Source: an uncultured Amylibacter sp.
GTDB taxonomy: Bacteria > Pseudomonadota > Alphaproteobacteria > Rhodobacterales > Rhodobacteraceae
Direction of reading: 5' to 3'
DNA length: 64,000 bases
NCBI GenBank assembly: GCA_959347345.1
Contig: OY365738.1
Coordinates: forward strand, 1,364,001 to 1,428,000
The notes beneath the pieces were generated by a model. The model saw only the letters and a list, made by a program, of their open reading frames with translations. It was not told the DNA's origin and searched no databases. Within the stretch, counting starts at the first letter, position 1, and each line of letters opens with the position of its first letter. This document shows, piece after piece, positions 1 through 64,000 of the stretch. Made by a program: the position numbers and the translations under genes.

Positions 1-1
1 A

Positions 2-178
2 ATTCAACTAGCAGAGGACGGCGCGGGGGTGATAGTCATCAGCCAAGACTTGGATGAATTGCTGGAAATATCCGATACTCTGGGGGTTTTGAACAACGGG
101 TATTTATCCGAATTACGCCCGACGCAGACGTTGGGGATGGATGAAATCGGGCTTATGATGGGCGGGGCGGGGCAATGA
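2..178 (+). CDS. ABC transporter ATP-binding protein, C-terminal fragment (BMP/nucleoside type)
   Basis: The open frame enters from the left edge and ends in TGA at 176-178, giving the last 58 residues of a protein. The visible part has VIVISQDLDELLEISDTLGV, which matches the switch-histidine region and following helix of the second ATPase half of double-domain sugar/nucleoside importers (YufO/RbsA type), where SQDLDE is a usual variant. Its stop overlaps the next start (ATGA at 175-178), so it is translationally coupled to the permease. Role by context: energises uptake through the two permeases that follow. The Walker A and signature motifs lie outside the window. Confidence 0.85.
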   Translation: MQLAEDGAGVIVISQDLDELLEISDTLGVLNNGYLSELRPTQTLGMDEIGLMMGGAGQ

Positions 179-1269
179 TATATTTACAAAATCGTGCCGA
201 GCCCTCCGCACCCATGCGTGTTCTTGCGCCATTAATTGCTATCATAGCAACGCTTATCGCGGGTGGGCTATTATTCGCGGTGCTGAATAAAAACCCGTTT
301 GTCGCCATAAGAATGATTATTTGGGACCCCGTATTTGGCGAGTTCGCGTTTTATTATCGCGGGCAGGTTCTCATCAAAGCCGCGCCCCTGATTATCATAG
401 CCCAAGGGCTGGCGTTTGGGTTTCGTGCGGGGTTTTGGAACATCGGGGCAGAAGGGCAGTTTATCATGGGTGCGCTGGGCGGTGGCGCGGTTGGGCTGGC
501 GTTTTATCCTGCTGACCCTGCTTCTGTGGACTCCGCCTTTATCCTGCCTATGATGGTGATAAGCGGGGGTATAGCGGGGGGCTTATGGGGGCTCATCCCC
601 GCCTATTTGAAAATTCGGTTTAACGCGAATGAAATTCTGGTCTCCCTAATGCTGGTTTATGTCGCCTTGCAGTTTCTTAACGGGATGGTCACGGGGCCTT
701 TGCGCAATCCAGAGGGGTTTAACTTCCCCGAAAGCCGCAGTTTCCAAGATTGGGACTCGGCGCATAATGCAGAGCTTTGGTTGGGCAGTGGCGTGCATAT
801 CGGGGTGTTTGCCGCTTTGATAATCAGCCTGCTTGCCTACGTTATTTCCACCCGTCATATCCTTGGCTATCATATCAATCTAAGCGGATTTTCGCTTCGG
901 GCGGCGCGGTTTGCTGGGGTGAAACCGCATGTAATGATTGCCCTGTGTTTGGGGCTGTCAGGTGCGCTGGCGGGGATTGCTGGCGTATTTGAGCTAACGG
1001 GACCAGCGGGCAAACTATCCACGACGTTTCCATTGGGCTATGGCTTTACCGCGATTATCGTAGCGTTTTTGGGGCGATTACATCCGCTTGGCATCGTGCT
1101 GGCGGGGGTGCTACTGGCGATTACTTATGTCGGCGGTGATATTATACAGGCGGAATTTGGACTGCCGAAAGCCTCTATCCAAGTGTTTCAGGGGATGCTG
1201 TTGTTTTTCCTGCTGGCAACGGATGTTTTAATTCGGTTTAGGGTGCGGATTGGGGGCGGTCATGCTTGA
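175..1269 (+). CDS. BMP-family ABC transporter permease 1
   Basis: Inner-membrane permease of 364 residues. It starts with a hydrophobic helix around residues 15-37, has about eight to nine membrane segments, and carries the family hallmark GFRAGFWNIGAEGQF near residues 82-96. In this family (YufP/NupP) the two different permeases form a heterodimer that moves nucleosides or purine-like solutes delivered by a lipoprotein/BMP receptor. The start ATG overlaps the ATPase stop, and the end overlaps the second permease by 8 bases, so ATPase, permease 1 and permease 2 are one operon. The solute is inferred from the family and is not shown by the sequence. Confidence 0.93.
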   Translation: MIYLQNRAEPSAPMRVLAPLIAIIATLIAGGLLFAVLNKNPFVAIRMIIWDPVFGEFAFYYRGQVLIKAAPLIIIAQGLAFGFRAGFWNIGAEGQFIMGALGGGAVGLAFYPADPASVDSAFILPMMVISGGIAGGLWGLIPAYLKIRFNANEILVSLMLVYVALQFLNGMVTGPLRNPEGFNFPESRSFQDWDSAHNAELWLGSGVHIGVFAALIISLLAYVISTRHILGYHINLSGFSLRAARFAGVKPHVMIALCLGLSGALAGIAGVFELTGPAGKLSTTFPLGYGFTAIIVAFLGRLHPLGIVLAGVLLAITYVGGDIIQAEFGLPKASIQVFQGMLLFFLLATDVLIRFRVRIGGGHA

Positions 1270-2194
1270 TGCTCTGTCACTTTACGGAATAGCCCTGATT
1301 GTCACATTGATTGGCACGGCAACCCCTGTTTTACTGGCGGCAACGGGGGAATTGGTCGTTGAAAAAGCGGGTGTTTTAAATCTGGGAGTCGAGGGCATGA
1401 TGATTTTCGGCGCGATTGCTGGGTTTATCGCGGCGGTCAGCACGGGCAGTCCGTTTATCGGCTTTATCGCGGGGGCGACGGGCAGTGCGGTTTTATCGCT
1501 GGCGTTTGTGGTATTAACGCAGTATTTCTTGGCAAACCAAGTCGCCTCTGGTTTGGCGTTGACTCTGTTTGGCATAGGGTTGGCGGCGTTTTTAGGGCAT
1601 AATTACACGGGTATAAAACCGCCCGAATCACCGCAATTACACATCCCGTTTTTATCGGATTTACCGCTGATTGGACGCGGGCTGTTCGGCTATGACGCGA
1701 TGATTTATCTGTCGGTTTTGCTGGTCGGGCTGGTGTGGTATTTTCTGCGCCACACACGGGCGGGGCTGGTTTTGCGGGCGGTGGGTGAGAACCACGATGC
1801 CGCGCATGCTCTGGGCTATAATGTCGTGCGAGTGCGGGTTTTGGCGATATTATTCGGTGGAGCCTGCGCGGGGCTGGGCGGTGCGTATTTGTCTTTGATT
1901 CGCGTGCCACAGTGGAGCGAAGGGATGACGGCGGGCGCGGGCTGGATTGCGCTGGCTCTGGTGGTTTTCGCAGGATGGAAACCGTGGCGAGTGATATTGG
2001 GCGCGTATTTGTTTGGCGGGATTACTATTGCTCAGCTTAATTTACAGGCGTGGGGGCTGGATATTCCGGTGTATTATTTGTCTATGGCGCCGTATTTGGC
2101 AACGATTGTGGTGCTGGTGATTATGTCGTCTAATAGGAAGCGGGCGGCTTTGAACGCACCCGCGTGCTTGGGGAAAGTGTTTTTTAACGATTAA
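1262..2194 (+). CDS. BMP-family ABC transporter permease 2
   Basis: Second permease subunit of the importer, 310 residues from the ATG at 1262 (an in-frame upstream start at 1250 is possible but lies deeper in permease 1). The motif LNLGVEGMMIFGA near residues 41-53 is the partner-permease equivalent of the NIGAEGQF motif in permease 1 (YufQ/NupQ type). Long hydrophobic segments continue to about residue 295. The last residues (GKVFFND) and the stop are read out of the first units of a heptamer repeat array beginning at 2184, so the natural C-terminus may have been changed when the array arose. The receptor gene of this importer lies beyond an oppositely oriented ankyrin gene. Confidence 0.92.
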   Translation: MLDALSLYGIALIVTLIGTATPVLLAATGELVVEKAGVLNLGVEGMMIFGAIAGFIAAVSTGSPFIGFIAGATGSAVLSLAFVVLTQYFLANQVASGLALTLFGIGLAAFLGHNYTGIKPPESPQLHIPFLSDLPLIGRGLFGYDAMIYLSVLLVGLVWYFLRHTRAGLVLRAVGENHDAAHALGYNVVRVRVLAILFGGACAGLGGAYLSLIRVPQWSEGMTAGAGWIALALVVFAGWKPWRVILGAYLFGGITIAQLNLQAWGLDIPVYYLSMAPYLATIVVLVIMSSNRKRAALNAPACLGKVFFND

Positions 2195-2218
2195 CGATTA
2201 ACGATTAACGATTAATGA
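2184..2218 (+). repeat. Heptamer tandem array, unit TTAACGA (left flank of ankyrin cassette 1)
   Basis: Four perfect TTAACGA units followed by one TTAATGA, in register. The array overlaps the stop codon of permease 2. Its reverse complement (TCGTTAA units) lies at 2974-3008 on the other side of the ankyrin gene, so the two arrays form an inverted pair enclosing about 750 bp. Confidence 0.95.
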
Positions 2219-2221
2219 TTG

Positions 2222-2392
2222 GTTGTTAGAAATTGGAAGTTGGTTATTAGAGGTTAAGAGCAGAGGTTTTTTGCTTGCGCCCTCACTGCGTTCGGTTGCC
2301 CACCCGCCCACCCCTCCTGCGGAGAGCTGGACGGGGTTTTGTGGCTTTTGCCTGTCCTAGTATCTAGGCATAGCCTAAATAAATTAATGATG
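2222..2392 (-). repeat. Dispersed palindromic composite repeat, copy R1
   Basis: Read on the minus strand this segment matches 55628-55800 and, more loosely, 31311-31470. Shared landmarks in order are a TAAATTTATTTAGGC-like A/T segment, a GC-rich hairpin (arms CCCGTCCA and TGGGCGGG around a CTCC-GCA-GGAG core), a GAGGGCG or GGCGC segment, an AAAAAACC(T)CT tract and a CTTCCAAT segment. It has no open frame of note. It lies between permease 2 and the ankyrin gene, just inside the left heptamer array. Confidence 0.8.
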
Positions 2393-2403
2393 AATTATTA
2401 AGT

Positions 2404-2823
2404 TTAGGGGCGCAAGAGTTCAATAATTTCATTATTTACAAGATTTGGATTTTCCTGTGCATAGTCAAAAGGCGTTCTCCCGTTGTTATCGCACACATTC
2501 ACATTTGCCGCTTCTACTTCAATACCATCATTTATAAGAACATCATTGCAATGTAAAAGGGCACTTACTATATCAACATTATTATGCCTCGCTGCATAAT
2601 GAAGCGGTGTAGAATTATCCGAATCTTGCTCATTCACACGCGCCCCGTTAGAAATCAAACAAATAATTACATCGGGGTCTGGACAACACCAAGCAGCTTT
2701 ATGAAGCGGTCTAAACCCATTCCCGCTATGCATATTGACTAATTCCCTTATATGCGGGTTTCTTCTCAAATTTTCAACTGTTTTGTTGCTCCACTCTTGG
2801 AAATCGTTATCTGTCAAAACCAT
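2404..2823 (-). CDS. Ankyrin-repeat protein (cassette 1)
   Basis: A protein of 139 residues with no signal peptide. At least three ankyrin repeats are visible: GFRPLHKAAW near residues 37-46, NSTPLHYAARHNN near 70-82, and a C-terminal NGRTPFDYAQ near 113-122. Such repeats bind protein partners; the partner is unknown. The start is preceded by GAAAGGAAAAAAAG, a clear ribosome binding site. It is paralogous to the ankyrin gene at 17936-18559: both begin MVL-D, share the same upstream sequence, and end in a YA-type terminal repeat. The gene is AT-rich compared with its neighbours and lies against the importer operon, between its permease and receptor genes, enclosed by inverted heptamer arrays. 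That points to insertion as a cassette. Confidence 0.85.
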   Translation of the reverse strand: MVLTDNDFQEWSNKTVENLRRNPHIRELVNMHSGNGFRPLHKAAWCCPDPDVIICLISNGARVNEQDSDNSTPLHYAARHNNVDIVSALLHCNDVLINDGIEVEAANVNVCDNNGRTPFDYAQENPNLVNNEIIELLRP

Positions 2824-2847
2824 CTTTTTTTCCTTTCAGTTAGTTTT

Positions 2848-2934
2848 TTAATATTGCGAATCGTTTAATTCCCAATATGCAGGTGTATTTTTAATCGCTT
2901 TATTTTTTTTTGCAAGCTCAAAAAACTCTTTTAT
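2848..2934 (-). pseudogene. Remnant C-terminus of a second ankyrin protein
   Basis: Read on the minus strand, this stretch encodes EFFELAKKNKAIKN followed by TPAYWELNDSQY and a stop, preceded in frame by a TAA only four codons upstream. It aligns end to end with the last residues of the ankyrin protein at 18583-19416 (FEFAKYNSALKD then TKAYWALSDAQY, stop). It also has the same position, about 25-30 bases upstream of the next ankyrin gene. The locus therefore once held the same two-gene layout as 17.9-19.4 kb, and its upstream gene has been lost apart from this tail. Confidence 0.8.
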
Positions 2935-2973
2935 CACAATTTACAAACGAAAGGCAACTTTTTACAACCAAAA

Positions 2974-3008
2974 TAGTTCATCGTTCATCGTTAATCGTTA
3001 ATCGTTCA
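2974..3008 (-). repeat. Heptamer tandem array, unit TCGTTAA (right flank of ankyrin cassette 1)
   Basis: Five consecutive 7-base units: TAGTTCA, TCGTTCA, TCGTTAA, TCGTTAA, TCGTTCA. TCGTTAA is the exact reverse complement of the TTAACGA unit in the left array at 2184-2218. The array sits just upstream of the promoter of the BMP receptor gene. Confidence 0.95.
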
Positions 3009-3030
3009 TAACTAATTGTTAAAAAAACGC

Positions 3031-3058
3031 TTGCCATCCCCGCACACTAGGTTATACT
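3031..3058 (+). promoter_or_regulatory. Sigma-70 type promoter of the BMP receptor gene
   Basis: TTGCCA at 3031-3036 and TATACT at 3053-3058 with a 16-base spacer. It stands about 50 bases upstream of the ATG at 3109. A separate promoter makes sense because the ankyrin cassette separates this gene from the permease genes. Confidence 0.6.
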
Positions 3059-3108
3059 ACCATCACAAAATGGGAATACCCCCATATCATTTTACAGGAG
3101 AAACCAAA

Positions 3109-4188
3109 ATGAACACCTTAAAAACAACCCTAGCCATTATCGCCGCGCTAACCCTCGGCCTGCTGGCAACCCAATCAACTGCCCAAGACAAAACCAAGAT
3201 AGGCTTTGTCTACGTCGGCCCTGTCGGCGATTTCGGCTGGTCTTACGAACACGACCAAGGCCGCCTAGCCGTTGAAAAACACTTCGGCGACGCGGTAGAA
3301 ACCGTCTTTGTCGAATCCGTGCCAGAGGGTGCGGACAGCGAACGCGTGATGACGCAAATGGCGCTAGGCGGGGCGGATATGATATTCACCACCTCCTTTG
3401 GCTATATGGATCCGACCATCAATGTCGCCAAGAAATTCCCCGATGTGCGGTTTGAACACGCCACGGGCTATAAACGCGCCGATAACGTTTCCACCTATTC
3501 CGCACGTTTTTATGAAGGGCGGAGCGTGATTGGACATATCGCGGGACACATGACGAAAACCAATACGATTGGCTATATTGCCTCTTTCCCCATTCCCGAA
3601 GTCATTCGGGGCATCAATTCCGCGTACCTAGCGGCGCGGGCGGTCAATCCCGATGTGAAGATGAAGATAATCTGGGTTTCCACTTGGTTTGACCCTGGCA
3701 AAGAAGCCGACGCGGCCACCGTTTTAATCGAACAAGGTGCGGATGTTATTATGCAACACACGGATTCGCCTGCCGCGATGACTATTGCCGAAAAAGAGGG
3801 GATTTTTGCCTTTGGACAGGCCTCGGATATGAAGCAGTTTGGACCGAACGCGCGGCTGTCTTCTATCATTGATGACTGGGCGCCGTATTATATCGCGCGG
3901 ATTCAGGCGGCTATTGATGGCACGTGGGAGTCCCGCGATACTTGGGACGGTATAGCCGAGGGGATGGTCGCCATTGGTGATTTTTCTGATAAAATCCCTG
4001 CCGATGTGCGCAGTTCGGCGACTGCTTTGAAGGATGCGATTTCGGCGGGTAAGGTGCATAGCTTTACTGGACCGATTAATAAGCAGGATGGCTCTGCATG
4101 GCTCGCGGCAGGTGAGACTGCCGATGATGGCACCTTGGCTGGAATGAACTTTTATGTTGAGGGGATTGACAGCGATATTCCCAAGTGA
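3109..4188 (+). CDS. BMP-family ABC transporter substrate-binding protein
   Basis: Periplasmic receptor of the importer at 2-2194, 359 residues. The ATG at 3109 is chosen because it follows ACAGGAGAAACC and opens a clean signal peptide (MNTLKTTLAIIAALTLG, cleavage near TQSTAQ-DK). The frame runs upstream to 3016 without such features. The mature part starts TKIGFVYVGPVGDFGW, the typical first strand of the BMP/PnrA-like fold, followed by a second landmark FTTSFGYMDP near residue 86. No lipobox Cys is seen at the cleavage site, so the protein is probably soluble in the periplasm. The ligand is likely a nucleoside or related solute by family; this is inference. Confidence 0.93.
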   Translation: MNTLKTTLAIIAALTLGLLATQSTAQDKTKIGFVYVGPVGDFGWSYEHDQGRLAVEKHFGDAVETVFVESVPEGADSERVMTQMALGGADMIFTTSFGYMDPTINVAKKFPDVRFEHATGYKRADNVSTYSARFYEGRSVIGHIAGHMTKTNTIGYIASFPIPEVIRGINSAYLAARAVNPDVKMKIIWVSTWFDPGKEADAATVLIEQGADVIMQHTDSPAAMTIAEKEGIFAFGQASDMKQFGPNARLSSIIDDWAPYYIARIQAAIDGTWESRDTWDGIAEGMVAIGDFSDKIPADVRSSATALKDAISAGKVHSFTGPINKQDGSAWLAAGETADDGTLAGMNFYVEGIDSDIPK

Positions 4189-4203
4189 TGATACGAGGGC
4201 GGA

Positions 4204-4247
4204 GGGCTTTTGCCTACTACCCGCAAGGCGGGTAGATGCAAAAGCCC
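4204..4247 (+). terminator. Two-tier hairpin after the BMP receptor gene
   Basis: Outer arms 4204-4213 and 4238-4247 (GGGCTTTTGC / GCAAAAGCCC) pair perfectly over 10 bp. Inner arms 4217-4224 and 4228-4235 (CTACCCGC / GCGGGTAG) pair over 8 bp around AAG. It begins 15 bases after the stop codon and is followed by TTTGCTATTTG, a weak T tract. It may act as terminator; the same CTTTTG/CAAAAG arms recur in the dispersed repeat at 31.2 and 31.8 kb. Confidence 0.6.
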
Positions 4248-4513
4248 TTTGCTATTTGTTGCACGATTCGCGTGGGTAATGGGGGATGATGCCCACCGTC
4301 ATTTCCCATGGGGCAATTTGAACCTGCCCGACAAATCGGAGATTCGAGCGTAAGCAGACATGGCACAAAAGCCCTTTGGCATTTAGATGATAAAGGTGTT
4401 CGCCCCGCCGACTCCTGCGGGATCTGGGAGAGCATGATTTTCGTATAAATACCAACGGGATTTTGCGAAGGCAAAAGCCTTATCGTGTCGCTCCGCAAGG
4501 AGCGTCAATCAAG
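4248..4513. repeat. Non-coding stretch with dispersed repeat module D
   Basis: No convincing gene lies here. The segment 4316-4378 is nearly identical to 55471-55532: both contain GAACCTGCCCGACAAAT, GGAGATTCGAGCGTAAGCAG and CAAAAGCCCTT in the same order and spacing. The remaining bases hold palindromic pieces of the same style (CCCACCGTCATTTCCCATGG near 4291-4310). Together with the hairpin at 4204-4247 this forms another member of the composite repeat family. Confidence 0.75.
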
Positions 4514-5722
4514 TTAAATTTTCCTTACCCACATAACCCGCACAAAAATAACCAACGTTATAATCTGCAAACCAGCCGCCAAGAAAAATGGCGCGCCGGG
4601 CAGATAAATCGGCGCACCCTCGCGGATAAAAAAGCTAAATACCCCAGACATAACCAGCGGGCTGATAATCGCGGCAACCGCAGTTATGGACGCAATAACA
4701 CCTTGCAATTCGCCCTGTGCATCATCGCTAACGGCTTGGGAAACCACCCCGTTAAGGGCGGGATGGGCTATTACACTCACGCCCAAAATCGGCAAAATCG
4801 CATAAGCCATCCAGCCTTGCGTCGCCACCCCGTATAAACAAAATGTCACGCTCGCCACGCAAAATCCCACAACCACCGTGCGCCATTCGCCCAAAATCGC
4901 AATCGCATGGCGGATCAACCACCCTTGCCCAATCCCTATCGCCACGCCAACGCCAGCCAAAGACAGCCCAACCTGAAACGACTGCCAGCCATAACGTTCA
5001 ATCGTATAAAACGCCCAAATTGTGGGATAGCTTAACCCCGCGATTTGATTGAAGAAAAGCACGACCATCAACATCCCCAAACCCGATATACGCGCCACCG
5101 CCGCAAACGCGCCAAAGGGATTAAGGCGCGATAATTCCAACTTTCGGCGATTCGCTGGTTTCAAAGTCTCTGGCAGGCAAAACACGCCGAAAACCAGATT
5201 CCCCGCCGTTAGAACCGCCGCCATAAAGAACGGCACACGCAGACCAAAGCTGGCGAAAACTCCGCCCAACATAGGCCCCAAAATAAAACCTATCCCAAAA
5301 GCCGCGCCAATCAGCCCGAAATTCACCGACCGCGCACTGCCTTTGGATATATCGGCCATATAAGCCATCGCCGTTGGAATGGTCGCGCCCACAATGCCTC
5401 CGATTATCCGCCCAAGCAGCAGAACCCAAATGGAATGGGTCAGCCCCATAATGCAATAATCCACCGCCATGATAAACAGAGTGATAAACAAAACAGGTCG
5501 CCGCCCGAATCTATCGGATAAATTGCCAATAGCAGGGCTAAACAAAAACTGCATCACGGCGTAGGCAGAGCCCAAAACCCCGCCCCACAAAGCGGCGCGG
5601 GGCAAATCCACGCCCCCGATTTCACGAATTAAATCAGGCAGAACAGGCCAAATAATCCCAATCCCCACGGCATCCAAAACAACAGTGGTTAGAATAAAAT
5701 ATAGTGCGGGGGTTTTCATCAT
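4514..5722 (-). CDS. MFS transporter, TetA-like drug/proton antiporter family
   Basis: Integral membrane protein of 402 residues with 12 predicted helices. The start at 5722 (MMKTPALYF) is chosen because it opens directly into helix 1 and follows AAGGCAAAGACAA; the longer open frame upstream would overlap the divergent rfbA. Helix 1 has LDAVGIGIIWPVLPDLI, typical of the TetA/DHA1 group, and motif A (GNLSDRFGRRPVLF) lies in the loop between helices 2 and 3 near residues 62-75. These proteins export hydrophobic compounds in exchange for protons. The exported compound cannot be told from sequence, and no TetR-type regulator is adjacent. Confidence 0.88.
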   Translation of the reverse strand: MMKTPALYFILTTVVLDAVGIGIIWPVLPDLIREIGGVDLPRAALWGGVLGSAYAVMQFLFSPAIGNLSDRFGRRPVLFITLFIMAVDYCIMGLTHSIWVLLLGRIIGGIVGATIPTAMAYMADISKGSARSVNFGLIGAAFGIGFILGPMLGGVFASFGLRVPFFMAAVLTAGNLVFGVFCLPETLKPANRRKLELSRLNPFGAFAAVARISGLGMLMVVLFFNQIAGLSYPTIWAFYTIERYGWQSFQVGLSLAGVGVAIGIGQGWLIRHAIAILGEWRTVVVGFCVASVTFCLYGVATQGWMAYAILPILGVSVIAHPALNGVVSQAVSDDAQGELQGVIASITAVAAIISPLVMSGVFSFFIREGAPIYLPGAPFFLAAGLQIITLVIFVRVMWVRKI

Positions 5723-5798
5723 TTGTCTTTGCCTTGTTTGTGTGATAAGATGCGTGATATTAGAAATCACCACAAGACACAAGCGAAAGAACAAAAAA

Positions 5799-6689
5799 AT
5801 GACCCCCCGAAAAGGCATTATCCTAGCAGGTGGCTCTGGCACGCGGCTCTACCCCATCACCTTGTCCGTGTCCAAACAACTGCTGCCGATTTACGACAAA
5901 CCGATGATTTACTACCCCCTGTCCGTGCTGATGCTGGCGGGGATACGCGATATCGCGATTATCACCACACCGCACGACCAAGCGCAATTCCAAAACCTGC
6001 TGGGGGATGGCGCACAATGGGGGCTGTCGTTCCATTATATTGTACAACCCAGCCCTGACGGATTGGCGCAAAGCTATATTCTGGCAGAGGATTTCCTAAA
6101 CGACTCGCCCAGCGTGATGGTCTTGGGCGATAATATTTTCTTTGGCCATGATTTGCCCAAATTACTGCAAACCGCCGATAAAAACAACGGTAAAAACACA
6201 GGTGCCACGATATTTGGCTATCATGTGTCTGACCCCGAACGCTATGGAGTCGCCGATTTTGATGAAAACAACCGCGTGAAATCCATCACGGAAAAACCCG
6301 CAAACCCCGCGTCAAACTACGCTATTACCGGGCTGTATTTTATGGATGAAACCGCGCCAACACGGGCGCGGAATGTCAAACCCTCCCCCCGTGGGGAGCT
6401 GGAAATCACCAGCCTATTGCAAAGCTATTTGGATGACAACACCCTATCCCTGACCCGTATGGGGCGCGGGTATGCGTGGCTGGATACTGGCACACATGGC
6501 TCTTTATTGGATGCGGGGAATTTTGTTCGTACCTTGGAAAAACGCCAAGGGATGCAAACGGGTTGCCCAGAGGAAATCGCGTTTAACAACGGCTGGATTG
6601 ATAAAACCCGCCTGCGTGAATTCGCCAACAAATACGCGAAAAACGATTACGGCAAGTATTTACAAGGATTATGCAAAGACCCCGCCTAA
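5799..6689 (+). CDS. rfbA: Glucose-1-phosphate thymidylyltransferase
   Basis: Makes dTDP-glucose from glucose-1-phosphate and dTTP, the first step to dTDP-L-rhamnose and related sugars for surface polysaccharide. The 296-residue length is normal for RmlA. Nucleotide-binding loop GGSGTRLYPIT sits at about residues 8-18, KQLLPIYDKPMIYYP follows, and the metal-site region LGDNIFFGHD lies near 107-116. The ATG at 5799 is chosen because the motif starts a few residues after it; the longer frame from 5685 runs into the divergent MFS gene. No rmlB, C or D is present in the window. It converges with the glycosyltransferase gene with a 4-base overlap. Confidence 0.95.
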   Translation: MTPRKGIILAGGSGTRLYPITLSVSKQLLPIYDKPMIYYPLSVLMLAGIRDIAIITTPHDQAQFQNLLGDGAQWGLSFHYIVQPSPDGLAQSYILAEDFLNDSPSVMVLGDNIFFGHDLPKLLQTADKNNGKNTGATIFGYHVSDPERYGVADFDENNRVKSITEKPANPASNYAITGLYFMDETAPTRARNVKPSPRGELEITSLLQSYLDDNTLSLTRMGRGYAWLDTGTHGSLLDAGNFVRTLEKRQGMQTGCPEEIAFNNGWIDKTRLREFANKYAKNDYGKYLQGLCKDPA

Positions 6690-8509
6690 TTTTTCATAAA
6701 CGCATCAATTTTTTCATCCAAGGTCTTCACGGCTTTTGTTCCCACCTCTTCATAAAACTCTTCATTGCTTAATGGCCACAGGGTTGAATCCAAACCCTTC
6801 GCATGGGTCACCAGAAACGGCGAAGTGGTTAAACACCGCACTGGCTCTCGTCTTAAATAAATATCAATCTGGTCGTCTTTTTGAACCAAATCACGGGTAT
6901 CATTGATTGGATAATCGGCGATTTTTTGCAAAATAGCCCGTGGATACACCCCATAAACCATTGATACAAAATAATCCAAATAGATAAACCGTAGCCCTTT
7001 GTAATCGCGCACATCCAAAACATTTGCATGGGGGGGGATATCAACCAGAATTCCCGAAAACACATCCCACCCGTCATTTTCCGCCAAATACTCTTTAATA
7101 ATCGCGCGATGCGCCTTATGGTCTTTGGAAAAATCGGCATCATCCTCAAATATCTGTACGGTTTCAAACCCTGCATCCAACGCCTTTTGCGCCATGTATT
7201 TATAGCTCATCGCGCACCCAATCCAACCCGTGCGATAGCGCAAGCCGTCAAAAATATAAACATCGGGGTTTTGCGCCAGTGCGTATGCCCGCCGAGCCCC
7301 GTTTTCGGGCAAGCCCAGCATTATTTTATCGGTGGGCAGGGTGAAATCCTCCGTCAGCCGATAAAACTGCGCATAATCAATCATCCCTATCGCCAATAAC
7401 GCCCGATAAAACCGAAACCGCGCCTGCGCCATCAAATCAATCGGCAGAACGGGCGAGCCAGCCTCCGCCAGCTCTGCCTTTATTGCCGCGACCAAAGCCT
7501 CCACATCATCCATCGGGCAGAAGCGCACGCAGGGGGCAAAATCGCGGTTTTTATCCTCATCAATACCGCGTTCGGATACGACACGCGCACCCAAGGACAA
7601 GGCCTCTGATATCCGTGTGGTTTCCAAGAGTGCGTTTTCATAAAAATGGATATTGACGACAACGGGGGCTTGGCGGATAATATCGCGCATTTCCTCGCCA
7701 TACACATCGCATACGGATTTGACGCGGAATTCTTTGCCCAGCCGTTTCAAGATTTTATTACGGCGGGGATTATACGCGCCATAAAATAACACATCAAAAT
7801 CGGGGGATTTTGCCCCTAGTTTTTTGAGTGGTTTTTTAGGTGGTTTTTTGGGGGTCATATAATCGGCGATTGGCGCGATGGTCAGCTCGAATATATCGCG
7901 GTAGGATATGCCGTTATCCTGTAAGAACTGGATATTATCGCTGGAATAATCAAACACGGCCAGCGATTGCGATAAATCATCCATGTAGGCATCACTGAAC
8001 CAGTCTGAGCGGGTGTTTTGTTCCAACTGGAAGACGATTCGTTTCATCGGCGGGGGCAGGGATTCAAAGGTTTGCGGACACAGAACGATGTAAAAGTCAT
8101 CGTTATAGACCATCGGGTTGTGCAATAACACCTGCACCTTTAATCCAAGCGGGGCAAGCAACGACGCAAACACCCGTGCGTTATAGTCGGCGTGCCGAGT
8201 CGTAAGGATTGTGACGGTTTTCACTTTCATTAATTTATTGTTTTTGATGATGTCATCGCGCATTTTGTCCAAGGACTCGGTTTTGAAATGCTGACGGGCG
8301 GTGAAACCGATAGTAATCCAAGGGGCGAAATGCGGGCGCGGGCGACCGTTTTTTTTAAAAACCAAGCGGTGAAAGATAGGGCGTGGTTGTTTCAAAACCC
8401 CGCTTTTTTTAAACAGCAAACGGCGCACCCATCTACGCGGGCGATGGTCGCTATGAAACGCGAGCTTTTGGGGTGAAAAATGGCGCAAGTTCGTATTCCT
8501 TTTTATCAT
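6686..8509 (-). CDS. Two-domain glycosyltransferase (CgeB/GT1-like plus GT25-like)
   Basis: A protein of 607 residues with two parts. Residues about 95-345 look like a GT-B type transferase of the CgeB-like group: FDVLFYGAYNPRRNKIL near 235, then VVNIHFYENALLETTRISEAL, whose E-x7-E arrangement is the nucleotide-sugar binding region. Residues about 395-600 look like family 25 (LPS glycosyltransferase): GCAMSYKYMAQKAL, then VQIFEDDADF with the acidic metal-binding motif, then YGVYPRAI. The N-terminal 90 residues are basic (RRWVRRLLFKK, PRPIFHRLVFKKNGRPRP). A shorter start at KLMKVKTVT (near residue 93) is possible. Together with rfbA it suggests surface-glycan assembly. Confidence 0.75.
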   Translation of the reverse strand: MIKRNTNLRHFSPQKLAFHSDHRPRRWVRRLLFKKSGVLKQPRPIFHRLVFKKNGRPRPHFAPWITIGFTARQHFKTESLDKMRDDIIKNNKLMKVKTVTILTTRHADYNARVFASLLAPLGLKVQVLLHNPMVYNDDFYIVLCPQTFESLPPPMKRIVFQLEQNTRSDWFSDAYMDDLSQSLAVFDYSSDNIQFLQDNGISYRDIFELTIAPIADYMTPKKPPKKPLKKLGAKSPDFDVLFYGAYNPRRNKILKRLGKEFRVKSVCDVYGEEMRDIIRQAPVVVNIHFYENALLETTRISEALSLGARVVSERGIDEDKNRDFAPCVRFCPMDDVEALVAAIKAELAEAGSPVLPIDLMAQARFRFYRALLAIGMIDYAQFYRLTEDFTLPTDKIMLGLPENGARRAYALAQNPDVYIFDGLRYRTGWIGCAMSYKYMAQKALDAGFETVQIFEDDADFSKDHKAHRAIIKEYLAENDGWDVFSGILVDIPPHANVLDVRDYKGLRFIYLDYFVSMVYGVYPRAILQKIADYPINDTRDLVQKDDQIDIYLRREPVRCLTTSPFLVTHAKGLDSTLWPLSNEEFYEEVGTKAVKTLDEKIDAFMKN

Positions 8510-8560
8510 ACCCTATACCACATTTGGGCGAGACGTAAAGATTAAAAACCCGCGAGACAT

Positions 8561-8595
8561 AAAAAAACGCACGCCCGTTGGTGTTCGGGCGTGCG
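8561..8595 (-). terminator. Intrinsic terminator of the repeat lipoprotein gene
   Basis: On the minus strand the arms 8595-8586 and 8577-8568 (CGCACGCCCG / CGGGCGTGCG) pair over 10 bp with an 8-base loop, followed by a run of seven T (8567-8561). It lies about 70 bases after the stop at 8668. This is a textbook rho-independent terminator. Confidence 0.85.
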
Positions 8596-8667
8596 CGTCC
8601 TTTTCTTTGAAAAGGTTTTTTTAAGATGGCGAGCCAGCGCGAAGACGCGCCCGCTCACCTTTATTAA

Positions 8668-11076
8668 CTAGGGTTTGACAGCAAAGCCACCAGCATAACC
8701 AGTCGCGCCTACAGCAGTGCTAATGAATGCGCCAACCGCACCGTTTGCACCGATAAGACCTGTAAGAGTCCCAGGTCCAGTCGTACCACCACTAACAGCA
8801 AGCAAAAGCCCAGCTGCAGTATTGGCAGCGTCAGGACTATAAGCAACAAACCCAGAAATCACGCCAGCAGTATTATATGTACCATTGATGTGATAAGCAG
8901 GGGAGGCATCAATAGTAGTAGAAGCTGCTACACCAGACGCTACGCTACCAGTGATTGTAGTATTTACAAAATCAACTGTAAGACTGATAGTCTTTGATTC
9001 AGTTAGATAAGGAGCAACACCGACCGCTTGGAACGGTCCTGTCCAAACTACACTTGACCCAGACGTTGGCACAGGTGCACCTAGATTTGTGTCACTATGC
9101 AAACCTGCAAAAAAGCTGGCTGTACTAGCAGCAACTACGTGCGTAGAAAGCAACACGCCACCAGTTATGTCTGTATCTTCAACACTTGTATAAACCGCTC
9201 CACTAGGTGCGTTTGTCAAAGCAGTTGCTGAAGTCGCGCCCAAAAATGCATTTCCAGTTGTTGTTGGAACTGCAGAAAGAACAGTAGCTGTCCAATCGGA
9301 ATATTCCACAACAGGAGCAACATACGCTACCAGAGCATCAGCTGCATCAGTAGCATTGGGAGTCGTTGATACAACAAACCCACCAGCATAACCATCGGTC
9401 GCGTCTTCTGCATTGCTATAGAAAGCACCAACCGCACCATTTGCACCGATAAGACCTGAAAGTACCCCAAGTCCATCCGTTGCAGGTGAAGCAGCATCAG
9501 TCGCAAGCGCGGCGGTAAGTGCCAAACCAGCAGCCGTAAGCGCAGCAGGACGAGCAGTAGCAGCCGATAAATCACTATAAAGAACATTACCAGTTATCAC
9601 ACCATTCTCATCATACGTACCAGAGACGTAATAAGATGTACCAGTGAAGGCATCGCCATTGGTATTCGCTCCAACAAGACCTATGATTGTACTATCAGCA
9701 GTTGCACTATAAGTAACCGTCAACGCGAATGCTTTTGCAGCCGTTGCATAATCACCAGTACCGACCGCTTGGAACAAACCATTCCAAGTGGCTGTGGCTG
9801 GTGCTGCACTTATAGGCGCACCCAAATCCGTGGTACTATGCAAACCTGCAAAATAACGCGCTTCGGTTGTCGCACCAGTGGTAAAGAATGCAACGCCATT
9901 AGTGGCAGCGCCACCCAAACGTACACCATCCGTACCAGCAACACCAGCATTCGCAGCTGAATCACCAGCTGCACCCTGCACGGTATCAACTTTTTCAGTA
10001 ATTACCTCAGCAAGGTTAAGCGTTTCAACCGTTACACCAGTAGAAGGCGCACCTGTTAGACCAGTTGCCGTACCTGCCAAGAAAGCATTGTCAGTTATGA
10101 CAGCAGCTTGCGTAGCACCAGCTGCCCAATCGGCATATACAACATCAGGGTCATCACCACCGACATTGGCAGCTGTTGTTGCAACAAACCCACCGGCATA
10201 ACCATCCGCGCCGTTTGCAGTACTATAGAAAGCACCAAGCGCACCGTTTGCACCGATAAGACCTGAAAGTGTCCCAACTCCATCCGTTGCAGGTGAAACT
10301 GCACCAGTCGCAACCGCAGCAGCAAGAGCCACACCAGCAGCAGTAAGAGCAGCATCAGCATCAGCAGCAGCCGAGAAGTCACCAAAAATGATGTCGCCAG
10401 TTATCACACCAGCAGCAAAGTCACCGACGAAGAAGTAAGACATAACGTCAGTGGCAGATGCATCATCACCCGTAAGTGGAATAATCGCACTGACTTGAGA
10501 GTTTGTGAAATCAACATCAAGTTCAAAGTCTCTTTCAACTGCATTAGCACCGACCGCTTGGAATATACCATTCCAAGTACCAGCGGCTGTTGCTGTGACT
10601 AAAGGTACACCCACATCTGCGCCAGCAACCACACCTGCAAAATAACGCAAGTCAGCATCAACGGTCGCACCATTGGTAGCGAATGCAACACCATTAGTGG
10701 CAGCACCACCGAAAGTTACGGGATTAGCACCCTTACTTGTACCAGGTACGGCATCAACTCTGCCTGTAACTTCATAGGCTAGGTTAAGAGTTTCAACCGT
10801 TGCAGCAGTAGGCACACCTGTTAGAGTGACGGGCGTATCTGCTGCACCTCCGGTACCTGCAATCGCTGCCACACCTGCCAAAAAGGCATTTGCGGTGTCA
10901 TCAGTTGCAATTGTTGTACCCGCAGCCCATTCAGTATAAGTAACGGGGTCCGGTACAACAACTGGAGTGGTCCCAGTAGGAGCCGCGGCTTTTGTGCCTC
11001 CGCCGCAACCCGCCGTAATAGCAACAAGGCTACTAGCAAGGGTAAGCGTTAGCAATTTATTCGTTTTCAGTTTCAT
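8668..11076 (-). CDS. Large surface-type lipoprotein with three tandem barrel-like repeats
   Basis: A protein of 802 residues. The start at 11076 (MKLKTNKLLTLTLASSL) follows AAAAGGAAATGAAAAA and opens a lipoprotein signal peptide with lipobox ITAGC, so Cys-23 is probably lipidated. A short Pro/Thr linker follows. Then come three homologous modules, roughly residues 45-310, 311-590 and 591-802. Each has a YxxW start, YFAGL-S-TDLGAP, TWNGxFQAVG, a GTY-ENGVITGNV hairpin and an end motif LSGLIGANGAVGAF-(x8-12)-YAGGF. The closing pattern resembles the eight-stranded barrels of TbpB-like and Slam-dependent surface lipoproteins; that link is my inference. The same module ends the lipoprotein at 44010-45497. 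Function is unknown; ligand binding or adhesion at the surface is plausible. Very rich in Ala, Gly and Thr. Confidence 0.75.
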   Translation of the reverse strand: MKLKTNKLLTLTLASSLVAITAGCGGGTKAAAPTGTTPVVVPDPVTYTEWAAGTTIATDDTANAFLAGVAAIAGTGGAADTPVTLTGVPTAATVETLNLAYEVTGRVDAVPGTSKGANPVTFGGAATNGVAFATNGATVDADLRYFAGVVAGADVGVPLVTATAAGTWNGIFQAVGANAVERDFELDVDFTNSQVSAIIPLTGDDASATDVMSYFFVGDFAAGVITGDIIFGDFSAAADADAALTAAGVALAAAVATGAVSPATDGVGTLSGLIGANGALGAFYSTANGADGYAGGFVATTAANVGGDDPDVVYADWAAGATQAAVITDNAFLAGTATGLTGAPSTGVTVETLNLAEVITEKVDTVQGAAGDSAANAGVAGTDGVRLGGAATNGVAFFTTGATTEARYFAGLHSTTDLGAPISAAPATATWNGLFQAVGTGDYATAAKAFALTVTYSATADSTIIGLVGANTNGDAFTGTSYYVSGTYDENGVITGNVLYSDLSAATARPAALTAAGLALTAALATDAASPATDGLGVLSGLIGANGAVGAFYSNAEDATDGYAGGFVVSTTPNATDAADALVAYVAPVVEYSDWTATVLSAVPTTTGNAFLGATSATALTNAPSGAVYTSVEDTDITGGVLLSTHVVAASTASFFAGLHSDTNLGAPVPTSGSSVVWTGPFQAVGVAPYLTESKTISLTVDFVNTTITGSVASGVAASTTIDASPAYHINGTYNTAGVISGFVAYSPDAANTAAGLLLAVSGGTTGPGTLTGLIGANGAVGAFISTAVGATGYAGGFAVKP

Positions 11077-11375
11077 TTTTTCATTTCCTTTTGATTCGAA
11101 AAATTTACGATTTATTTCGAACTGTTTTAATGTGCGCGACAAAAACAATTCATCGCATGTGTAAGGGCAAGCTACACGCTTATTTAACAAATGTTAAGTA
11201 GTTTTTGATGCTTTCAAGCTCTTTTTAATGCTTTTTATGCATTTTTGTGGCAAAATTCACACATATTTGCCCGAATCACTATGTTTATACTATGTAAATT
11301 TGTGAAAAATCGTGAAAAATTTGGGAAATTCGCGTTTTTATCACAATCCACCATCATAATCTTATCATAATCTTA

Positions 11376-14183
11376 TCACAGTCTTCCGTGGCAATGCTTG
11401 AACTTCTTACCCGAATCACACGGGCATTTATCATTCCTACCGACTCCCGCGAATTTCTTCTTATTTTCAAGATGGGGATTCGGAGTATCCGCCCCCGATT
11501 CGCCCGCCGATTCGCCTAACCGTGCATCACCCTCCGCCGTCTCTTCCATCTGGCGACGCATCATATCTTGCTGTTCTTCTGGCGTGGGACGGCGAACAAT
11601 CGCCAAAGTACGGGTTAAATCCGCCCGCAAGCTATCCAACATGGTTTCAAACAGGGCAAACGCCTCGGTCTTATATTCATTTAACGGATCACGCTGAGCA
11701 TACCCGCGCATCCCAACAACCGAACGCAAATGTTCCAAGCTGAGCAAATGCTCGCGCCATTTCAAATCAATCGTCCGCAATAAAAAGTGTTTTTCCGCAT
11801 TGCGCATGTCATCCGCGCCGATATCAACCGCCTTTCGCGCCATCATCTCATCGGCTTGGTGGGCGATTTTCTCTCGCAAATCGTCTTCGTTCATACCCTC
11901 CTGTTTCACCCATTCTTCAATAGGGAAATCCACGCGGAAAGTATCGCGCAGTTGCGTTTGCATCGAGTCCACATCCCATTGTTCGACATAGCCACCCACG
12001 GGAATCGTGTCATCCAAAATATCATCTATCACCTCATACCGCATGTCTTTCACGATTTCGGACAGGTTTTCCACTTGCATAATCGTGCGCCTTTGTTCAA
12101 AAATAACCTTGCGCTGGTCGTTCATAACATCATCAAACTTTAACAGTTGCTTGCGAATGTCAAAGTTCCGCGATTCCACTTTGGCTTGGGCTTTTTCCAG
12201 TGATTTATTGACCCAAGGGTGGGTTATAGCCTCGCCCTCCACCATGCCCAAACGCCCCAACATGGAATCCAGTTTGGTAGAGCCGAAAATCCGCATCAAA
12301 TCGTCTTCCAATGATAATAAAAACGCCGACCGCCCAGGATCACCCTGCCGTCCAGACCGCCCGCGTAGCTGATTATCAATCCGCCGAGATTCATGCCGTT
12401 CTGTCGCCAAAACATACAGCCCGCCTGCCTGTAAAGCCTTTTCCTTATCCTGTGCAATATCCGCCTTTATGGATTCCGCCAGCGCGGTTTCATCCACGTT
12501 TTTCTTATCGCCGATTTCTGCACGAAGGCGCATATCAAAGTTCCCGCCCAGTTGAATATCCGTACCGCGACCCGCCATGTTCGTGGCAATAGTCACCGCC
12601 CCCGATACCCCTGCATTGGCAACGATAGACGCTTCTTGTTCATGAAACCTTGCGTTCAAAACATGATGGGGAATGCCGTTTTTCTGCTGGGCGAGGGTTT
12701 CCAACGCCGTTGCATCCTCAATAAACGGGGTGGCTTCTTTTTCTTTGTAAGTCTCTGCCAAGGTTCGCAATTCCTTTGCCATGCGTTTTAATTCGGCGGG
12801 TTTTTTCAATAACTCCGATAGGTATTCGGATTTCTCAATGGAAACCGTGCCGACCAGAATCGGTTGCCCTTTCAAATGCGCCTTGGCTATTTCACAAATC
12901 ACGGTGCGGTATTTTTCCGCCGCGGTGCGATAAATCGCGTCATCATCATCAATACGACAAATCGGCTGATTTGTTGGGATTTCCACAACGCCTAGCCCGT
13001 AAATCTGCCCGAATTCCTCGGCTTCGGTCTGGGCTGTCCCCGTCATCCCCGCCAATTTATCGTATAAGCGGAAGTAATTTTGGAAAGTAATAGACGCAAG
13101 CGTAGAGTTTTCTGGCAAAATCTCCACCCCCTCTTTCGCCTCTACCGCCTGATGTAGCCCATCACCCATACGCCGCCCCGCCATCATGCGCCCCGTGAAT
13201 TCATCAATCAAAACGACCTTATTATCGCGGACGATATAATTCTGGTCTTTTTTATACAAGGTATGGGCGCGCAGGCCGTTGTTAATATGATGCACCACGC
13301 TGGTGCTTTCGGGATCATAGAGCGATTGCCCCTCGGGCAGAACCCCCATCTCTAACAACGCCGCCTCGATAAAATCGTTGCCTTCATCGGTTAAATTGAC
13401 GCTCCGCGATTTTTCATCCAAAATATAATGGTCTTCGGTTAATTTTGGGATTAGAGCGTTTAGGGTTGTATAAAGCTCTGACCTATCCTCGGCCTGTCCC
13501 GATATAACCAAAGGCGTTCGTGCCTCGTCAATCAGGATACTATCCACCTCATCCACTATTGCATAAAAATGCTCGCGTTGCATCATTTGCGATAGGTCGG
13601 ATTTCATATTATCGCGGAGGTAATCAAACCCCAGCTCGTTATTGGTGGCATAGGTCACATCCGCCAGATACGCGGCGCGTTTATCGGTTTCAGACATATT
13701 GGGAACGGCAACCCCCGTTTCCATACCCAGAAACGAATAAACCTGCCCCATCCATTCGGCATCGCGCCGTGCCAAATAATCATTAACCGTGACAACATGC
13801 ACGCCTTTACCCATCAGGGCGTTAAGATACACGGGGAAAACCCCCGCTAGGGTTTTGCCTTCGCCTGTTTTCATCTCTGATATATTGCCCTTATGCAGGA
13901 ATATCCCGCCCAAAAGCTGCACATCGTATGCACGGAGTCCCAAGGTACGCAAGGCAGCCTCTCGCACCACCGCAAAAGCCTCAACCAGCAAATCATCCAA
14001 GGTCGCGCCTTGTTCCAATCGCGCCTTAAACGCAGGGGTTTTTGCCTGTATTTCCTCATCAGATAGGGCGGATATTTCAGGCTCCATCGCGTTAATAGCC
14101 TTAACAAGACCGCTTTGCGTCTTTAACATACGCCCATTATGCGTGCCGAACAGTTGTCCGAAAACCGAATCAAACCCTAACAT
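11376..14183 (-). CDS. secA: Preprotein translocase ATPase SecA
   Basis: Motor ATPase that drives unfolded preproteins through SecYEG. The start at 14183 ([13 protein letters not shown]) follows GGAGCAAAGAAA; an in-frame ATG six codons upstream is less likely. Length 935 residues is normal. Visible landmarks are [10 protein letters not shown] (Walker A, near 105), [16 protein letters not shown] (Walker B, near 210), [11 protein letters not shown] (nucleotide-binding domain 2), [18 protein letters not shown], and the C-terminal zinc-binding SecB/lipid site [17 protein letters not shown]. It diverges from ppiC across a 112-base gap. Confidence 0.98.
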
Positions 14184-14295
14184 TTTCTTTGCTCCAATCA
14201 CAAAATAAAAACTTTTTACCGCTTTTGCCTTGCCTCTATATCCTAATCATAGTAGATAGGCAAGTATTCAAATAATAAAAGGACTTGGTAAATTT

Positions 14296-15168
14296 ATGAC
14301 ACTTTCACGACGGGCAATTTTTGGAATGATAACCTTGCTGGGCTTGGCTCTGGCGGGTTTTTATATGTTTTCACAAAACGGTGGGAAGCCGTTTAATGGC
14401 GGTACGCTGGAGGCTAGCAGTGTTCTGGCAACGGTCAATGGCACGGATATTACTGCCGGGCATTTGATTGTTTTGCTGGATGATTTGCCCGCGCAATACC
14501 AAACTCTGGAGGATGATGTTTTGTTTAACGCTCTGCTGGAACAGATAATTGAACAGACGTTACTGCAACAACAGATGAAGGCGGGGGATTTACGCGGGGA
14601 AATCCTTATCGCCAATAAGGTGCGTAATACGGCGGCTAGTTATGTGATAGAGGGGATAGTGGGGGAGGCGATAACCCCCGATATGATACAGACGGCTTAT
14701 GATGAAGAATACGGTGCGGGTGGCGAGCAGGAATACTCGGCCGCCCATATTTTAATGGATACAGAGGATGAAGCGAAGGCAATTATCCTTGAGCTGACCG
14801 CAGGGGCGGATTTTGCTGAATTGGCAAAGGCTAAATCGACTGGTCCCAGTGGGGCGAGTGGTGGTGATTTGGGCTGGTTCGGTGCGGGTGCGATGGTTGC
14901 CCCGTTTGAGGCGGCGGTTCTGGCGTTGGAGGTGGGCGATATATCCCCCCCCGTGCAAACCCAATTCGGCTGGCATGTTATTATTTTAAAGGATGTGCGG
15001 GAGGTTGCACCGCCGCCGATTGCTTCCGTAACAGAAAAAATCGCAGGACAGATAAGCGGATCTATTGTGGAAAACCATCTGCAAGTCCTACGGAGCCAGT
15101 CACAAATAACCCGTCATGTGGAGGGGCTGGATCCCGCCTTTATCCGTAATAATGATTTGGTGGAATAG
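14296..15168 (+). CDS. Periplasmic parvulin-type peptidyl-prolyl isomerase
   Basis: Membrane-anchored or exported folding catalyst of 290 residues. One N-terminal hydrophobic segment (residues about 8-26) serves as anchor or signal. The region at 45-120 resembles the SurA/PrsA chaperone part. The PpiC domain lies at about 150-235: SAAHILMDTEDEAKAI, GPSGASGGDLGWFGAGAMV and VQTQFGWHVIIL are all standard. Proteins of this type help outer-membrane and periplasmic proteins fold after Sec export, which fits the neighbouring secA. It precedes argJ in the same direction. Confidence 0.92.
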   Translation: MTLSRRAIFGMITLLGLALAGFYMFSQNGGKPFNGGTLEASSVLATVNGTDITAGHLIVLLDDLPAQYQTLEDDVLFNALLEQIIEQTLLQQQMKAGDLRGEILIANKVRNTAASYVIEGIVGEAITPDMIQTAYDEEYGAGGEQEYSAAHILMDTEDEAKAIILELTAGADFAELAKAKSTGPSGASGGDLGWFGAGAMVAPFEAAVLALEVGDISPPVQTQFGWHVIILKDVREVAPPPIASVTEKIAGQISGSIVENHLQVLRSQSQITRHVEGLDPAFIRNNDLVE

Positions 15169-15184
15169 GTGGATAGTCGGCATT

Positions 15185-16453
15185 ATGGGCTCATCTATGA
15201 AAAACTCTGTAAGAATCGCCCCGATGGCAAGTGAATTTCCGCCTATTCCCCCAATAGAGGGGATACTTTTTGCCACAGGTTCGGCAGGGATTTCGGCAGG
15301 GATTACGTATAAAAACCGCGATGATGTGGTGCTGATACACGCCTGTGCGGGCAGTCAAATTGCCGGCGTTTTTACCCGTTCGGCAACGCGGGCGGCATGT
15401 GTTTTGGATTGTCAGAGCAAACTGCCCCCTACCCCCGATAGCACCGATAACGCCCCCGATAAAGCCATAGGAATCGTGGTGAATTCGGGCAATGCCAACG
15501 CTTTTACCGGGGCGCGGGGGCAGGCGAGTGTGGCGGAAATCGTCCGCACAACCGCCGATGTTTTGAAAACCGAGCCAAGCCGTATTTTCACCTCTTCCAC
15601 GGGGGTTATTGGCGAACCACTAGACCCCGCCCCGATATGTGCGATGTTGCCCGATTTACACGATAATTTGCGCGATGATGGGATTGAACCCGCAGCACGG
15701 GCGATTATGACAACCGACACCTTTGCCAAGGGCGCGTTCCGCCATATTAACATAGACGGACAGCCCGTACTTATCGGCGGTTTTGCCAAAGGCTCTGGCA
15801 TGATTGCCCCTGATATGGCGACCATGCTGGCGTATATTTTCACCGATGCGCGGATTGCGCAACCCGACCTGCAAGCTATGCTGACCGCCACAAACGAAAC
15901 CAGTTTTAACGCGATTAGCGTTGATGGCGATACCTCCACCTCTGACGCTTTAATGATGATTGCCACGGGCAAATCGGGCGTGGATGCCAGCGATAACGCG
16001 GCGTTCCGTACCGCCTTGGGCGAAGTCATGCGCGAATTGGCGCAGGCTATTGTAAGGGATGGCGAGGGCGCAACAAAGCTAATAACCATAAAAATAACAG
16101 GTGCAACCAGCCCGCAATCGGCAAAAATCATCGCCCAGAGCATCGCGAACTCCCCCCTTGTTAAAACCGCAATCGCGGGGGAAGACCCGAATTGGGGGCG
16201 GATAGTCATGGCAGTGGGCAAAGCAGGGCAACCCGCCGACCGCGATAAATTGCGGATTTGGTTTGGCGATATTTTGGTGGCAGAACACGGCGCGGTGGCG
16301 GGCGGTTATGATGAGAAAACCACCGCCGATTATATGAAAAACGAGCGGATTAATCTGCATGTGGATTTGGCGATTGGCACGGGCGATTTCACCATGTGGA
16401 GCTGTGATTTCACCCACGATTATATCCGTATTAACGCGGATTATCGCTCGTGA
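15185..16453 (+). CDS. argJ: Bifunctional ornithine acetyltransferase / N-acetylglutamate synthase
   Basis: Arginine synthesis: transfers acetyl from N-acetylornithine to glutamate and may also acetylate glutamate from acetyl-CoA. The preferred start is the ATG at 15185 (MGSSMKNS), 16 bases after the ppiC stop; an ATG at 15197 is also possible. The open frame extends further up inside ppiC but without family similarity. The self-cleavage site is visible in KGSGMIAPDMATMLAY: the Thr of ATML becomes the N-terminal nucleophile of the beta chain. GEDPNWGRIVMAVG and the C-terminal DFTHDYIRINADYRS are also family-typical. The end overlaps mutT (GTGA). Confidence 0.96.
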   Translation: MGSSMKNSVRIAPMASEFPPIPPIEGILFATGSAGISAGITYKNRDDVVLIHACAGSQIAGVFTRSATRAACVLDCQSKLPPTPDSTDNAPDKAIGIVVNSGNANAFTGARGQASVAEIVRTTADVLKTEPSRIFTSSTGVIGEPLDPAPICAMLPDLHDNLRDDGIEPAARAIMTTDTFAKGAFRHINIDGQPVLIGGFAKGSGMIAPDMATMLAYIFTDARIAQPDLQAMLTATNETSFNAISVDGDTSTSDALMMIATGKSGVDASDNAAFRTALGEVMRELAQAIVRDGEGATKLITIKITGATSPQSAKIIAQSIANSPLVKTAIAGEDPNWGRIVMAVGKAGQPADRDKLRIWFGDILVAEHGAVAGGYDEKTTADYMKNERINLHVDLAIGTGDFTMWSCDFTHDYIRINADYRS

Positions 16454-16872
16454 CTTTGGTTTTGGTCGTGGCTGCCGTGCTGATTGATGCGGACGGGCGG
16501 GTGCTGTTGGCGCAACGTCCAAAGGGCAAATCAATGGCGGGGTTTTGGGAATTTCCGGGTGGGAAATTGCAGGCAGGTGAAACGCCAGAGTCCGCGTTGA
16601 TACGCGAATTAAATGAAGAGCTGGGGATTCACACGTGGGATTCGTGCCTTGCCCCGATTAGCTTTGCCAGCCATGCTTACACAAATGAGTCTGGGGGTAA
16701 AGATGGCGATTTTCACCTGCTGATGCCAGTGTTTGCCTGTCGCAAGTGGGAGGGTATAGTGCAAGGACGCGAAGGGCAGAGCCTTGCGTGGGTTTGGCCG
16801 AAGGATTTAAAAACCTACCAGATGTTGCCCGCCGACGCACCCCTAATTGCGGTTTTGCGCGATTGGTTGTGA
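16450..16872 (+). CDS. mutT: 8-oxo-dGTP diphosphatase (MutT family)
   Basis: Nudix hydrolase of 140 residues that removes oxidised dGTP from the nucleotide pool. The Nudix box is intact (GGKLQAGETPESALIRELNE-ELGI, residues about 36-59, with the E-x-x-E-E core). Residues FWEFPGGK just before it are typical of MutT. It starts with GTG at 16450, overlapping the argJ stop, so it is coupled to argJ. It converges with hemH, with only three bases between the stops. Confidence 0.93.
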   Translation: MTLVLVVAAVLIDADGRVLLAQRPKGKSMAGFWEFPGGKLQAGETPESALIRELNEELGIHTWDSCLAPISFASHAYTNESGGKDGDFHLLMPVFACRKWEGIVQGREGQSLAWVWPKDLKTYQMLPADAPLIAVLRDWL

Positions 16873-16875
16873 GTC

Positions 16876-17901
16876 TTACACCCACCCCGCCAGCTCTGTT
16901 TGAATAATATCGCACAGCACATCAATATGGGATTTTTGCGCGTTCAAACACGGGATATAGGTGAAATCGGTGCCGCCCGCGTGGATGAAACTATCCCTGA
17001 TTTCCTCATTAATCTCTTCCAAAGTTTCAATACAATCGGCAGAAAACGCAGGGGCAATCACGGCTATTTTGCGCTGCCCAGCCCGTGCCAAATCCGCCAC
17101 ACAATCGACCGTGGATGGTTCCAACCAATCCTCTGGTCCAAACTTGGATTGAAAAGAGGTGACGATTTGCCCGTCCTGAAACCCCAATTTCTCCCGCAAC
17201 AACCGCGAAGTTTTCTGGCAATGGCAATGATACGGGTCGCCCTTTTGCGTCAAATACCGTTTCGGCAACCCGTGATAGGAGGCAACCAAAACGGGCGTAT
17301 AATCCAACCCAGCATAATGCTCTGACACCGTCCCAGCCAGTGCGTCAATATAATTCGGGCGGTCAAAATACGGCGGCACGGTGCGAATCGCGGGGGCGTG
17401 CGGCATAGTCATCAGGGCGCGATAGGCTTCGTCATTCGCCGTGGCGGTGGTCGCGCCCGCGTATTGCGGGTAAAGCGGGAAGAACAGGATTTTATCCGCG
17501 CCTTGGGCTTTCATTTGTTTTATCACGGTTTTTATCGCGGGGGAGCCATAACGCATGGCAAAATCCGTGATGATTTTATCGCCGTAAAGTTTGGCTAGGC
17601 GGGTTTTGATGGCGTGCGTTTGGTCTTTGGTGATGGTTAAAAGCGGGGATTCGTCCGCCTGTGTGTTCCAGATAGAGCGATAGGCCGCCCCCGATTTGGA
17701 CGGACGCGTGGTTAGGATAACCGTTTGTAGCAAGGGTTGCCAGAGGAACGGGCTGTAATCTATCACACGGCGGTCGGATAGGAATTGGTTTAGGTAGCGG
17801 CGCATTGACCAATAATCCGTAGCCTCTGGCGTGCCGAGGTTGCAGATAATCACGCCGATTTTTTGCGGGGGGATGGGGGGGTGGTCTGGCGGTGCGTTCA
17901 T
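16876..17901 (-). CDS. hemH: Ferrochelatase
   Basis: Last step of haem synthesis: inserts ferrous iron into protoporphyrin IX. The 341-residue length is normal. Landmarks are VIICNLGTPEATDYWSMRRYL at the N-terminus, FFPLYPQYAGATTATANDE near 137-155, SYHGLPKRYL near 203 (iron-binding His), QSKFGPEDWLEPS and the second metal/acid site SADCIETLEEINEE. Its start codon abuts the heptamer array at 17901-17928, so the ankyrin cassette has come to lie directly in its 5' region. Confidence 0.97.
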   Translation of the reverse strand: MNAPPDHPPIPPQKIGVIICNLGTPEATDYWSMRRYLNQFLSDRRVIDYSPFLWQPLLQTVILTTRPSKSGAAYRSIWNTQADESPLLTITKDQTHAIKTRLAKLYGDKIITDFAMRYGSPAIKTVIKQMKAQGADKILFFPLYPQYAGATTATANDEAYRALMTMPHAPAIRTVPPYFDRPNYIDALAGTVSEHYAGLDYTPVLVASYHGLPKRYLTQKGDPYHCHCQKTSRLLREKLGFQDGQIVTSFQSKFGPEDWLEPSTVDCVADLARAGQRKIAVIAPAFSADCIETLEEINEEIRDSFIHAGGTDFTYIPCLNAQKSHIDVLCDIIQTELAGWV

Positions 17902-17928
17902 TAGTTGTTAGTTGTTAGTTGTTAGTTG
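17901..17928 (+). repeat. Heptamer tandem array, unit TTAGTTG (left flank of ankyrin cassette 2)
   Basis: Four perfect TTAGTTG units; the first base overlaps the hemH start codon. A reverse-complement array (CTAACAA units) lies at 19476-19517. The pair encloses both ankyrin genes, about 1.55 kb. Confidence 0.95.
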
Positions 17929-17935
17929 TTAAAAA

Positions 17936-18559
17936 CTATTGGCTTCTTTTACGCAATTCTTCAAGGGCATCAGTGCCTTTAAGAGCTTCATTGTTATCTG
18001 CGTAGTCAAGGGGTATTTGTCCCCTGCTATCTTTTATCTTTGCATCCGCACCTAATTTTAACAAAACCATAACCACATGGGGGTTTTGATTATTTTGCAC
18101 TGCCTCATGGAGTGCTGTTTGGCGACCACTAGAAACCGCATTTACATCTGCCCCAGCGGTTATTAATGCTACAAAAACCTCAGGATTTTTATTACGATTT
18201 GCAGCAAAAACAAGCGGAGTAACGCCATAATTATTTGGTGTGCTTACATCCGCTCCTGCATCCAGCATGATTTTAAGCAATTCAATATCTTCATGCCATT
18301 GCGCCACCTCATGTATTGGCATGCCACCGTTCTTATCTTTTGCATTTACCTCTGCCCCAGCATCCAGTAAAGCTTTGACTACTTCAGGACGTGCCTTTGA
18401 AAGCCCGCAAACACACCGATAAAGAGGTGTCTCCCCCTTGCAACTTCGTGCATGCACATCCGCACCATTATCTAGGTACTCTTGCAATTTTTTAAGAGTC
18501 ATTTCAAACCAAAAATTTGTATATGCATCTGCATCTGCCCAATTATCTATTAAAACCAT
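17936..18559 (-). CDS. Ankyrin-repeat protein (cassette 2, downstream gene)
   Basis: A protein of 207 residues without signal peptide, so probably cytoplasmic. Ankyrin repeats run from about residue 24 to the end: GETPLYRCVCGLSK, NGGMPIHEVAQWHE, YGVTPLVFAANRNK, RQTALHEAVQNNQ and a terminal RGQIPLDYADNNEA. It begins MVLIDNWADAD and follows GAAAGGATAAACAA; it starts 23 bases after the upstream ankyrin gene, so the two form an operon. Paralogue of 2404-2823. AT-rich compared with hemH and xsc. Target and role unknown. Confidence 0.88.
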   Translation of the reverse strand: MVLIDNWADADAYTNFWFEMTLKKLQEYLDNGADVHARSCKGETPLYRCVCGLSKARPEVVKALLDAGAEVNAKDKNGGMPIHEVAQWHEDIELLKIMLDAGADVSTPNNYGVTPLVFAANRNKNPEVFVALITAGADVNAVSSGRQTALHEAVQNNQNPHVVMVLLKLGADAKIKDSRGQIPLDYADNNEALKGTDALEELRKRSQ

Positions 18560-18582
18560 TTGTTTATCCTTTCAGTTAATAT

Positions 18583-19416
18583 TTAGTATTGCGCATCACT
18601 TAACGCCCAATAAGCTTTGGTATCTTTAAGTGCTGAGTTGTACTTTGCAAATTCAAAAGGCGTTTTCCTGTCTTCACTTTTTATTTTACCGTCTGCACCT
18701 GCCTTTAGCAAAATCATAATCACGTCAGGATTTTTAGTTTGAATTGCTGCCCAATGAAGTGGTGTATATCCGCTCCATGATGTTACTCCGCTTGTATCCT
18801 TGCCTTGTGCATTTACATTTGATCCCGCATCAATCAAAGTCATAATTATTTTAAGACTATTATGTTTTTCCCGCCTGCCCACCGCCGAATAGATCGGTGT
18901 TTGTCCCAACTTATTCCGCACCTCTAATTTTGCCCCAGATTTCAGCAAAACGTTAATTATTTCGGGGTTTTCATTTTGGCTCGCTGCCCAATGAAGCGGT
19001 GTGTCTCCATTCCTACTTCGTGCATTCACATCTGCACCAGCATCCAGCAAAACCTTAATTACTTTGGGGTTCTTATTGCCCGCGACTGCCCAATGAAGCG
19101 GTGTGTTTCCACTCCTACTTCGTGTATTTACATCTACGCCAGCATCTAGCAAAACCTTAATTACGTTGGGGTTCTCATTGCTCGACGCTGCCAGATAAAG
19201 AGGGTATCCATGCTCACCCTCTGCGTTCAAATCTGCGCCATTATTTAGACATGCTTGGACTTGTTCGGGAGTTATATTTATCCAAAAATTCTCTAAAACT
19301 TTCCACTCTTTATCCCCCCAACCCTCGCAATCCTGCGCAATCGCGGGCAACGCCCCGAAAGACAGAATCACTAGGGCAAGACCCATCCGTGCTATTTTCA
19401 ATAGTTTATTTTGCAT
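18583..19416 (-). CDS. Exported ankyrin-repeat protein (cassette 2, upstream gene)
   Basis: A protein of 277 residues with a signal peptide: basic start (MQNKLLKIARMG), a hydrophobic core to about residue 24 and a likely cleavage at PAIAQ-DC. The mature part consists of about six ankyrin repeats, such as SGNTPLHWAVAGNKNP and NGDTPLHWAASQNENP. It ends in TPFEFAKYNSALKD-like sequence, which is conserved in the remnant at 2848-2934. It is unusual in having a periplasmic or secreted partner (this gene) and a cytoplasmic-looking partner (next gene) in one operon. The repeats bind proteins; the ligand is unknown. Confidence 0.88.
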   Translation of the reverse strand: MQNKLLKIARMGLALVILSFGALPAIAQDCEGWGDKEWKVLENFWINITPEQVQACLNNGADLNAEGEHGYPLYLAASSNENPNVIKVLLDAGVDVNTRSRSGNTPLHWAVAGNKNPKVIKVLLDAGADVNARSRNGDTPLHWAASQNENPEIINVLLKSGAKLEVRNKLGQTPIYSAVGRREKHNSLKIIMTLIDAGSNVNAQGKDTSGVTSWSGYTPLHWAAIQTKNPDVIMILLKAGADGKIKSEDRKTPFEFAKYNSALKDTKAYWALSDAQY

Positions 19417-19475
19417 GTCCCTTATCCTTTTTCACTTGCAAAAGACTATAACCAGCAATCAATAAATAATCAAGC

Positions 19476-19517
19476 CTAATAACTAACAACTAATAACTAA
19501 CAACTAACAACTAACCA
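19476..19517 (-). repeat. Heptamer tandem array, unit CTAACAA (right flank of ankyrin cassette 2)
   Basis: Six 7-base units: CTAATAA, CTAACAA, CTAATAA, CTAACAA, CTAACAA, CTAACCA. CTAACAA is the reverse complement of a cyclic form of TTAGTTG in the left array. It is followed by TTTACAATTCCC, which recurs after the short array at 45737-45750 (TTTACAATCCC). Confidence 0.95.
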
Positions 19518-19593
19518 TTTACAATTCCCACTTTCCACACTATACCCACGCCATACACCACAATAACTCTCTTTAAAAAAGGAAACCCAAACT

Positions 19594-21363
19594 ATGAAAA
19601 TGACAACTGAAGAAGCCTTCGTAAAAGTCCTGCAAATGCACGGTATTGAACACGCTTTCGGGATTATCGGCTCTGCCATGATGCCTATCTCTGATTTATT
19701 CCCAACGGCGGGGATTACCTTTTGGGATTGCGCGCACGAGTGCAACGCGGGCATGATGGCGGATGGCTTCACCAGAGCCTCTGGCAAAGTTTCCATGATG
19801 GTGGCACAGAACGGCCCGGGCATTACCAATTTTGTCACCCCCGTTAAAACGGCGTATTGGAATCACACGCCTTTACTGCTGGTCACGCCCCAAGCCGCCA
19901 ATAAAACCATCGGTCAAGGCGGGTTTCAAGAGGTGGAACAAATGGCGCTGTTCCAAGACATGGTCGCCTATCAGGAGGAAGTCCGCGACCCAACCCGTAT
20001 TGCAGAAACCTTAAACCGCGTTATTTTACAAGCCAAACGCGCCTCTGCCCCCGCACAGATAAACATCCCCCGTGATTTCTGGACGCAAGTCATTGACATC
20101 ACCCTGCCCCAAATTGTCGAATTTGAACGCCCGTCTGGCGGGGCGGACGCTATCAGCAAAGCCGCCGCTATGCTGTCATCCGCCAAATTCCCCGTTATTT
20201 TGAACGGCGCGGGCGTAGTTCTGTCGGACGGCATAGCCGCCACGGCCGCCCTAGCCGAACGGCTGGACGCGCCCGTCTGCTGTGGTTATCAGCATAATGA
20301 CGCTTTTGTTGGCACGCACCCTTTGTTTGCTGGGCCTTTGGGCTATAACGGCAGCAAAGCGGGGATGGAGCTGATTAGCAAAGCCGATGTTGTGCTTGCG
20401 CTCGGCACGCGGTTGAATCCGTTTTCCACCCTGCCTGGCTATAATATCGATTACTGGCCTGCGGATGCGCAGATTATCCAAGTCGATATGAACCCTGACC
20501 GTATTGGTCTTACCAAACCCGTTACCGTTGGCATTGTCGGGGATGCAAAGAAAGTCGCGGTCGCCTTGCTGGACGGATTGACCGATACCGCGGGCGATAC
20601 GGGGCGAGCCGCGCGGAAGGAAACCATCGCGCAAACGAAATCCGCTTGGGCGCAGGAATTGACCTCTATGGATCACGAGGATGACGACCCAGGCACGACT
20701 TGGAATAAACGCGCCCGAGCCGATAAACCCGATAATATGTCACCGCGTATGGCGTGGCGGGCGATTCAAAAATCCCTGCCAAAGGACGCGATTATCAGCT
20801 CTGATATTGGCAATAATTGCGCGATTGGCAATGCCTATCCCAGTTTTGAACAGGGGCGTAAATATTTAGCACCTGGTCTGTTTGGTCCTTGTGGCTATGG
20901 CTTTCCCGCGATTGTCGGGGCAAAGATAGCCTGCCCTGATGTGCCTGTCGTTGGCTTTGCTGGCGATGGAGCGTTCGGCATTTCTATGAATGAAATGACG
21001 GCTGTTGGGCGCGGCGAGTGGCCTGCTATAACCATGATAGTCTTCCGCAATTATCAGTGGGGGGCGGAAAAACGCAATACCACACTGTGGTTTAATGATA
21101 ATTTTGTCGGCACAGAGCTGGATGAAGAGGTCTCTTACGCCGCGATTGCCCAGGCTTGCGGGTTGATTGGCGTGCAGGTTGCCACGATGGACGCGTTAAG
21201 CGATGCTTTGGCAGAGGCTGTTACTGCCCAGATGAAAACGGGCAAAACCACCTTTATTGAAGTTTTGTTAAACAAGGAACTGGGTGAGCCGTTCCGCAGG
21301 GATGCGATGAAAGCCCCCGTGTGCGTCGCGGGGATTAGCAAGGATGATATGCGCAAGCAGTGA
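19594..21363 (+). CDS. xsc: Sulfoacetaldehyde acetyltransferase
   Basis: Thiamine-diphosphate enzyme that converts sulfoacetaldehyde and phosphate to acetyl phosphate and sulfite, the carbon-releasing step in taurine and other C2-sulfonate breakdown. The 589-residue length and N-terminus (MKMTTEEAFVKVLQMHG, then HAFGIIGSAMMPISDLFP) are typical of Xsc and distinguish it from acetolactate synthase. NKTIGQGGFQEVEQMA and the ThDP/Mg motif GDGAFGISMNEMTAV (near 455-470) are visible. It follows AAAAAAGGAAACCC. No pta, tauABC or taurine dehydrogenase gene is adjacent, so the rest of the pathway lies elsewhere. It converges with an EamA-type exporter. Confidence 0.93.
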   Translation: MKMTTEEAFVKVLQMHGIEHAFGIIGSAMMPISDLFPTAGITFWDCAHECNAGMMADGFTRASGKVSMMVAQNGPGITNFVTPVKTAYWNHTPLLLVTPQAANKTIGQGGFQEVEQMALFQDMVAYQEEVRDPTRIAETLNRVILQAKRASAPAQINIPRDFWTQVIDITLPQIVEFERPSGGADAISKAAAMLSSAKFPVILNGAGVVLSDGIAATAALAERLDAPVCCGYQHNDAFVGTHPLFAGPLGYNGSKAGMELISKADVVLALGTRLNPFSTLPGYNIDYWPADAQIIQVDMNPDRIGLTKPVTVGIVGDAKKVAVALLDGLTDTAGDTGRAARKETIAQTKSAWAQELTSMDHEDDDPGTTWNKRARADKPDNMSPRMAWRAIQKSLPKDAIISSDIGNNCAIGNAYPSFEQGRKYLAPGLFGPCGYGFPAIVGAKIACPDVPVVGFAGDGAFGISMNEMTAVGRGEWPAITMIVFRNYQWGAEKRNTTLWFNDNFVGTELDEEVSYAAIAQACGLIGVQVATMDALSDALAEAVTAQMKTGKTTFIEVLLNKELGEPFRRDAMKAPVCVAGISKDDMRKQ

Positions 21364-21391
21364 TTATTTTGATGATATGTGCGGGCAAGTG

Positions 21392-21420
21392 GCGGTGAAT
21401 TGATAAACACAATTCACCGC
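21392..21420. terminator. Shared hairpin between xsc and the EamA gene
   Basis: Arms 21392-21402 and 21410-21420 (GCGGTGAATTG / CAATTCACCGC) pair perfectly over 11 bp with a 7-base loop. It lies between the two convergent stops and overlaps the EamA stop. There is no long T run on either side, so termination is plausible but not certain. Confidence 0.5.
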
Positions 21421-22277
21421 ACTCGGCTTAACTGCACCATCAAAATCGCCCCCATAACGATAACAACGCCGATTATATCGTAAATCCCCAGTGGCTCGCC
21501 CAAAATAACCGCCGCCGTTGCCACCCCGAAAAACGGGTTTAAAAAGTGAAAAGTCGCGGCTTTCGTTGCCCCAATCCTATTCACCAGCATAAACCAAATA
21601 ATCGTTGCCACCGCCCCAGGCATCACTATCGTATAGGAAAAGGCAACAACCATCGTTGCCGACCAGTTAATCACCCAATCCTCAAACACCATCGCAGGTA
21701 TGGCAAGACTGGCAGAGCCAATCAGCATTTGCAAACCCACCACAATCAGCAGATTACTGCCAGAGGAAGCACCGCGTACCGCCAAAGCCGCCACCGCCAA
21801 GGCAACCACCGCGATAATACACAGCCCAGTACTGACGATATCCGCGCCTTGCGTCACCCGTTGCGCCATAATTAAAATCACACCCGCAAAGCCCAAACAC
21901 AGCCCGATTATACCCATTGGCGCGATACGCTCACGATACACGCCAAAGGCTATCAGCCCAACAACCAGTGGCAAGGCACTGGCTATGATAGAGGCAAACC
22001 CTGCCTCCAACGACTGAATCGCGATAAAATTAAGCCCCAGATAAATGGTATTTTGGCAAACGCCAAACAAAATAACCGCCCGCCATGGAATCGTGGCAAA
22101 CCGCAGCCTTTGCCCAAGGGCAAAGCCAATCGCCAGCACCAAAATGCCAGAAATTAAAAATCGCAGGGATAGAATAGTCAGTGGGGGCGCGTCTTGGACA
22201 ATAATCCGCGCAGAGGTAAAGGCGGAGGACCAAATCAGGGCAAAGCTCAGCCCCATAAAAAATGATTTAATGTCCAT
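21414..22277 (-). CDS. EamA/DMT-family exporter
   Basis: Membrane protein of 287 residues with ten hydrophobic segments in two EamA halves (about residues 5-135 and 145-280). The start MDIKSFFMGLSF at 22277 is chosen since it opens helix 1; the longer frame to 22337 runs through the HU terminator. Helix 1 with SFALIWSSAFTSARI and helix 9-10 with FFGVATAAVILGEP are typical. These carriers export amino acids and other metabolites. Substrate unknown; the convergent xsc gene does not by itself prove a link to sulfonates. Confidence 0.88.
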   Translation of the reverse strand: MDIKSFFMGLSFALIWSSAFTSARIIVQDAPPLTILSLRFLISGILVLAIGFALGQRLRFATIPWRAVILFGVCQNTIYLGLNFIAIQSLEAGFASIIASALPLVVGLIAFGVYRERIAPMGIIGLCLGFAGVILIMAQRVTQGADIVSTGLCIIAVVALAVAALAVRGASSGSNLLIVVGLQMLIGSASLAIPAMVFEDWVINWSATMVVAFSYTIVMPGAVATIIWFMLVNRIGATKAATFHFLNPFFGVATAAVILGEPLGIYDIIGVVIVMGAILMVQLSRVR

Positions 22278-22290
22278 GGTACCCCGAATC

Positions 22291-22319
22291 AAAAAGGCCG
22301 CACCTGGGCGCGGCCTTTT
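22291..22319 (-). terminator. Intrinsic terminator of the HU gene
   Basis: Arms 22319-22310 and 22301-22292 pair over 10 bp (AAAAGGCCGC / GCGGCCTTTT) with an 8-base loop, followed on the minus strand by a T run and GATT. It lies 20 bases after the HU stop. Confidence 0.85.
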
Positions 22320-22338
22320 CAAAATATCTTCAAACAAA

Positions 22339-22629
22339 CTAGGGGTTAATTACATCTTTCAATGCTTTTGCAATTGTCACCTTAGCCACGCGATCGGCAG
22401 CTTTTTCAAACTGTTCGCCGGTAGCAGGGTTACGCACCATCCGTTTTGGCCGTGCGCGACACTGAAATTTACCCAATCCTGGGATTGTTACAGCACCGCC
22501 TGCGGCGACTTCTTTTGATACGGCTTCAGCAAGAGCGTCAAGAAAACGTGATACGTCTACTTTATTTGCGCCAGTTGCGTCAGAAAGGTTAGCAACTAGT
22601 TGTGCTTTGGTCATTGGTTTTTGAGCCAT
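22339..22629 (-). CDS. HU-family DNA-binding protein
   Basis: Small nucleoid protein of 96 residues that bends and compacts DNA as a dimer. MTKAQLVANLSDATG opens the helical dimer part, GAVTIPGLGKFQCRARP is the beta-arm base, and RPKRMVRNPATGEQ is the DNA-gripping arm with the Pro that intercalates. The short tail (KALKDVINP) is normal for the family. It has its own terminator and a long upstream region. Confidence 0.95.
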   Translation of the reverse strand: MAQKPMTKAQLVANLSDATGANKVDVSRFLDALAEAVSKEVAAGGAVTIPGLGKFQCRARPKRMVRNPATGEQFEKAADRVAKVTIAKALKDVINP

Positions 22630-22841
22630 TGATATACTCCATCATTGTAATAATGCACAGAAAAATTCTGTGCTTTGGTGCGGTCATATAACAATATGTT
22701 GCGGTATAGAGCAAGTCAAAATACCCATAAAATGATGTTATTTTCTAAAAAATACGCTATTTTATTGATTTTTTTACTAAATTTTGGATTTTTTACACAA
22801 TTTATTGATTTTTTTGGGAAAATTTGTGACGGATGATTCAT

Positions 22842-22869
22842 TTGACTTTATCCATGTTTTCGCTATAAT
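22842..22869 (+). promoter_or_regulatory. Strong sigma-70 type promoter, plus strand
   Basis: TTGACT at 22842-22847 and a perfect TATAAT at 22864-22869 with a 16-base spacer. It points away from HU, towards the STAS gene that begins more than 300 bases downstream. Transcription would start near 22876. Confidence 0.7.
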
Positions 22870-22875
22870 CCGTCT

Positions 22876-23052
22876 TAGCAATAATCATAGAGACTCCGCA
22901 GTTATCAAACGCTGTCGGGTCACCACTCAATACAAAAGCCGTTTTCACGGGCATTTTTTGCTTGTGGGATTGGTAAATAAAGTGGAAATTTTCTCTGTGA
23001 TTGTTGCAAACGGCCCGATGCGGTGTGGAGCGGTGGGCAAATTTTGCCCACT
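22876..23052 (+). ncRNA. Candidate small RNA or long leader
   Basis: The region after the promoter at 22842-22869 has no coding sequence I trust (an open frame at 22784-23086 crosses the promoter and has no family features). It contains an imperfect hairpin followed by six T (GCCG-loop-CGGGC then ATTTTTTG near 22938-22958), where a short RNA of about 80 bases could end. A perfect palindrome, GTGGGCAAA / TTTGCCCAC, lies near 23034-23052. It could be a free small RNA or the 5' leader of the STAS gene. I do not recognise a known RNA family. Confidence 0.35.
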
Positions 23053-23185
23053 AAACGCGCATAAAACGGAAATAAAACAGAAGTAAAATGACGGAAAATA
23101 ATAATTTCCAAAAATTTACTTCTTGTAAAACTTTTTAATCCAAACCTATGGCTTGGATACTATTTATTTAAAGGGGAACAGAAAT

Positions 23186-23533
23186 ATGAAATTTTCATGT
23201 AAAATACGGGGCGAGGCGATGGTTATCTCGCTGGACGAGCCACGATTTGTCGCGGCGGAATGCTCGGCTTTCAAACAAACGCTGAAAACACTGGTGGATC
23301 AGGGGGCGGATTGGATTATCCTAGACCTCCGCGCGGTGGAGTTTATGGATAGCTCTGGGCTTGGCACATTAACATCGCATCTTAAATACACGGGGGAGGA
23401 ACGCAGATTTTATCTATCAAGCCTAACCCCCAGCGTGGCAAAGATGTTTGCGCTAACCCACATGGACACGGTTTTTGCGATTTATGACGATATTTCGGCG
23501 GCCTTGGGCGCGCCTGATGTGCCATCGGTCTAA
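23186..23533 (+). CDS. STAS-domain anti-sigma factor antagonist
   Basis: A 115-residue STAS protein of the SpoIIAA/RsbV type. The start at 23186 follows AAAGGGGAACAGAAAT. The phosphorylation site region is VEFMDSSGLGTL near residues 51-62, with the DSSGLG signature, where the first Ser is the usual target of the partner kinase. The partner gene follows after three bases. In such pairs the unphosphorylated STAS protein ties up the anti-sigma kinase. No sigma factor gene or PP2C phosphatase lies in the window. A small inverted repeat (ATCCAA / TTGGAT near 23140-23159) precedes the gene. Confidence 0.9.
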   Translation: MKFSCKIRGEAMVISLDEPRFVAAECSAFKQTLKTLVDQGADWIILDLRAVEFMDSSGLGTLTSHLKYTGEERRFYLSSLTPSVAKMFALTHMDTVFAIYDDISAALGAPDVPSV

Positions 23534-23536
23534 CCC

Positions 23537-23998
23537 ATGGGACAGGCGAACCTGTGCAGCGCACCCCGCCAATTTAAGCGGCAGTTTAACGCGGATTTTG
23601 CCTCCGCCACGGATATTCTAACGCAAACGCAAGCGTGGTTGACCGCGCAAAATATCCCGCCCGTGGTTATTGAGGATACGTCCATTGTATTGGTGGAGGT
23701 TTTTAACAATATCATCCAGCACGCCTATGGGTTTAATACCCCCGCGAACGCCAAAATTGATTTGGCTATGGTGATTGAAGACGACCAGATTTTCATTGAT
23801 ACCTATGATAGGGGGGCGGGGATGTTCCGCACCCCCGAACCTTTGCGGATTGATTTGGCGAATTGCGAATTGGCGGATTTGCCCGAATCGGGGTTTGGCT
23901 GGGTGTTAATAGAACGGCTATCCAGTAAGGTTGTTTTTTCGCGTAGTGGTGGGCGCAATCATTTGCATATTTGCATTAAAACACCCAAAACCAGCTAA
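23537..23998 (+). CDS. Anti-sigma serine kinase (HATPase, RsbW/SpoIIAB-like)
   Basis: A 153-residue GHKL ATPase domain. The N box is visible as VLVEVFNNIIQHAYG near residues 52-66, the G1 region as DTYDRGAGM near 87-95, and the G2 region as ESGFGWVLIERL near 115-126. With the STAS protein just upstream (3-base gap, one operon) it forms a partner-switch module. Its last bases overlap the convergent cobalamin gene. The target (sigma factor or another effector) is unknown. Confidence 0.88.
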   Translation: MGQANLCSAPRQFKRQFNADFASATDILTQTQAWLTAQNIPPVVIEDTSIVLVEVFNNIIQHAYGFNTPANAKIDLAMVIEDDQIFIDTYDRGAGMFRTPEPLRIDLANCELADLPESGFGWVLIERLSSKVVFSRSGGRNHLHICIKTPKTS

Positions 23999-24914
23999 AC
24001 CAGACAATAAGCCCGCCTAGTATGACTTGCCAAACACGCCCGACCACGCGGGCGGCATCTATTATATCAGACGGTCCCAAATCGCTATGCCCGTATTCGT
24101 TGATATAGGGGGCGGTGAAAATCGCGCCCTTATACACTCGCGGCCCCGCCAATCGCACATCCAGCACCCCTGCCATTGCCGATTCTGGCCAGCCAGCGTT
24201 GGGCGAAGCGTGATGCCGAGCATCCGTCCAGACGACTCGCCAAGCGACCCCCGACCAATGGGTTAGGCAAATCGCGACCGCGCAAACCCGTGCGGGAATC
24301 CAATTCATAATATCATCCAGCCGAGCCGCCCCCATGCCGAAATCTCTGTAATCATCGGTTTTATAGCCAATCATACTATCGGCGGTATTAACCATTTTAT
24401 AGCAGATAAGCCCGCCAAGCCCGCCGACACAATACCATAAAATCGGGGCAAGGACTCCGTCAGAGAAATTCTCAGAGCAGCTTTCAATCGCGGCACAGGC
24501 GACTCCGTTTTTATCCAAATCTTTGGTTTCACGCCCGACGATATGGGCGACGGCGGCGCGACCGTTTTCTGTGCTGGCTTTCAGCGAGTCCGCAACGGCG
24601 ACCACATGGGTGATTAAACTGCGATAACCCAGCAAAACCGCGACAACCACGACATCCAAAATACCGTAGGGGGAGATTTGCTCGATGGCTATGCCTAGGG
24701 CAAAACTGCCCGTGGCTAGGGTTATGATAACGACAATCCCCTTGGCTCTGCGGGCGCGTCCGCGATTAAATAATTTATTAAACAGGGCAATTAATCGCCC
24801 CATGAGGACAACAGGATGGGGGAGTCTTTGCCATAATGGTTTCGGCTCGCCCATTAAGCTATCCAATATCATCGCGGCGATAAGGATTGTGATTGGGGTC
24901 ATTAGGGGAATCAT
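23976..24914 (-). CDS. cobD: Adenosylcobinamide-phosphate synthase
   Basis: Membrane enzyme of cobalamin synthesis (CobD/CbiB family, 312 residues) that joins aminopropanol phosphate to adenosylcobyric acid. MILDSLMGEPKPLWQRLPHPVVLMG near residues 14-38 is the family start, AHIVGRETKDLDKNGVACAAIES lies near 125-147, ENFSDGVLAP follows, and SPNAGWPESAMAGVL is the conserved loop in the second half. It overlaps cobC by 4 bases, so the two are coupled. The name CbiB is used in other species. Confidence 0.93.
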   Translation of the reverse strand: MIPLMTPITILIAAMILDSLMGEPKPLWQRLPHPVVLMGRLIALFNKLFNRGRARRAKGIVVIITLATGSFALGIAIEQISPYGILDVVVVAVLLGYRSLITHVVAVADSLKASTENGRAAVAHIVGRETKDLDKNGVACAAIESCSENFSDGVLAPILWYCVGGLGGLICYKMVNTADSMIGYKTDDYRDFGMGAARLDDIMNWIPARVCAVAICLTHWSGVAWRVVWTDARHHASPNAGWPESAMAGVLDVRLAGPRVYKGAIFTAPYINEYGHSDLGPSDIIDAARVVGRVWQVILGGLIVWFSWFWVF

Positions 24915-25936
24915 TTTATGCTCCTATTTGTGGTTTGTAAGGCGGTTTCTAAAGCTGTTTCTAATTTGTGCCAGTTGGCAGGTATATCGGCGGGCAAGCC
25001 AAGGCGAATCCAATTTGGATTATAGGAAAACACCCGCGACCAGATGGCGTGTTTGGCAAGCTGATGTTTTAACGCGGGGGCGTTTTTGCAACTATACAGG
25101 CGAAATAAATCAGTACCGCCAATCCGTGTTAATCCGTTTGCCGTGGCAATATCATCCAGTCGCCCCGCGTTTTTATGCAGCCTAGCACGGGTCTTATCCG
25201 CCCAAGCGGTATCTTGCAGAACCCCTGCCCCGATAATTTGTGCCGGACCAGAAATCGCCCAAGCACCCAGCAGGGTATCCAGCCGTTTCATCAACGCGGG
25301 TTGCCCGATGGCAAAGCCCAGCCGTAACCCCGCCAGCCCCCAGAATTTCCCCAAGCCCTTTAGCACAATGACATTATCATATCGCGTCAAATCTATCAGC
25401 GATTTGTTGGGGGTTAAATCGCAAAAACTCTCATCAATTACGATAAGACTCGCGGTTTTAATATCGTTTTTAATATCATCGGCGGACAGACTAGCAAGCC
25501 CACCATCGGGGTTGTTTGGATGAACGATAATACGGACGGGTGCGTCCCCCGATTCTATCTGCCAACCTGCCGTACTAAAAGCAGTGGCGTATTCGTTATA
25601 GGTCGGTGTATCAATACGGATTTGACGGGGGCAATCCAAACCCTCCGCCATCCGTGGCAAGCTGGCGATAATCGCCGAAACCCCCGCACTGGCAATCATC
25701 CCTGCCCCATCAGGCACATGCCAAAATCCCCGTGCGACAGAATACAAATGCGCGAACCCATCCGCATCAGGCAAACGATGCCAAGCCGTTTCAGGAATAT
25801 CGGGTAAAGGATAGGGCGTGGGATTTATCCCCGTTGATAGATCAAGCCAATCTTTTGCCAACCCGCCATATTCGGCAATCGCGGCATCCAATCCGCCGCC
25901 ATGCTCCCTGCTATTTACGGGGGGCAAACCAGACAT
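24911..25936 (-). CDS. cobC: Threonine-phosphate decarboxylase (CobC/CobD type)
   Basis: PLP enzyme of 341 residues that supplies (R)-1-amino-2-propanol phosphate for the nucleotide loop of cobalamin. The N-terminus has EHGGGLDAAIAEYGG and WLDLSTGINPTPYPLP, typical of the family. The PLP lysine is in VLKGLGKFWGLAGLRLGF (near residue 190), and HPNNPDGG is the cofactor-pocket motif. It overlaps DUF1636 by one base and cobD by four, all in one run with the F0 genes upstream. Confidence 0.92.
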   Translation of the reverse strand: MSGLPPVNSREHGGGLDAAIAEYGGLAKDWLDLSTGINPTPYPLPDIPETAWHRLPDADGFAHLYSVARGFWHVPDGAGMIASAGVSAIIASLPRMAEGLDCPRQIRIDTPTYNEYATAFSTAGWQIESGDAPVRIIVHPNNPDGGLASLSADDIKNDIKTASLIVIDESFCDLTPNKSLIDLTRYDNVIVLKGLGKFWGLAGLRLGFAIGQPALMKRLDTLLGAWAISGPAQIIGAGVLQDTAWADKTRARLHKNAGRLDDIATANGLTRIGGTDLFRLYSCKNAPALKHQLAKHAIWSRVFSYNPNWIRLGLPADIPANWHKLETALETALQTTNRSIK

Positions 25937-26310
25937 TAGACTTCGGCAAGAGGCTCTACAGGAATCCGCGCGGTGAAATGCCCCTTTACCGCCTCAGGCC
26001 ATTGGCGGAATGGCACCTGCCCGCTTTCGCTCTCACTATGGCAAATCGCATAATCCACCACACCTTGCGCCGAATCGGCAGTCGGCTCAAACGCGCTTAA
26101 CACATAGGTCATCTTCCCCGCACCCTGTATTATCACATTGCACCCCGTGCGACAGCCCATCAAACACGAATGACGGCGCACTTGCACCCCCGCTCGCCCA
26201 ACAGCCGCCGCTTCAACCAGTCCAGCAAACACCTCCCCATCCGTTTGTTCGGGGGGAGTTTCGGGCTTTACTATATTACAAGTATCACAAATCGTAATCA
26301 GAGTTGGCAT
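25936..26310 (-). CDS. DUF1636 protein, metal-binding, cobalamin-linked
   Basis: A 124-residue protein with Cys pairs CDTCN near residue 8 and CLMGCRTGCN near 49-58, a thioredoxin-like iron-sulfur pattern seen in DUF1636. Family members usually sit beside cobalamin genes, as here, and have no proven biochemical role. It starts 9 bases after the atpF stop and ends at the cobC start. It may carry a 2Fe-2S cluster or bind another metal; this is inference. Confidence 0.82.
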   Translation of the reverse strand: MPTLITICDTCNIVKPETPPEQTDGEVFAGLVEAAAVGRAGVQVRRHSCLMGCRTGCNVIIQGAGKMTYVLSAFEPTADSAQGVVDYAICHSESESGQVPFRQWPEAVKGHFTARIPVEPLAEV

Positions 26311-26319
26311 GGCAAAACC

Positions 26320-26910
26320 TTATGTATGGAGCTTGTCTGCAAGCTCTTTTATCGCGTTTTGCACCAGCACATTTGATTGCGCGGGCGACAGGTCTTTTTT
26401 AATAATATCACCGGCAACCTGCGTGGCAATTAACGCGGCATGGTCGCGTAGTTCCTTAATCGCGGCGGCACGGGCGGAATCAATCTGCTCATCAGCCGCC
26501 TTAAGACGGCGAGCGATGGATATTTTCAAATCCTGTTCGGCCTTTTGGGCGGCGTGTTTAGCCTCCTCCTGCGCGGTGGTTATGATATTTTCGGCTTTTA
26601 TCTGTGCCTCTTTCTGCTTGCGTTCATAGTCCGCCAGAATGCCTTGCGCCTCTTCCCGCAGGGCGCGGACGGTATCCAGCTCTGCACGAATATCATCGGC
26701 GCGTTTATCCAACATGGTCATAACCAGACTCGGCACACGCAAATATAACAACACGCCGATAAACAAAATAAAGGCAATACTAACGACAAAATCGGTGTTA
26801 TTGAGGCTGAAAAACGGACCAGTCGCACCGAACGCGGGCGCGACAAAAGCAGGTGTAGTGAAAACGCACCCCCCCGCCAAAATAGTTTTTATGTAAGATT
26901 TCATCTGCAT
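26320..26910 (-). CDS. atpF: F0F1 ATP synthase subunit b
   Basis: Peripheral-stalk subunit, 196 residues. A hydrophobic stretch at 8-30 resembles a signal sequence, followed by the membrane anchor (TDFVVSIAFILFIGVLLYL, about 39-57) and a long charged helix rich in Ala, Glu, Lys (RADDIRAELDTVRALREEAQ onward). It pairs with the b' subunit encoded 3 bases upstream. Alphaproteobacteria usually carry both b and b'. Confidence 0.95.
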   Translation of the reverse strand: MQMKSYIKTILAGGCVFTTPAFVAPAFGATGPFFSLNNTDFVVSIAFILFIGVLLYLRVPSLVMTMLDKRADDIRAELDTVRALREEAQGILADYERKQKEAQIKAENIITTAQEEAKHAAQKAEQDLKISIARRLKAADEQIDSARAAAIKELRDHAALIATQVAGDIIKKDLSPAQSNVLVQNAIKELADKLHT

Positions 26911-26913
26911 ATC

Positions 26914-27432
26914 CTATTGTTCCAGTCGCGTGGCAACATGTGTTTTAATTTTCTTGGCATCGGCCAAGGCGGGCATCAAAGTCTCCACCAAATTATGGGC
27001 AACAGCCGCGGCGACTTCGGATACCGATTCTTGGGCATTTTTGCGAATCGCCTGAATAGTCTTTTCCGATTCCTTTACCTTAGCCGCGATTTCGGTATCG
27101 GCAATAACCAACGCCTTATCCAATTCTTTTTGAATCTCTGCCTTTGTTTCTGCGATAATCTGGGCGGCTTGGCTTCGTGCTTCCTTTAACGCTTGGTTAT
27201 AGGCGGCTTCCGCCTCTGTCACCTGCAAACGGATTTCCTCTGCACGGTTTAAATCCGCCTGAATAATACGCTGACGGTCGTGCAAAATCCCCGAAATCCG
27301 AGGCAAAGCCACGCGATTAAGGATAAAATACAAAACCACCAATGTTAAAACCAACCAAAAGATTTGATTGGGAAAGGTGGAAAAATCCAGCTGAGGCATG
27401 CCGACTGCGTGTTCCGTTGTATCCGTTGCCAT
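26914..27432 (-). CDS. atpF': F0F1 ATP synthase subunit b'
   Basis: Second peripheral-stalk subunit (also called AtpG in some species), 172 residues. The anchor is IFWLVLTLVVLYFIL near 24-38, preceded by GMPQLDFSTFPNQ, a typical b' start. The rest is a charged coiled-coil helix (RISGILHDRQRIIQADLNRAEE onward). It follows atpE by a 70-base gap and precedes atpF by 3 bases. Confidence 0.95.
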   Translation of the reverse strand: MATDTTEHAVGMPQLDFSTFPNQIFWLVLTLVVLYFILNRVALPRISGILHDRQRIIQADLNRAEEIRLQVTEAEAAYNQALKEARSQAAQIIAETKAEIQKELDKALVIADTEIAAKVKESEKTIQAIRKNAQESVSEVAAAVAHNLVETLMPALADAKKIKTHVATRLEQ

Positions 27433-27502
27433 TATGAGTGTCCTTTATTTAAAGGTGCGCACGAGCAAACCCGCCCGCACCTGATGATTGATTTAAAACG
27501 AT

Positions 27503-27745
27503 TTATTGTGCGTACATAAGCAAAAGCGCAACAAGGAACGAGAAAATTCCCAAAGCCTCTGCAAACGCGATACCGATGAACATAGTTGCGGTTTGGCCTG
27601 CGGCCGCGCTTGGATTGCGCAACGCCCCTGCCAGATAATTCCCGACAACATGGCCCACGCCGACGGCTGCGCCGCCCATACCGGTACAGGCAAGGCCTGC
27701 ACCAATTAACGCGCCCATTTGCACAAGATCTCCTTCTACTGCCAT
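27503..27745 (-). CDS. atpE: F0F1 ATP synthase subunit c
   Basis: Proteolipid of the rotor ring, 80 residues, two helices joined by the polar loop RNPSAAAGQ (near 43-51). The ion-binding carboxylate is the Glu in [15 protein letters not shown], near residue 63. No extra Na+-type ligands are obvious, which suggests proton use. Lies between atpB and atpF'. Confidence 0.96.
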
Positions 27746-27790
27746 TTTCGTACTCCTTTTAATGATTGGATGGCTGATGTTTTATTCTTG

Positions 27791-28540
27791 CTAATGTACT
27801 GGATGCAGAGCATCGTTCAAATATACACAAGTAAGAATGGTGAAAACGTAGGCCTGAATACAGACTACGAGTGTTTCCAACCCATATACCGCCATAATAG
27901 CAATAATGGGAAAGGCGGAAAAGACTCCCAGTGCGCCAGCAAAGCCAGCGAACACTTTGATAACGGCATGACCCGCCATCATATTTCCTGCCAAGCGGAT
28001 GGAATGGCTGATCGGGCGAACGAAATAGGATATAATCTCTATAATCGCCAGAATCGGGCGCAGGGGCAAGGGCGCGGATGAAATCCAAAACAACCCAAAG
28101 AATTTAAACCCGTTTTTGTAAAATCCCAGCAGGGTAACCGCCAGAAAAACCGCCATAGCCATGGTGGCAGTGACCGCTATATGCGAGGTCGTGGTAAAAG
28201 CAGTGGGCAACAGCCCGATGATATTCGCCACAAGGATAAAGATAAACAGGGTAAAGATATAAGGGAAGTATTTCAGACCGTCTTTGCCCGCGATATCCTC
28301 GACCATTTTATAGACAAAGGTATAGATGACTTCCGCCACGGATTGGCTGCGCGTGGGGACAAGGGCGCGTTTGCGCGTGCCAACAACCAGCAGCATAACC
28401 ACGGACAATACCGCCAGCCCCAGCCAGAGTGTAACATTGGACGGAGTAATCATGTTTAGGTCTTGCCCATCAAACAGCGGGCGCACCACGAACTGATCCA
28501 TCGGGTGGATGTTAAAGCCTGATTTTTCTTCGACTGCCAT
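27791..28540 (-). CDS. atpB: F0F1 ATP synthase subunit a
   Basis: Stator channel subunit, 249 residues with five to six helices. The critical Arg is in helix 4 ([14 protein letters not shown], near 188-201), and the last helix has [20 protein letters not shown] with the Gln/Tyr pattern. The N-terminus [10 protein letters not shown] is typical of alphaproteobacterial subunit a. In most relatives atpI is directly upstream; here atpI lies 2.1 kb away beyond two genes on the other strand. Confidence 0.96.
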
Positions 28541-28680
28541 GTCTTGGTTTCCCTTTGGTTTGGGGGTTTTATGTCAATAAGGGGGTTATTAACAGTTTTT
28601 TGTGAAAGGTAAAGGGGGAAACTGCGTTTTTTTAGTTTTTAGTGATTAGGGGGGCGTTATTAGGGGGTCGTTATTTTCTC

Positions 28681-28709
28681 TTGCCTAATGTTTTTCATTC
28701 TGCTATGGT
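28681..28709 (+). promoter_or_regulatory. Promoter of the DUF1643 / methyltransferase genes
   Basis: TTGCCT at 28681-28686 and TATGGT at 28704-28709 with a 17-base spacer, 43 bases before the ATG at 28753. The preceding 60 bases hold degenerate repeats of GATTAGGGGG / CGTTATTAGG type. Confidence 0.5.
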
Positions 28710-28752
28710 TAAAGACTAACAACACTTAAACAATTAAAAAGAAAGCAAAACA

Positions 28753-29331
28753 ATGCCAGCACTAAACACAATAGAATGTCGCCATACAAGACAAGGTGGC
28801 ACAGAGTCCCTCGCGATTTACTCTGAAGACATGAAATACCGTTATTTATTAGAACGAATCTGGGATACAGCCCCAGACACTCCCGTTCTAATGTTCGTTA
28901 TGTTGAACCCTTTAGCAGCAATACCAACAGCAGCATTGGTGCATAGTGACACTGCAATAGCAACATGTGAAAACCGCGCAAAAGAACACCATCATGATTT
29001 TGGTGGAACGGAATTTGGCGGATTTTGTGTGACAAACCTTTTTTCTTTTGTCCAGAAAGATAAAAATAATTACGAAAGAGTGGATGACCAGAGTGGCACA
29101 GAAAATCTTAGAATTATTGAAGAATACGCAAGAAGGCCTAATACAACAATCATCTGTGCTTGGGGTAATGAATGCAATGATGATCGGTTTGCAGAGCAGG
29201 TGGCGATAATAAAAAAATTGTTAGCTGGAACAGAACATCCTTTGCACCATCTTGAATCATTATCAAACAACCAGCCTAAACATCCAATCCATTTTACGTC
29301 TTCCGTAGATTTTAGTATATGGGCAGACTAA
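28753..29331 (+). CDS. DUF1643 protein
   Basis: A 192-residue cytoplasmic protein. The DUF1643 features are RYLLERIWD near 30-38, VMLNPLAAIPTAALVHSDTA (the MLNPS-A-D-like motif), GFCVTNLFSF near 95, and IICAWGNE near 136. Function of the family is unknown; members are frequent in accessory and phage DNA and next to restriction-modification genes. It is followed 36 bases later by a methyltransferase-HNH gene, in the same direction. Both face against the atp operon. Confidence 0.8.
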   Translation: MPALNTIECRHTRQGGTESLAIYSEDMKYRYLLERIWDTAPDTPVLMFVMLNPLAAIPTAALVHSDTAIATCENRAKEHHHDFGGTEFGGFCVTNLFSFVQKDKNNYERVDDQSGTENLRIIEEYARRPNTTIICAWGNECNDDRFAEQVAIIKKLLAGTEHPLHHLESLSNNQPKHPIHFTSSVDFSIWAD

Positions 29332-29367
29332 CTTTTTATAAATTTTATTCGCTCGGCGGACAAACAG

Positions 29368-30657
29368 GTGCAAAACACTTTTTACACAGGGGATAATCTT
29401 TATATCCTAAACGGCATGAACAGTGAAACGGTGGATTTGATTTATCTAGACCCGCCGTTTAATTCCAAACGCATCTATTCCGCGCCAAGTGGCAGTAAGG
29501 CCGCGGGGGCTTCGTTCAAAGATATATGGACTTGGAGCGATGTCGATACGGACTGTTTGGATGGGTTGGAAATTTACCCCGAGCTGGCGGAATATATTTA
29601 CGCAATCGGGAAAATCCATAGCAAAGGCATGATGTCTTACATCACCTTTATGACCCAACGAATCATCCAAATGCACCGCGTATTAAAGGACACGGGCAGT
29701 TTATATTTACATTGCGACCCTGTGGCAAGCCATTATTTGAAAATCGTTTTGGATGAAGTCTTTGGGCAGGCTAATTTTATGAACGAAATTATCTGGTGTT
29801 ATAGAAAATGGACGAACACCGCCAATCTGTTTCAAAAGAACCATGATACTATTTTGTTTTATGCCAAATCGCGGGGCAATCATACATTTAATAAATTATT
29901 TGATACAGAGACCGCGCAACGAAAACACTATCAAATCGGCTATCATACCAATGTTATCAAGGGGGTAAGGCAACTGATTGTTTATGACAGGGAAAAAGCC
30001 GCGCGGAAAATAACCCACGGTGGTTATGATAAAATCGTTTATCGCGAAGACCAGCAAAAGGTGAGCATGCCTGATTTTTGGGAAATCCCTATTTTGAATT
30101 CGCAGGCGAAAGAACGCACGGGGTATCCCACGCAAAAACCGCTGGCGTTGCTTCATAGGATTATTGAAGCGTCTTCAAACGCGGGGGATGTTGTGTTTGA
30201 CCCGTTTTGTGGGTGTGCGACAACTTGCGTGGCGGCGCAACAAACGGGGCGGCAATGGATTGGTATTGATATAGAATCAAAGGCGGCAGAGCTGTTGGTA
30301 CAAAGGCTCAGTGGAAAAAGCGATACAGGAGATAGAGATATACTGTTTAAGGATTTTATCCATACAGATAAAATTCCGCATCGCACTGATATTAAAGAGG
30401 AAAAACCCTCCGCCCCGATAAAAGACCGATTGTTTAAGGCACAAAAAGGGCTGTGCAGTGGCTGTGAAAAACCATTTGATAGTGTCAATTTTGAAATTGA
30501 CCATATTTTTCCAAAGAGCAAAGGTGGCGGTGATTATTATGAAAATTTTCAATTATTATGTGGAAATTGTAATAGGGTCAAGGGCGACCGACCAATGGAG
30601 TATTTGGTGGCAAAACTCCGTGCCCGTGATGAGGTGATAAAAAACGTGTCGTATTGA
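29368..30657 (+). CDS. DNA methyltransferase (beta-group order) fused to HNH domain
   Basis: A protein of 429 residues starting at GTG 29368 just after GGCGGACAAACAG. The amino-MTase motifs come in the order IV then I: YLDPPFNSKR near 31-40 (catalytic DPPF) and VFDPFCGCATT near 273-283 (AdoMet site). YPTQKP, the motif X region, precedes the latter. From about residue 360 it carries a zinc-type HNH nuclease domain: CSGCEKPF, FEIDHIFPKSKGGGD, then LLCGNCNRVKG. The methylated base and site are unknown. A nuclease fused to a methylase could form a one-chain restriction-modification enzyme, or the HNH part may be a mobility or repair accessory. The gene stops 2 bases before the convergent atpI stop. 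Confidence 0.88.
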   Translation: MQNTFYTGDNLYILNGMNSETVDLIYLDPPFNSKRIYSAPSGSKAAGASFKDIWTWSDVDTDCLDGLEIYPELAEYIYAIGKIHSKGMMSYITFMTQRIIQMHRVLKDTGSLYLHCDPVASHYLKIVLDEVFGQANFMNEIIWCYRKWTNTANLFQKNHDTILFYAKSRGNHTFNKLFDTETAQRKHYQIGYHTNVIKGVRQLIVYDREKAARKITHGGYDKIVYREDQQKVSMPDFWEIPILNSQAKERTGYPTQKPLALLHRIIEASSNAGDVVFDPFCGCATTCVAAQQTGRQWIGIDIESKAAELLVQRLSGKSDTGDRDILFKDFIHTDKIPHRTDIKEEKPSAPIKDRLFKAQKGLCSGCEKPFDSVNFEIDHIFPKSKGGGDYYENFQLLCGNCNRVKGDRPMEYLVAKLRARDEVIKNVSY

Positions 30658-30659
30658 TT

Positions 30660-30962
30660 TTATTGCGCATCTTCCTTTTTCTTTTGTATCTCGCTCGCGG
30701 TGCGCATCATCGTGCGAATACCCGCGGCAAAGCCCAATAAGGTCAGCGGAATCATCAGCCAAGGCGTGGTGCCCAGCAGGCTATCCAGCCCAAAGCCCAC
30801 GCCAAACCCCAGCAAAACCCCGACAACCAGCTCTGTCACCATGCGCCAGCCAGCCTGCGCCGCGCTGTAATGGTTTTCCTCAGGCGGAGTGGGCGCGGGC
30901 GGGCGCAACGCTTTTATCTTGTCTTCTAGCGTTTTAAGCGGGTCGTTTTGGTCATTTTGCAT
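30660..30962 (-). CDS. atpI: ATP synthase protein I
   Basis: A 100-residue membrane protein of the AtpI/AtpZ group, which helps assemble the c-ring or handles Mg2+/Ca2+ supply. Two hydrophobic segments (MVTELVVGVLLGFGVGFGL and MIPLTLLGFAAGI) are joined by a short loop, and a charged tail follows (SEIQKKKED). It is normally the first gene of the atp operon. Here its stop meets the convergent methyltransferase gene, so it cannot be read into atpB directly unless transcription crosses that segment. Confidence 0.9.
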   Translation of the reverse strand: MQNDQNDPLKTLEDKIKALRPPAPTPPEENHYSAAQAGWRMVTELVVGVLLGFGVGFGLDSLLGTTPWLMIPLTLLGFAAGIRTMMRTASEIQKKKEDAQ

Positions 30963-31115
30963 CGGGCGACTATGCAGGGTTCAACGGGCAGAGTCAATGA
31001 CGGCACGCGGTTTGTCACATAAAATCCATGGTTTGGGCGGTTTTTTACGAATTTATTTGTAAAATGTCTTGCCAAAGGCGGGCAGAGGTGCTATTTGCAC
31101 GCACATATACCGTGC

Positions 31116-31190
31116 GGTCCCTTCGTCTATCGGTTAGGACGCCAGGTTTTCAACCTGGAAAGAGGGGTTCAATTCCCCTAGGGACTGCCA
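31116..31190 (+). tRNA. tRNA-Glu (anticodon TTC)
   Basis: A 75-base cloverleaf with CCA encoded. Acceptor arms GGTCCCT and AGGGACT pair (the first pair is G-T); the D arm contains TCTATCGGTTAGGA; the anticodon stem CCAGG / CCTGG encloses TTTTCAA, giving anticodon TTC; the T arm is AGGGG-TTCAATT-CCCCT. A T-rich stretch (TTTTTCTGTTTTT) follows at once. Confidence 0.95.
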
Positions 31191-31228
31191 TTTTTCTGTT
31201 TTTAATGTTGAGAGTGGGGTTTTAACCC

Positions 31229-31310
31229 TGCGGGGTCTTTTGTGCATATAGAGCTTTTGCCCGTAGGCAAAAGCCCATACACAAAAGCCTTTGGTTACAA
31301 GACGATACGT
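31229..31310 (+). repeat. Inverted-pair hairpin module A, left copy
   Basis: Nested hairpin: outer arms 31237-31244 and 31280-31287 (CTTTTGTG / CACAAAAG), inner arms 31253-31261 and 31266-31274 (GCTTTTGCC / GGCAAAAGC) with loop CGTA. The following GCCTTTGGTTACAAGA is shared with the right copy. The right copy lies inverted at 31800-31890. Confidence 0.85.
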
Positions 31311-31470
31311 TTGTTCTAAATTTATTTAGGCTATGCCTATATATAAAGACAGGCTTTAGCCAATAAAACCCGCCCGCCCAAGCCTCGCAGAGGGGTGGGC
31401 GGGCGGGAAGCCCGAACGAGGGGGGCTTGCCCCCAAGTGAGGGCGAAAACAAAAAACTTTTATCGTTTAT
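31311..31470 (+). repeat. Dispersed palindromic composite repeat, copy R2
   Basis: Same module order as R1 (2222-2392, opposite strand) and R3 (55628-55800): TAAATTTATTTAGGC, an AAAGACAGGC-type segment, a long GC hairpin, GTGAGGGCG and AAAAAAC. Here the GC hairpin has perfect 12-bp arms (CCCGCCCGCCCA / TGGGCGGGCGGG) around a CTC-GCA-GAG core. A second hairpin (GGGGG-CTTG-CCCCC) is inserted after CCCGAACGA. Non-coding. Confidence 0.8.
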
Positions 31471-31799
31471 TGTTAAAACCCATCGGTCATGTTTGGCACG
31501 GGTCGCGCGAACCCGAAGGGTGTGCGTCTTGGTTGTTAGGTGTTAGGGAGTTTGCGTCACCAGCGACTCTAAAATACACTGACCCAGTACAACCGATAAG
31601 CTGACGCGCACCCGTGGGGGTGAGGGTGCGCGCGACCACCCTTTGGGCGGTCGTTTCCTAGATTATTAGGTCTGCTCTAGAATAATGATTACCGAGTCTG
31701 CCCTGCGGGTCTTCGTCATTTCTTCGAAATGCCGACCAGTCAAGAAGTGGCAAAAAATCATTAATCGTTAATTTGTGCCTAGATGTAAAGACAGACCAT
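31471..31799. other. Hairpin-dense non-coding region
   Basis: I see no gene here. Several strong stems follow one another: GGGT-TCGCGCGA-ACCC near 31500-31515; CGCGCACCC / GGGTGCGCG near 31605-31636; GACC-A-CCC-TTT-GGG-C-GGTC near 31634-31652; and CATTTC-TTC-GAAATG near 31717-31731 inside a segment (31692-31745) matching 55371-55430. Two TCRTTAA heptamers lie at 31758-31771. The density of stems suggests a structured RNA or a nest of palindromic elements. Confidence 0.6.
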
Positions 31800-31890
31800 A
31801 GTAAATTTATAGAATCATTATCATCTTGTAACCAAAGGCTTTTGTGTATGGGCTTTACGCAAGTAAAGCTCTATATGCACAAAAGCCCCC
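31800..31890 (-). repeat. Inverted-pair hairpin module A, right copy
   Basis: Reverse-complement partner of 31229-31310. Outer arms 31839-31846 and 31878-31885 (CTTTTGTG / CACAAAAG) are the same as in the left copy. The inner arms differ but still pair perfectly: 31852-31858 and 31863-31869 (GCTTTAC / GTAAAGC). The adjacent CTATAAATTTACTAT segment (read on the minus strand) also occurs at 55551-55566. Confidence 0.85.
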
Positions 31891-31895
31891 GCTAA

Positions 31896-31937
31896 TCGTT
31901 AATCGTTAATCGTTAATCGTTAATCGTTAATCATTAA
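31896..31937 (-). repeat. Heptamer tandem array, unit TCGTTAA
   Basis: Five perfect TCGTTAA units followed by TCATTAA; the last overlaps the petC stop codon. Same unit and orientation as the array at 2974-3008, nearly 29 kb away. Confidence 0.95.
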
Positions 31938-32719
31938 GATTTGCGATGCTTATGCGGAGCCCACAGCCGTTTGTTTGTCAAATATAACAACAACGTCAGC
32001 AACCCCAAGAACGCAACGCCTAAGAACCCAACCCGCTTACGCGCCGCCAAATGCGGTTCTGCCGTCCATTGCAAGAACGCCGCGACATCGGCCGCCAGAT
32101 ACTTGGCATCATTACCGTGACCATCCGCGAACTCCACCTGCCCGTCCACCAAAGGCGGTGCCATAGCTATCCAGCCGCCAGGAAACGCCGTGTTTTCATA
32201 ATAAAGCGTGCCTGCCTCCTCACGCTCTTTCCCCGTGTAACCCGTCATGATAGCCAAAATATATTCCGCCCCACCACTACCGTAAATCAGCTTATTTATA
32301 CCCAGACCATAAGGCCCCTTAAACCCAGCCCTCGCCTTTGCCATTAACGACAAATCGGGGGCGTTTTCAACCGCGCTAAGGGGGAATTTATCGCTCGGCT
32401 TTGCCGTGCGGAAATCATCCAGCTCCGCGTCATAAACTTCGTAATTGGCGGCAAAAGCCTTCACTTGATCCGCGCTTAAATGCGGTCCACCCTCATCCCC
32501 CAGCGTGCGAAACGCCACATGACGCAAGCCGTGACAGGCAGAGCAAACCTCTTGAAACACCTGCATCCCGCGTTGCAATTGATACTGGTCAAACGTGCCA
32601 AACGGCCCATCAAAGCTGAAATCATGGTCTTTCACCTTACCAGCACCCGCGGCGTTGGCAGTCCCCGCGCCCAAAACCAGCGCAAGCGAAAACAGAGCAA
32701 AGAGCAAAAAGTTTTTCAT
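31934..32719 (-). CDS. petC: Cytochrome c1 of the bc1 complex
   Basis: Membrane-anchored c-type cytochrome, 261 residues. Signal peptide MKNFLLFALFSLALVLGAG with cleavage near ANA-AG. Haem site CSACH near residues 59-63, with LRHVAFRTL following; the axial Met is in the WIAMAPPL segment near 185. The C-terminal anchor is VGFLGVAFLGLLTLLLYL, followed by a basic end (NKRLWAPHKHRKS). Last gene of the petABC operon. Its stop overlaps a heptamer array. Confidence 0.96.
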   Translation of the reverse strand: MKNFLLFALFSLALVLGAGTANAAGAGKVKDHDFSFDGPFGTFDQYQLQRGMQVFQEVCSACHGLRHVAFRTLGDEGGPHLSADQVKAFAANYEVYDAELDDFRTAKPSDKFPLSAVENAPDLSLMAKARAGFKGPYGLGINKLIYGSGGAEYILAIMTGYTGKEREEAGTLYYENTAFPGGWIAMAPPLVDGQVEFADGHGNDAKYLAADVAAFLQWTAEPHLAARKRVGFLGVAFLGLLTLLLYLTNKRLWAPHKHRKS

Positions 32720-32724
32720 AAGAG

Positions 32725-34212
32725 TTATCCTTTTGTATTGGGTTTTTTTGCGGCTTTTTTAGACGCAGATTTTGGTTTATTTTTAGAACCCGCAGGGCGA
32801 CCGCGTTTCTTGGCAACGGGTTGTCCAGTCACAGCAACGGATTTCACGCCACCCTTACCCTTAACCCCCACAGGATAATGTGCATCAAAATCCGCCTCGA
32901 TAGACACAGGCACAGGCCTCGGTGTTTCCAACCGCCCCAACACTGGCAAAATAATTAAAAAATAGGCAAACCAGTAAATCGTGGCAATCAGTGCCAGATT
33001 GGTCACGGTGACAAACGGAGTTATGCCCGGGCCCGCTTCCTCCATCACCATCATACCGCCACCTTCCGACATCCCCGCGATGATATAATCCGGGTTTTGC
33101 GCCCCGCACCACATCAGCACCAGAAACGCCACACCCAACAGCCAAAAGCATTTTTGAAACATCGGGCGATAGCGACCAGACCGCGTAGCAGACGTATCCA
33201 ACCACGGCACCAAAGCCATCACAAAGATAGAGCCGAACATCGCCAGAACCCCCAGAAACTTCGCATCCAAAAACAGGATATCAAAGGTAATCGCGCGCAA
33301 GATCGCATAAAACGGCAGATAATACCATTCAGGCACAATATGGGCAGGAGTCACCAGTGGATTGGCAGGAATATAATTATCAGGATGCCCCAGATAATTC
33401 GGCATAAAGCCGACAACCGCCATAAAAATAGTCATAATCAACGCCAGCGCGAACAAATCCTTCATCACAAAATAAGGCCAGAACGGCAGGGTGTCTTTTT
33501 CCGCTTCCGTCTTTGATTTGCGCCGAACTTCCACCCCTGTGGGGTTTGAATTACCCGTGGTATGAAACGCCCAAATATGCACACCAACCAGCCCAAGAAT
33601 CACAAAAGGCAGTAAATAATGCAGCGAGAAAAACCGTTGCAGAGTCGCGTTATCCACGGCTGGACCGCCCAATAGCCATTCTTGAATAATCGGTCCAACC
33701 CCTGGAATAGCCCCGAATAACCCCGTTATCACGGTCGCGCCCCAAAACGACATTTGCCCCCAAGGCAGAACATAGCCCAAAAACCCAGTCGCCATCATCA
33801 GCAAATAAATCAGCATCCCAATAATCCACGTGATTTCACGCGGAGCTTTGTACGACCCATAATAAAGCCCGCGAAACATGTGGGCATAAACGGCGATAAA
33901 AAACAAAGACGCGCCGTTTGCGTGGAAATAGCGAATCATCATGCCGCCATTAACATCTCGCATAATATGCTCGACACTATCAAACGCCATATCGACATGC
34001 GGAGTATAATGCATCACCAAAACCACGCCTGTAATGATTTGCATCACCAGACAAAAGGTCAAAACAATCCCCCAAATCCACATCCAATTCAGGTTTTTCG
34101 GGGTTGGTATCATCAAAGTATCATAGGCTAAAGACACAATCGGCAAGCGCGTGTGAAGCCATTTTTCAAACTTTGATTTTGGTTTATAGTGGTCGTGGGG
34201 AATTCCAGCCAT
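32725..34212 (-). CDS. petB: Cytochrome b of the bc1 complex, with basic C-terminal tail
   Basis: Quinol-oxidising membrane subunit, 495 residues. Haem-ligand His pairs are in the [16 protein letters not shown] and [17 protein letters not shown] segments. The Qo motif is [17 protein letters not shown] and the PEWY motif is present ([14 protein letters not shown]). The normal core ends near residue 430. A further tail of about 60 residues is Lys/Pro/Ala-rich and contains [13 protein letters not shown], which matches the AT-hook pattern. This is longer than usual for bacterial cytochrome b. Encoded between petA and petC. Confidence 0.95.
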
Positions 34213-34222
34213 AGGTTTTTCC

Positions 34223-34807
34223 TTATCCTAGTTTTATCGTTGTTTCATTGATGAAAACCGCCTTTGGCACGGGCAGGTTTTCGGGCGCGGGGCCTTTGCG
34301 GATGCGCCCTGCTGTGTCGTAGTGAGAGCCATGACAGGGGCAGAACCACCCGCCGAAATCCCCCGCATCGCCCAAAGGCACACAGCCCAGATGGGTGCAG
34401 ACTCCGACCATCACCAGCCACTCGCCGTCTTTGTCCAAGGCGCGGTTTGCGTCCGTGGCATCGCCGATTGCGTTGTCGTTGCGTGAATTGGTATCGGGCA
34501 AATCGGTGAGGGCGGTGGTGCGTGCCGCGTCAATCTCTGCTGGGGTGCGCCTGCGGATAAACACGGGCTTACCACGCCATTTAATAGTGATTTGCGTGCC
34601 AGGTTCAACCCCCGATATATCCACCTCTATGGACGATAACGCCTGAACATCGGCGGTGGGATTCATCTGATTTATCAAAGGCCAGACGACCGCCGCCGCC
34701 GTAATAGCCCCCGTTGTCGCCGTGGCAACATACAGAAAATCACGGCGCGAGCCGTTCGCCGCATGGGCTGGGGTTTGTTTTTTATTCGCCACCAATTTTT
34801 TAGCCAT
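34223..34807 (-). CDS. petA: Rieske iron-sulfur protein of the bc1 complex
   Basis: A 194-residue [2Fe-2S] subunit. The N-terminus has a Tat-type signal anchor ([23 protein letters not shown]). Cluster ligands are in CTHLGCVP (near 137-144) and CPCHGSHYD (near 156-164). [10 protein letters not shown] is the conserved proline loop. First gene of petABC. The start region lies about 115 bases from the divergent trmL. Confidence 0.97.
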
Positions 34808-34924
34808 AGGGGAAGTCTCCGTTCAAAACCTACTTGCATTCGTATTATGATGGGCTTATTACACTAATAAAATCAAATCGTCTAGACCTCGCGGGGTTTC
34901 ACGAGTGAAAAAAGTGGAAAACTT

Positions 34925-35380
34925 ATGCGAATATGTGCGTATCAACCCGATATTGCTGCTAATTTGGGCGCGACTATCCGCCTGTGTGCGTGTTTTGGGC
35001 TGGATTTGGATATTATAGAACCCTGCGGTTTCCCCCTTTCCACAAAGATTTTGCGCCGAACGGCGATGGATTACGCCGATATTGCGCGGGTTCATCGGTA
35101 TTTATCGTGGGAAACTTATTTGGCGGGTCGCAAGGTTGGCAATGAATCGGGTCGCCTGATTCTCTTAACAACCAAGGCGGACACGGAATTATGGGATTTT
35201 TCTTTCCAAAGCAATGATGTTTTGGTGTTGGGGCGCGAATCGGCTGGGGTGCCTGACTCTGTCCATGATATATGCGATGGGCGGGTGAAATTACCGATGA
35301 CTCCGCCTGCCCGCAGTTTGAATGTGGTAGTCTGTGCGGGAATTGCCCTGGGCGAGGCTTTACGCCAAACCCGTGCGTGA
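34925..35380 (+). CDS. trmL: tRNA (cytidine(34)-2'-O)-methyltransferase
   Basis: SPOUT methyltransferase of 151 residues that modifies the wobble base of tRNA-Leu. It shows YQPDIAANLGATIRLCACF at the start, LVLGRESAGVP near 98-108 and KLPMTPPARSLNVVVCAGIAL near 117-137, the knotted AdoMet-binding end typical of TrmL. It is followed by two direct 14-base repeats, CCGATTCGGTTAAT at about 35391-35418. Confidence 0.93.
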   Translation: MRICAYQPDIAANLGATIRLCACFGLDLDIIEPCGFPLSTKILRRTAMDYADIARVHRYLSWETYLAGRKVGNESGRLILLTTKADTELWDFSFQSNDVLVLGRESAGVPDSVHDICDGRVKLPMTPPARSLNVVVCAGIALGEALRQTRA

Positions 35381-35427
35381 TTCGTTTTCCCCGATTCGGT
35401 TAATCCGATTCGGTTAATCTTTTTCGG

Positions 35428-35874
35428 TTATTTTGATTCTGTAAGAATCGCGACCACTTGACGCAGAGCCATACTATACCCCCGCGTCCCACACCCTATA
35501 ATCGCACCATCGGCGCGGAGCGATACGTATGAATGATGCCGAAACGCCTCGCGTTTCAGGATGTTAGAAATATGAACCTCTATCACCGGACCTTCAAACA
35601 AATGCAGCGCGTCCAGCAACGCGACAGAGGTATGGCTCAGCCCCGCAGGGTTGATGATAATACCGTCCGCCTCCGTCCGTGCGTTTTGAATCCATTCAAT
35701 CAGTTGCCCTTCATAATTGGATTGCAGAAAGGTGAGGTTTGCGCCCAAATCCCCCGCCAGAGTCTCGCAATCGGTCTGGACATCGTCCAGCGTTTTATGC
35801 CCATAAAGCTCTGGTTCGCGCAACCCAAGCATATTCAGGTTGGGGCCATTTAGGATAGTGATTTTGTGTGTCAT
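35428..35874 (-). CDS. aroQ: 3-dehydroquinate dehydratase, type II
   Basis: Shikimate-pathway enzyme of 148 residues. The start at 35874 ([16 protein letters not shown]) is chosen because the family begins here; the open frame upstream would run into tRNA-Lys. [19 protein letters not shown] carries the catalytic Tyr loop; [32 protein letters not shown] and [18 protein letters not shown] are further active-site pieces. Several type II enzymes form dodecamers. Confidence 0.96.
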
Positions 35875-35907
35875 AGGTTTATGCCCAAAAACGTTTTCAA
35901 AGTAAAA

Positions 35908-35983
35908 TGGTGAGCCCGACAGGATTCGAACCTGTGGCCGCCTCATTAAAAGTGAGATGCTCTACCAGCTGAGCTACGGGCCC
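35908..35983 (-). tRNA. tRNA-Lys (anticodon TTT)
   Basis: Read on the minus strand: acceptor GGGCCCG, D arm with AGCTGGTAGAGC, anticodon loop CTTTTAA between TCTCA and TGAGG giving anticodon TTT, T arm with GGTTCGAATCC, and CCA encoded at 35910-35908. The acceptor 3' arm is CGGGCTC, pairing with a G-T wobble. It sits upstream of aroQ in the same direction. Confidence 0.95.
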
Positions 35984-36051
35984 GCGCGTTAAATCGCGTA
36001 ACGATGAATCGCTAGGGGGGTGTTTAGCGGTTTTTTGGCAAGTGTCAAGTA

Positions 36052-36079
36052 GTTATTAGTTATTAGTTGTGAGTTATTA
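36052..36079 (+). repeat. Heptamer tandem array, unit GTTATTA (left flank of Sel1 cassette)
   Basis: Units GTTATTA, GTTATTA, GTTGTGA, GTTATTA. The inverted partner with unit TAACTAA lies at 36795-36822. The pair encloses the Sel1 gene, about 715 bp. Confidence 0.95.
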
Positions 36080-36111
36080 GTTTTTTTTGCTATTTGCAAA
36101 ATCCAAAAAAG

Positions 36112-36711
36112 TCAACACTCTTTGTAATTTGTGGCTTTGCATTGCTTTGCTCGTTTTTTGGCTTCTGCTAGTTGTTCGGAGGTCATATCGTCTGCAAGTG
36201 AATCTCGGCTATATTCGGCAGATATATCACCATTTGATGTGGCAAGGTTAAGCCACATGTGAGCGCGAACATAATCCCTTGAAACTTCTTTTCCCCACCG
36301 ATATAGGCTCCCCAAACTATATTGCCCTTCTGTAAGTCCTTGTTCAGCCGCGAAGCTGTACCATATTCCTGCCTCCTTATAGTTTTTGTTTAATTTATGC
36401 ATCGCACCTAAATTAAATTGTGCCTTTGCAACACCCTTTTCGGCGGCGAGTCTGTACCATTTTTCTGCTTGGCTATAATCTTGTAGAACGCCATGCCCTT
36501 TATCGTACATTAAACCTAAATAAAACTGTGCATATAAATCCCCTTGTTTGGCGAGGGGTTGCCAAATAGATAAAGCGGTTTTGTAATCGCGGTCATTGTA
36601 AGCAATTAAACCTGCGTCAATACTATTTGCGTCAGTATTATTTAAGACGAAATACAAACCACCCGCAAAAACCACAAGCACAATTGCTATAACTGCAAAA
36701 ATCTTTTTCAT
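36112..36711 (-). CDS. Sel1-repeat protein with N-terminal membrane segment
   Basis: A 199-residue protein. An N-terminal hydrophobic segment (IFAVIAIVLVVFAGGLYFVL, residues 4-23) acts as signal or anchor. Then four Sel1-type repeats: GDLYAQFYLGLMYDKGHGV, GVAKAQFNLGAMHKLN, GLTEGQYSLGSLYRWGKEV and a final NGDISAEYSRDSLA. Such repeats form superhelical protein-binding scaffolds. The start follows GGAAAGGAAGAGTT. AT-rich compared with neighbours and enclosed by inverted heptamer arrays, like the two ankyrin loci. Partner unknown. Confidence 0.88.
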   Translation of the reverse strand: MKKIFAVIAIVLVVFAGGLYFVLNNTDANSIDAGLIAYNDRDYKTALSIWQPLAKQGDLYAQFYLGLMYDKGHGVLQDYSQAEKWYRLAAEKGVAKAQFNLGAMHKLNKNYKEAGIWYSFAAEQGLTEGQYSLGSLYRWGKEVSRDYVRAHMWLNLATSNGDISAEYSRDSLADDMTSEQLAEAKKRAKQCKATNYKEC

Positions 36712-36794
36712 AACTCTTCCTTTCCAAGTTATTGGTTTTATACATGCAAAATAAAACTATTGCAATAATTCAAAAAATACCCCCTAATAAATCA

Positions 36795-36822
36795 CAACTA
36801 ATAACTAATAACTAATAACTAA
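36795..36822 (-). repeat. Heptamer tandem array, unit TAACTAA (right flank of Sel1 cassette)
   Basis: Units CAACTAA, TAACTAA, TAACTAA, TAACTAA, ending 14 bases before the mttB start. TAACTAA is the reverse complement of a cyclic form of GTTATTA in the left array. Confidence 0.95.
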
Positions 36823-36836
36823 AAACAGGAAAACAA

Positions 36837-38390
36837 ATGACCCTTACCGAACCCAAACGCGAGCGCACAGGCGGCCGCGCATCCCGCCGCACCCTCCGCG
36901 CCACACGCGATTTCAAAATGCTCCCCGCACTGAAAAACACCCTGCCCCTATGCGAAATAATGAACGGCGCACAGGTGGAAAAAATTGACGCAACCTCCGC
37001 CGATATATTGGAAAACGTAGGCGTGCATTTCCGCGACCCTACCGCTATAAATGACTGGAAGAAAGCAGGCGCGAAAGTCATCGGCGAGCGAGTCTACCTA
37101 GACCGAGGACTGGTAAAACAGCTCATCAAATCCATCCCCGCAGGTTTCACCTACCACGCCCGTAATCCGCAAAACAACCTGCCCTTTGGCGGGCGGCATA
37201 GCATCTTTGTCCCTATGGCGGGCGCGCCTTATTTGCGCGATTTGGACGATGTTCGGCGCAATCCCACGCTGGATGATTTGGCGATGTTTCATAAGCTATC
37301 GCATATGATACCCGCGTTGCATAGCACGTCGCATCATATCGTTGAACCCTATGACCATCCGATAAGCCAACGGCATTTGCGAATCACTTATTCTTCCATG
37401 AAGCACTCTGACAAAACCTTTATGGGCATGACCACCAGCCCTAAAAATGCCGAGGATGTGCTGAACATGTGCGCCCTGCTGTTCGGGGCGGATTTTATGA
37501 AAACCCATGCAGTCGTCACGGGCAATTGTAACGCCAATTCGCCTCTGGTTTGGGATGAAACGATGCTTGGGGCGATGCGTGCGTTTTGTCGGCGTAATCA
37601 GCCAGTTTTATGCTCGCCGTTTGTGTTGGGCGGGGCGAATACCCCTGCCTCTGTCCCTGCCAGCGTGGCGCAATTGAATGCAGAGGCTTTGTCGGCGCTC
37701 GCCTATACCCAAGTTGTGCGCAAGGGATGCCCCGCGATTTACGGGCATTATCTTTCCACTGTGTCTATGAAATCGGGTGCGCCGATGGCGGGTACGCCAG
37801 AAATTAGCCTGATGAACTTTATGATTGGGCAGATGGCGCGGTTTTATCAAATTCCGTGGCGGTCGTCTTCCGCGCTGGGCGGGGCAAAGGTGTTTGACGC
37901 GCAAGCGGGGTATGAAAGCGCGACAACTCTGGGCGCGACCTTGCATGCGGGGGCGAATTATATCTGGCATTCGGCGGGCTGGAATGAGGCAGGTATGCAT
38001 TGCTCCGTGGCGAAGTTTATTGTGGATTCAGAGCAGTGTGCTATGGCCTATCGCATGGGGCAAGGGGCGCGTTGGGATGATTTTGATGAGGCGGTGGAGG
38101 CGATAAGTGATATTGGCCCAGGCGGGCATTATCTGGGGCATCCCCATACGCAAGAAAACTTCCAATCGGCGTTTTTTATGCCAGAGGTTTTTGATAACAA
38201 TTCCATAGAGCAATGGCAGGCAGAGGGTGGTGTGAAAACCGGCGAACGGGCGCGGGTTTTGGCGCGGAAGCTGTTATCAGAGTATCAAGAGCCTAAGCTG
38301 GATAAGGCTGTGGATGAGGCGTTATTAGATTATATCGCACGGCGGGAGCGTGAAATTCCTGCGGGGAATGAATTAAACCAGAGTCTTTAA
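36837..38390 (+). CDS. MttB-family (trimethylamine methyltransferase-like) protein, non-pyrrolysine
   Basis: A 517-residue member of the COG5598 superfamily, whose characterised members move a methyl group from a quaternary or tertiary amine to a corrinoid protein. The family start RASRRTLRATRDF, ENVGVHFRDPTAINDWKKAG, and HLRITYSSMKHSDKTFMG are visible, as is ALGGAKVFDAQAGYES in the second half. There is no in-frame TAG, so it has no pyrrolysine and belongs with the glycine-betaine/other-betaine type rather than true MttB. The substrate is unknown. No corrinoid protein or reductive activator gene is adjacent. It is preceded by AAACAGGAAAACAA. Confidence 0.85.
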   Translation: MTLTEPKRERTGGRASRRTLRATRDFKMLPALKNTLPLCEIMNGAQVEKIDATSADILENVGVHFRDPTAINDWKKAGAKVIGERVYLDRGLVKQLIKSIPAGFTYHARNPQNNLPFGGRHSIFVPMAGAPYLRDLDDVRRNPTLDDLAMFHKLSHMIPALHSTSHHIVEPYDHPISQRHLRITYSSMKHSDKTFMGMTTSPKNAEDVLNMCALLFGADFMKTHAVVTGNCNANSPLVWDETMLGAMRAFCRRNQPVLCSPFVLGGANTPASVPASVAQLNAEALSALAYTQVVRKGCPAIYGHYLSTVSMKSGAPMAGTPEISLMNFMIGQMARFYQIPWRSSSALGGAKVFDAQAGYESATTLGATLHAGANYIWHSAGWNEAGMHCSVAKFIVDSEQCAMAYRMGQGARWDDFDEAVEAISDIGPGGHYLGHPHTQENFQSAFFMPEVFDNNSIEQWQAEGGVKTGERARVLARKLLSEYQEPKLDKAVDEALLDYIARREREIPAGNELNQSL

Positions 38391-38400
38391 TCGTTAATCT

Positions 38401-38994
38401 TTAACCGCCAATACGGGGCTCTTGTCCTTGAAGCAGTCGCAGGATATTCCCCCGATGTTGCCACCAGATTAACGCGGCACATAACCCCACGCCCACCGCC
38501 ATATCCACCCCGCCAAACACCAGCAAAATCACAGCCCCACCCGCTGTTGCCACCAACGCCGCCAGCGAGGATATCCGCCATAAAAACGCCACAACCAGCC
38601 AGCATAAACACACCAACACCGCCACGCCAAAACTTAACACCAACATCGCGCCCAGAAATGTGGCGACACCTTTGCCCCCGCTAAACCGCAAAAACGGAGA
38701 AAAACAATGGCCAAAGACTACGCATAAAACCCCTGCACCCATTAACCAATCGGGCGCACCCAGCCAAACACCCAGTCCAATCGCAACCGCGCCCTTGCCC
38801 ATATCGCACGCCAGCGTAGCCACCGCCGCCAGCCTATTGCCCGTTCGTAAAACATTTGTCGCACCGATATTGCCAGAGCCTAGTTTGCGCAAATCGCCCA
38901 GATTTAACCCCCGCGCAATCACCAATCCAAAAGGAATTCCGCCCAAAACATAGGCGATAAACAAATACACCCCAGCCAAAATCCCCATCATCAT
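38401..38994 (-). CDS. plsY: Glycerol-3-phosphate acyltransferase
   Basis: Membrane enzyme of 197 residues that uses acyl phosphate to make lysophosphatidic acid, the first step of phospholipid synthesis. The three conserved loops are visible: GGIPFGLVIARG near 18-29, LGSGNIGATNVLR near 37-49, and FSGGKGVATFLG near 102-115. Five hydrophobic segments. Start ATG overlaps the pyrC-like stop. Between mttB and this gene lie three heptamer-like units (TTAATCG, TTAATCT, TTAACCG). Confidence 0.94.
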   Translation of the reverse strand: MMMGILAGVYLFIAYVLGGIPFGLVIARGLNLGDLRKLGSGNIGATNVLRTGNRLAAVATLACDMGKGAVAIGLGVWLGAPDWLMGAGVLCVVFGHCFSPFLRFSGGKGVATFLGAMLVLSFGVAVLVCLCWLVVAFLWRISSLAALVATAGGAVILLVFGGVDMAVGVGLCAALIWWQHRGNILRLLQGQEPRIGG

Positions 38995-40319
38995 AACGAA
39001 TAAACCCTGCGTCCATTGACCATAGTGTGCAAAACCTGCCCTTGCATTTTATGCCCATCAAAGGGGGTATTTTTGGATTTGGAAAGCAATTTCGTGCGGT
39101 CTAACACAAACGGTTTATCCGCATCAAACACCACCAAATCGGCGGGCGCACCGACGCTTAACCGCCCCGATTCCAGCCCCAATAATTGCGCGGGATGCAA
39201 GGATACCGCCCGCCATAAATCGGGCATTGCCATCGCGCCACTATGGAAAACCTGCATTAATGCGGGCAAAAACGTCTCTAACCCCACCGCCCCTGAGGCC
39301 GCCGTGGCAAACGGCAACCGCTTGCTTTCTTCATCCTGTGGCGTGTGGAAAGAGCCGACAATATCAATCAGACCACTCGCCAAAGCGGTTACCATAGCCA
39401 TCCTATCATCCTCTGCCCGCAGGGGCGGTTTTAGTTTGAAAAAACTGCCAAAGCCTTCAATATCCAGCTCGTTCAAGGTTAAATGATGGATTGAAACCCC
39501 AGCCGTGATGCGCAGTTTATCCGCCTTTGCTCGTGCCAAAACGGGCAAGGCAACCGCCGTGGAAATCTGGTCAATATGTATCCTTGCGCCAGTCATTTCC
39601 AAAACGGCAACATCGCGTTCTAACTGCAATCGTTCCGCCATAACCGACACGGCGGGCAAACCCAGTTTAGTAGCCAAAACACCCGAAGTCGCCGCCGCGT
39701 CCAAAGACAAAGACGGGTCTTGGGCGTGGGTAATCACCAATGCGTCTTGAGAATCAGCGTAGGCCAGCGCACGGGCAAAGATTTTATTATCGACAACGAC
39801 ATGGTCGCAATCGCTGAACCCGACCGCGCCCATGTCTTTTAGAAAACCGATTTCCGCCATTTCCTGTCCCAATCGCCCTTTGGTTAGGGCCGCCAAGGGC
39901 AGGACTTTCACCGCACTTGCGTGGTCGGCACGATGCACTATAAAGGTCAGGGATTCGGGCGTGTCAATCGCGGGGTGCGTGTCTGGGCGGATGACGATTG
40001 TTGTGATACCGCCCGCCGCGGCAGCAAAGCCCGCACTGCGAAAGCTTTCCTTGTGGCGTTCGCCAGGTTCGCAAACCTTTACCCCGATGTCTATGATACC
40101 AGGGGCGAGGTAATGCCCGTGGCAATCTATAGTCTCTGCGTCTTTTGTGTTTTTTATATCTTGCGTTTTGCCACCTGCCTTGCCATTTGCGGTTTCATAG
40201 GAAACGGCTTTAATTTTGCCGTCCTCTATTAAAACCGAGCCAAGCCCTTGGCTGCGATTCTCAGGGTCAATTAACATCGCATTATGCAACAAGATTTTAT
40301 CGCGCATACCACCACTCAT
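38991..40319 (-). CDS. Dihydroorotase homologue lacking metal ligands (PyrX-like)
   Basis: A 442-residue amidohydrolase-fold protein next to pyrB. In active dihydroorotase the first strand carries D-x-H-x-H; here it reads [14 protein letters not shown], so both His are replaced. The late ATDHAPH motif is replaced by [12 protein letters not shown]. The overall fold is kept ([37 protein letters not shown]-like [30 protein letters not shown]). It is likely non-catalytic and structural, as the pseudo-dihydroorotase of Pseudomonas is needed to assemble aspartate transcarbamoylase. The active PyrC would be encoded elsewhere. It overlaps pyrB by 4 bases. Confidence 0.9.
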
Positions 40320-41245
40320 TTTGCATCCCCCCCTGCCAAAAGCTCCATCACCGCCATCCGCACGGCAACCCCCATTTCCACCTGTTCGTGTATGACAGAG
40401 CGACTGATATCATCGGCGATTTCACCATCAATCTCCACCCCTCGGTTCATTGGACCAGGGTGCATAACGATCGCATCGGGCTTTGCCACCGCCAAGTTTT
40501 CCGCCGTCAAACCCCATCGGTGATAGTATTCACGTTCAGACGGAATAAACCCGCCGTCCATCCGCTCGCGTTGCAAGCGCAACATCATAACGACATCAAC
40601 ATCGGCGAGCCCTTGCTTCATATCCTCAAAAACCTCTACCCCCAGCCGTTCAATCCCCGCAGGTAATAACGTCCGCGGGGCAACCAGCCGTACGCGGCTT
40701 TCCATCTTACCCAATAAAAAGATATTGGAACGGGCAACGCGGCTGTGGGCTATATCGCCACAAATGGCTATGGATAGGCGATGAAGGCGGCTCTTTGCCC
40801 GTTTGATGGTTAAGGCATCCAACAGGGCTTGGGTCGGGTGTTCGTGCCGCCCATCGCCAGCATTAACCACGGCGCAATTCACCTTTTTAGACAGCAACTC
40901 CACCGCCCCCGATTCGGGATGACGGACAACCAGCAAATCAGGGCGCATCGCGTTTAATGTCATAGCCGTGTCAATCAGGGTTTCACCCTTTTTAATGCTT
41001 GATGCCGCCATGACCATATTCACCACATTCGCGCCGAGCCGTTTGCCTGCCAGCTCAAAACTAACCTGTGTGCGGGTGGAATTTTCAAAGAATAGATTGA
41101 TTTGCGTCCGCCCAGCCAGAATGGGCGGGGCAGATGCGGTTTGGCGGTTGAGGGTGACGTAATCCTCTGCCCGATTCAAAATACTATGAATATCATCTAT
41201 GTGAAGATGTTCAATTCCCAAAAGATGGGGTGCGCGAAATTTCAT
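40316..41245 (-). CDS. pyrB: Aspartate carbamoyltransferase catalytic subunit
   Basis: Pyrimidine synthesis, 309 residues from the ATG at 41245 ([14 protein letters not shown]), which follows GCGAGGCTATGT; the longer frame to 41299 lacks family similarity. The carbamoyl-phosphate site is [13 protein letters not shown] near 49-61 (ST-R-T kept), [12 protein letters not shown] near 130 and [12 protein letters not shown] near 260 complete the active site. No pyrI regulatory gene is present; the overlapping inactive dihydroorotase gene is the likely structural partner. Confidence 0.95.
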
Positions 41246-41400
41246 ACATAGCCTCGCTATCGTTTTTTGCGTTATAGCCGTGTGGGATGGATAAGGCAAT
41301 AATAAAACGGGGGTAAAAGCGGGTGAATCAATAAAAAACTCTTAACATGGGTAGGAAAATCGGCTATGCTAGGGCGATTAGATAAAAAAGGGGCTGGGCT

Positions 41401-42291
41401 TTGGGCAGTGTTGCACAGATAGAGGGATATTCAAAATCGCAGATACGGGCGTTAATTGCCGCCATGCAATGGCAGCAGGAATCGGGCGTGGATGAGGTTT
41501 TTGGCGAATCACCGACCGATAGGTATAAAGAGGTGGTGGCGAAGAAAATTGCGGTGAAACCGCCCGCACCTGTTAAAACCCCCGCCCCGAATATGGACGC
41601 GAAGACGGACGCGAATTTGCGCGAAGTCAGCACCGCCCCCGCTCTGCCTGAAAAAGCCGTGCCAGAAATCGCCGCGATGTTGGCGCAGAAATGCCAGACT
41701 TTGGATGATTTGCGCGATGCGTTAAATATATTTGACCATTGTGCGCCGAAAAAGGGTGCGCGGAATTTTGTCTTTGGGCAGGGGTCGCCGAACGCCCGAA
41801 TTATGGTGATTGCCGATGCACCCGATAGGGAAGATGATAAAACCGCCACCTGTTTTTCTGGTGAAGCGGGGGGGTTATTGGATGCGATGTTTGCCGCGAT
41901 TGGATTTGCCCGCGATGGGTTATATCTAACGCAGGTCTCGCCTTGGCATCCACCGCAGGGGCGCGGGCTTTATGATGATGAAATTGCCATGATGACGCCG
42001 TTTTTGGCGGCTCATGTGCGATTGGTCGCGCCAGAGTTATTGGTAGTTATGGGGCAAGCCGCCGCGCAGGCTGTGCTGGGGAATAAGGACGCGCATCGTG
42101 CGGTTGGCGTGATGCACGAGGGGCTAGGCTGTGCCGTTATCGCTACCCAGCATCCCTCTCGTTTATTGCGCGATCCGTTGCGAAAGAGGCAATCTTGGGC
42201 TGACCTTTTGCGGATGAAATCTTATTTGGATAAAACGGCGGATAAAGGGGCGGATAAAGGGGCAAATAAAGGTGGCAAGGATGGGCAATAA
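41401..42291 (+). CDS. Uracil-DNA glycosylase superfamily protein, divergent family 4
   Basis: A 296-residue protein with a 90-residue Pro/Ala/Lys-rich N-terminus and a UDG-type domain at about 105-275: RNFVFGQGSPNARIMVIADAP, FSGEAGGLLDAMFAAIGF, LYLTQVSPWHPP, and ATQHPSRLLRDP (the H-P-S motif). Family 4 enzymes bind a [4Fe-4S] cluster through four Cys; here only DHC matches one of them, and the later CR-PP and C-pyL positions are W and M. GEAPG has become ADAPD. It may be an altered or non-glycosylase member. The start is TTG at 41401 after AAAAAAGGGGCTGGGCT. A low-complexity KGADKGANKGG end runs into moaB. Confidence 0.82.
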   Translation: MGSVAQIEGYSKSQIRALIAAMQWQQESGVDEVFGESPTDRYKEVVAKKIAVKPPAPVKTPAPNMDAKTDANLREVSTAPALPEKAVPEIAAMLAQKCQTLDDLRDALNIFDHCAPKKGARNFVFGQGSPNARIMVIADAPDREDDKTATCFSGEAGGLLDAMFAAIGFARDGLYLTQVSPWHPPQGRGLYDDEIAMMTPFLAAHVRLVAPELLVVMGQAAAQAVLGNKDAHRAVGVMHEGLGCAVIATQHPSRLLRDPLRKRQSWADLLRMKSYLDKTADKGADKGANKGGKDGQ

Positions 42292-42805
42292 CTCGCGTGA
42301 TTTTATCCCCGTGCATATTGCGATTTTAACCGTATCGGATAGCCGTGATGCCAAAACCGATGGTGCGGGCGATATGCTGGCGCGTCTGATTGGGGAGGCA
42401 GGGCATAAGGTCTCGGCGAGGCTAATTGTCCGCGATGACCGTGCCAAAATTGCCGCGGCTTTGCGTGGGTGGGTTGCGGACGCGCAAATTGATGTGATTA
42501 TCAGCACGGGAGGCACGGGTTTGACGGGTCGCGATGTAACGGTGGAGGCGCACCGCGATGTTTATGAAAAAGAGATTGACGCGTTTGGAGTAGTCTTTGC
42601 CATGGTCTCTATGGATAAAATCGGGGTGTCGGCGGTGCAGAGCCGTGCCTGTGGTGGGGTCGCGGGTGGGACGTATTTGTTTGCCCTGCCTGGCAGCCCG
42701 AGTGCGTGTCGCGACGGCTGGGATGGGATTTTGAAGGCGCAATTGGATTACCGCCATAAGCCGTGTAATTTTGTGGAAATTATGCCGAGGCTTTTGGAAT
42801 TGTGA
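42281..42805 (+). CDS. moaB: Molybdenum cofactor biosynthesis protein B
   Basis: A 174-residue MoaB/MogA-type protein that binds or adenylylates molybdopterin. HIAILTVSDSRDAKTDGAGDML opens the fold, IISTGGTGLTGRDVT near residue 75-89 is the pterin-binding motif, and FALPGSPSACRDGWD is the second site. The ATG at 42281 follows AAAGGTGGCAAGG; an in-frame GTG at 42272 is also possible. It overlaps the UDG-like gene. A heptamer array follows its stop at once. Confidence 0.92.
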   Translation: MGNNSRDFIPVHIAILTVSDSRDAKTDGAGDMLARLIGEAGHKVSARLIVRDDRAKIAAALRGWVADAQIDVIISTGGTGLTGRDVTVEAHRDVYEKEIDAFGVVFAMVSMDKIGVSAVQSRACGGVAGGTYLFALPGSPSACRDGWDGILKAQLDYRHKPCNFVEIMPRLLEL

Positions 42806-42810
42806 GGGGT

Positions 42811-42838
42811 GAATGGTGAATGGTGAATGGTGAATGGT
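42811..42838 (+). repeat. Heptamer tandem array, unit GAATGGT
   Basis: Four perfect GAATGGT units six bases after the moaB stop, continuing into GAATTGC. The reverse complement of the cyclic form AATGGTG is CACCATT, a unit of the array at 55813-55868. It marks the left border of an AT-rich segment that reaches to leuS. Confidence 0.95.
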
Positions 42839-42919
42839 GAATTGCCATTTTTTTGTTTTTGGTTATGAATTAGTGTGTGGCATAATTGCCACATATAAAA
42901 TTTACCCTTATTTTTATGC

Positions 42920-42948
42920 TTGACAAAGGTTAATAAATATGTTAAGAT
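42920..42948 (+). promoter_or_regulatory. Strong sigma-70 type promoter of the AT-rich gene group
   Basis: TTGACA at 42920-42925 and TAAGAT at 42943-42948 with a 17-base spacer. Transcription would start near 42955, giving a leader of about 165 bases before the first gene at 43121. Confidence 0.7.
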
Positions 42949-43086
42949 GCAGTTAATTGACTGAATAAAATTTGGTTAAAAATGAACAATAGCGTCGGAA
43001 GAATTGTCTCTGTATGTATCAATAAACGAAACTGAAAAGAAAACAAAAACGTTTACATTGAATGGCTACGGTCAGAATTTAAGACA

Positions 43087-43105
43087 AGACTCTTTTAGAG
43101 AGTCT
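43087..43105 (+). promoter_or_regulatory. Leader hairpin before the small membrane peptide gene
   Basis: Arms 43087-43093 and 43099-43105 (AGACTCT / AGAGTCT) pair perfectly over 7 bp around TTTAG. It ends 3 bases before the ribosome binding site GGAAGGAG, so it could modulate access to it. Confidence 0.5.
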
Positions 43106-43120
43106 AGGAAGGAGATTATT

Positions 43121-43249
43121 ATGGAAATAAAAATAAAGATTAAAAGCTTGAGGCTAGCAGCCTTGGTTGCTGGTTTCTTTATTCTTCTGGGCGCAAGTGG
43201 CGGAGTCAGTAGCCTTACGGGGTTGCTGACTCAACAAGCCTCCCTCTAA
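43121..43249 (+). CDS. Small hydrophobic peptide, unknown
   Basis: A 42-residue peptide starting at ATG 43121 after the strong site GGAAGGAGATTATT. It has a basic start (MEIKIKIKSLRLA), a hydrophobic core (ALVAGFFILLGASGG) and a polar end (LTQQASL). It could be a single-pass membrane peptide, a small toxin-like peptide, or the signal part of a gene broken downstream. The 3' part of the gene contains a 7-bp inverted repeat (GAGTCAG / CTGACTC). First gene of an AT-rich group of three. Confidence 0.5.
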   Translation: MEIKIKIKSLRLAALVAGFFILLGASGGVSSLTGLLTQQASL

Positions 43250-43292
43250 AAACCAGCACTTGTACGAGTGCAATAAAAAGAAAGAAAATAAA

Positions 43293-43553
43293 ATGAAACC
43301 GAAAATAAAAGAGATACATAAACAAAAATTGATGGAAAGGATGACGCAGAACATAATCGCAAGTCTGGTAAAATTCAAAGCAATTGATGATTTTCTTTTT
43401 AGTGCTGGCATTAGTCCAACTTTTGACCTCGTCTCAAATGTTGGGGTAGAAAAATATGTAATGGATAGGCTATCCCGTACTCCTACCGAAAAGCTTTTAA
43501 AAATCGCACAAGAAGAGCTTGATGGCTTGGATATAAGCGACTTGTTAAAATAA
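43293..43553 (+). CDS. Unknown small basic/helical protein
   Basis: An 86-residue protein I do not recognise. The ATG at 43293 is chosen (MKPKIKEIHKQKLMERM); an in-frame start at 43260 lacks a clear binding site. It looks all-helical, with a charged N-terminal half and an end of the type EKYVMDRLSRTPTEKLLKIA followed by LDGLDISDLLK. The pattern is somewhat like short N-terminal modules of abortive-infection proteins, but this is a weak impression. 15 bases before the next gene; AT-rich. Confidence 0.6.
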   Translation: MKPKIKEIHKQKLMERMTQNIIASLVKFKAIDDFLFSAGISPTFDLVSNVGVEKYVMDRLSRTPTEKLLKIAQEELDGLDISDLLK

Positions 43554-43568
43554 GCGAAAGGAAATAAA

Positions 43569-43970
43569 ATGGAAGACATCAAAAAAATGAACCCAATTAC
43601 ATTGCAAGCTAAATTTTATACACCCAAATATAAAAATGAAGACCCTTATAACTTTATCTTTGACAATAATAACTTAACTGTTCAATACGCTCCAAATCCC
43701 GAAACAACATGTGCAAGAGCTACTTGGGATAACCTTGATTCTGACGCAATATGGACGGAAAAAGGTAAAGGATTGTTTAGGATATTGGCTAACGACCTAA
43801 TCCATCCACCACATGTCTTACCCGACTTATTAGAATACCTTTGGAAAAAATGGAGGCTTGGAGAACTTAAGAGCAACCAATTACAAGAGGAGTTGATTGC
43901 ACTGATAGACTATGTAAATGCTTGCCAGAAAGTAAAGCCTACTACTGAATTTTGGCAGAAGAAATTATAA
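43569..43970 (+). CDS. Unknown soluble protein
   Basis: A 133-residue protein I do not recognise. The start follows GCGAAAGGAAATAAA. No signal peptide or membrane segment. Visible features are aromatic-rich strands in the first half (FYTPKYKNEDPYNFIFDNNN), then KGLFRILANDLIHPPHVLPDLLEYLWKKW and a helical end. It follows the 86-residue gene by 15 bases, so the two are likely co-translated. AT-rich and unlike flanking housekeeping genes in codon use. Possibly part of a two-component defence or toxin-antitoxin unit, not proven. Confidence 0.6.
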   Translation: MEDIKKMNPITLQAKFYTPKYKNEDPYNFIFDNNNLTVQYAPNPETTCARATWDNLDSDAIWTEKGKGLFRILANDLIHPPHVLPDLLEYLWKKWRLGELKSNQLQEELIALIDYVNACQKVKPTTEFWQKKL

Positions 43971-43980
43971 TTACAACAAA

Positions 43981-44006
43981 ACGGGCGAGCGTAAAACCCC
44001 GCCCGT
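43981..44006. terminator. Bidirectional intrinsic terminator
   Basis: Arms 43981-43987 and 44000-44006 (ACGGGCG / CGCCCGT) with A bases before and seven T after. It lies 11 bases after the 133-residue gene on the plus strand and close after the lipoprotein stop on the minus strand, serving both. Confidence 0.8.
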
Positions 44007-44009
44007 TTT

Positions 44010-45497
44010 TTATTCAGCAGGCGGACGGGCAACAAACCCGCCAGCATAATCATCACGGTCTGCTGCATCACTGATAAAAGCCCCAACCGCCCCCTCTTGT
44101 CCTATTAAACCAATTAGAGTTCCGCTTGTATTGACACGTCCGTTTATAGCACGTCTTGCAGAACTAATTACAGAACGTTCAACTGTCCCTGTAATTACCC
44201 CTTTATTATCAAAACTGCCTGTTAGTGAATAATAGCTCGCAGAGCCCGATATATTTCCAGCTTGCTCTCCTGTGCTAAAACTAACAATAAGGGCAAAATC
44301 TCTAGATACATTAGTATTAGTATAAAACTCTCTTCCATCATTTCCTCTGAGATTAAATACAGAATTACCAATAGCTTGAAACATACCATTCCATCGGGCA
44401 TTTACAGTTGTTTCGGTTATCCGTGCACCTAAATCTGTCCCTGATAAAATTCCAGCATAGTAATACAGGGAAGCCTTAAAGAAAGCCACGCCATCCGCAC
44501 CATCCCCGCCGAAACCGTTAGATGCAAAGTTTAAGGTGGTAATACTTGGGGAAATACGTATATCTTTACCATCGACATAACCAGAATCCCTAGCATCTCC
44601 AAAATCTAATCCTGCTTCTGTGCCTTGCAAAAATTCGTGTTTGGGATTAACCGTATTTGGAACTTTGGGTAAAGGTGAATCAAGACTTTGCAACCAGCTC
44701 TTCGCAGTGGGTAATTTTTTGTATTCAAAATGTGTGCCACAACCCGCTCCATAGGGATTTTCCTCGCAAGCAGTAAAACCAGCACAAGCACCGCCTTTGT
44801 TAGAAGTGCAAAACTCAAAACGCTTTGCCCGTGCGACAGAATAGCTTTGGGTATCACAACCCGCACCAAAGGGATTTAGAATACAAGAATTCGCATCAAA
44901 CGCCCCCGTGCAACGCGCCTCGCCCGCGTTTCCTGCTGTAATACAATCATCAATCCGTGCCGATTCATGAATAGGCGTATCATCACAAAATCCATGAAAT
45001 ATATTGTCTTTGCAAACCCTGCTTATAGTTGTTTCACAACGCGGGGCGGTTGGGTCGGTTTCGCACATTAATTCATGTGTTTTATGATAAGCATTGTTGC
45101 TAAAGCATAAATCAGCATCAAAAGGGTTATCATCACAAACATTTTCAATAGCACTTACGCAAAGATTGTGCGTGGTATTTTCACGGCAAAAACTAATACG
45201 ATTCGCCTGTGCGGTTTTATAGTAATCTGTAAAAGTTATATCACACGCACCGCCGAAAGGGTCTTCTATACATGGATGGTCTGCAACGATAGGGGCGCAA
45301 CTTGCATCGGTTGCAAGGTCTTTTGTCGTGCATCTGTTAATAAGGGCGACTTGAGGGTCAACCACAATAGGCTCTTCTTTAGTGTTGCTTTTAGTATTTT
45401 TAACCGCACCCTCAGCAAGATTAACCGCCCCAACGCAAGCCGATAGGATGAATCCCGCCAACAGGCAGGGTATTATTTTTATTATTTGAGTCTTCAT
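44010..45497 (-). CDS. Cys-rich repeat lipoprotein with C-terminal barrel-like domain
   Basis: A 495-residue protein. The start at 45497 (MKTQIIKIIPCLLAG) follows AAAAAGGACAAGTT; lipobox ILSAC marks Cys-21 for lipidation. Residues about 55-285 hold roughly ten short Cys repeats of the form C-x-x-(D/N)PFGAGCD, as in CIEDPFGGACD, CILNPFGAGCD and CEENPYGAGCG. Each could form a disulfide-closed loop in the periplasm or outside the cell. Residues about 340-495 are the same module as in the 802-residue lipoprotein at 8668-11076: YYAGILSGTDLGARI, ARWNGMFQAIG, GSFDNKGVITGTV, GLIGQEGAVGAF, DYAGGF. Likely a surface lipoprotein; ligand unknown. Its 5' leader is highly structured. Confidence 0.72.
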   Translation of the reverse strand: MKTQIIKIIPCLLAGFILSACVGAVNLAEGAVKNTKSNTKEEPIVVDPQVALINRCTTKDLATDASCAPIVADHPCIEDPFGGACDITFTDYYKTAQANRISFCRENTTHNLCVSAIENVCDDNPFDADLCFSNNAYHKTHELMCETDPTAPRCETTISRVCKDNIFHGFCDDTPIHESARIDDCITAGNAGEARCTGAFDANSCILNPFGAGCDTQSYSVARAKRFEFCTSNKGGACAGFTACEENPYGAGCGTHFEYKKLPTAKSWLQSLDSPLPKVPNTVNPKHEFLQGTEAGLDFGDARDSGYVDGKDIRISPSITTLNFASNGFGGDGADGVAFFKASLYYYAGILSGTDLGARITETTVNARWNGMFQAIGNSVFNLRGNDGREFYTNTNVSRDFALIVSFSTGEQAGNISGSASYYSLTGSFDNKGVITGTVERSVISSARRAINGRVNTSGTLIGLIGQEGAVGAFISDAADRDDYAGGFVARPPAE

Positions 45498-45499
45498 AA

Positions 45500-45704
45500 C
45501 TTGTCCTTTTTCACAAAACGACAAGCTAACCTCCCAGCACATCAGTGCTGGGAGACAGGTAAGCCCCATACGCGGGTGCGATATATTCCTGCAAGCAGTT
45601 TTCTATTCTATCGCCCTCCCAACCAAATGGGAGGATAGACTGGAACACCAATCCTCTATGTGTCGTATGAAGGTTACCTGCCCTCGTCGACTCCACCACA
45701 ATAG
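45500..45704 (-). ncRNA. Structured leader or small RNA upstream of the Cys-rich lipoprotein gene
   Basis: No gene lies here. On the minus strand a -10 hexamer TATAAT (45714-45709) would start a transcript near 45704. Long-range stems then close a branched fold: CAGGTAA 45680-45674 with TTACCTG 45562-45556; CATACG 45669-45664 with CGTATG 45572-45567. Inside are GATTGG-TGTT-CCAGTC (45653-45638) and CTATCCTCCCA... with ...TGGGAG..GATAG (45638-45608). Then comes CTCCCAGCAC-TGAT-GTGCTGGGAG (about 45553-45531) and last CTTGTC 45525-45520 with GACAAG 45505-45500, which covers part of the Shine-Dalgarno. One helix pairs fully only on this strand (a T-G pair). I cannot assign a known class. Confidence 0.5.
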
Positions 45705-45736
45705 CCCAATTATATTTTGATTGCAAGTGGCAAAAA

Positions 45737-45750
45737 TAACTAATAACTAT
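45737..45750 (-). repeat. Short heptamer array, unit TAACTAA
   Basis: Two units, TAACTAA and TAACTAT, followed by TTACAATCCC. The same sequence follows the array at 19476-19517. It marks the right border of the AT-rich segment, about 80 bases before leuS. Confidence 0.7.
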
Positions 45751-45828
45751 TTACAATCCCGCAAAAATCCATCAAATACACACTAACCCATATCTCTAAC
45801 CCCCACACCCTATAACCCCCCTATTAAA

Positions 45829-48510
45829 ATGTCCCGATACAACGCAAAAATCAGCGAACCCAAATGGCAAACCCAGTGGGAAACCGACCAAGTCTTCCAA
45901 ACCGCTCCCGACTCCACCCGCCCAAAATACTATATATTAGAGATGTTTCCCTATCCCTCTGGGCGCATCCATGTCGGGCATGTGCGCAATTATACGATGG
46001 GCGATGTCGTTGCCCGATATAAAACCGCGCAGGGGTTTAATGTCCTGCACCCGATGGGCTGGGATGCCTTCGGCATGCCCGCCGAAAACGCCGCCCGTGA
46101 TAAAAATATCCACCCCGCCGATTGGACTCATCAAAACATAAACGATATGCGGGGCCAATTAAAACCCATTGGGCTGTCGTTTGATTGGTCGCGTGAATTC
46201 GCCACTTGCGACCCCACTTATTACGTCCATCAGCAGGCGTTATTCATTGATATGATGCAAGCAGGGCTGGTTTATCGCAAAAAGGCAGTGGTCAACTGGG
46301 ACCCCGTTGATAAAACCGTTTTGGCGAATGAACAAGTGGAAAACGGCCGCGGTTGGCGGTCTGGCGCGATTGTGGAGCGGCGCGAGCTGGAACAATGGTT
46401 TTTCAAAATCACCGATTTTGCCGAAGATTTACTGGATAGCCTGGATGATTTGAAAAACTGGCCTGAAAACGTCCGTTTAATGCAGAGCAATTGGATTGGC
46501 AAAAGCCAAGGTTTGCAATTCCGCTTTACCACGCAAAACGCACCCACGGGGTTTGACGAGTTGGAGGTTTATACCACCCGCCCAGATACTCTGTTCGGGG
46601 CGAGCTTTGGGGCGATTTCCCCCGACCATCCTTTGGCACGAGCGTTAGAAACGCAAAACCCCGATTTGGCACGGTTCAACGCGGAATGTCGCCAGACCAG
46701 CACGGCGCAAGAGGATTTGGAAAAGGCGGATAAAAAGGGCTTTGATACGGGTATTAAACTGCTCCATCCGTTTATTGAAAACGCGGTTTTGCCGCTTTAT
46801 GTCGCTAATTTTGTTTTAATGGAGTATGGTACGGGGGCTATTTTTGGTTGCCCCGCCCACGACCAACGCGATTTGGATTTTGCGCGGGCGTATGATTTGC
46901 CAGTTTTGCCGGTTATTTGCCCCAGCGATGCTAACCCGAACGAATTCGTCATTAACGATACCGCCTATACCGCCACGGGCAGCCTTATCAATTCGGATTT
47001 TCTGAACGGATTAACGATAAACGCGGCGAAAACCGAAGTGATAAAACGGATTAGCGATGCGGGCATGGGCGAAGCCCAGATAAACTATCGCCTGCGTGAT
47101 TGGGGGATTTCACGCCAACGCTATTGGGGTTGTCCTATTCCAGCCGTCCATTGCGATGCTTGCGGTATTGTTGCGGAGAAAAAGGAAAACCTGCCCGTTG
47201 TTCTGCCAAAGGATGTCAGCTTTGAATCGGCGGGCAACCCGCTTGATCACCACACCGCGTGGAAAACCTGCACCTGTCCGCAATGTGGCGGGGTGGCTAC
47301 ACGAACGACCGATACGATGGATACTTTTGTGGATAGCTCGTGGTATTATACCCGTTTCACCGCCCCCCATGCCGATACACCAACGGATGCTGAGGCGGTC
47401 AACTATTGGATGAATGTCGATCAATATATCGGCGGGATTGAACACGCGATTTTGCATTTGTTATATTCGCGGTTTTTTGCCCGTGCGATGGTGGCAAGCG
47501 GGTCTATGCCCGAATCGGCGAAAGAGCCGTTTAACGCGCTTTTCACCCAAGGGATGATTTGTCATGAGACTTATAGAACAGCCGATGGCAACTGGATAAC
47601 TCCCGATGAAGTGCGTAAGGGTGCGGATGGCTATGAAACCCATGATGGTGCGCCCGTTACGGTTGGAGGTTCGGTTAAGATGTCCAAATCCAAAAAGAAT
47701 GTGATTGACCCTGATGATATTATTGACCAATACGGCGCGGATACGGCGCGGTGGTTTGTCATGTCGGATTCCCCGCCAGAACGCGATTTGCAGTGGTCTA
47801 ACGCGGGGGTGGAGGGTGCGTGGAAACACCTGCAAAGGGTGTGGCGGATTGCCGTGGAAATTGATGAGATGGATGATTCGGGTGGTGATTTTGAAGATGA
47901 AAAAGAAGATGAAGAAGATATTGATTCGACAAGAATTGCCATATTGAGTCCTAATGAAGATACGAATAATGATTCTGAAAATGACAACGAAGTTATTGAT
48001 TTTAGAGAAGTTATTGACTCGATGCATGAGGACGATTCGGCGGATTTGGAACGCGATGTGCATCGTTGTATTGATGCGGTGACAAAAGGGATTGAGGGTT
48101 TTAGCTTTAACAAATCCGTGGCCGCCCTTTATACTCTAACCAATGCACTGGCAAAATCAGAGGCCCCTAAATCCGCCCGCCGTGCGGCTATGCTGGATTT
48201 GGTTGTTTTGATGAATCCTTTCACCCCCCATTTGGCAGAGGAAATTTGGCAAAAGCTCGGTGGCAAAGGTTTGATTGTGCGGGCCGATTGGCCAGTTCTA
48301 AACCCCAACCTTTTGCAAGAAACGAACGTCATCATCCCCATCCAAGTCAACGGCAAACGCCGCGCCGAAATATCCGTATCTGCCGAGGCGGATAAAACAG
48401 AGGTGGAAGCCTTGGCACTCGCACAGGACGGAGTGATTCGCGCGATAGACGGCAAGCCGATAAAAAAACTGATTGTAGTCCTTGGGCGGGTTGTGAATGT
48501 CGTGGTCTAA
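45829..48510 (+). CDS. leuS: Leucyl-tRNA synthetase
   Basis: Class I synthetase of 893 residues. The HIGH motif is in [18 protein letters not shown] (near 43-60), the editing domain shows [14 protein letters not shown] (near 246-259), the zinc-type region CDACGIV and CTCPQCGG follows, and KMSKSKKN is the KMSKS loop (near 620). Between the catalytic core and the anticodon domain (about residues 680-735, bases 47866-48030) there is an acidic low-complexity insert ([12 protein letters not shown], then [13 protein letters not shown]), which is longer than usual for the family. It overlaps lptE. Confidence 0.97.
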
Positions 48511-49000
48511 TCGCTTTTATCCGCGTTTTTTAATCGGCTTTGCGCTGATGCTATCGCTGGTCGCCTGCGGGTTTCAACCGCTTTACAAACAGGATTCGCA
48601 AGCACGGGATTTACACGGGCAAATCCAAATCCCTGAACGCAATAACCGCAATGATTTTGAATTCCGCGAATCGTTGTTATTACGGCTTGGGCAACAGGAA
48701 TCACCACAGTTTCAGATGAGTTACACCCTGCGAATCACCGAAGAAAACCTTGTTGTCATTGGCAATATTGACACGGTTCGGTTTTTGCTAACTGGACACT
48801 TAACCTATCGTATTACCGATTTAACCACGGGCGCAACCTTATTCCGCGATAGCCAATCCAACACCGTATCGTACAGCGCGACAGGGGCGACCTTCCCGAC
48901 TCGCCGTGCCAAAGAATCGGCAAACACCCGTTTAATCGAAGGATTGGCAGAACAGGCCTACAGCCGATTAAGCATAACAGCACAGGATTGGTGGCAATGA
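48497..49000 (+). CDS. lptE: LPS-assembly lipoprotein LptE
   Basis: A 167-residue outer-membrane lipoprotein that plugs LptD and delivers LPS to the surface. Signal peptide [20 protein letters not shown], where LVAC is the lipobox and CGFQPLY is the family hallmark. [14 protein letters not shown] [14 protein letters not shown] lies in the middle. The start ATG overlaps the leuS end by 14 bases, and the stop overlaps holA (ATGA), as in the usual leuS-lptE-holA operon. Confidence 0.93.
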
Positions 49001-50022
49001 AACTCAGCGGAGCAAGCGCGAAGAATTACCTAAAACAGCCCAATGATACCCACGCGGGTGTGATGCTTTATAGTATGGATAAGGCGCAGATTGATGTTTG
49101 GCAAAAACGGCTGATTATCGGGTTTATCGGTGAAAAGGGCGAATCCGATATGCGGTTATCGCGTTTGAGTATGGGTGACATTCGCTCTGACCCCAGCCAG
49201 ATAGCCGATGAAATAAAGGCGCAGGGGTTTTTCCCCGGTCCCCGTGCGGTGTTAATAGAGGAGGCAACCGATTCCTTGGCAAAACCGTTGGAAAGTGCGA
49301 TGGCCGATTGGCAAGCGGGTGATGCTCGTTTGATTATCACGGCGGGTTGGCTGAATGCTCGGTCAAAACTGCGTCTATTGTGTGAAAAATCGCCTAATAT
49401 CGCCACAATTCCGCTTTACGAAGACCCGCCCAGCCGCGATGATATTATCGCGACCTTAAAGCAAAACGGGCTTGATGGGATGGAGGATGCGGCTATGGTC
49501 AGTTTAATCGCGTTAAGCCAAGATATGGGGGTTGGGGATTTTAATCAGTTATTGCAGAAAATCGCTTTGTATAAGTATCAAGATGAGGTGCCGCTTAGTG
49601 ATGCAGAGGTTGCCCTATGCGCCCCCAGCAGCGTGGATGCGGCGATTGATGATGTGATTTACCGCTTGGCAGAGGCCAGGTTTGGTGAGATTGCACCGAT
49701 TTTACAACGGCTGTTTGCCCAAGGCACCGCCCCCGTGGCGTTGTGTATTATGGCAAGCCGTCATTTTAAATTGTTATACGCGATGCGTGCTTCCGATCGC
49801 GGGGCAGAGGCGGCGTTAAACGCGACTAAGCCACCGATTTTTGGGCCGAGGCGGACGCGGTTGTTAAATCAGTTGCGCCGATGGACTCTGCCCGCGTTGG
49901 AGAGTGTGTTGCGGTTATTGGTGCAAACGGATTTGGCGTTAAGGTCGGGTGATCCTGTGCCTGATCATGCGGTGTTGGAACGGGCGTTTATTCGGATTGC
50001 GATGTTGTGTCCGAAACGGTAG
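48997..50022 (+). CDS. holA: DNA polymerase III subunit delta
   Basis: Clamp-loader subunit of 341 residues that opens the sliding clamp. The ATG at 48997 is chosen ([15 protein letters not shown]) because it overlaps the lptE stop; an in-frame TTG at 48988 is less likely. MLYSMDKAQIDVWQKRLI, GFFPGPRAVLIEEATD near 80-95 and DAIDDVIYRLAEARFGE-like DVIYRLAEARF near 220 fit the family. The C-terminal collar domain has MASRHFKLLYAMR. Confidence 0.92.
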   Translation: MKLSGASAKNYLKQPNDTHAGVMLYSMDKAQIDVWQKRLIIGFIGEKGESDMRLSRLSMGDIRSDPSQIADEIKAQGFFPGPRAVLIEEATDSLAKPLESAMADWQAGDARLIITAGWLNARSKLRLLCEKSPNIATIPLYEDPPSRDDIIATLKQNGLDGMEDAAMVSLIALSQDMGVGDFNQLLQKIALYKYQDEVPLSDAEVALCAPSSVDAAIDDVIYRLAEARFGEIAPILQRLFAQGTAPVALCIMASRHFKLLYAMRASDRGAEAALNATKPPIFGPRRTRLLNQLRRWTLPALESVLRLLVQTDLALRSGDPVPDHAVLERAFIRIAMLCPKR

Positions 50023-50243
50023 GGAATGCCATTTATCACCAATAACCACCGCATAATCCCTAAAAACCCCCCGAAAACCCCCTTGACCTTCCCCTAAAAA
50101 CCCCCTAAACGCCAAAACATCCACAAGAAGTTCAAAACTTCTGGTCCAAGGATCACCATCCGTCAGCGCGTTGCGCCCACGGGTGTCGTTATGCTTTGCC
50201 ACGAAGTTTTGCGCAAAACGCCAAAAAAGAAAGGCACTAAGAT

Positions 50244-51770
50244 ATGTTTGATACTCTGTCCGAACGCCTTTCCGGTGTTTTTGATAAACTGACCAAACAC
50301 GCGGTTTTATCCCAAGACGATGTTGCCGCTGCCCTGCGTGAAGTACGCATAGCCTTGCTGGAGGCGGATGTCAGCCTGCCTATCGTGCGTGATTTCATCC
50401 GCGCCGTTGGCGATAAAGCCAAAGGGCAAGCGGTCACCAAATCCGTCAGCCCCGCCCAGCAGGTCGTAAAAATAGTCCATGACGAACTGGTGCATTTCCT
50501 TGCGGGTGATGATGCCAACGCGGGGGAGTTGAAAATAGACAACCCGCCAACGCCTATTTTAATGGTTGGATTGCAGGGGTCTGGTAAAACCACAACCACG
50601 GCTAAACTGGCGAAATACCTGCTGGCACGGCATAAAAAGAAAATCCTGCTTGCCTCTTTGGATACAAACCGCCCTGCGGCTATGGAGCAGTTGGCGATTC
50701 TCGGCACACAAGTCGGGGTGGATACCCTGGCAATAGTCGCGGGGCAAACCCCCGTGGAAATCGCCAAACGCGCCAAACAACAGGCTAAACTTGGCGGTTA
50801 TGATGTTTATATTTTGGATACGGCGGGGCGGTTGCATATAGATTCTGCCCTGATGGACGAAGTCCAAGCCGTCCGCGATATAGCGAACCCGCGTGAGACT
50901 CTGCTGGTTGTGGATGGATTGACTGGGCAGGACGCGGTTAATGTCGCCAAAGAATTTGATGAACGGCTGGATATCTCTGGCGTTATTCTAACGCGGATGG
51001 ATGGCGATGGGCGCGGTGGCGCGGCGTTATCCATGCGGGCGGTGACGGGCTGTGCGATTAAATTTGTCGGGCTTGGGGAAAAGCTGGACGCGCTGGAAAC
51101 CTTTATGCCAGAGCGGATAGCAGGGCGGATTTTAGGCATGGGCGATATCGTGTCCTTGGTGGAAAAGGCGCAAGAAACGATAGAGGTTGAACAGGCCAAA
51201 CGTATGGAAAAACGTTTCAAAAAGGGCTTGTTTAACATGAACGATATGAAAATGCAGTTAGAGCAAATGATTAACATGGGCGGGCTTGGCGGAGTCATGG
51301 GTATGATGGGCGGGATGAAGAAAATCTCGCAACAAATTGAAAAACAAGGGATTAACGACCAAACCCTAAAGCATCAAATCGCCTTGATTCAATCAATGAC
51401 AAAGGCCGAACGTGCCAATCCCAAAATCATGCAGGCCAGCCGTAAGAAACGCGTGGCAAAGGGCGCGGGGCTAAGCGTGCCACAGCTAAACCAGTTGTTA
51501 AAAATGCAACGGCAAATGGGCGATATGATGAAAAAGCTGGGCAAAGGCGGGATGATGAAACAAGCGATGAGCATGATGATGGGTAAGGGTGGCAATCCTA
51601 TGGGTGCGGGTGCGCCCGATGCGGGGGCCTTGGCAGAGGCTAGCAAACACATGCAACGGATAGATGAGATGCCCGATAGCTTGCCCAATAATTTACCCAG
51701 TGGTTTATCTGGATTTGGTGGCGGGGTGCAATTACCCCCAGGCTTGTCTGGTTTTGGTAAGAAACGATGA
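50244..51770 (+). CDS. ffh: Signal recognition particle protein Ffh
   Basis: SRP54-type GTPase of 508 residues that targets nascent membrane proteins. G-domain motifs: GLQGSGKTTTTAKLAKYL (P loop, near 107), DTNRPAAMEQL, DTAGRLHIDSALMDE, LTRMDGDGRGGAALS and GLGEKLDALETF. The methionine-rich M domain runs from about residue 325, with a Gly/Met-rich end (MMGKGGNPMGAG, then GGGVQLPPGLSGF). It follows AAGAAAGGCACTAAG. The 4.5S RNA gene is not seen in the window. Confidence 0.97.
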   Translation: MFDTLSERLSGVFDKLTKHAVLSQDDVAAALREVRIALLEADVSLPIVRDFIRAVGDKAKGQAVTKSVSPAQQVVKIVHDELVHFLAGDDANAGELKIDNPPTPILMVGLQGSGKTTTTAKLAKYLLARHKKKILLASLDTNRPAAMEQLAILGTQVGVDTLAIVAGQTPVEIAKRAKQQAKLGGYDVYILDTAGRLHIDSALMDEVQAVRDIANPRETLLVVDGLTGQDAVNVAKEFDERLDISGVILTRMDGDGRGGAALSMRAVTGCAIKFVGLGEKLDALETFMPERIAGRILGMGDIVSLVEKAQETIEVEQAKRMEKRFKKGLFNMNDMKMQLEQMINMGGLGGVMGMMGGMKKISQQIEKQGINDQTLKHQIALIQSMTKAERANPKIMQASRKKRVAKGAGLSVPQLNQLLKMQRQMGDMMKKLGKGGMMKQAMSMMMGKGGNPMGAGAPDAGALAEASKHMQRIDEMPDSLPNNLPSGLSGFGGGVQLPPGLSGFGKKR

Positions 51771-52294
51771 ATACCATGACGCACTCTTTTGACACTCTAA
51801 CCTTACAAACCGAACGGCTGGTTTTACGCCCACCTGTTGGCGCGGATTACACTGCCTATGCTGCCTCATCCGTGCGTGATCGCCCGCCAAGGGGGCTGTC
51901 ACCAAACCACGGATTCCGCGATTTTGCCACGAATCTGGGACATTGGCAAATCCGTGGTTATGGTCTGTGGGCGATTTGCGAGCGGGGATGCGATACGGCT
52001 ATTGGCTTGGCTGGTCCGTTTTACATGCCAGCTTGGGATGAACGCGAAATCGGTTGGCATGTTTTTGAGGGGTTTGAGGGCAAATCAATCGCCTATGAAG
52101 CCGTGCAGGCAGTGCGTTTGGATACCTATCAACGGCTCGGCTGGGATGGTGCGGTCAGCTATATCGCGCCCGAAAACACTCGTTCCATTAAACTGGCAGA
52201 ACGGCTCGGCGCGTTCCATGATAAAAAGACAACCGCCAGCCACGACCCCGATTGTCTGGTTTATCGCCACCCAACCCTAAAGGAGCTCTCATGA
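51767..52294 (+). CDS. GNAT-family N-acetyltransferase (RimJ/RimL-like)
   Basis: A 175-residue acetyltransferase of the ribosomal-protein/small-substrate GNAT branch. TLQTERLVLRPPVGADYTAY is the N-terminal signature, EIGWHVFEGFEGKSIAYEA is the acetyl-CoA loop region, and YIAPENTRSIKLAERLGA is the conserved C-terminal part. The start overlaps the ffh stop (ATGA); the end overlaps the chorismate mutase start. Substrate unknown. Confidence 0.88.
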   Translation: MNTMTHSFDTLTLQTERLVLRPPVGADYTAYAASSVRDRPPRGLSPNHGFRDFATNLGHWQIRGYGLWAICERGCDTAIGLAGPFYMPAWDEREIGWHVFEGFEGKSIAYEAVQAVRLDTYQRLGWDGAVSYIAPENTRSIKLAERLGAFHDKKTTASHDPDCLVYRHPTLKELS

Positions 52295-52599
52295 CCCCTA
52301 AAAAAGACCCTATTCCCCAAATCAAACAGCACCGCGATATTATTGATCGCCTTGATGCTGTGCTGATTTACACCCTTGCAGAGCGGTTTAATCAAACCGC
52401 CGCCGTTGGCAAGATCAAGGGTGATTACGATTTACCAACCTCGTCGCTTGATCGCGAGGCTGAACAGATGGTACGTTTTGAGCGCATAGCGCTTGAGGCG
52501 GGCTTAGACCCCGACTTCGCTAAGAAATTTCTTAATTTCATGATTGGCGAAGTCATTAAAAAACATGAACTGTATAAAAACAAAGCCAACAAGGAGTAA
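52291..52599 (+). CDS. Chorismate mutase (AroQ type)
   Basis: A 102-residue all-helical enzyme that turns chorismate to prephenate for Phe/Tyr. The ATG at 52291 follows AAAGGAGCTCTC. IDRLDAVLIYTLAERFNQTAAVGKIK (with the Arg, Lys catalytic pair) and DREAEQMVRFERIALEAGLDPDF are typical. Its place between ffh and rpsP is common in alphaproteobacteria. Confidence 0.9.
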   Translation: MTPKKDPIPQIKQHRDIIDRLDAVLIYTLAERFNQTAAVGKIKGDYDLPTSSLDREAEQMVRFERIALEAGLDPDFAKKFLNFMIGEVIKKHELYKNKANKE

Positions 52600-52605
52600 A
52601 TATCA

Positions 52606-53307
52606 ATGGCAATGAAAATCAGACTGGCCCGCGGTGGGTCCAAAAAACGTCCGTTTTATCGCGTCGTCGCAGCAGACAGCAGGATGCCGCGCGATGGGCG
52701 TTATATCGAAAAGCTGGGGACATATAACCCGCTTTTACCCAAAGATGATGAGGCTCGGATAAATCTGGATATTGAGCGTATCAAGCATTGGTTGTCCGTC
52801 GGTGCTATACCGACAGACAGGGTGCGGCGGTTTTTGGAAACAGCCGAGGTTATGGAAAAAACCGTGCGCAATAATCCGAAAAAAGCCTTGATTGGCAAAA
52901 AGGCAGAAGCGCGGATAGCGGAAAAAGCCGAAGCTGAGAAGGTGGCAAAGGAAGAGGCCGCAAAGCCGAAGCCCGCGCCAGAGCCAGTGGTTGAAGAGCC
53001 AGTAGCCGAACCAGTGGTTGAAGAACCAGTGGCAGAAGCACCAGCAGAGGCACCCGCCGAAGCACCAGCAGAGGCAGAGGCACCCGCCGAAACCCCTGCC
53101 GAAGCTGAAGCACCTGCTGAAGAAGCCAAAGCAGAGGAAACTCCCGCCGAAGCCGAAGCACCAGCCGAAGAAGCCAAAGCAGAGGAAACCCCTGCCGAAG
53201 CCGAAGCACCTGCCGAAGAAGCCAAAGCAGAGGAAACCCCTGCCGAAGCCGAAGCACCTGCTGAAACTCCAAAAGAGGAAGCCCCAAAAGAAGAGGTGAA
53301 ATCATAA
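52606..53307 (+). CDS. rpsP: 30S ribosomal protein S16 with long acidic repeat tail
   Basis: The first 80 or so residues are normal S16: [57 protein letters not shown]16 is usually 80-120 residues, yet this reading frame has 233. From about residue 120 the tail is Ala/Glu/Pro-rich, starting with [11 protein letters not shown] units and then a 16-residue unit ([16 protein letters not shown]) repeated about three times, encoded by near-perfect 48-base tandem DNA. The tail is strongly acidic and probably disordered and exposed on the ribosome. Confidence 0.95.
53100..53265 (+). repeat. 48-base tandem repeat within rpsP
   Basis: About three consecutive copies of a 48-base unit encoding [16 protein letters not shown], differing at a few third positions (GCACCTGCTGAAGAA, GCACCAGCCGAAGAA). 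Unit number is likely to vary among strains by slippage or recombination. Confidence 0.85.
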
Positions 53308-53314
53308 CCATGCG

Positions 53315-53830
53315 ATGGACTCGGTGACTTCCCCCGTTTGCCTTGGCGTCATTCTTGGCGCGTTTGGCGTGCATGGCGAAGTGCGCGTGAAGAGCTTTTG
53401 CCAGATTCCCGAAAATATCACCGCCTATGGCGATGTGTTTTCGGAGTCGGGGCAAAAATTCCACCTGCACAGCGTCCGCACGATAAAGGATGGGATTGCC
53501 GTGCGTATAGACGGTGTGCAATCACGCGAAGACGCGATTGCCCTTAAAAACACGCAACTTTTCGCGAATCGAGGCGACCTGCCAGACCTTAAAGCGGATG
53601 ATTTTTATCATTCCGATTTGATTGGTCTGGCGGTTGTTGGGCAAGATAACACGGCTTTGGGTCATATCATAGCCGTCCATAACTATGGCGCGGGCGATAT
53701 TTTGGAGGTTCAACCCCAAACCGCGACAAAAGAAAATAGCGTTTTGTTGCCGTTTAGCCACGCGGTTGTGCTGGTCGTTGATATCGCCAAAGGGCAGATT
53801 GTTATTGATACACCAGATGGGCTTTTTTAG
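53315..53830 (+). CDS. rimM: Ribosome maturation factor RimM
   Basis: A 171-residue 30S assembly factor that binds S19 and, often, S16-linked regions. CLGVILGAFGVHGEVRVKSF is the RimM barrel start, VQSREDAIALKNTQLFANR ends the first domain, and DFYHSDLIGLAVV opens the PRC-barrel. GDILEVQ and LLPFSHAVVLVVDI are standard. It lies between rpsP and trmD, as in most bacteria. Confidence 0.95.
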   Translation: MDSVTSPVCLGVILGAFGVHGEVRVKSFCQIPENITAYGDVFSESGQKFHLHSVRTIKDGIAVRIDGVQSREDAIALKNTQLFANRGDLPDLKADDFYHSDLIGLAVVGQDNTALGHIIAVHNYGAGDILEVQPQTATKENSVLLPFSHAVVLVVDIAKGQIVIDTPDGLF

Positions 53831-53861
53831 GCTTTTTAGGCTTTTTTAGGATTGTAGGAAA

Positions 53862-54632
53862 ATGGAAACGCAAAATACTCCACACGAATCACCACAAGAC
53901 TCCCCCCCATGGACAGCACGGGTTATCACCCTGTTTCCAGAGGCTTTTCCCGGTGCGTTGGATTTATCGCTCAGCGGTAAAGCCCTTAAAAACAACCTAT
54001 GGCGATTGGAAACCATCGCCTTGCGCGATTACGGTATCGGCAAACACCGCGATGTTGACGCACCCCCTGCTGGCGGTGGCGCGGGGCTGGTGATGCGCGC
54101 CGATGTTTTGGGCCCCGCCCTAGACCACGCCGCGATAAACACCCCAAACGACCGCGCCAAATGGCCGATTGTTTATCTATCCCCACGCGGTGCGCGTTTC
54201 ACCCAAACGGATGCCCAGCGATTCAGCCAAACCGAGGGTATCACGCTTTTATGCGGCCGATTCGAAGGAATTGATGAAAGAATCATCCAAGAATATGCGA
54301 TTGAAGAGGTTTCTATCGGAGATTTTATCCTTTTTGGCGGAGAAATAGCCGCTCAGGTCTTGATTGATGCGACGATAAGGCTTATACCGCGCATTATTGG
54401 AAATGAAGAATCGATAAAAGAGGAGTCGTTTTCCTCTGGACTTTTGGAATATCCTCACTATACAAGACCTTTTGATTGGAAGGGTCGCGAAATACCGGAG
54501 GTTTTGCTTTCAGGTCATCACGGGCGGGTTCGTCAGTGGCGGGATGAGCAAGCCAAAACCTTGACACACCGCAGGCGGCCAGATCTTTGGCAGCTGTACC
54601 AAATGAATAAAAACAAAGCCCCTGATGAATAG
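53862..54632 (+). CDS. trmD: tRNA (guanine(37)-N1)-methyltransferase
   Basis: SPOUT enzyme of 256 residues that methylates G37 and prevents frameshifting. An extra 17-residue N-terminus precedes [57 protein letters not shown] and [19 protein letters not shown] form the knotted AdoMet site; [25 protein letters not shown] is cut short here but continues as usual. It follows GGATTGTAGGAAA. Confidence 0.96.
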
Positions 54633-54648
54633 GGCAAAGGAAAAAACG

Positions 54649-55029
54649 ATGAATATGATAGAACAGCTTAACGCTGAACACCTAACCGAACTGGGACATG
54701 CTATCCCCGATTTCAAATCGGGCGATACGATTCGCATCGGCTATAAGGTTATTGAGGGGACGCGCAGTCGTGTGCAGAACTATGAAGGCGTGTGTATCGC
54801 GCGGCAAGGCGGGGGGTCTGTCAAAGCCTCTTTCACCGTGCGTAAGATTTCGTTTGGCGAGGGTGTGGAACGGGTTTTCCCCCTGCACTCCACCAGTATT
54901 GATTCGATTACCGTTCTGCGCCGTGGGCGTGTAAGACGGGCGAAATTGTATTATCTGCGCGAACGGCGTGGTAAATCAGCGCGGATTGCAGAGCAAACGA
55001 ACTACCGCGCTCCAAAAGACAAAGGATAA
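54649..55029 (+). CDS. rplS: 50S ribosomal protein L19
   Basis: A 126-residue protein at the 30S-50S interface. The ATG at 54649 follows GGCAAAGGAAAAAACG; an in-frame start at 54625 overlaps trm[52 protein letters not shown] and [18 protein letters not shown] are typical. Normal length. Confidence 0.97.
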
Positions 55030-55034
55030 AAGAA

Positions 55035-55256
55035 ATGAAAAAAGAGATTCACCCAGATTATCACACGATTACCGTTAAAATGATTGACGGGACGACTTAT
55101 CAAACGCGTTCTACCTATGGGGCAGAGGGCGATACTTTGACCTTGGATGTTGATCCAACCGTGCATCCAGCGTGGACTGGTGGGAAGCAGCATTTGCTGG
55201 ATTCCGATGGACGGGTTTCCAAGTTTAAGAAGAAGTACGAAGGCTTGGGGTTTTAG
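55035..55256 (+). CDS. rpmE: 50S ribosomal protein L31, zinc-free type
   Basis: A 73-residue L31. [16 protein letters not shown] is the family start and the [16 protein letters not shown] end is typical. The four zinc-binding Cys of the C+ form are absent, so this is the C- (zinc-free) form, which does not depend on zinc supply. Last gene of the operon, followed by a terminator at 55322. Confidence 0.94.
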
Positions 55257-55265
55257 GTTAATTTC

Positions 55266-55293
55266 TAACGATTAGCGATTAACGATTAACGAT
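55266..55293 (+). repeat. Heptamer tandem array, unit TAACGAT
   Basis: Units TAACGAT, TAGCGAT, TAACGAT, TAACGAT, ten bases after the rpmE stop. Same unit as the array at 2184-2218. Confidence 0.95.
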
Positions 55294-55321
55294 GAATGAA
55301 TTATTAATTGTGAGTGATTAT

Positions 55322-55353
55322 AGCAAGCAGCCGTAAGGTTGCTTGCTTTTTTT
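55322..55353 (+). terminator. Intrinsic terminator of the rpsP-rpmE operon
   Basis: Arms 55322-55332 and 55337-55347 (AGCAAGCAGCC / GGTTGCTTGCT) pair over 11 bp with one G-T, loop GTAA, followed by a run of T. Confidence 0.9.
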
Positions 55354-55370
55354 ATGGCAGGTTTTTATGA

Positions 55371-55566
55371 GTGATGCCCTTCGGGTCTTCGTCATCGCTT
55401 ACGCGAATGCCGACCAGATCCAAGCGATGGCGTGGTCTTTTGCGCGTAGTCTCTTACGCTCATAAGGGCAGTTGAACCTGCCCGACAAATAGGAGATTCG
55501 AGCGTAAGCAGACGTGGCGCAAAAGCCCTTGGGTTTCAAGACTATAGATTCTCTATAAATTTACTA
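55371..55566 (+). repeat. Dispersed palindromic modules B and D
   Basis: 55371-55430 matches 31692-31745 (GATGCCC or CTGCCCT, GGGTCTTCGTCAT, a short hairpin, ATGCCGACCAG, TCAAG/TCCAAG). The hairpin stem differs between the copies (CATTTC-TTC-GAAATG there, CGC-TTAC-GCG here). 55471-55532 is near-identical to 4316-4378. 55551-55566 (CTATAAATTTACTAT) matches the minus strand of 31800-31815. Non-coding. Confidence 0.8.
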
Positions 55567-55627
55567 TCTGGAATAACAAGACGAGAGAGTGGATTATTTG
55601 CAAAGAATACTTGGGAATTGGTGATGG

Positions 55628-55800
55628 GTGATTTCTAAATTTATTTAGACACTATACAAGACGCTGAGCCAAACCCCAGCCAAAAAATAGCCCGTCCAGC
55701 TCTCCGCAGGAGGGGTGGGCGGGCGGGCGGCATTTCGAAGTGGCTTGCCACAAAGAAATGGCGCAACAAAAAACCTCTACCCTTAACTTCCAATACCTAA
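55628..55800 (+). repeat. Dispersed palindromic composite repeat, copy R3
   Basis: Same modules as R1 and R2. The GC hairpin arms are CCCGTCCA / TGGGCGGG with a T-G pair and a CTCC-GCA-GGAG core. Next comes an extra nested hairpin: CATTTC-GAA-GTGGC-TT-GCCAC-AAA-GAAATG near 55731-55756. It ends in AAAAAACCTCT and CTTAACTTCCAAT, which are shared with R1 on the opposite strand. Nothing coding is seen. Confidence 0.8.
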
Positions 55801-55812
55801 CCCCTAATCCAA

Positions 55813-55868
55813 AATAACCAATAACTCACCATTCATAATTCACAATTCATAATTCATAATTCACCATT
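55813..55868 (-). repeat. Heptamer tandem array, units CATAATT / CACCATT
   Basis: Eight 7-base units in register: AATAACC, AATAACT, CACCATT, CATAATT, CACAATT, CATAATT, CATAATT, CACCATT. CACCATT is the reverse complement of the array unit at 42811-42838. It ends 2 bases before the gcdH stop. Confidence 0.95.
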
Positions 55869-55869
55869 A

Positions 55870-57093
55870 TCAAAAAAACGCCTGCAACCCCGTTTGTCCG
55901 CGCCCTAATATCAAAGCATGCACATCGTGCGTGCCTTCATAGGTATTCACCGCCTCTAAATTCATCGCATGCGTAATCACGCGGTATTCATCGGACACGC
56001 CATTGCCACCGTGCATATCACGTGCCACGCGAGCTATGTCCAAGGCTTTGCCACAATTATTGCGTTTCATCAAACTGATAGCCTCCGCCGAGGCAACCCC
56101 CCCATCAAACATCCGCCCCAACCGTAACGCCCCCTGCAAACCCAGCGCGATTTCCGTCTGCATATCCGCCAGTTTTTTCTGCACCAATTGATTCGCCGCC
56201 AGCGGGCGACCGAATTGCGAGCGATTCATCGTATAATCACGCGCCGCCAGCCAGCACGATTCGGCCGCCCCCATCGCGCCCCAAACGATGCCAAACCTCG
56301 CCCGATTTAAACAGCCGAAAGGCCCTGCCAACCCCGACACTTCGGGCAATATATTATCCGCAGGGACAACCACATCGTCCATCTGTATCATCCCCGTTTC
56401 AGAGGCGCGTAAAGAAAATTTCCCCTCTATCCGTGGGGTTTTTAACCCCTTCATCCCGCGTTCCAAAATAAAGCCTTTTATCGCGCCGTCATGCGCGTCC
56501 GACTTTGCCCAAATGATGAAAACATCGGCGATTGGAGCGTTGGTAATCCAGGATTTCGCGCCAGAAATACGGTAATCCCCGCCAGAATTTTTACTATCAC
56601 ACCGCGCCCGCGTTATCAGAGAGCCAGGGTCGCTGCCATGGTCAGGTTCGGTCAGCCCAAAACACCCGACCAAATCACCACTTGCCAAATCGGGCAGGTA
56701 TCTCAAACGTTGCGCTTCCGTCCCATAGGCGAAAATCGGATGCATAACCAACGCCGATTGCACGGACATGGCGGAACGATAGCCACTATCCACACGTTCA
56801 ATCTCCCGCGCTATTAATCCATAAGAAACATAATTCGCCTCTGCCCCGCCATACTCGGACGGCAGGGTTGCACCCAAAAATCCCAAGGCACCCATTTCAC
56901 GCAAGATTTCGCGGTCAAACACTTCGCCGCGATTCGCGGCAATCACACGCGGGGTTAATTTATCACGACCATAGGCCGCGGCACTATCGCGAATTAATCG
57001 CTCTTCCCCCGATAGCTGGTCTTCCAATAAAAACGGGTCTTGCCAGTTTAACGCGGCGGGTTTAGCGCGGGCTGATTCAGGACTAACACCCAT
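55870..57093 (-). CDS. gcdH: Glutaryl-CoA dehydrogenase (acyl-CoA dehydrogenase family)
   Basis: FAD enzyme of 407 residues that oxidises and decarboxylates glutaryl-CoA to crotonyl-CoA in lysine and tryptophan breakdown. [17 protein letters not shown] and [16 protein letters not shown] are FAD-site segments; the catalytic Glu is in [19 protein letters not shown] near the end; [18 protein letters not shown] is specific to the glutaryl-CoA branch. The start ATG at 57093 overlaps the acs stop; a GTG at 57096 is also possible. Confidence 0.93.
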
Positions 57094-59042
57094 CACCGAT
57101 TCATCCTATTGGCAATCAAATCCTTAACCACCTCAGGCTCTGCCAGCGTAGAAATATCGCCCAAACTATCATACTCATTCGTTGCAACCTTACGCAATAT
57201 CCGCCGCATAATCTTGCCCGAACGAGTCTTCGGCAAACCCGGGGCAAATTGGATTAAATCAGGCGTAGCAATCGGGCCAATCTGCCCGCGCACCCATCCG
57301 CGTAATTCCGCGTTCAAATCATCGCTGGGGGCAATTCCCGCGTTCAAAGTAACATAGCAATAAATCCCCTGCCCCTTAATATCGTGGGGATAGCCGACTA
57401 CCGCAGCCTCTGCCACGCAAGCATGCGCGACCAGCGCAGATTCAATCTCTGCCGTTCCCATGCGATGCCCCGATACATTTAACACATCATCCACACGCCC
57501 AGTTATCCAGTAATAGCCGTCTTTATCACGGCGACACCCATCCTCGGTAAAATAATAGCCCTTATAGGCGGCAAAATAAGTCTCCACAAACCTCTTATGG
57601 TCGCCATAAACCGTGCGCATCTGCGCAGGCCAGCTGTCTTTTATAGCCAAAACCCCCTCTGCCTCCGCCTCCATAATCGGCTGTCCTGTGGTGGGGTTTA
57701 ACACCACGGGCTGGATGCCAAAGAAAGGCGTAGTCGCCGAGCCCGCCTTGGTTGGCGTAGCACCGGGCAGGGGCGTGAGCATATGCCCGCCCGTTTCCGT
57801 CTGCCACCAAGTATCAACAATCGGGATAATCCCCTTGCCGACAACTTTATTATACCAATTCCAAGCCTCTGGATTTATCGGCTCGCCCACCGTTCCCAAA
57901 ACCCGCAAAGACGACAAATCGCAAGCCGTCACGGGCGCATCGCCCAGCCCCATTAACGCACGAATCGCGGTTGGGGCGGTGTAAAACTGATTGACTCTGT
58001 GCTTTTCACACACCCGCCAAAACCGCGAGGCATCGGGGTAGGTTGGTGTGCCTTCAAACATCAGGGTTGTTGCACCATTGGCAAGCGGACCATAGACGAT
58101 ATAGCTATGCCCCGTAATCCAGCCAACATCGGCGGTGCACCAATAAACATCCCCATCATGGTAATCAAAGGTGTAATAATGGGTCATCGCGGTATAAACC
58201 AAATAACCGCCCGTGCTATGGACGACACCCTTTGGTTTGCCCGTAGAGCCCGAAGTATAAAGGATAAACAACGGGTCTTCCGCATTCATCGGTTCAACAG
58301 GGCAATCGGTGCTGGCATTTTTCACCATAGTATCATAGTCATAATCGCGCCCGTCTTTATTTTCACCCGCACCCGTGCGGGCAACAACCAGTGTGGGAAT
58401 ATCACCGCAAATCTTTAACGCCGCGTCAACGTTTTTCTTTAACGGCACGTTTTTACCACCACGCGGTCCTTCATCGGCGGTTATCAGCAGGCTGGCCGTG
58501 CAATCGGTAATACGGCTTGCCAGAGCATCGGGGGAAAACCCGCCAAAGACGATGGAATGAATCGCGCCAATCCGCGCACAAGCCAGCATAGCATAGGCGG
58601 CTTGGGGTATCATCGGCATGTATAAAACCACGCGGTCGCCCTTACCCACGCCCAAGGATTTATAGACATTCGCCAAACGGCAGACTTGCTCGTGCAATTC
58701 TCTGTAGGTTATGTGTTGGCTTATATTTGGGTCATCCCCCTCCCATATAATAGCCGTCTGGTCGCCCCGCGTGGGCAGGTGGCGATCAACGCAATTCGCA
58801 CAGACGTTTAGGATACCGTCTTCAAACCATTTTATCGACACATCGGGGTAGGCAAAACTGGTGTTCTTAACGATGGTATAGGGTTTTATCCAATCGAGCC
58901 GTTTGCCCTGTTCGCCCCAAAACTTGGCAGGGTCTTTTATCGAATCGGCGTACATTTGGGCGTAGCCCTCTGCCGTGATATGGGCGTGTTTTATTGTGGA
59001 CTCGGAGGGCGGGTGGATTTTATTTATCGGTTCATCGGTCAT
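57093..59042 (-). CDS. acs: Acetyl-CoA synthetase
   Basis: AMP-forming ligase of 649 residues that makes acetyl-CoA from acetate. [20 protein letters not shown] is the AMP-binding P loop (near 261-280), [35 protein letters not shown] and [20 protein letters not shown] follow, and the C-terminal acetylation lysine is in [15 protein letters not shown]. It is coupled to gcdH by a 1-base overlap of stop and start. Confidence 0.97.
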
Positions 59043-59077
59043 TATTTTACCTTTTTCATTGGATGTTAAATCGGGTG

Positions 59078-59842
59078 TTATATCGCCAAGTATTCATGGC
59101 GCAGTTCTACATTATCCAGCACTTCCTTTGCCGTGCCGTCAAAAACAACCTGCCCCGTGTCCAAAATCACGGCACGGTCGGCCAGCCCAAGAGCAGCAAC
59201 CGCGTTTTGCTCCACTATAATAGTGGTAATCCCCTGTTCGCGAATCAAATGCAGGGTTTTTTCAATCTCTTGCACAATCACGGGCGCGAGTCCCTCATAA
59301 GGTTCATCCAGCAACAGCAATTTAATATCCCGAGCCAAAGCCCGCCCAATCGCCAGCATTTGCTGTTCGCCCCCTGAAAGCGTCGTGCCTTCCTGACGGC
59401 GGCGTTCGCCCAAACGGGGGAACAATTCATAAATCCGCTCGAGCGACCAACCGATGGGCGGTTTAATCTGCGCTAGCATAATGTTTTCTTCCACGGATAG
59501 CCCTTGGATAATCCGCCTATCCTCTGGCACCAGCGAAACCCCCGACTGCGCCGCTTGCCACGATTCAACCAGATGCAGGGGTTCGTTATTCAACCAAACC
59601 TCGCCCCGATGCAGGGCTGGATTATCCATCCGTGCAATCGCCCGCAAGGTGGAAGTCTTACCCGCGCCGTTACGCCCCAGCAGAGCCAAAATCTCCCCCT
59701 CATCCAGATTCAAAGAGACGCCTTGCACGATATAACTCTCACCATAATAGGCATGCAAATCGTGGGCAGAAAAATAAACGGAGGGGATGGGGTTTTCGGT
59801 ATTCATCTTTGTATTCATCTCTTTATTCATCTTGGTATTCAT
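59078..59842 (-). CDS. livF: Branched-chain amino-acid ABC transporter ATPase
   Basis: A 254-residue ATPase. Walker A is [13 protein letters not shown] (near 53-65), signature [16 protein letters not shown], Walker [14 protein letters not shown]. The N-terminus is odd: [17 protein letters not shown], four near-copies of a 12-base unit (ATGAATACCAAG), each with an in-frame ATG. The true start could be any of them; the family core starts near [13 protein letters not shown]. The first ATG overlaps the livG stop. Confidence 0.93.
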
Positions 59843-60597
59843 CAGTGCGCCCCCCCAAGATAGGCCTCTTGCACCTTTGGATGTCCTTTTATTTTCTTTG
59901 GTATATCTTCGGCTATCACCGTGCCTTGCGCCAGAACGCTGATTTTCTGGGCAAGCGAAAACACCACATGCATATCGTGTTCAATCACAACCATAGTAAT
60001 CCGCCGTTTGTTTTGGATTTCCGCCAGTAATTCTATGGTGTTATTGGTATCCGCCCGTGCCATCCCCGCCGTTGGCTCATCCAATAATAATAGTTTCGGG
60101 TCTTGCGCCAAACACATCGCCATTTCAAGGCGGCGTTTATCGCCACGCGATAGCGAAGCGGCAATCATATCGGCTTTGCTATCCATATTTACATCGTGCA
60201 AAATCGCGCTGGTCTTATCGCGGACATCGGTTTGGCTATCCGTGCCGTGCCACATATTCAGACGAAACCCACCATCACGTTTGGCAAAACACGAAATCAT
60301 CACATTTTCAAAAACCGATAAATCAAAGAAAATCTCGGGCGTTTGGAAAACGCGAGACACCCCTGCTTGGTTAATTTCATGCGGTTTTATACCCAGCAGA
60401 GATTTCCCATCAAACATAACCGTGCCTGTATCGGGTAGTAATTTACCAACAAAACAATTCAGCAAAGTTGATTTACCCGCCCCGTTTGGCCCGATAATCG
60501 CGTGGATTGTATCTTGCTCTATATTCAAATTAACATTTTGCAAAGCATGCAAACCGCCAAAAGATTTATTCACATTCTGGACTTCTAAAATACCCAT
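59842..60597 (-). CDS. livG: Branched-chain amino-acid ABC transporter ATPase
   Basis: A 251-residue ATPase. Walker A is IIGPNGAGKSTLLNCF (near 34-49), signature-like SLSRGDKRRLEMAMCLA (LSRGD instead of LSGGQ), Walker B LLLLDEPTAGMA with the catalytic Glu, and IEHDMHVVFSL as switch His. The loop FGGLHALQNVNLNIE at the start is typical of LivG. Follows livM by one base. Confidence 0.93.
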   Translation of the reverse strand: MGILEVQNVNKSFGGLHALQNVNLNIEQDTIHAIIGPNGAGKSTLLNCFVGKLLPDTGTVMFDGKSLLGIKPHEINQAGVSRVFQTPEIFFDLSVFENVMISCFAKRDGGFRLNMWHGTDSQTDVRDKTSAILHDVNMDSKADMIAASLSRGDKRRLEMAMCLAQDPKLLLLDEPTAGMARADTNNTIELLAEIQNKRRITMVVIEHDMHVVFSLAQKISVLAQGTVIAEDIPKKIKGHPKVQEAYLGGAH

Positions 60598-60598
60598 T

Positions 60599-61807
60599 TT
60601 ATTTATCCTCCTTACGCGATAGCCGATTTACCAGCCGACAAATCCAGCGAGAAGACCAGCGAGAAATCCCTTGCACACCTTGCATCAAACCGCCGGGCAG
60701 GAATATCACAATCAGCATAAACAGCATGCCAAGGGTTAAATGCCAACCCTTGCCAACGAATATTTTTAACACCCAAACTATCGTGTTTTCCAACCCATCG
60801 GGCAGAAATGCAAACCACCCATGCAGAACCGTCTCGTTAATTTTTGAGAATATATTTTCAAAATATTTAATAAAACCCGCGCCGAGAATGGGGCCCAACA
60901 GAGTCCCCGCTCCGCCCAAAATCGTCATCAAAACAATTTCACCCGAAGCCGTCCATTGCATCCGTTCCGCCCCTGCCAGTGGATCCATACATGCCAGCAA
61001 ACCGCCCGCCAGCCCCGCATACATGCCAGAAATCACAAAGGCGGCCAGCGTGTAAGGTCGCGCATTCAGCCCCGTATAATTCAGCCGAGTTTGATTGGTT
61101 TTCACGGCACGGAGCATCAACCCAAAGGGCGAACGAAATATCCGCAAAGACAGATAAAACGTGGCAATCAGGAAAAACGCCGCGGTATAATAACCGATAT
61201 TAAATTGAAACGTCCACGCGCCCAGATCAAGGGCAAAAGTATCACGCATCTCTAACCCAAACAGATTCGTAACGGGCAAATTGCCCTGCTCCACCGCGCC
61301 ATCCAAAACACGCGGGTCACTCAGGGTTAATTGCAATCCTGTTTCCCCATTGGTAATCGGGGTTAAAACCGAATACGCCAAAGAATAGCTCATCTGGGCA
61401 AACGCCAAGGTCAAGATAGAAAAATAAATCCCCGAACGGCGTAGGGATATAAACCCAATTAACAGGGCAAAAATACCAGAGACGACCACGGATAAAATCA
61501 TTGCGGGAACGATATTCATGCTCAATAATTTAAACATCCAAACCGCCGAATACGACCCAACCCCAAGGAACGCCGCATGCCCAAAGGACAAATACCCCGT
61601 TAATCCAAACAGGATATTAAAGCCAATAACCAAAATCCCAAAGATAGCAAACCGTTGCATCAAATCGGGATACCCCGCGTTAAACTGCGCCAGCGAGGAA
61701 TCGGCAGGAAACGGGTTTAATAAAAACGGCGCGAACAGGCTGATAAAAATAACGAAGAGCATCAGGTTTTTATCCGAACTGCCCCACAATTTTGCGATGG
61801 TTTTCAT
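60599..61807 (-). CDS. livM: Branched-chain amino-acid ABC transporter permease
   Basis: A 402-residue permease with about ten helices. [20 protein letters not shown] near 68-87 is the family hallmark, [15 protein letters not shown] follows, and [19 protein letters not shown] near 296-314 is the EAA-like loop. The C-terminal tail is basic ([18 protein letters not shown]). Partner of livH. Confidence 0.93.
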
Positions 61808-61810
61808 CTG

Positions 61811-62857
61811 TTAATCCTCCATCACGCCAGCGCGCCCCAGCAGGCCTCGCGGCCTTGCCAGTAACACAATAATCGCCACTAGATAAATAATAATCTGGTC
61901 AATGGACGGCAGGTATAAGGCTTCGAAAAACGCTTTTACGTAATTCGTGGACGCAAAACTCTCCAATATCCCCAGCAAAAATCCAGCCAACACCGCCCCG
62001 GGTAATGAGCCCATGCCGCCGACGACTACGACAACAAAAGACAGTACCAGAAAATCCATACCCATGTGATAATTGGGCGAATTTATCGGAGCATAAAGCA
62101 CCCCTGCAACACCCGCCACCGCCGCGGCTATGCCAAACATAATGGTAAAACGCCGATTGATATTAATCCCCAACAGCCCCACCGTTTCGCGGTCTGCCAT
62201 GCCTGCGCGCACAACCATGCCAAAGGTGGTAAATCGCAAAAACGAAAATATCCCCGCGATAATCGCCACGGCAGAGGCAAAATAAATCAACCGCCAATAG
62301 GGATAAATAATCGCATTAACGGGCGCACCAATCAGCACGCCAAAATCAAAAGAGCCAACGAACTGGTCAGGTGCAGGCGTAGGAATCGGGTTCGCCCCAT
62401 AAAACGCTTTGATAATTTCTTGGACAACAATCGCCAGCCCAAAGGTCACCAGAATCTGGTCAGAATGCGGGCGGTTATAAAAGTGTTTAATCAGCCCGCG
62501 TTCCATAATAAACCCGATTAAAATCATCACGGGGATGGCGACTATAATCGCCAAAGGCACAGACCAATCAATTAACACAGCCCCGATGGATTCGCCAAAC
62601 CAATCCATAACATAGGGGGTTTTCACCTTTAATGGGTTGCCCAGAAAATCCAATCGGGTTGGGTCAAGGGCTACCTTTGATACATTTAATAACGCTTGTA
62701 CCGATACCGCGCAAAACGCGCCCAGCATGAACAACGCGCCGTGGGCGAAATTAACCACGCCCAACGTGCCGAAAATCAGCGTGAGACCAAGGGCAATCAG
62801 TGCATAAGCACTGCCTTTATCCAAGCCGTTTAGGATTTGTAATAATACCTGTTCCAT
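61811..62857 (-). CDS. livH: Branched-chain amino-acid ABC transporter permease
   Basis: A 348-residue permease. The start at 62857 (MEQVLLQILNGLDKGSAYAL) follows ACAGGTTC; the longer frame to 62902 runs through the livK terminator. GLTLIFGTLGVVNFAHGALFMLGA near 22-45 is the family hallmark; GLGINRRF-like LLGININRRFTIMFGIAA and GGMGSLPGAVLAGFLLGI follow. It has a larger periplasmic loop around residues 60-110 than short LivH proteins. Confidence 0.93.
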   Translation of the reverse strand: MEQVLLQILNGLDKGSAYALIALGLTLIFGTLGVVNFAHGALFMLGAFCAVSVQALLNVSKVALDPTRLDFLGNPLKVKTPYVMDWFGESIGAVLIDWSVPLAIIVAIPVMILIGFIMERGLIKHFYNRPHSDQILVTFGLAIVVQEIIKAFYGANPIPTPAPDQFVGSFDFGVLIGAPVNAIIYPYWRLIYFASAVAIIAGIFSFLRFTTFGMVVRAGMADRETVGLLGININRRFTIMFGIAAAVAGVAGVLYAPINSPNYHMGMDFLVLSFVVVVVGGMGSLPGAVLAGFLLGILESFASTNYVKAFFEALYLPSIDQIIIYLVAIIVLLARPRGLLGRAGVMED

Positions 62858-62880
62858 GAACCTGTCTATATAGTATAAAA

Positions 62881-62916
62881 ATAAAAAAAGCCACGCCAGC
62901 AAACCGCCAGCGTGGC
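62881..62916 (-). terminator. Intrinsic terminator or attenuator after livK
   Basis: On the minus strand arms 62916-62910 and 62896-62890 (GCCACGC / GCGTGGC) pair, followed by a run of seven T. It lies between livK and livH, so it would lower expression of the membrane parts relative to the receptor, as is common for ABC receptor genes. Confidence 0.8.
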
Positions 62917-62931
62917 CTTATATTAAAACGC

Positions 62932-64000
62932 TTACGCGCCTGGGTTACATTTACCCAATTCCCCACCCGCAAACATTGCGTGGTCGGCAGGATATTCCAC
63001 CTGCGCACGGGGTGTGACTTCCACCACTTCCAGAACGTCAAATTCGGAGGTCGGGTTTTCTTTACCCTTCACAACCAAAACATCCTTAAAGCACTGGTGG
63101 TCTTCGGCACGATACTCGGTTGGACCATTGCCCAAACCATCGAATGTAAAGCCTTCCAAGGCCTCCACAACTCCGCACGGATTGAATGTGCCAGCCCGCT
63201 CGCACGCGTCAGCATACAGCAGAGTTTGACAATAAACCGTGTGTGCGGCCTGTGAGGGAGGGAATCCATACTTTTCGCCAAATGATTTGACGAAAGCTTT
63301 CGATCCCGCATCGGACAAAGACCAATGCCAGTTGGTAGAGCCAAAGATACCCTTCACATTTTCACCCGCACCCCGCGCCATAAGGCGAGAATACAACGGC
63401 ACAACGATTTCAAAGTTTTTACCATTGACTTGCTTATCACGCAGACCGAACTGCACGGCAGAGGTCAATGAATTCACCATATTCCCGCCATAGTGATTCA
63501 AAACCAGCACATCCGCACCCGAATTCAAAACGGGGGCGATATACGAGCTGAAATCAGTCGTTGCCAAAGGTGTCAACACGTTATTCACGGTATTCCAGCC
63601 CTTTGCTTCGGTTGCCTGTTGGATGGATTCTTGTTGCGTCCAGCCCCAAGTATAATCCGCCGTCAGATGATAGGCGTTGCGGTCGGAACCATAACGTGCC
63701 TCCAAAACGGGGGCGAGTGCCGCCCCTGACATATAGCCGTTAAAGAAATGGCGAAACCCGTTCGCTTTTTTATCTTTACCAGTGGTATCATTGGAATGGG
63801 TTAAACCCGCCATGAAAATCACCCCAGCCTCTTGACACAGACCCTGCACAGCAATCGCCACACCAGAAGAAGACCCGCCAGTAATCATAACCGCGCCGTC
63901 CTTTTCAATCATGGATTTTGCTGACGCACGCGCCGCATCGGATTTGGTTTGCGTGTCACCCGTAACGAATTCCACTTTTTTACCCAAGATGCCGTTGCCC
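62932..64000 (-). CDS. livK: Branched-chain amino-acid ABC transporter substrate-binding protein, N-terminus outside window
   Basis: Periplasmic receptor of the liv importer; 356 residues are visible and the N-terminus with its signal lies past the right edge. ITGGSSSGVAIAVQGLC, VIFMAGLTHSNDTTGKDK and YHLTADYTWGWTQQESI match the Leu/Ile/Val-binding (type I periplasmic) fold of the branch that also takes amides and other small solutes. The C-terminal end has paired Cys (CFKDVLVVKGKENP and ELGKCNPGA). First gene of the livKHMGF operon. Confidence 0.9.
   Translation of the reverse strand, partial: GNGILGKKVEFVTGDTQTKSDAARASAKSMIEKDGAVMITGGSSSGVAIAVQGLCQEAGVIFMAGLTHSNDTTGKDKKANGFRHFFNGYMSGAALAPVLEARYGSDRNAYHLTADYTWGWTQQESIQQATEAKGWNTVNNVLTPLATTDFSSYIAPVLNSGADVLVLNHYGGNMVNSLTSAVQFGLRDKQVNGKNFEIVVPLYSRLMARGAGENVKGIFGSTNWHWSLSDAGSKAFVKSFGEKYGFPPSQAAHTVYCQTLLYADACERAGTFNPCGVVEALEGFTFDGLGNGPTEYRAEDHQCFKDVLVVKGKENPTSEFDVLEVVEVTPRAQVEYPADHAMFAGGELGKCNPGA

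Follow-up and report, generated by a model that had tools for sequence, protein, structure and literature searches.

The window, that is the whole 64-kb stretch of DNA analysed here, carries 12 arrays of tandem heptanucleotides (10 clear and 2 weak), associated with seven candidate inserts between core genes, E1 to E7. Their parts are as follows.

2184-2229, + strand: E1 left array (TTAACGA x4, TTAATGA, TTGGTTG), with weaker heptads to about 2275; it overlaps the stop of an ABC permease gene (1250-2194) and stands in place of that gene's native last codons
2404-2823, - strand: E1 cargo, an ankyrin-repeat protein of 139 aa (Pfam)
2972-3022, - strand: E1 right array (TTAACAA TTAGTTA TGAACGA TTAACGA TTAACGA TGAACGA TGAACTA), 86 bp from the ATG (3109) of a BMP-family gene
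17901-17931, + strand: E2 left array (TTAGTTG x4), flush with the start codon of hemH (- strand)
17936-19416, - strand: E2 cargo, two ankyrin-repeat genes (17936-18559 and 18583-19416)
19476-19515, - strand: E2 right array (TTAGTTG/TTAGTTA), upstream of xsc (19594)
28632-28675, + strand: E7 left array, degenerate (TTAGTTT TTAGTGA TTAGGGG GGCGTTA TTAGGGG GTCGTTA), 91 bp from the atpB start and upstream of it
28753-30657, + strand: E7 cargo between atpI and atpB, a DUF1643 protein and an N6_N4 DNA methylase-HNH protein; the right border of E7 has no array
31191-31937, no strand: E3, a noncoding insert between tRNA-Glu and cytochrome c1, with inverted arms (31230-31307 / 31819-31892) and no left array
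31889-31937, - strand: E3 right array (TTAATGA, TTAACGA x5, TTAGCGG), whose first unit is the stop of cytochrome c1
36050-36082, + strand: E4 left array (TTAGTTA/TTAGTTG/TGAGTTA), 66 bp from tRNA-Lys (35908-35983, - strand)
36112-36711, - strand: E4 cargo, a Sel1-repeat protein of 199 aa
36784-36826, - strand: E4 right array (TTAGTTA/TTAGTTG), ending 10-14 bp short of the ATG (36837) of a gene that weakly matches trimethylamine methyltransferase
42803-42844, + strand: E5 left array (TGAGGGG, TGAATGG x4, TGAATTG), whose first heptad is the stop of the MoCF gene, the native tail being lost
43293-45569: E5 cargo, with a small ORF lacking a Pfam match (43293-43553), an M1E1E6-like protein (43569-43970, + strand) and a 519-aa protein lacking a Pfam match (44010-45569, - strand)
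45735-45749, - strand: E5 right array, two units of TTAGTTA type, 79 bp before leuS
55256-55321, + strand: E6 left array (TTAGCGA TTAACGA TTAACGA TGAATGA and weaker heptads), between the rpmE stop and a terminator hairpin that looks native by eye
55813-55869, - strand: E6 right array (TGAATTA/TGAATTG/TGAATGG/TGAGTTA), with weaker heptads to about 55770; it abuts the stop of an acyl-CoA dehydrogenase gene

Every array named in the initial annotation was recovered, at most a base or two from its stated position. At a score of at least 14, the window contains 10 segments of period 7 and none of periods 2-6, 8, 10, 13 or 15; periods 9 and 11 gave one segment each and period 12 gave two. Nine segments were obtained for period 14, seven of which overlap the period-7 arrays or their heptads. 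The 80 loci from relatives (1.45 Mb) contain two period-7 segments, both poly-G. The units are varied, as had been described, but they share more than TTA: the strict arrays fit a common, oriented consensus, TKARYKR (T-[TG]-A-[AG]-[CT]-[GT]-[AG]), to which 43 two-unit matches occur in the window against 0.42 expected. Units are nearly uniform inside strong arrays. Mixed-unit arrays are also present (TTAGTTA-TGAACGA at 3002-3015, TGAATTA-TTAATTG at 55297-55310) and weaker heptads continue beyond some arrays (e.g. 2219-2275 and 55780-55821). The heptads decay clearly inwards at the left end of E1 and the right end of E6, but only weakly across all 12; outward growth of the arrays, apparent at two ends and weak over the 12, was rejected. 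A tip motif, GCGTTTTTTTAA, was also dropped (a looser version matches 5 times in the window for 0.91 expected, with two of the matches at arrays).

The arrays are mainly noncoding. All 12, the weak ones included, lie between genes on an approximate gene list, in agreement with the initial annotation, and noncoding DNA represents 8.8% of the window. Among the 18 intergenic stretches of at least 100 bp, 10 carry an array and 8 do not. Restriction to the borders of accessory DNA, proposed at the outset, holds for most arrays but not for the E6 left array (55256-55321), for a two-unit stretch inside an insert (31758-31771) or for weak repeats where convergent genes leave short gaps (38387-38413, which scored 23.6 when the highest of 20 shuffles scored 23.2; 35391-35430, with a 14-bp period). 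The E6 left array may itself be the insert, given the native-looking terminator that follows it.

A strand rule applies to all 12 arrays: TKARYKR reads away from the adjoining core gene and into the intergenic insert. It lies on the + strand in left arrays and on the - strand in right arrays, and because it points from core gene to insert the paired arrays face each other. The matched pairs first described are therefore present but inverted, not direct. Convergent pairs occupy both ends of five inserts (E1, E2, E4, E5 and E6), and E3 and E7 carry an array at one end only. Self-BLAST aligns the inverted arms of E1 (2180-2219/3026-2987, 85%), E2 (17901-17931/19514-19484, 97%) and E4 (36050-36080/36814-36784, 97%), three inserts that have terminal inverted repeats made of tandem repeats. 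In E2 and E4 each arm finds its best match in its partner; the arms of E1 and E6 match other arrays better than their own partner. On a score restricted to E1, E2 and E4 (E5 and E6 being left out), 2 of 60 pairings, counting the true one, did at least as well as the true pairing.

Two sites could be compared with relatives, using loci from searches of 33 genomes and gap lengths estimated from protein alignments. The atpI-atpB distance is about 16-110 bp in 30 of 30 relatives' loci versus 2119 bp here (E7), and the permease-BMP distance about 27-72 bp in all 28 loci with both genes versus 914 bp here (E1); two BMP loci without the permease stand outside the 28. These 58 gaps contain neither TKARYKR doublets nor period-7 stretches; the relatives are distant, their main AtpB and BMP matches being 64-86% identical at the protein level. 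Judged by this comparison, at least two pieces, E1 in an ABC-transporter operon and E7 in the ATP-synthase operon, are inserts, so that the repeats look like insert ends and not like random stutters. The tie between arrays and accessory DNA is strengthened accordingly. No target-site duplication was identified at the E1 flanks against 19 relatives, which are too distant. The best join of the E1 flanks is at 3034, just outside the right array, a hint that the native permease tail might lie beyond it. Shortening of the AtpI C-terminus by E7 was considered and dropped, the AtpI of relatives being longer by 0 to about 22 residues. The noncoding element had no match in 33 relatives' genomes (a search run without a positive control), and exact matches to two short pieces were absent from viral contigs. 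Among 65 viral-contig loci, 48 have one array or none at threshold and 17 have two or more, L149 and L161 looking convergent.

The inserts are AT-richer than their surroundings (37-46% GC versus 51.7% for about 40 kb of core genes). Their cargo varies between sites while the array ends are alike. Pfam recognised neither a transposase nor an integrase in the inserts of the window, nor did PADLOC and PHROGs, which covered the insert genes except 43293-43553. One cargo protein matches the 'integron cassette protein' Pfam model, and the homologues of the Sel1 cargo had no informative context.

At the 3' ends of five genes, the stop codon is either overlapped by heptads or directly adjoined by them. 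In two of the five genes compared, MoCF (against 14 of the 14 relatives passed to the script) and the permease (20 of 20 passed, from 28), the native last codons are replaced and the heptad stop is used. TKAR always contains a stop codon (TAA, TAG or TGA) and 7 equals 1 modulo 3; three units therefore close all three reading frames. An array end landing in the last codons of a gene would thus be tolerable, as may have been the case at the permease and MoCF. Long open frames ending in heptad stops are also found in other genomes (451 codons in L316, 290 and 461 in L317, hsdS in L346). In 99 arrays of mixed sources, frames of at least 100 codons enter the array 14 times on the TKARYKR strand versus 15 on the other (22 versus 36 at 60 codons, 11 versus 7 at 150 codons), and 36% of random control positions reach a 100-codon open frame. 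The stop-codon rule is therefore not general, and this test rules out that such arrays end genes across all bacteria.

Two kinds of known sequence are relevant here, tandem heptanucleotides, such as the cyanobacterial STRR (Calothrix), and foldback-type transposons, such as FB. The initial annotation knew of no account in this lineage, and a narrow literature search found none; however, closely similar arrays and convergent pairs have been published for other bacteria, namely Xanthomonas, Nostoc, Beggiatoaceae and Geobacter, and are compared here from the consulted sections of the articles. The GGGAATC / GGGGA(C/T)T arrays of Xanthomonas and Nostoc have a period of 7, are intergenic, lie close to genes (on average 28 nt from the 5' ORF) and form many convergent inverted pairs (PMC4692102). 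Unlike the main units of the window (TTAACGA, TTAGTTG, TTAGTTA, TGAATTA and TGAATGG), which contain no GGG run, these heptamers are G-rich and quadruplex-forming, and inserts between arms or empty sites are not discussed in the sections consulted. The likeness to STRR heptamers, mentioned in the same article, is by description only. Geobacter metallireducens carries paired tandem heptanucleotide (MTYCTGA) and octanucleotide sites, mostly as opposite-strand pairs, with one heptamer pair between proB and proA (PMC2700814). The unit differs, and the consulted sections mention insertion sequences only in the vicinity of octamer (class 1) pairs. TAACTGA arrays of Beggiatoaceae, cyanobacteria and Bacteroidetes are likewise heptameric, intergenic, near start codons and patchily distributed; a mobile element and gene rearrangement have been considered for them, and some sites are missing in relatives (PMC4679880). 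However, one unit was studied, mostly forward to the start codon, with 1 indirect repeat among 169 direct sets in the main genome. In foldback-type elements such as nematode Tm1 (PMC3169594), short tandem repeats in varying number make up the terminal inverted repeats, which enclose a variable cargo; Drosophila Galileo (PMC4168063) has comparable ends. The foldback-type transposons compared here are eukaryotic whereas the window is bacterial, and the 9-bp target duplications of Tm1 and the putative transposase of some copies (PMC3169594) were not seen in the window.

In our preferred reading, to which we give a probability of about 0.45, the arrays are the inward-facing ends of inserts between core genes, that is, composite terminal inverted repeats made of heptads and resembling those of foldback elements. 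The units would have moved as DNA, probably through an enzyme whose gene lies elsewhere and which recognises the heptad array, and array length would change through slippage or unequal exchange. Among 12 other genomes examined, the 3 with convergent TKARYKR pairs count in favour of this reading. The 9 without such a pair count against it, as do arrays lacking cargo, the array at a single end of E7, the missing left array of E3, the two-unit right array of E5, and the transposase and target-site duplication that were looked for in the window and not seen.

A two-step process is possible, if rather unlikely: convergent heptad pairs, short-looped and able to fold into hairpins, would arise or spread first, and foreign genes would enter the loop later, as a safe structured landing place. 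Convergent intergenic TKARYKR pairs free of cargo, with loops of 14-44 bp, do occur in 3 of the 12 other genomes examined (L316, L317 and L330/L346), and arrays lacking cargo are found in L316 and L317; in the other 9 of 12 the array is not part of a convergent pair within the 3 kb covered. The 70 and 75 convergent pairs of two Xanthomonas genomes (PMC4692102, consulted sections) and the variable cargo between constant ends also fit this order of events. However, none of the 58 gaps at the E1 and E7 sites, in relatives that are far, holds a heptad pair, and the window itself showed no pair of strong arrays free of cargo.

That the arrays are ordinary heptanucleotide SSRs produced by slippage, tolerated only in intergenic DNA and without a part in insertion, is very doubtful. 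Period 7 has been reported as over-represented in many bacterial genomes, with slippage put forward as the cause (Mrazek 2007, as cited in PMC4692102 and PMC4679880), and the near uniformity of units within strong arrays agrees with it. So does the reversed control, about as common as TKARYKR in genome samples of the phylum (18 versus 15 of 398), class (7 versus 5 of 385) and family (3 versus 6 of 394), the control counts being tallied by hand from the result tables; a general preference for TKARYKR is not seen in the class and phylum samples. However, a pure slippage origin, as initially suggested, does not account for one oriented grammar shared by many variants, for mixed arrays, for the strand rule or for the association with operon interruptions. 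Slippage may still lengthen arrays.

It is improbable that the paired arrays are bound by a regulator or a nucleoid protein, or that they work through the RNA of the genes beside them (in termination or translation control). The paired repeats of Geobacter metallireducens have been interpreted as sites for a global regulator (PMC2700814), TAACTGA arrays before start codons as possible translational sites (PMC4679880), and one array of the window takes the place of the hemH leader up to the ATG. Against this, the genes adjoining the arrays have no evident common function, array sites coincide with inserted DNA, and in E2 and E5 a distance of 1.5-2.9 kb separates the left array from the right one. 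Simple integrase targets, another early suggestion, are ruled out because cutting a single array would leave direct halves and the pairs are inverted; the target may instead have been a pre-existing convergent pair.

Whether the reading of arrays as insert ends extends to a widespread class of prokaryotic foldback elements, with stop-codon heptads as terminal inverted repeats that shut every reading frame where they land and could so come to lie flush with gene ends, is a broader proposal that we consider unlikely; it would explain the scattered arrays of Xanthomonas, Nostoc, Beggiatoaceae and Geobacter. The articles consulted interpret bacterial heptamer arrays as products of slippage or as sites for regulators. 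If such arrays are insert ends, convergent pairs would mark the entry points of foreign genes, and an enzyme able to make or recognise the heptads would await discovery.

The arrays of tandem 7-base repeats are real and far from chance. Every array named in the initial annotation was located again, and ten period-7 segments were found in the window (score of at least 14), with no segments at periods 2-6, 8, 10, 13 and 15, one each at periods 9 and 11 and two at period 12. The nine period-14 segments mostly coincide with period-7 arrays. The window (GC 49.4% over 64,000 bases) derives from an alphaproteobacterium near Amylibacter: the cytochrome c1 relatives kept (80 of 355) are 59-72% identical to its protein, nearly all of them carrying names of Rhodobacterales genera, and leuS, found in 31 of 33 nearest-genus genomes, shows 61-73% identity in the main matches.

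The strict arrays (56 units) follow the rule T-[TG]-A-[AG]-[CT]-[GT]-[AG], or TKARYKR. The commonest units are TTAACGA (14), TTAGTTG (9), TTAGTTA (7), TGAATTA (5) and TGAATGG (5), ten rarer forms making up the remainder. TKARYKR doublets number 43 in the window versus 0.42 expected from shuffles, a descriptive comparison rather than an independent test because the pattern was derived from the same arrays. Every TKAR includes a stop codon, TAA, TAG or TGA. Units had been described as varied but mostly sharing TTA; the variety holds, while the shared rule is TKARYKR, TGA-starting units included. Unlike units adjoin within arrays, and plain slippage of a single unit therefore does not fit; slippage products were among the possibilities named earlier.

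The arrays border seven inserts between core genes, E1 to E7. As had been noted, they lie between genes: 12 of 12, counting the weak E7 left and E5 right arrays, are mainly noncoding on an approximate gene list, by which 8.8% of the annotated stretch is noncoding. The TKARYKR strand leads inward from the adjoining core gene to the insert in every one of the 12; a gene counted as "core" on its family, its GC and, at E1 and E7, its synteny, and the rule drops to 9 of 12 if the nearest gene of any kind is used. Five 3'-end arrays overlap or abut the stop codon of the permease, cytochrome c1, MoCF, rpmE and acyl-CoA dehydrogenase genes. The other seven lie on 5' sides. At 35391-35430, a 14-bp tandem repeat with a unit of two heptads fills the convergent spoU-like/aroQ gap.

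Distances from 5'-side arrays
hemH: 0 bp
gene at 36837: 10-14 bp
tRNA-Lys and xsc: about 66 bp each
leuS: 79 bp
BMP gene: 86 bp
atpB: 91 bp

Comparison with relatives, where intergenic distances are estimates from protein alignments, was possible at two sites. In all 30 loci that have atpI as well as atpB, the two genes lie about 16-110 bp apart; in the window E7 intervenes and the distance is 2119 bp. The permease-BMP distance is about 27-72 bp in 28 of 28 loci (30 BMP loci fetched, two without permease left out) and 914 bp in the window, with E1 inside. None of these 58 gaps contains a TKARYKR doublet or period-7 stretch. The earlier link of arrays with borders of accessory DNA is borne out at E1 and E7, the two sites testable against relatives, where the arrays are tied to inserted DNA. 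GC ranges from 0.369 to 0.459 across the seven inserts versus 0.517 in core genes. In PADLOC the three ankyrin proteins match the candidate PDC-M72A, and the E7 methylase matches type II methyltransferases.

Insert cargo
E1: ankyrin
E2: two ankyrin genes
E3 and E6: noncoding
E4: Sel1
E5: M1E1E6-like protein; also a 519-aa protein and a small ORF, neither with a Pfam match
E7: DUF1643 and methylase-HNH

Other repeats and ORFs are also present.

2218-2385, 31319-31418 (-), 55678-55822 (-): dispersed noncoding repeat whose copies, about 100-146 bp long and 71-78% identical, lie within or next to heptad arrays; it carries a CTAAATAAATTTA-like motif and inverted stretches rich in GC, and has no Rfam match at the gathering threshold
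31230-31307 and 31819-31892: the two arms, about 78 bp each (85%), of an inverted repeat that E3 contains
4318-4379 and 55472-55533: noncoding repeat of 62 bp (93.5% identity), of which one copy lies away from all heptad-bordered inserts
6686-8509 and 8668-11190 (-): large ORFs (607 and 840 aa), no match in Pfam, NCBIfam, PADLOC or PHROGs
9354-10060 and 10164-10825: direct repeat within the region of these ORFs
9372-9438: 68-bp stretch common to 44030-44093 in E5

Some gene ends are altered at the arrays. The native ending comprises four residues for the permease (20 of 20 loci compared) and three to five for MoCF (14 of 14 loci); in the window each gives way to between one and three different residues, after which the array supplies the stop. 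The join of the E1 flanks scores best with the right flank from 3034, just beyond the array (19 relatives), a weak hint at displacement of the native permease tail to the right, a join near 3034 being favoured by length alone. Cytochrome c1 (compared with 13 of the 80 loci), acyl-CoA dehydrogenase (14 of 14) and rpmE (end covered in 8 of 14 loci) stop no more than two codons from the native end. By eye, a terminator-like hairpin follows cytochrome c1 in those 13 loci, and the array takes its place in the window. At 17850-17935, the hemH ATG is flush with a heptad array and no ribosome-binding site is visible; AGCAGGAAAA lies immediately 5' of the start in 5 of the 14 relatives shown, the rest having less clear leaders.

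Outside the window, three consecutive units occur in 2 of 18 near genomes and 6 of 394 family genomes (control, the reversed pattern, 3), and four units in 5 of 385 class genomes (control 7) and 15 of 398 phylum genomes (control 18), control counts being tallied by hand from result tables. By eye, several three-unit matches are in-gene matches or GC-rich repeats, while that in genome G011 is a real TGAATTA array. The density of arrays in the window is thus exceptional, and there is no general preference for the grammar. Loci were examined from 12 of the 15 phylum genomes with four units: in 3 genomes TKARYKR forms convergent pairs whose loops measure 14-44 bp, and in the loci of the other nine it does not. 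Among loci picked as conspicuous rather than blindly, in L330/L346 three pairs surround a type I restriction locus (hsdM, hsdS, hsdR), which has in addition the gene of a 23S rRNA-intervening-sequence protein; L316 and L317 have one pair each, and heptad stops close long open frames of 451 codons (L316) and 290 and 461 codons (L317). At L346:3100-5040, arrays lie in and around hsdS and are read through within an hsdS-like ORF; the intervening-sequence protein gene sits between arrays in the same operon. No general flush-stop rule emerged when 99 arrays were tested blind (10 from the window, 89 from loci of the near, family, class and phylum genomes and of viral contigs, duplicates dropped): an open frame of 100 codons or more runs into the array in 14 on the TKARYKR strand and 15 on the other, compared with 36% at random positions. 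The related viral contigs L171, L172, L176, L177, L180 and L185 share two heptamer arrays of equal lengths and equal 305-base spacing, and the arrays therefore look stable there.

Published accounts describe 70 and 75 convergent pairs of GGGAATC arrays in Xanthomonas (PMC4692102), TAACTGA arrays for which rearrangement and a mobile element were considered (PMC4679880), tandem repeats paired on opposite strands in Geobacter metallireducens (PMC2700814), Coxiella heptamers upstream of an intervening-sequence protein, in two versus three copies among strains (PMC4990558), the Foldback-like element Tm1 (PMC3169594) and Borg tandem repeats (PMC9879509). Heptamer arrays and convergent pairs are already in print; no account of bacterial heptamer arrays as insert ends was met in the open-licence literature.

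The inverted ends, the AT-rich cargo, the interrupted operons and the replacement of gene tails are most simply explained by the insertion of DNA whose terminal inverted repeats are composite and built of heptads. Counted against it, E3 and E7 are one-ended, the insert genes of the window include no recognised transposase or integrase, and no target duplication was found. Arm similarity is mixed: partner arms are each other's best match in E2 and E4 and are not in E1 and E6, and when the arms of E1, E2 and E4 are paired in 60 ways, two pairings, one of them the true one, reach the observed score. The inverted ends, the two inserts and the array-supplied stops are observed steps of this account. 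The mobile-element reading leads, tentatively (probability about 0.45): the insert would move as one unit, an enzyme may act in trans, and the arrays may grow by slippage or exchange.
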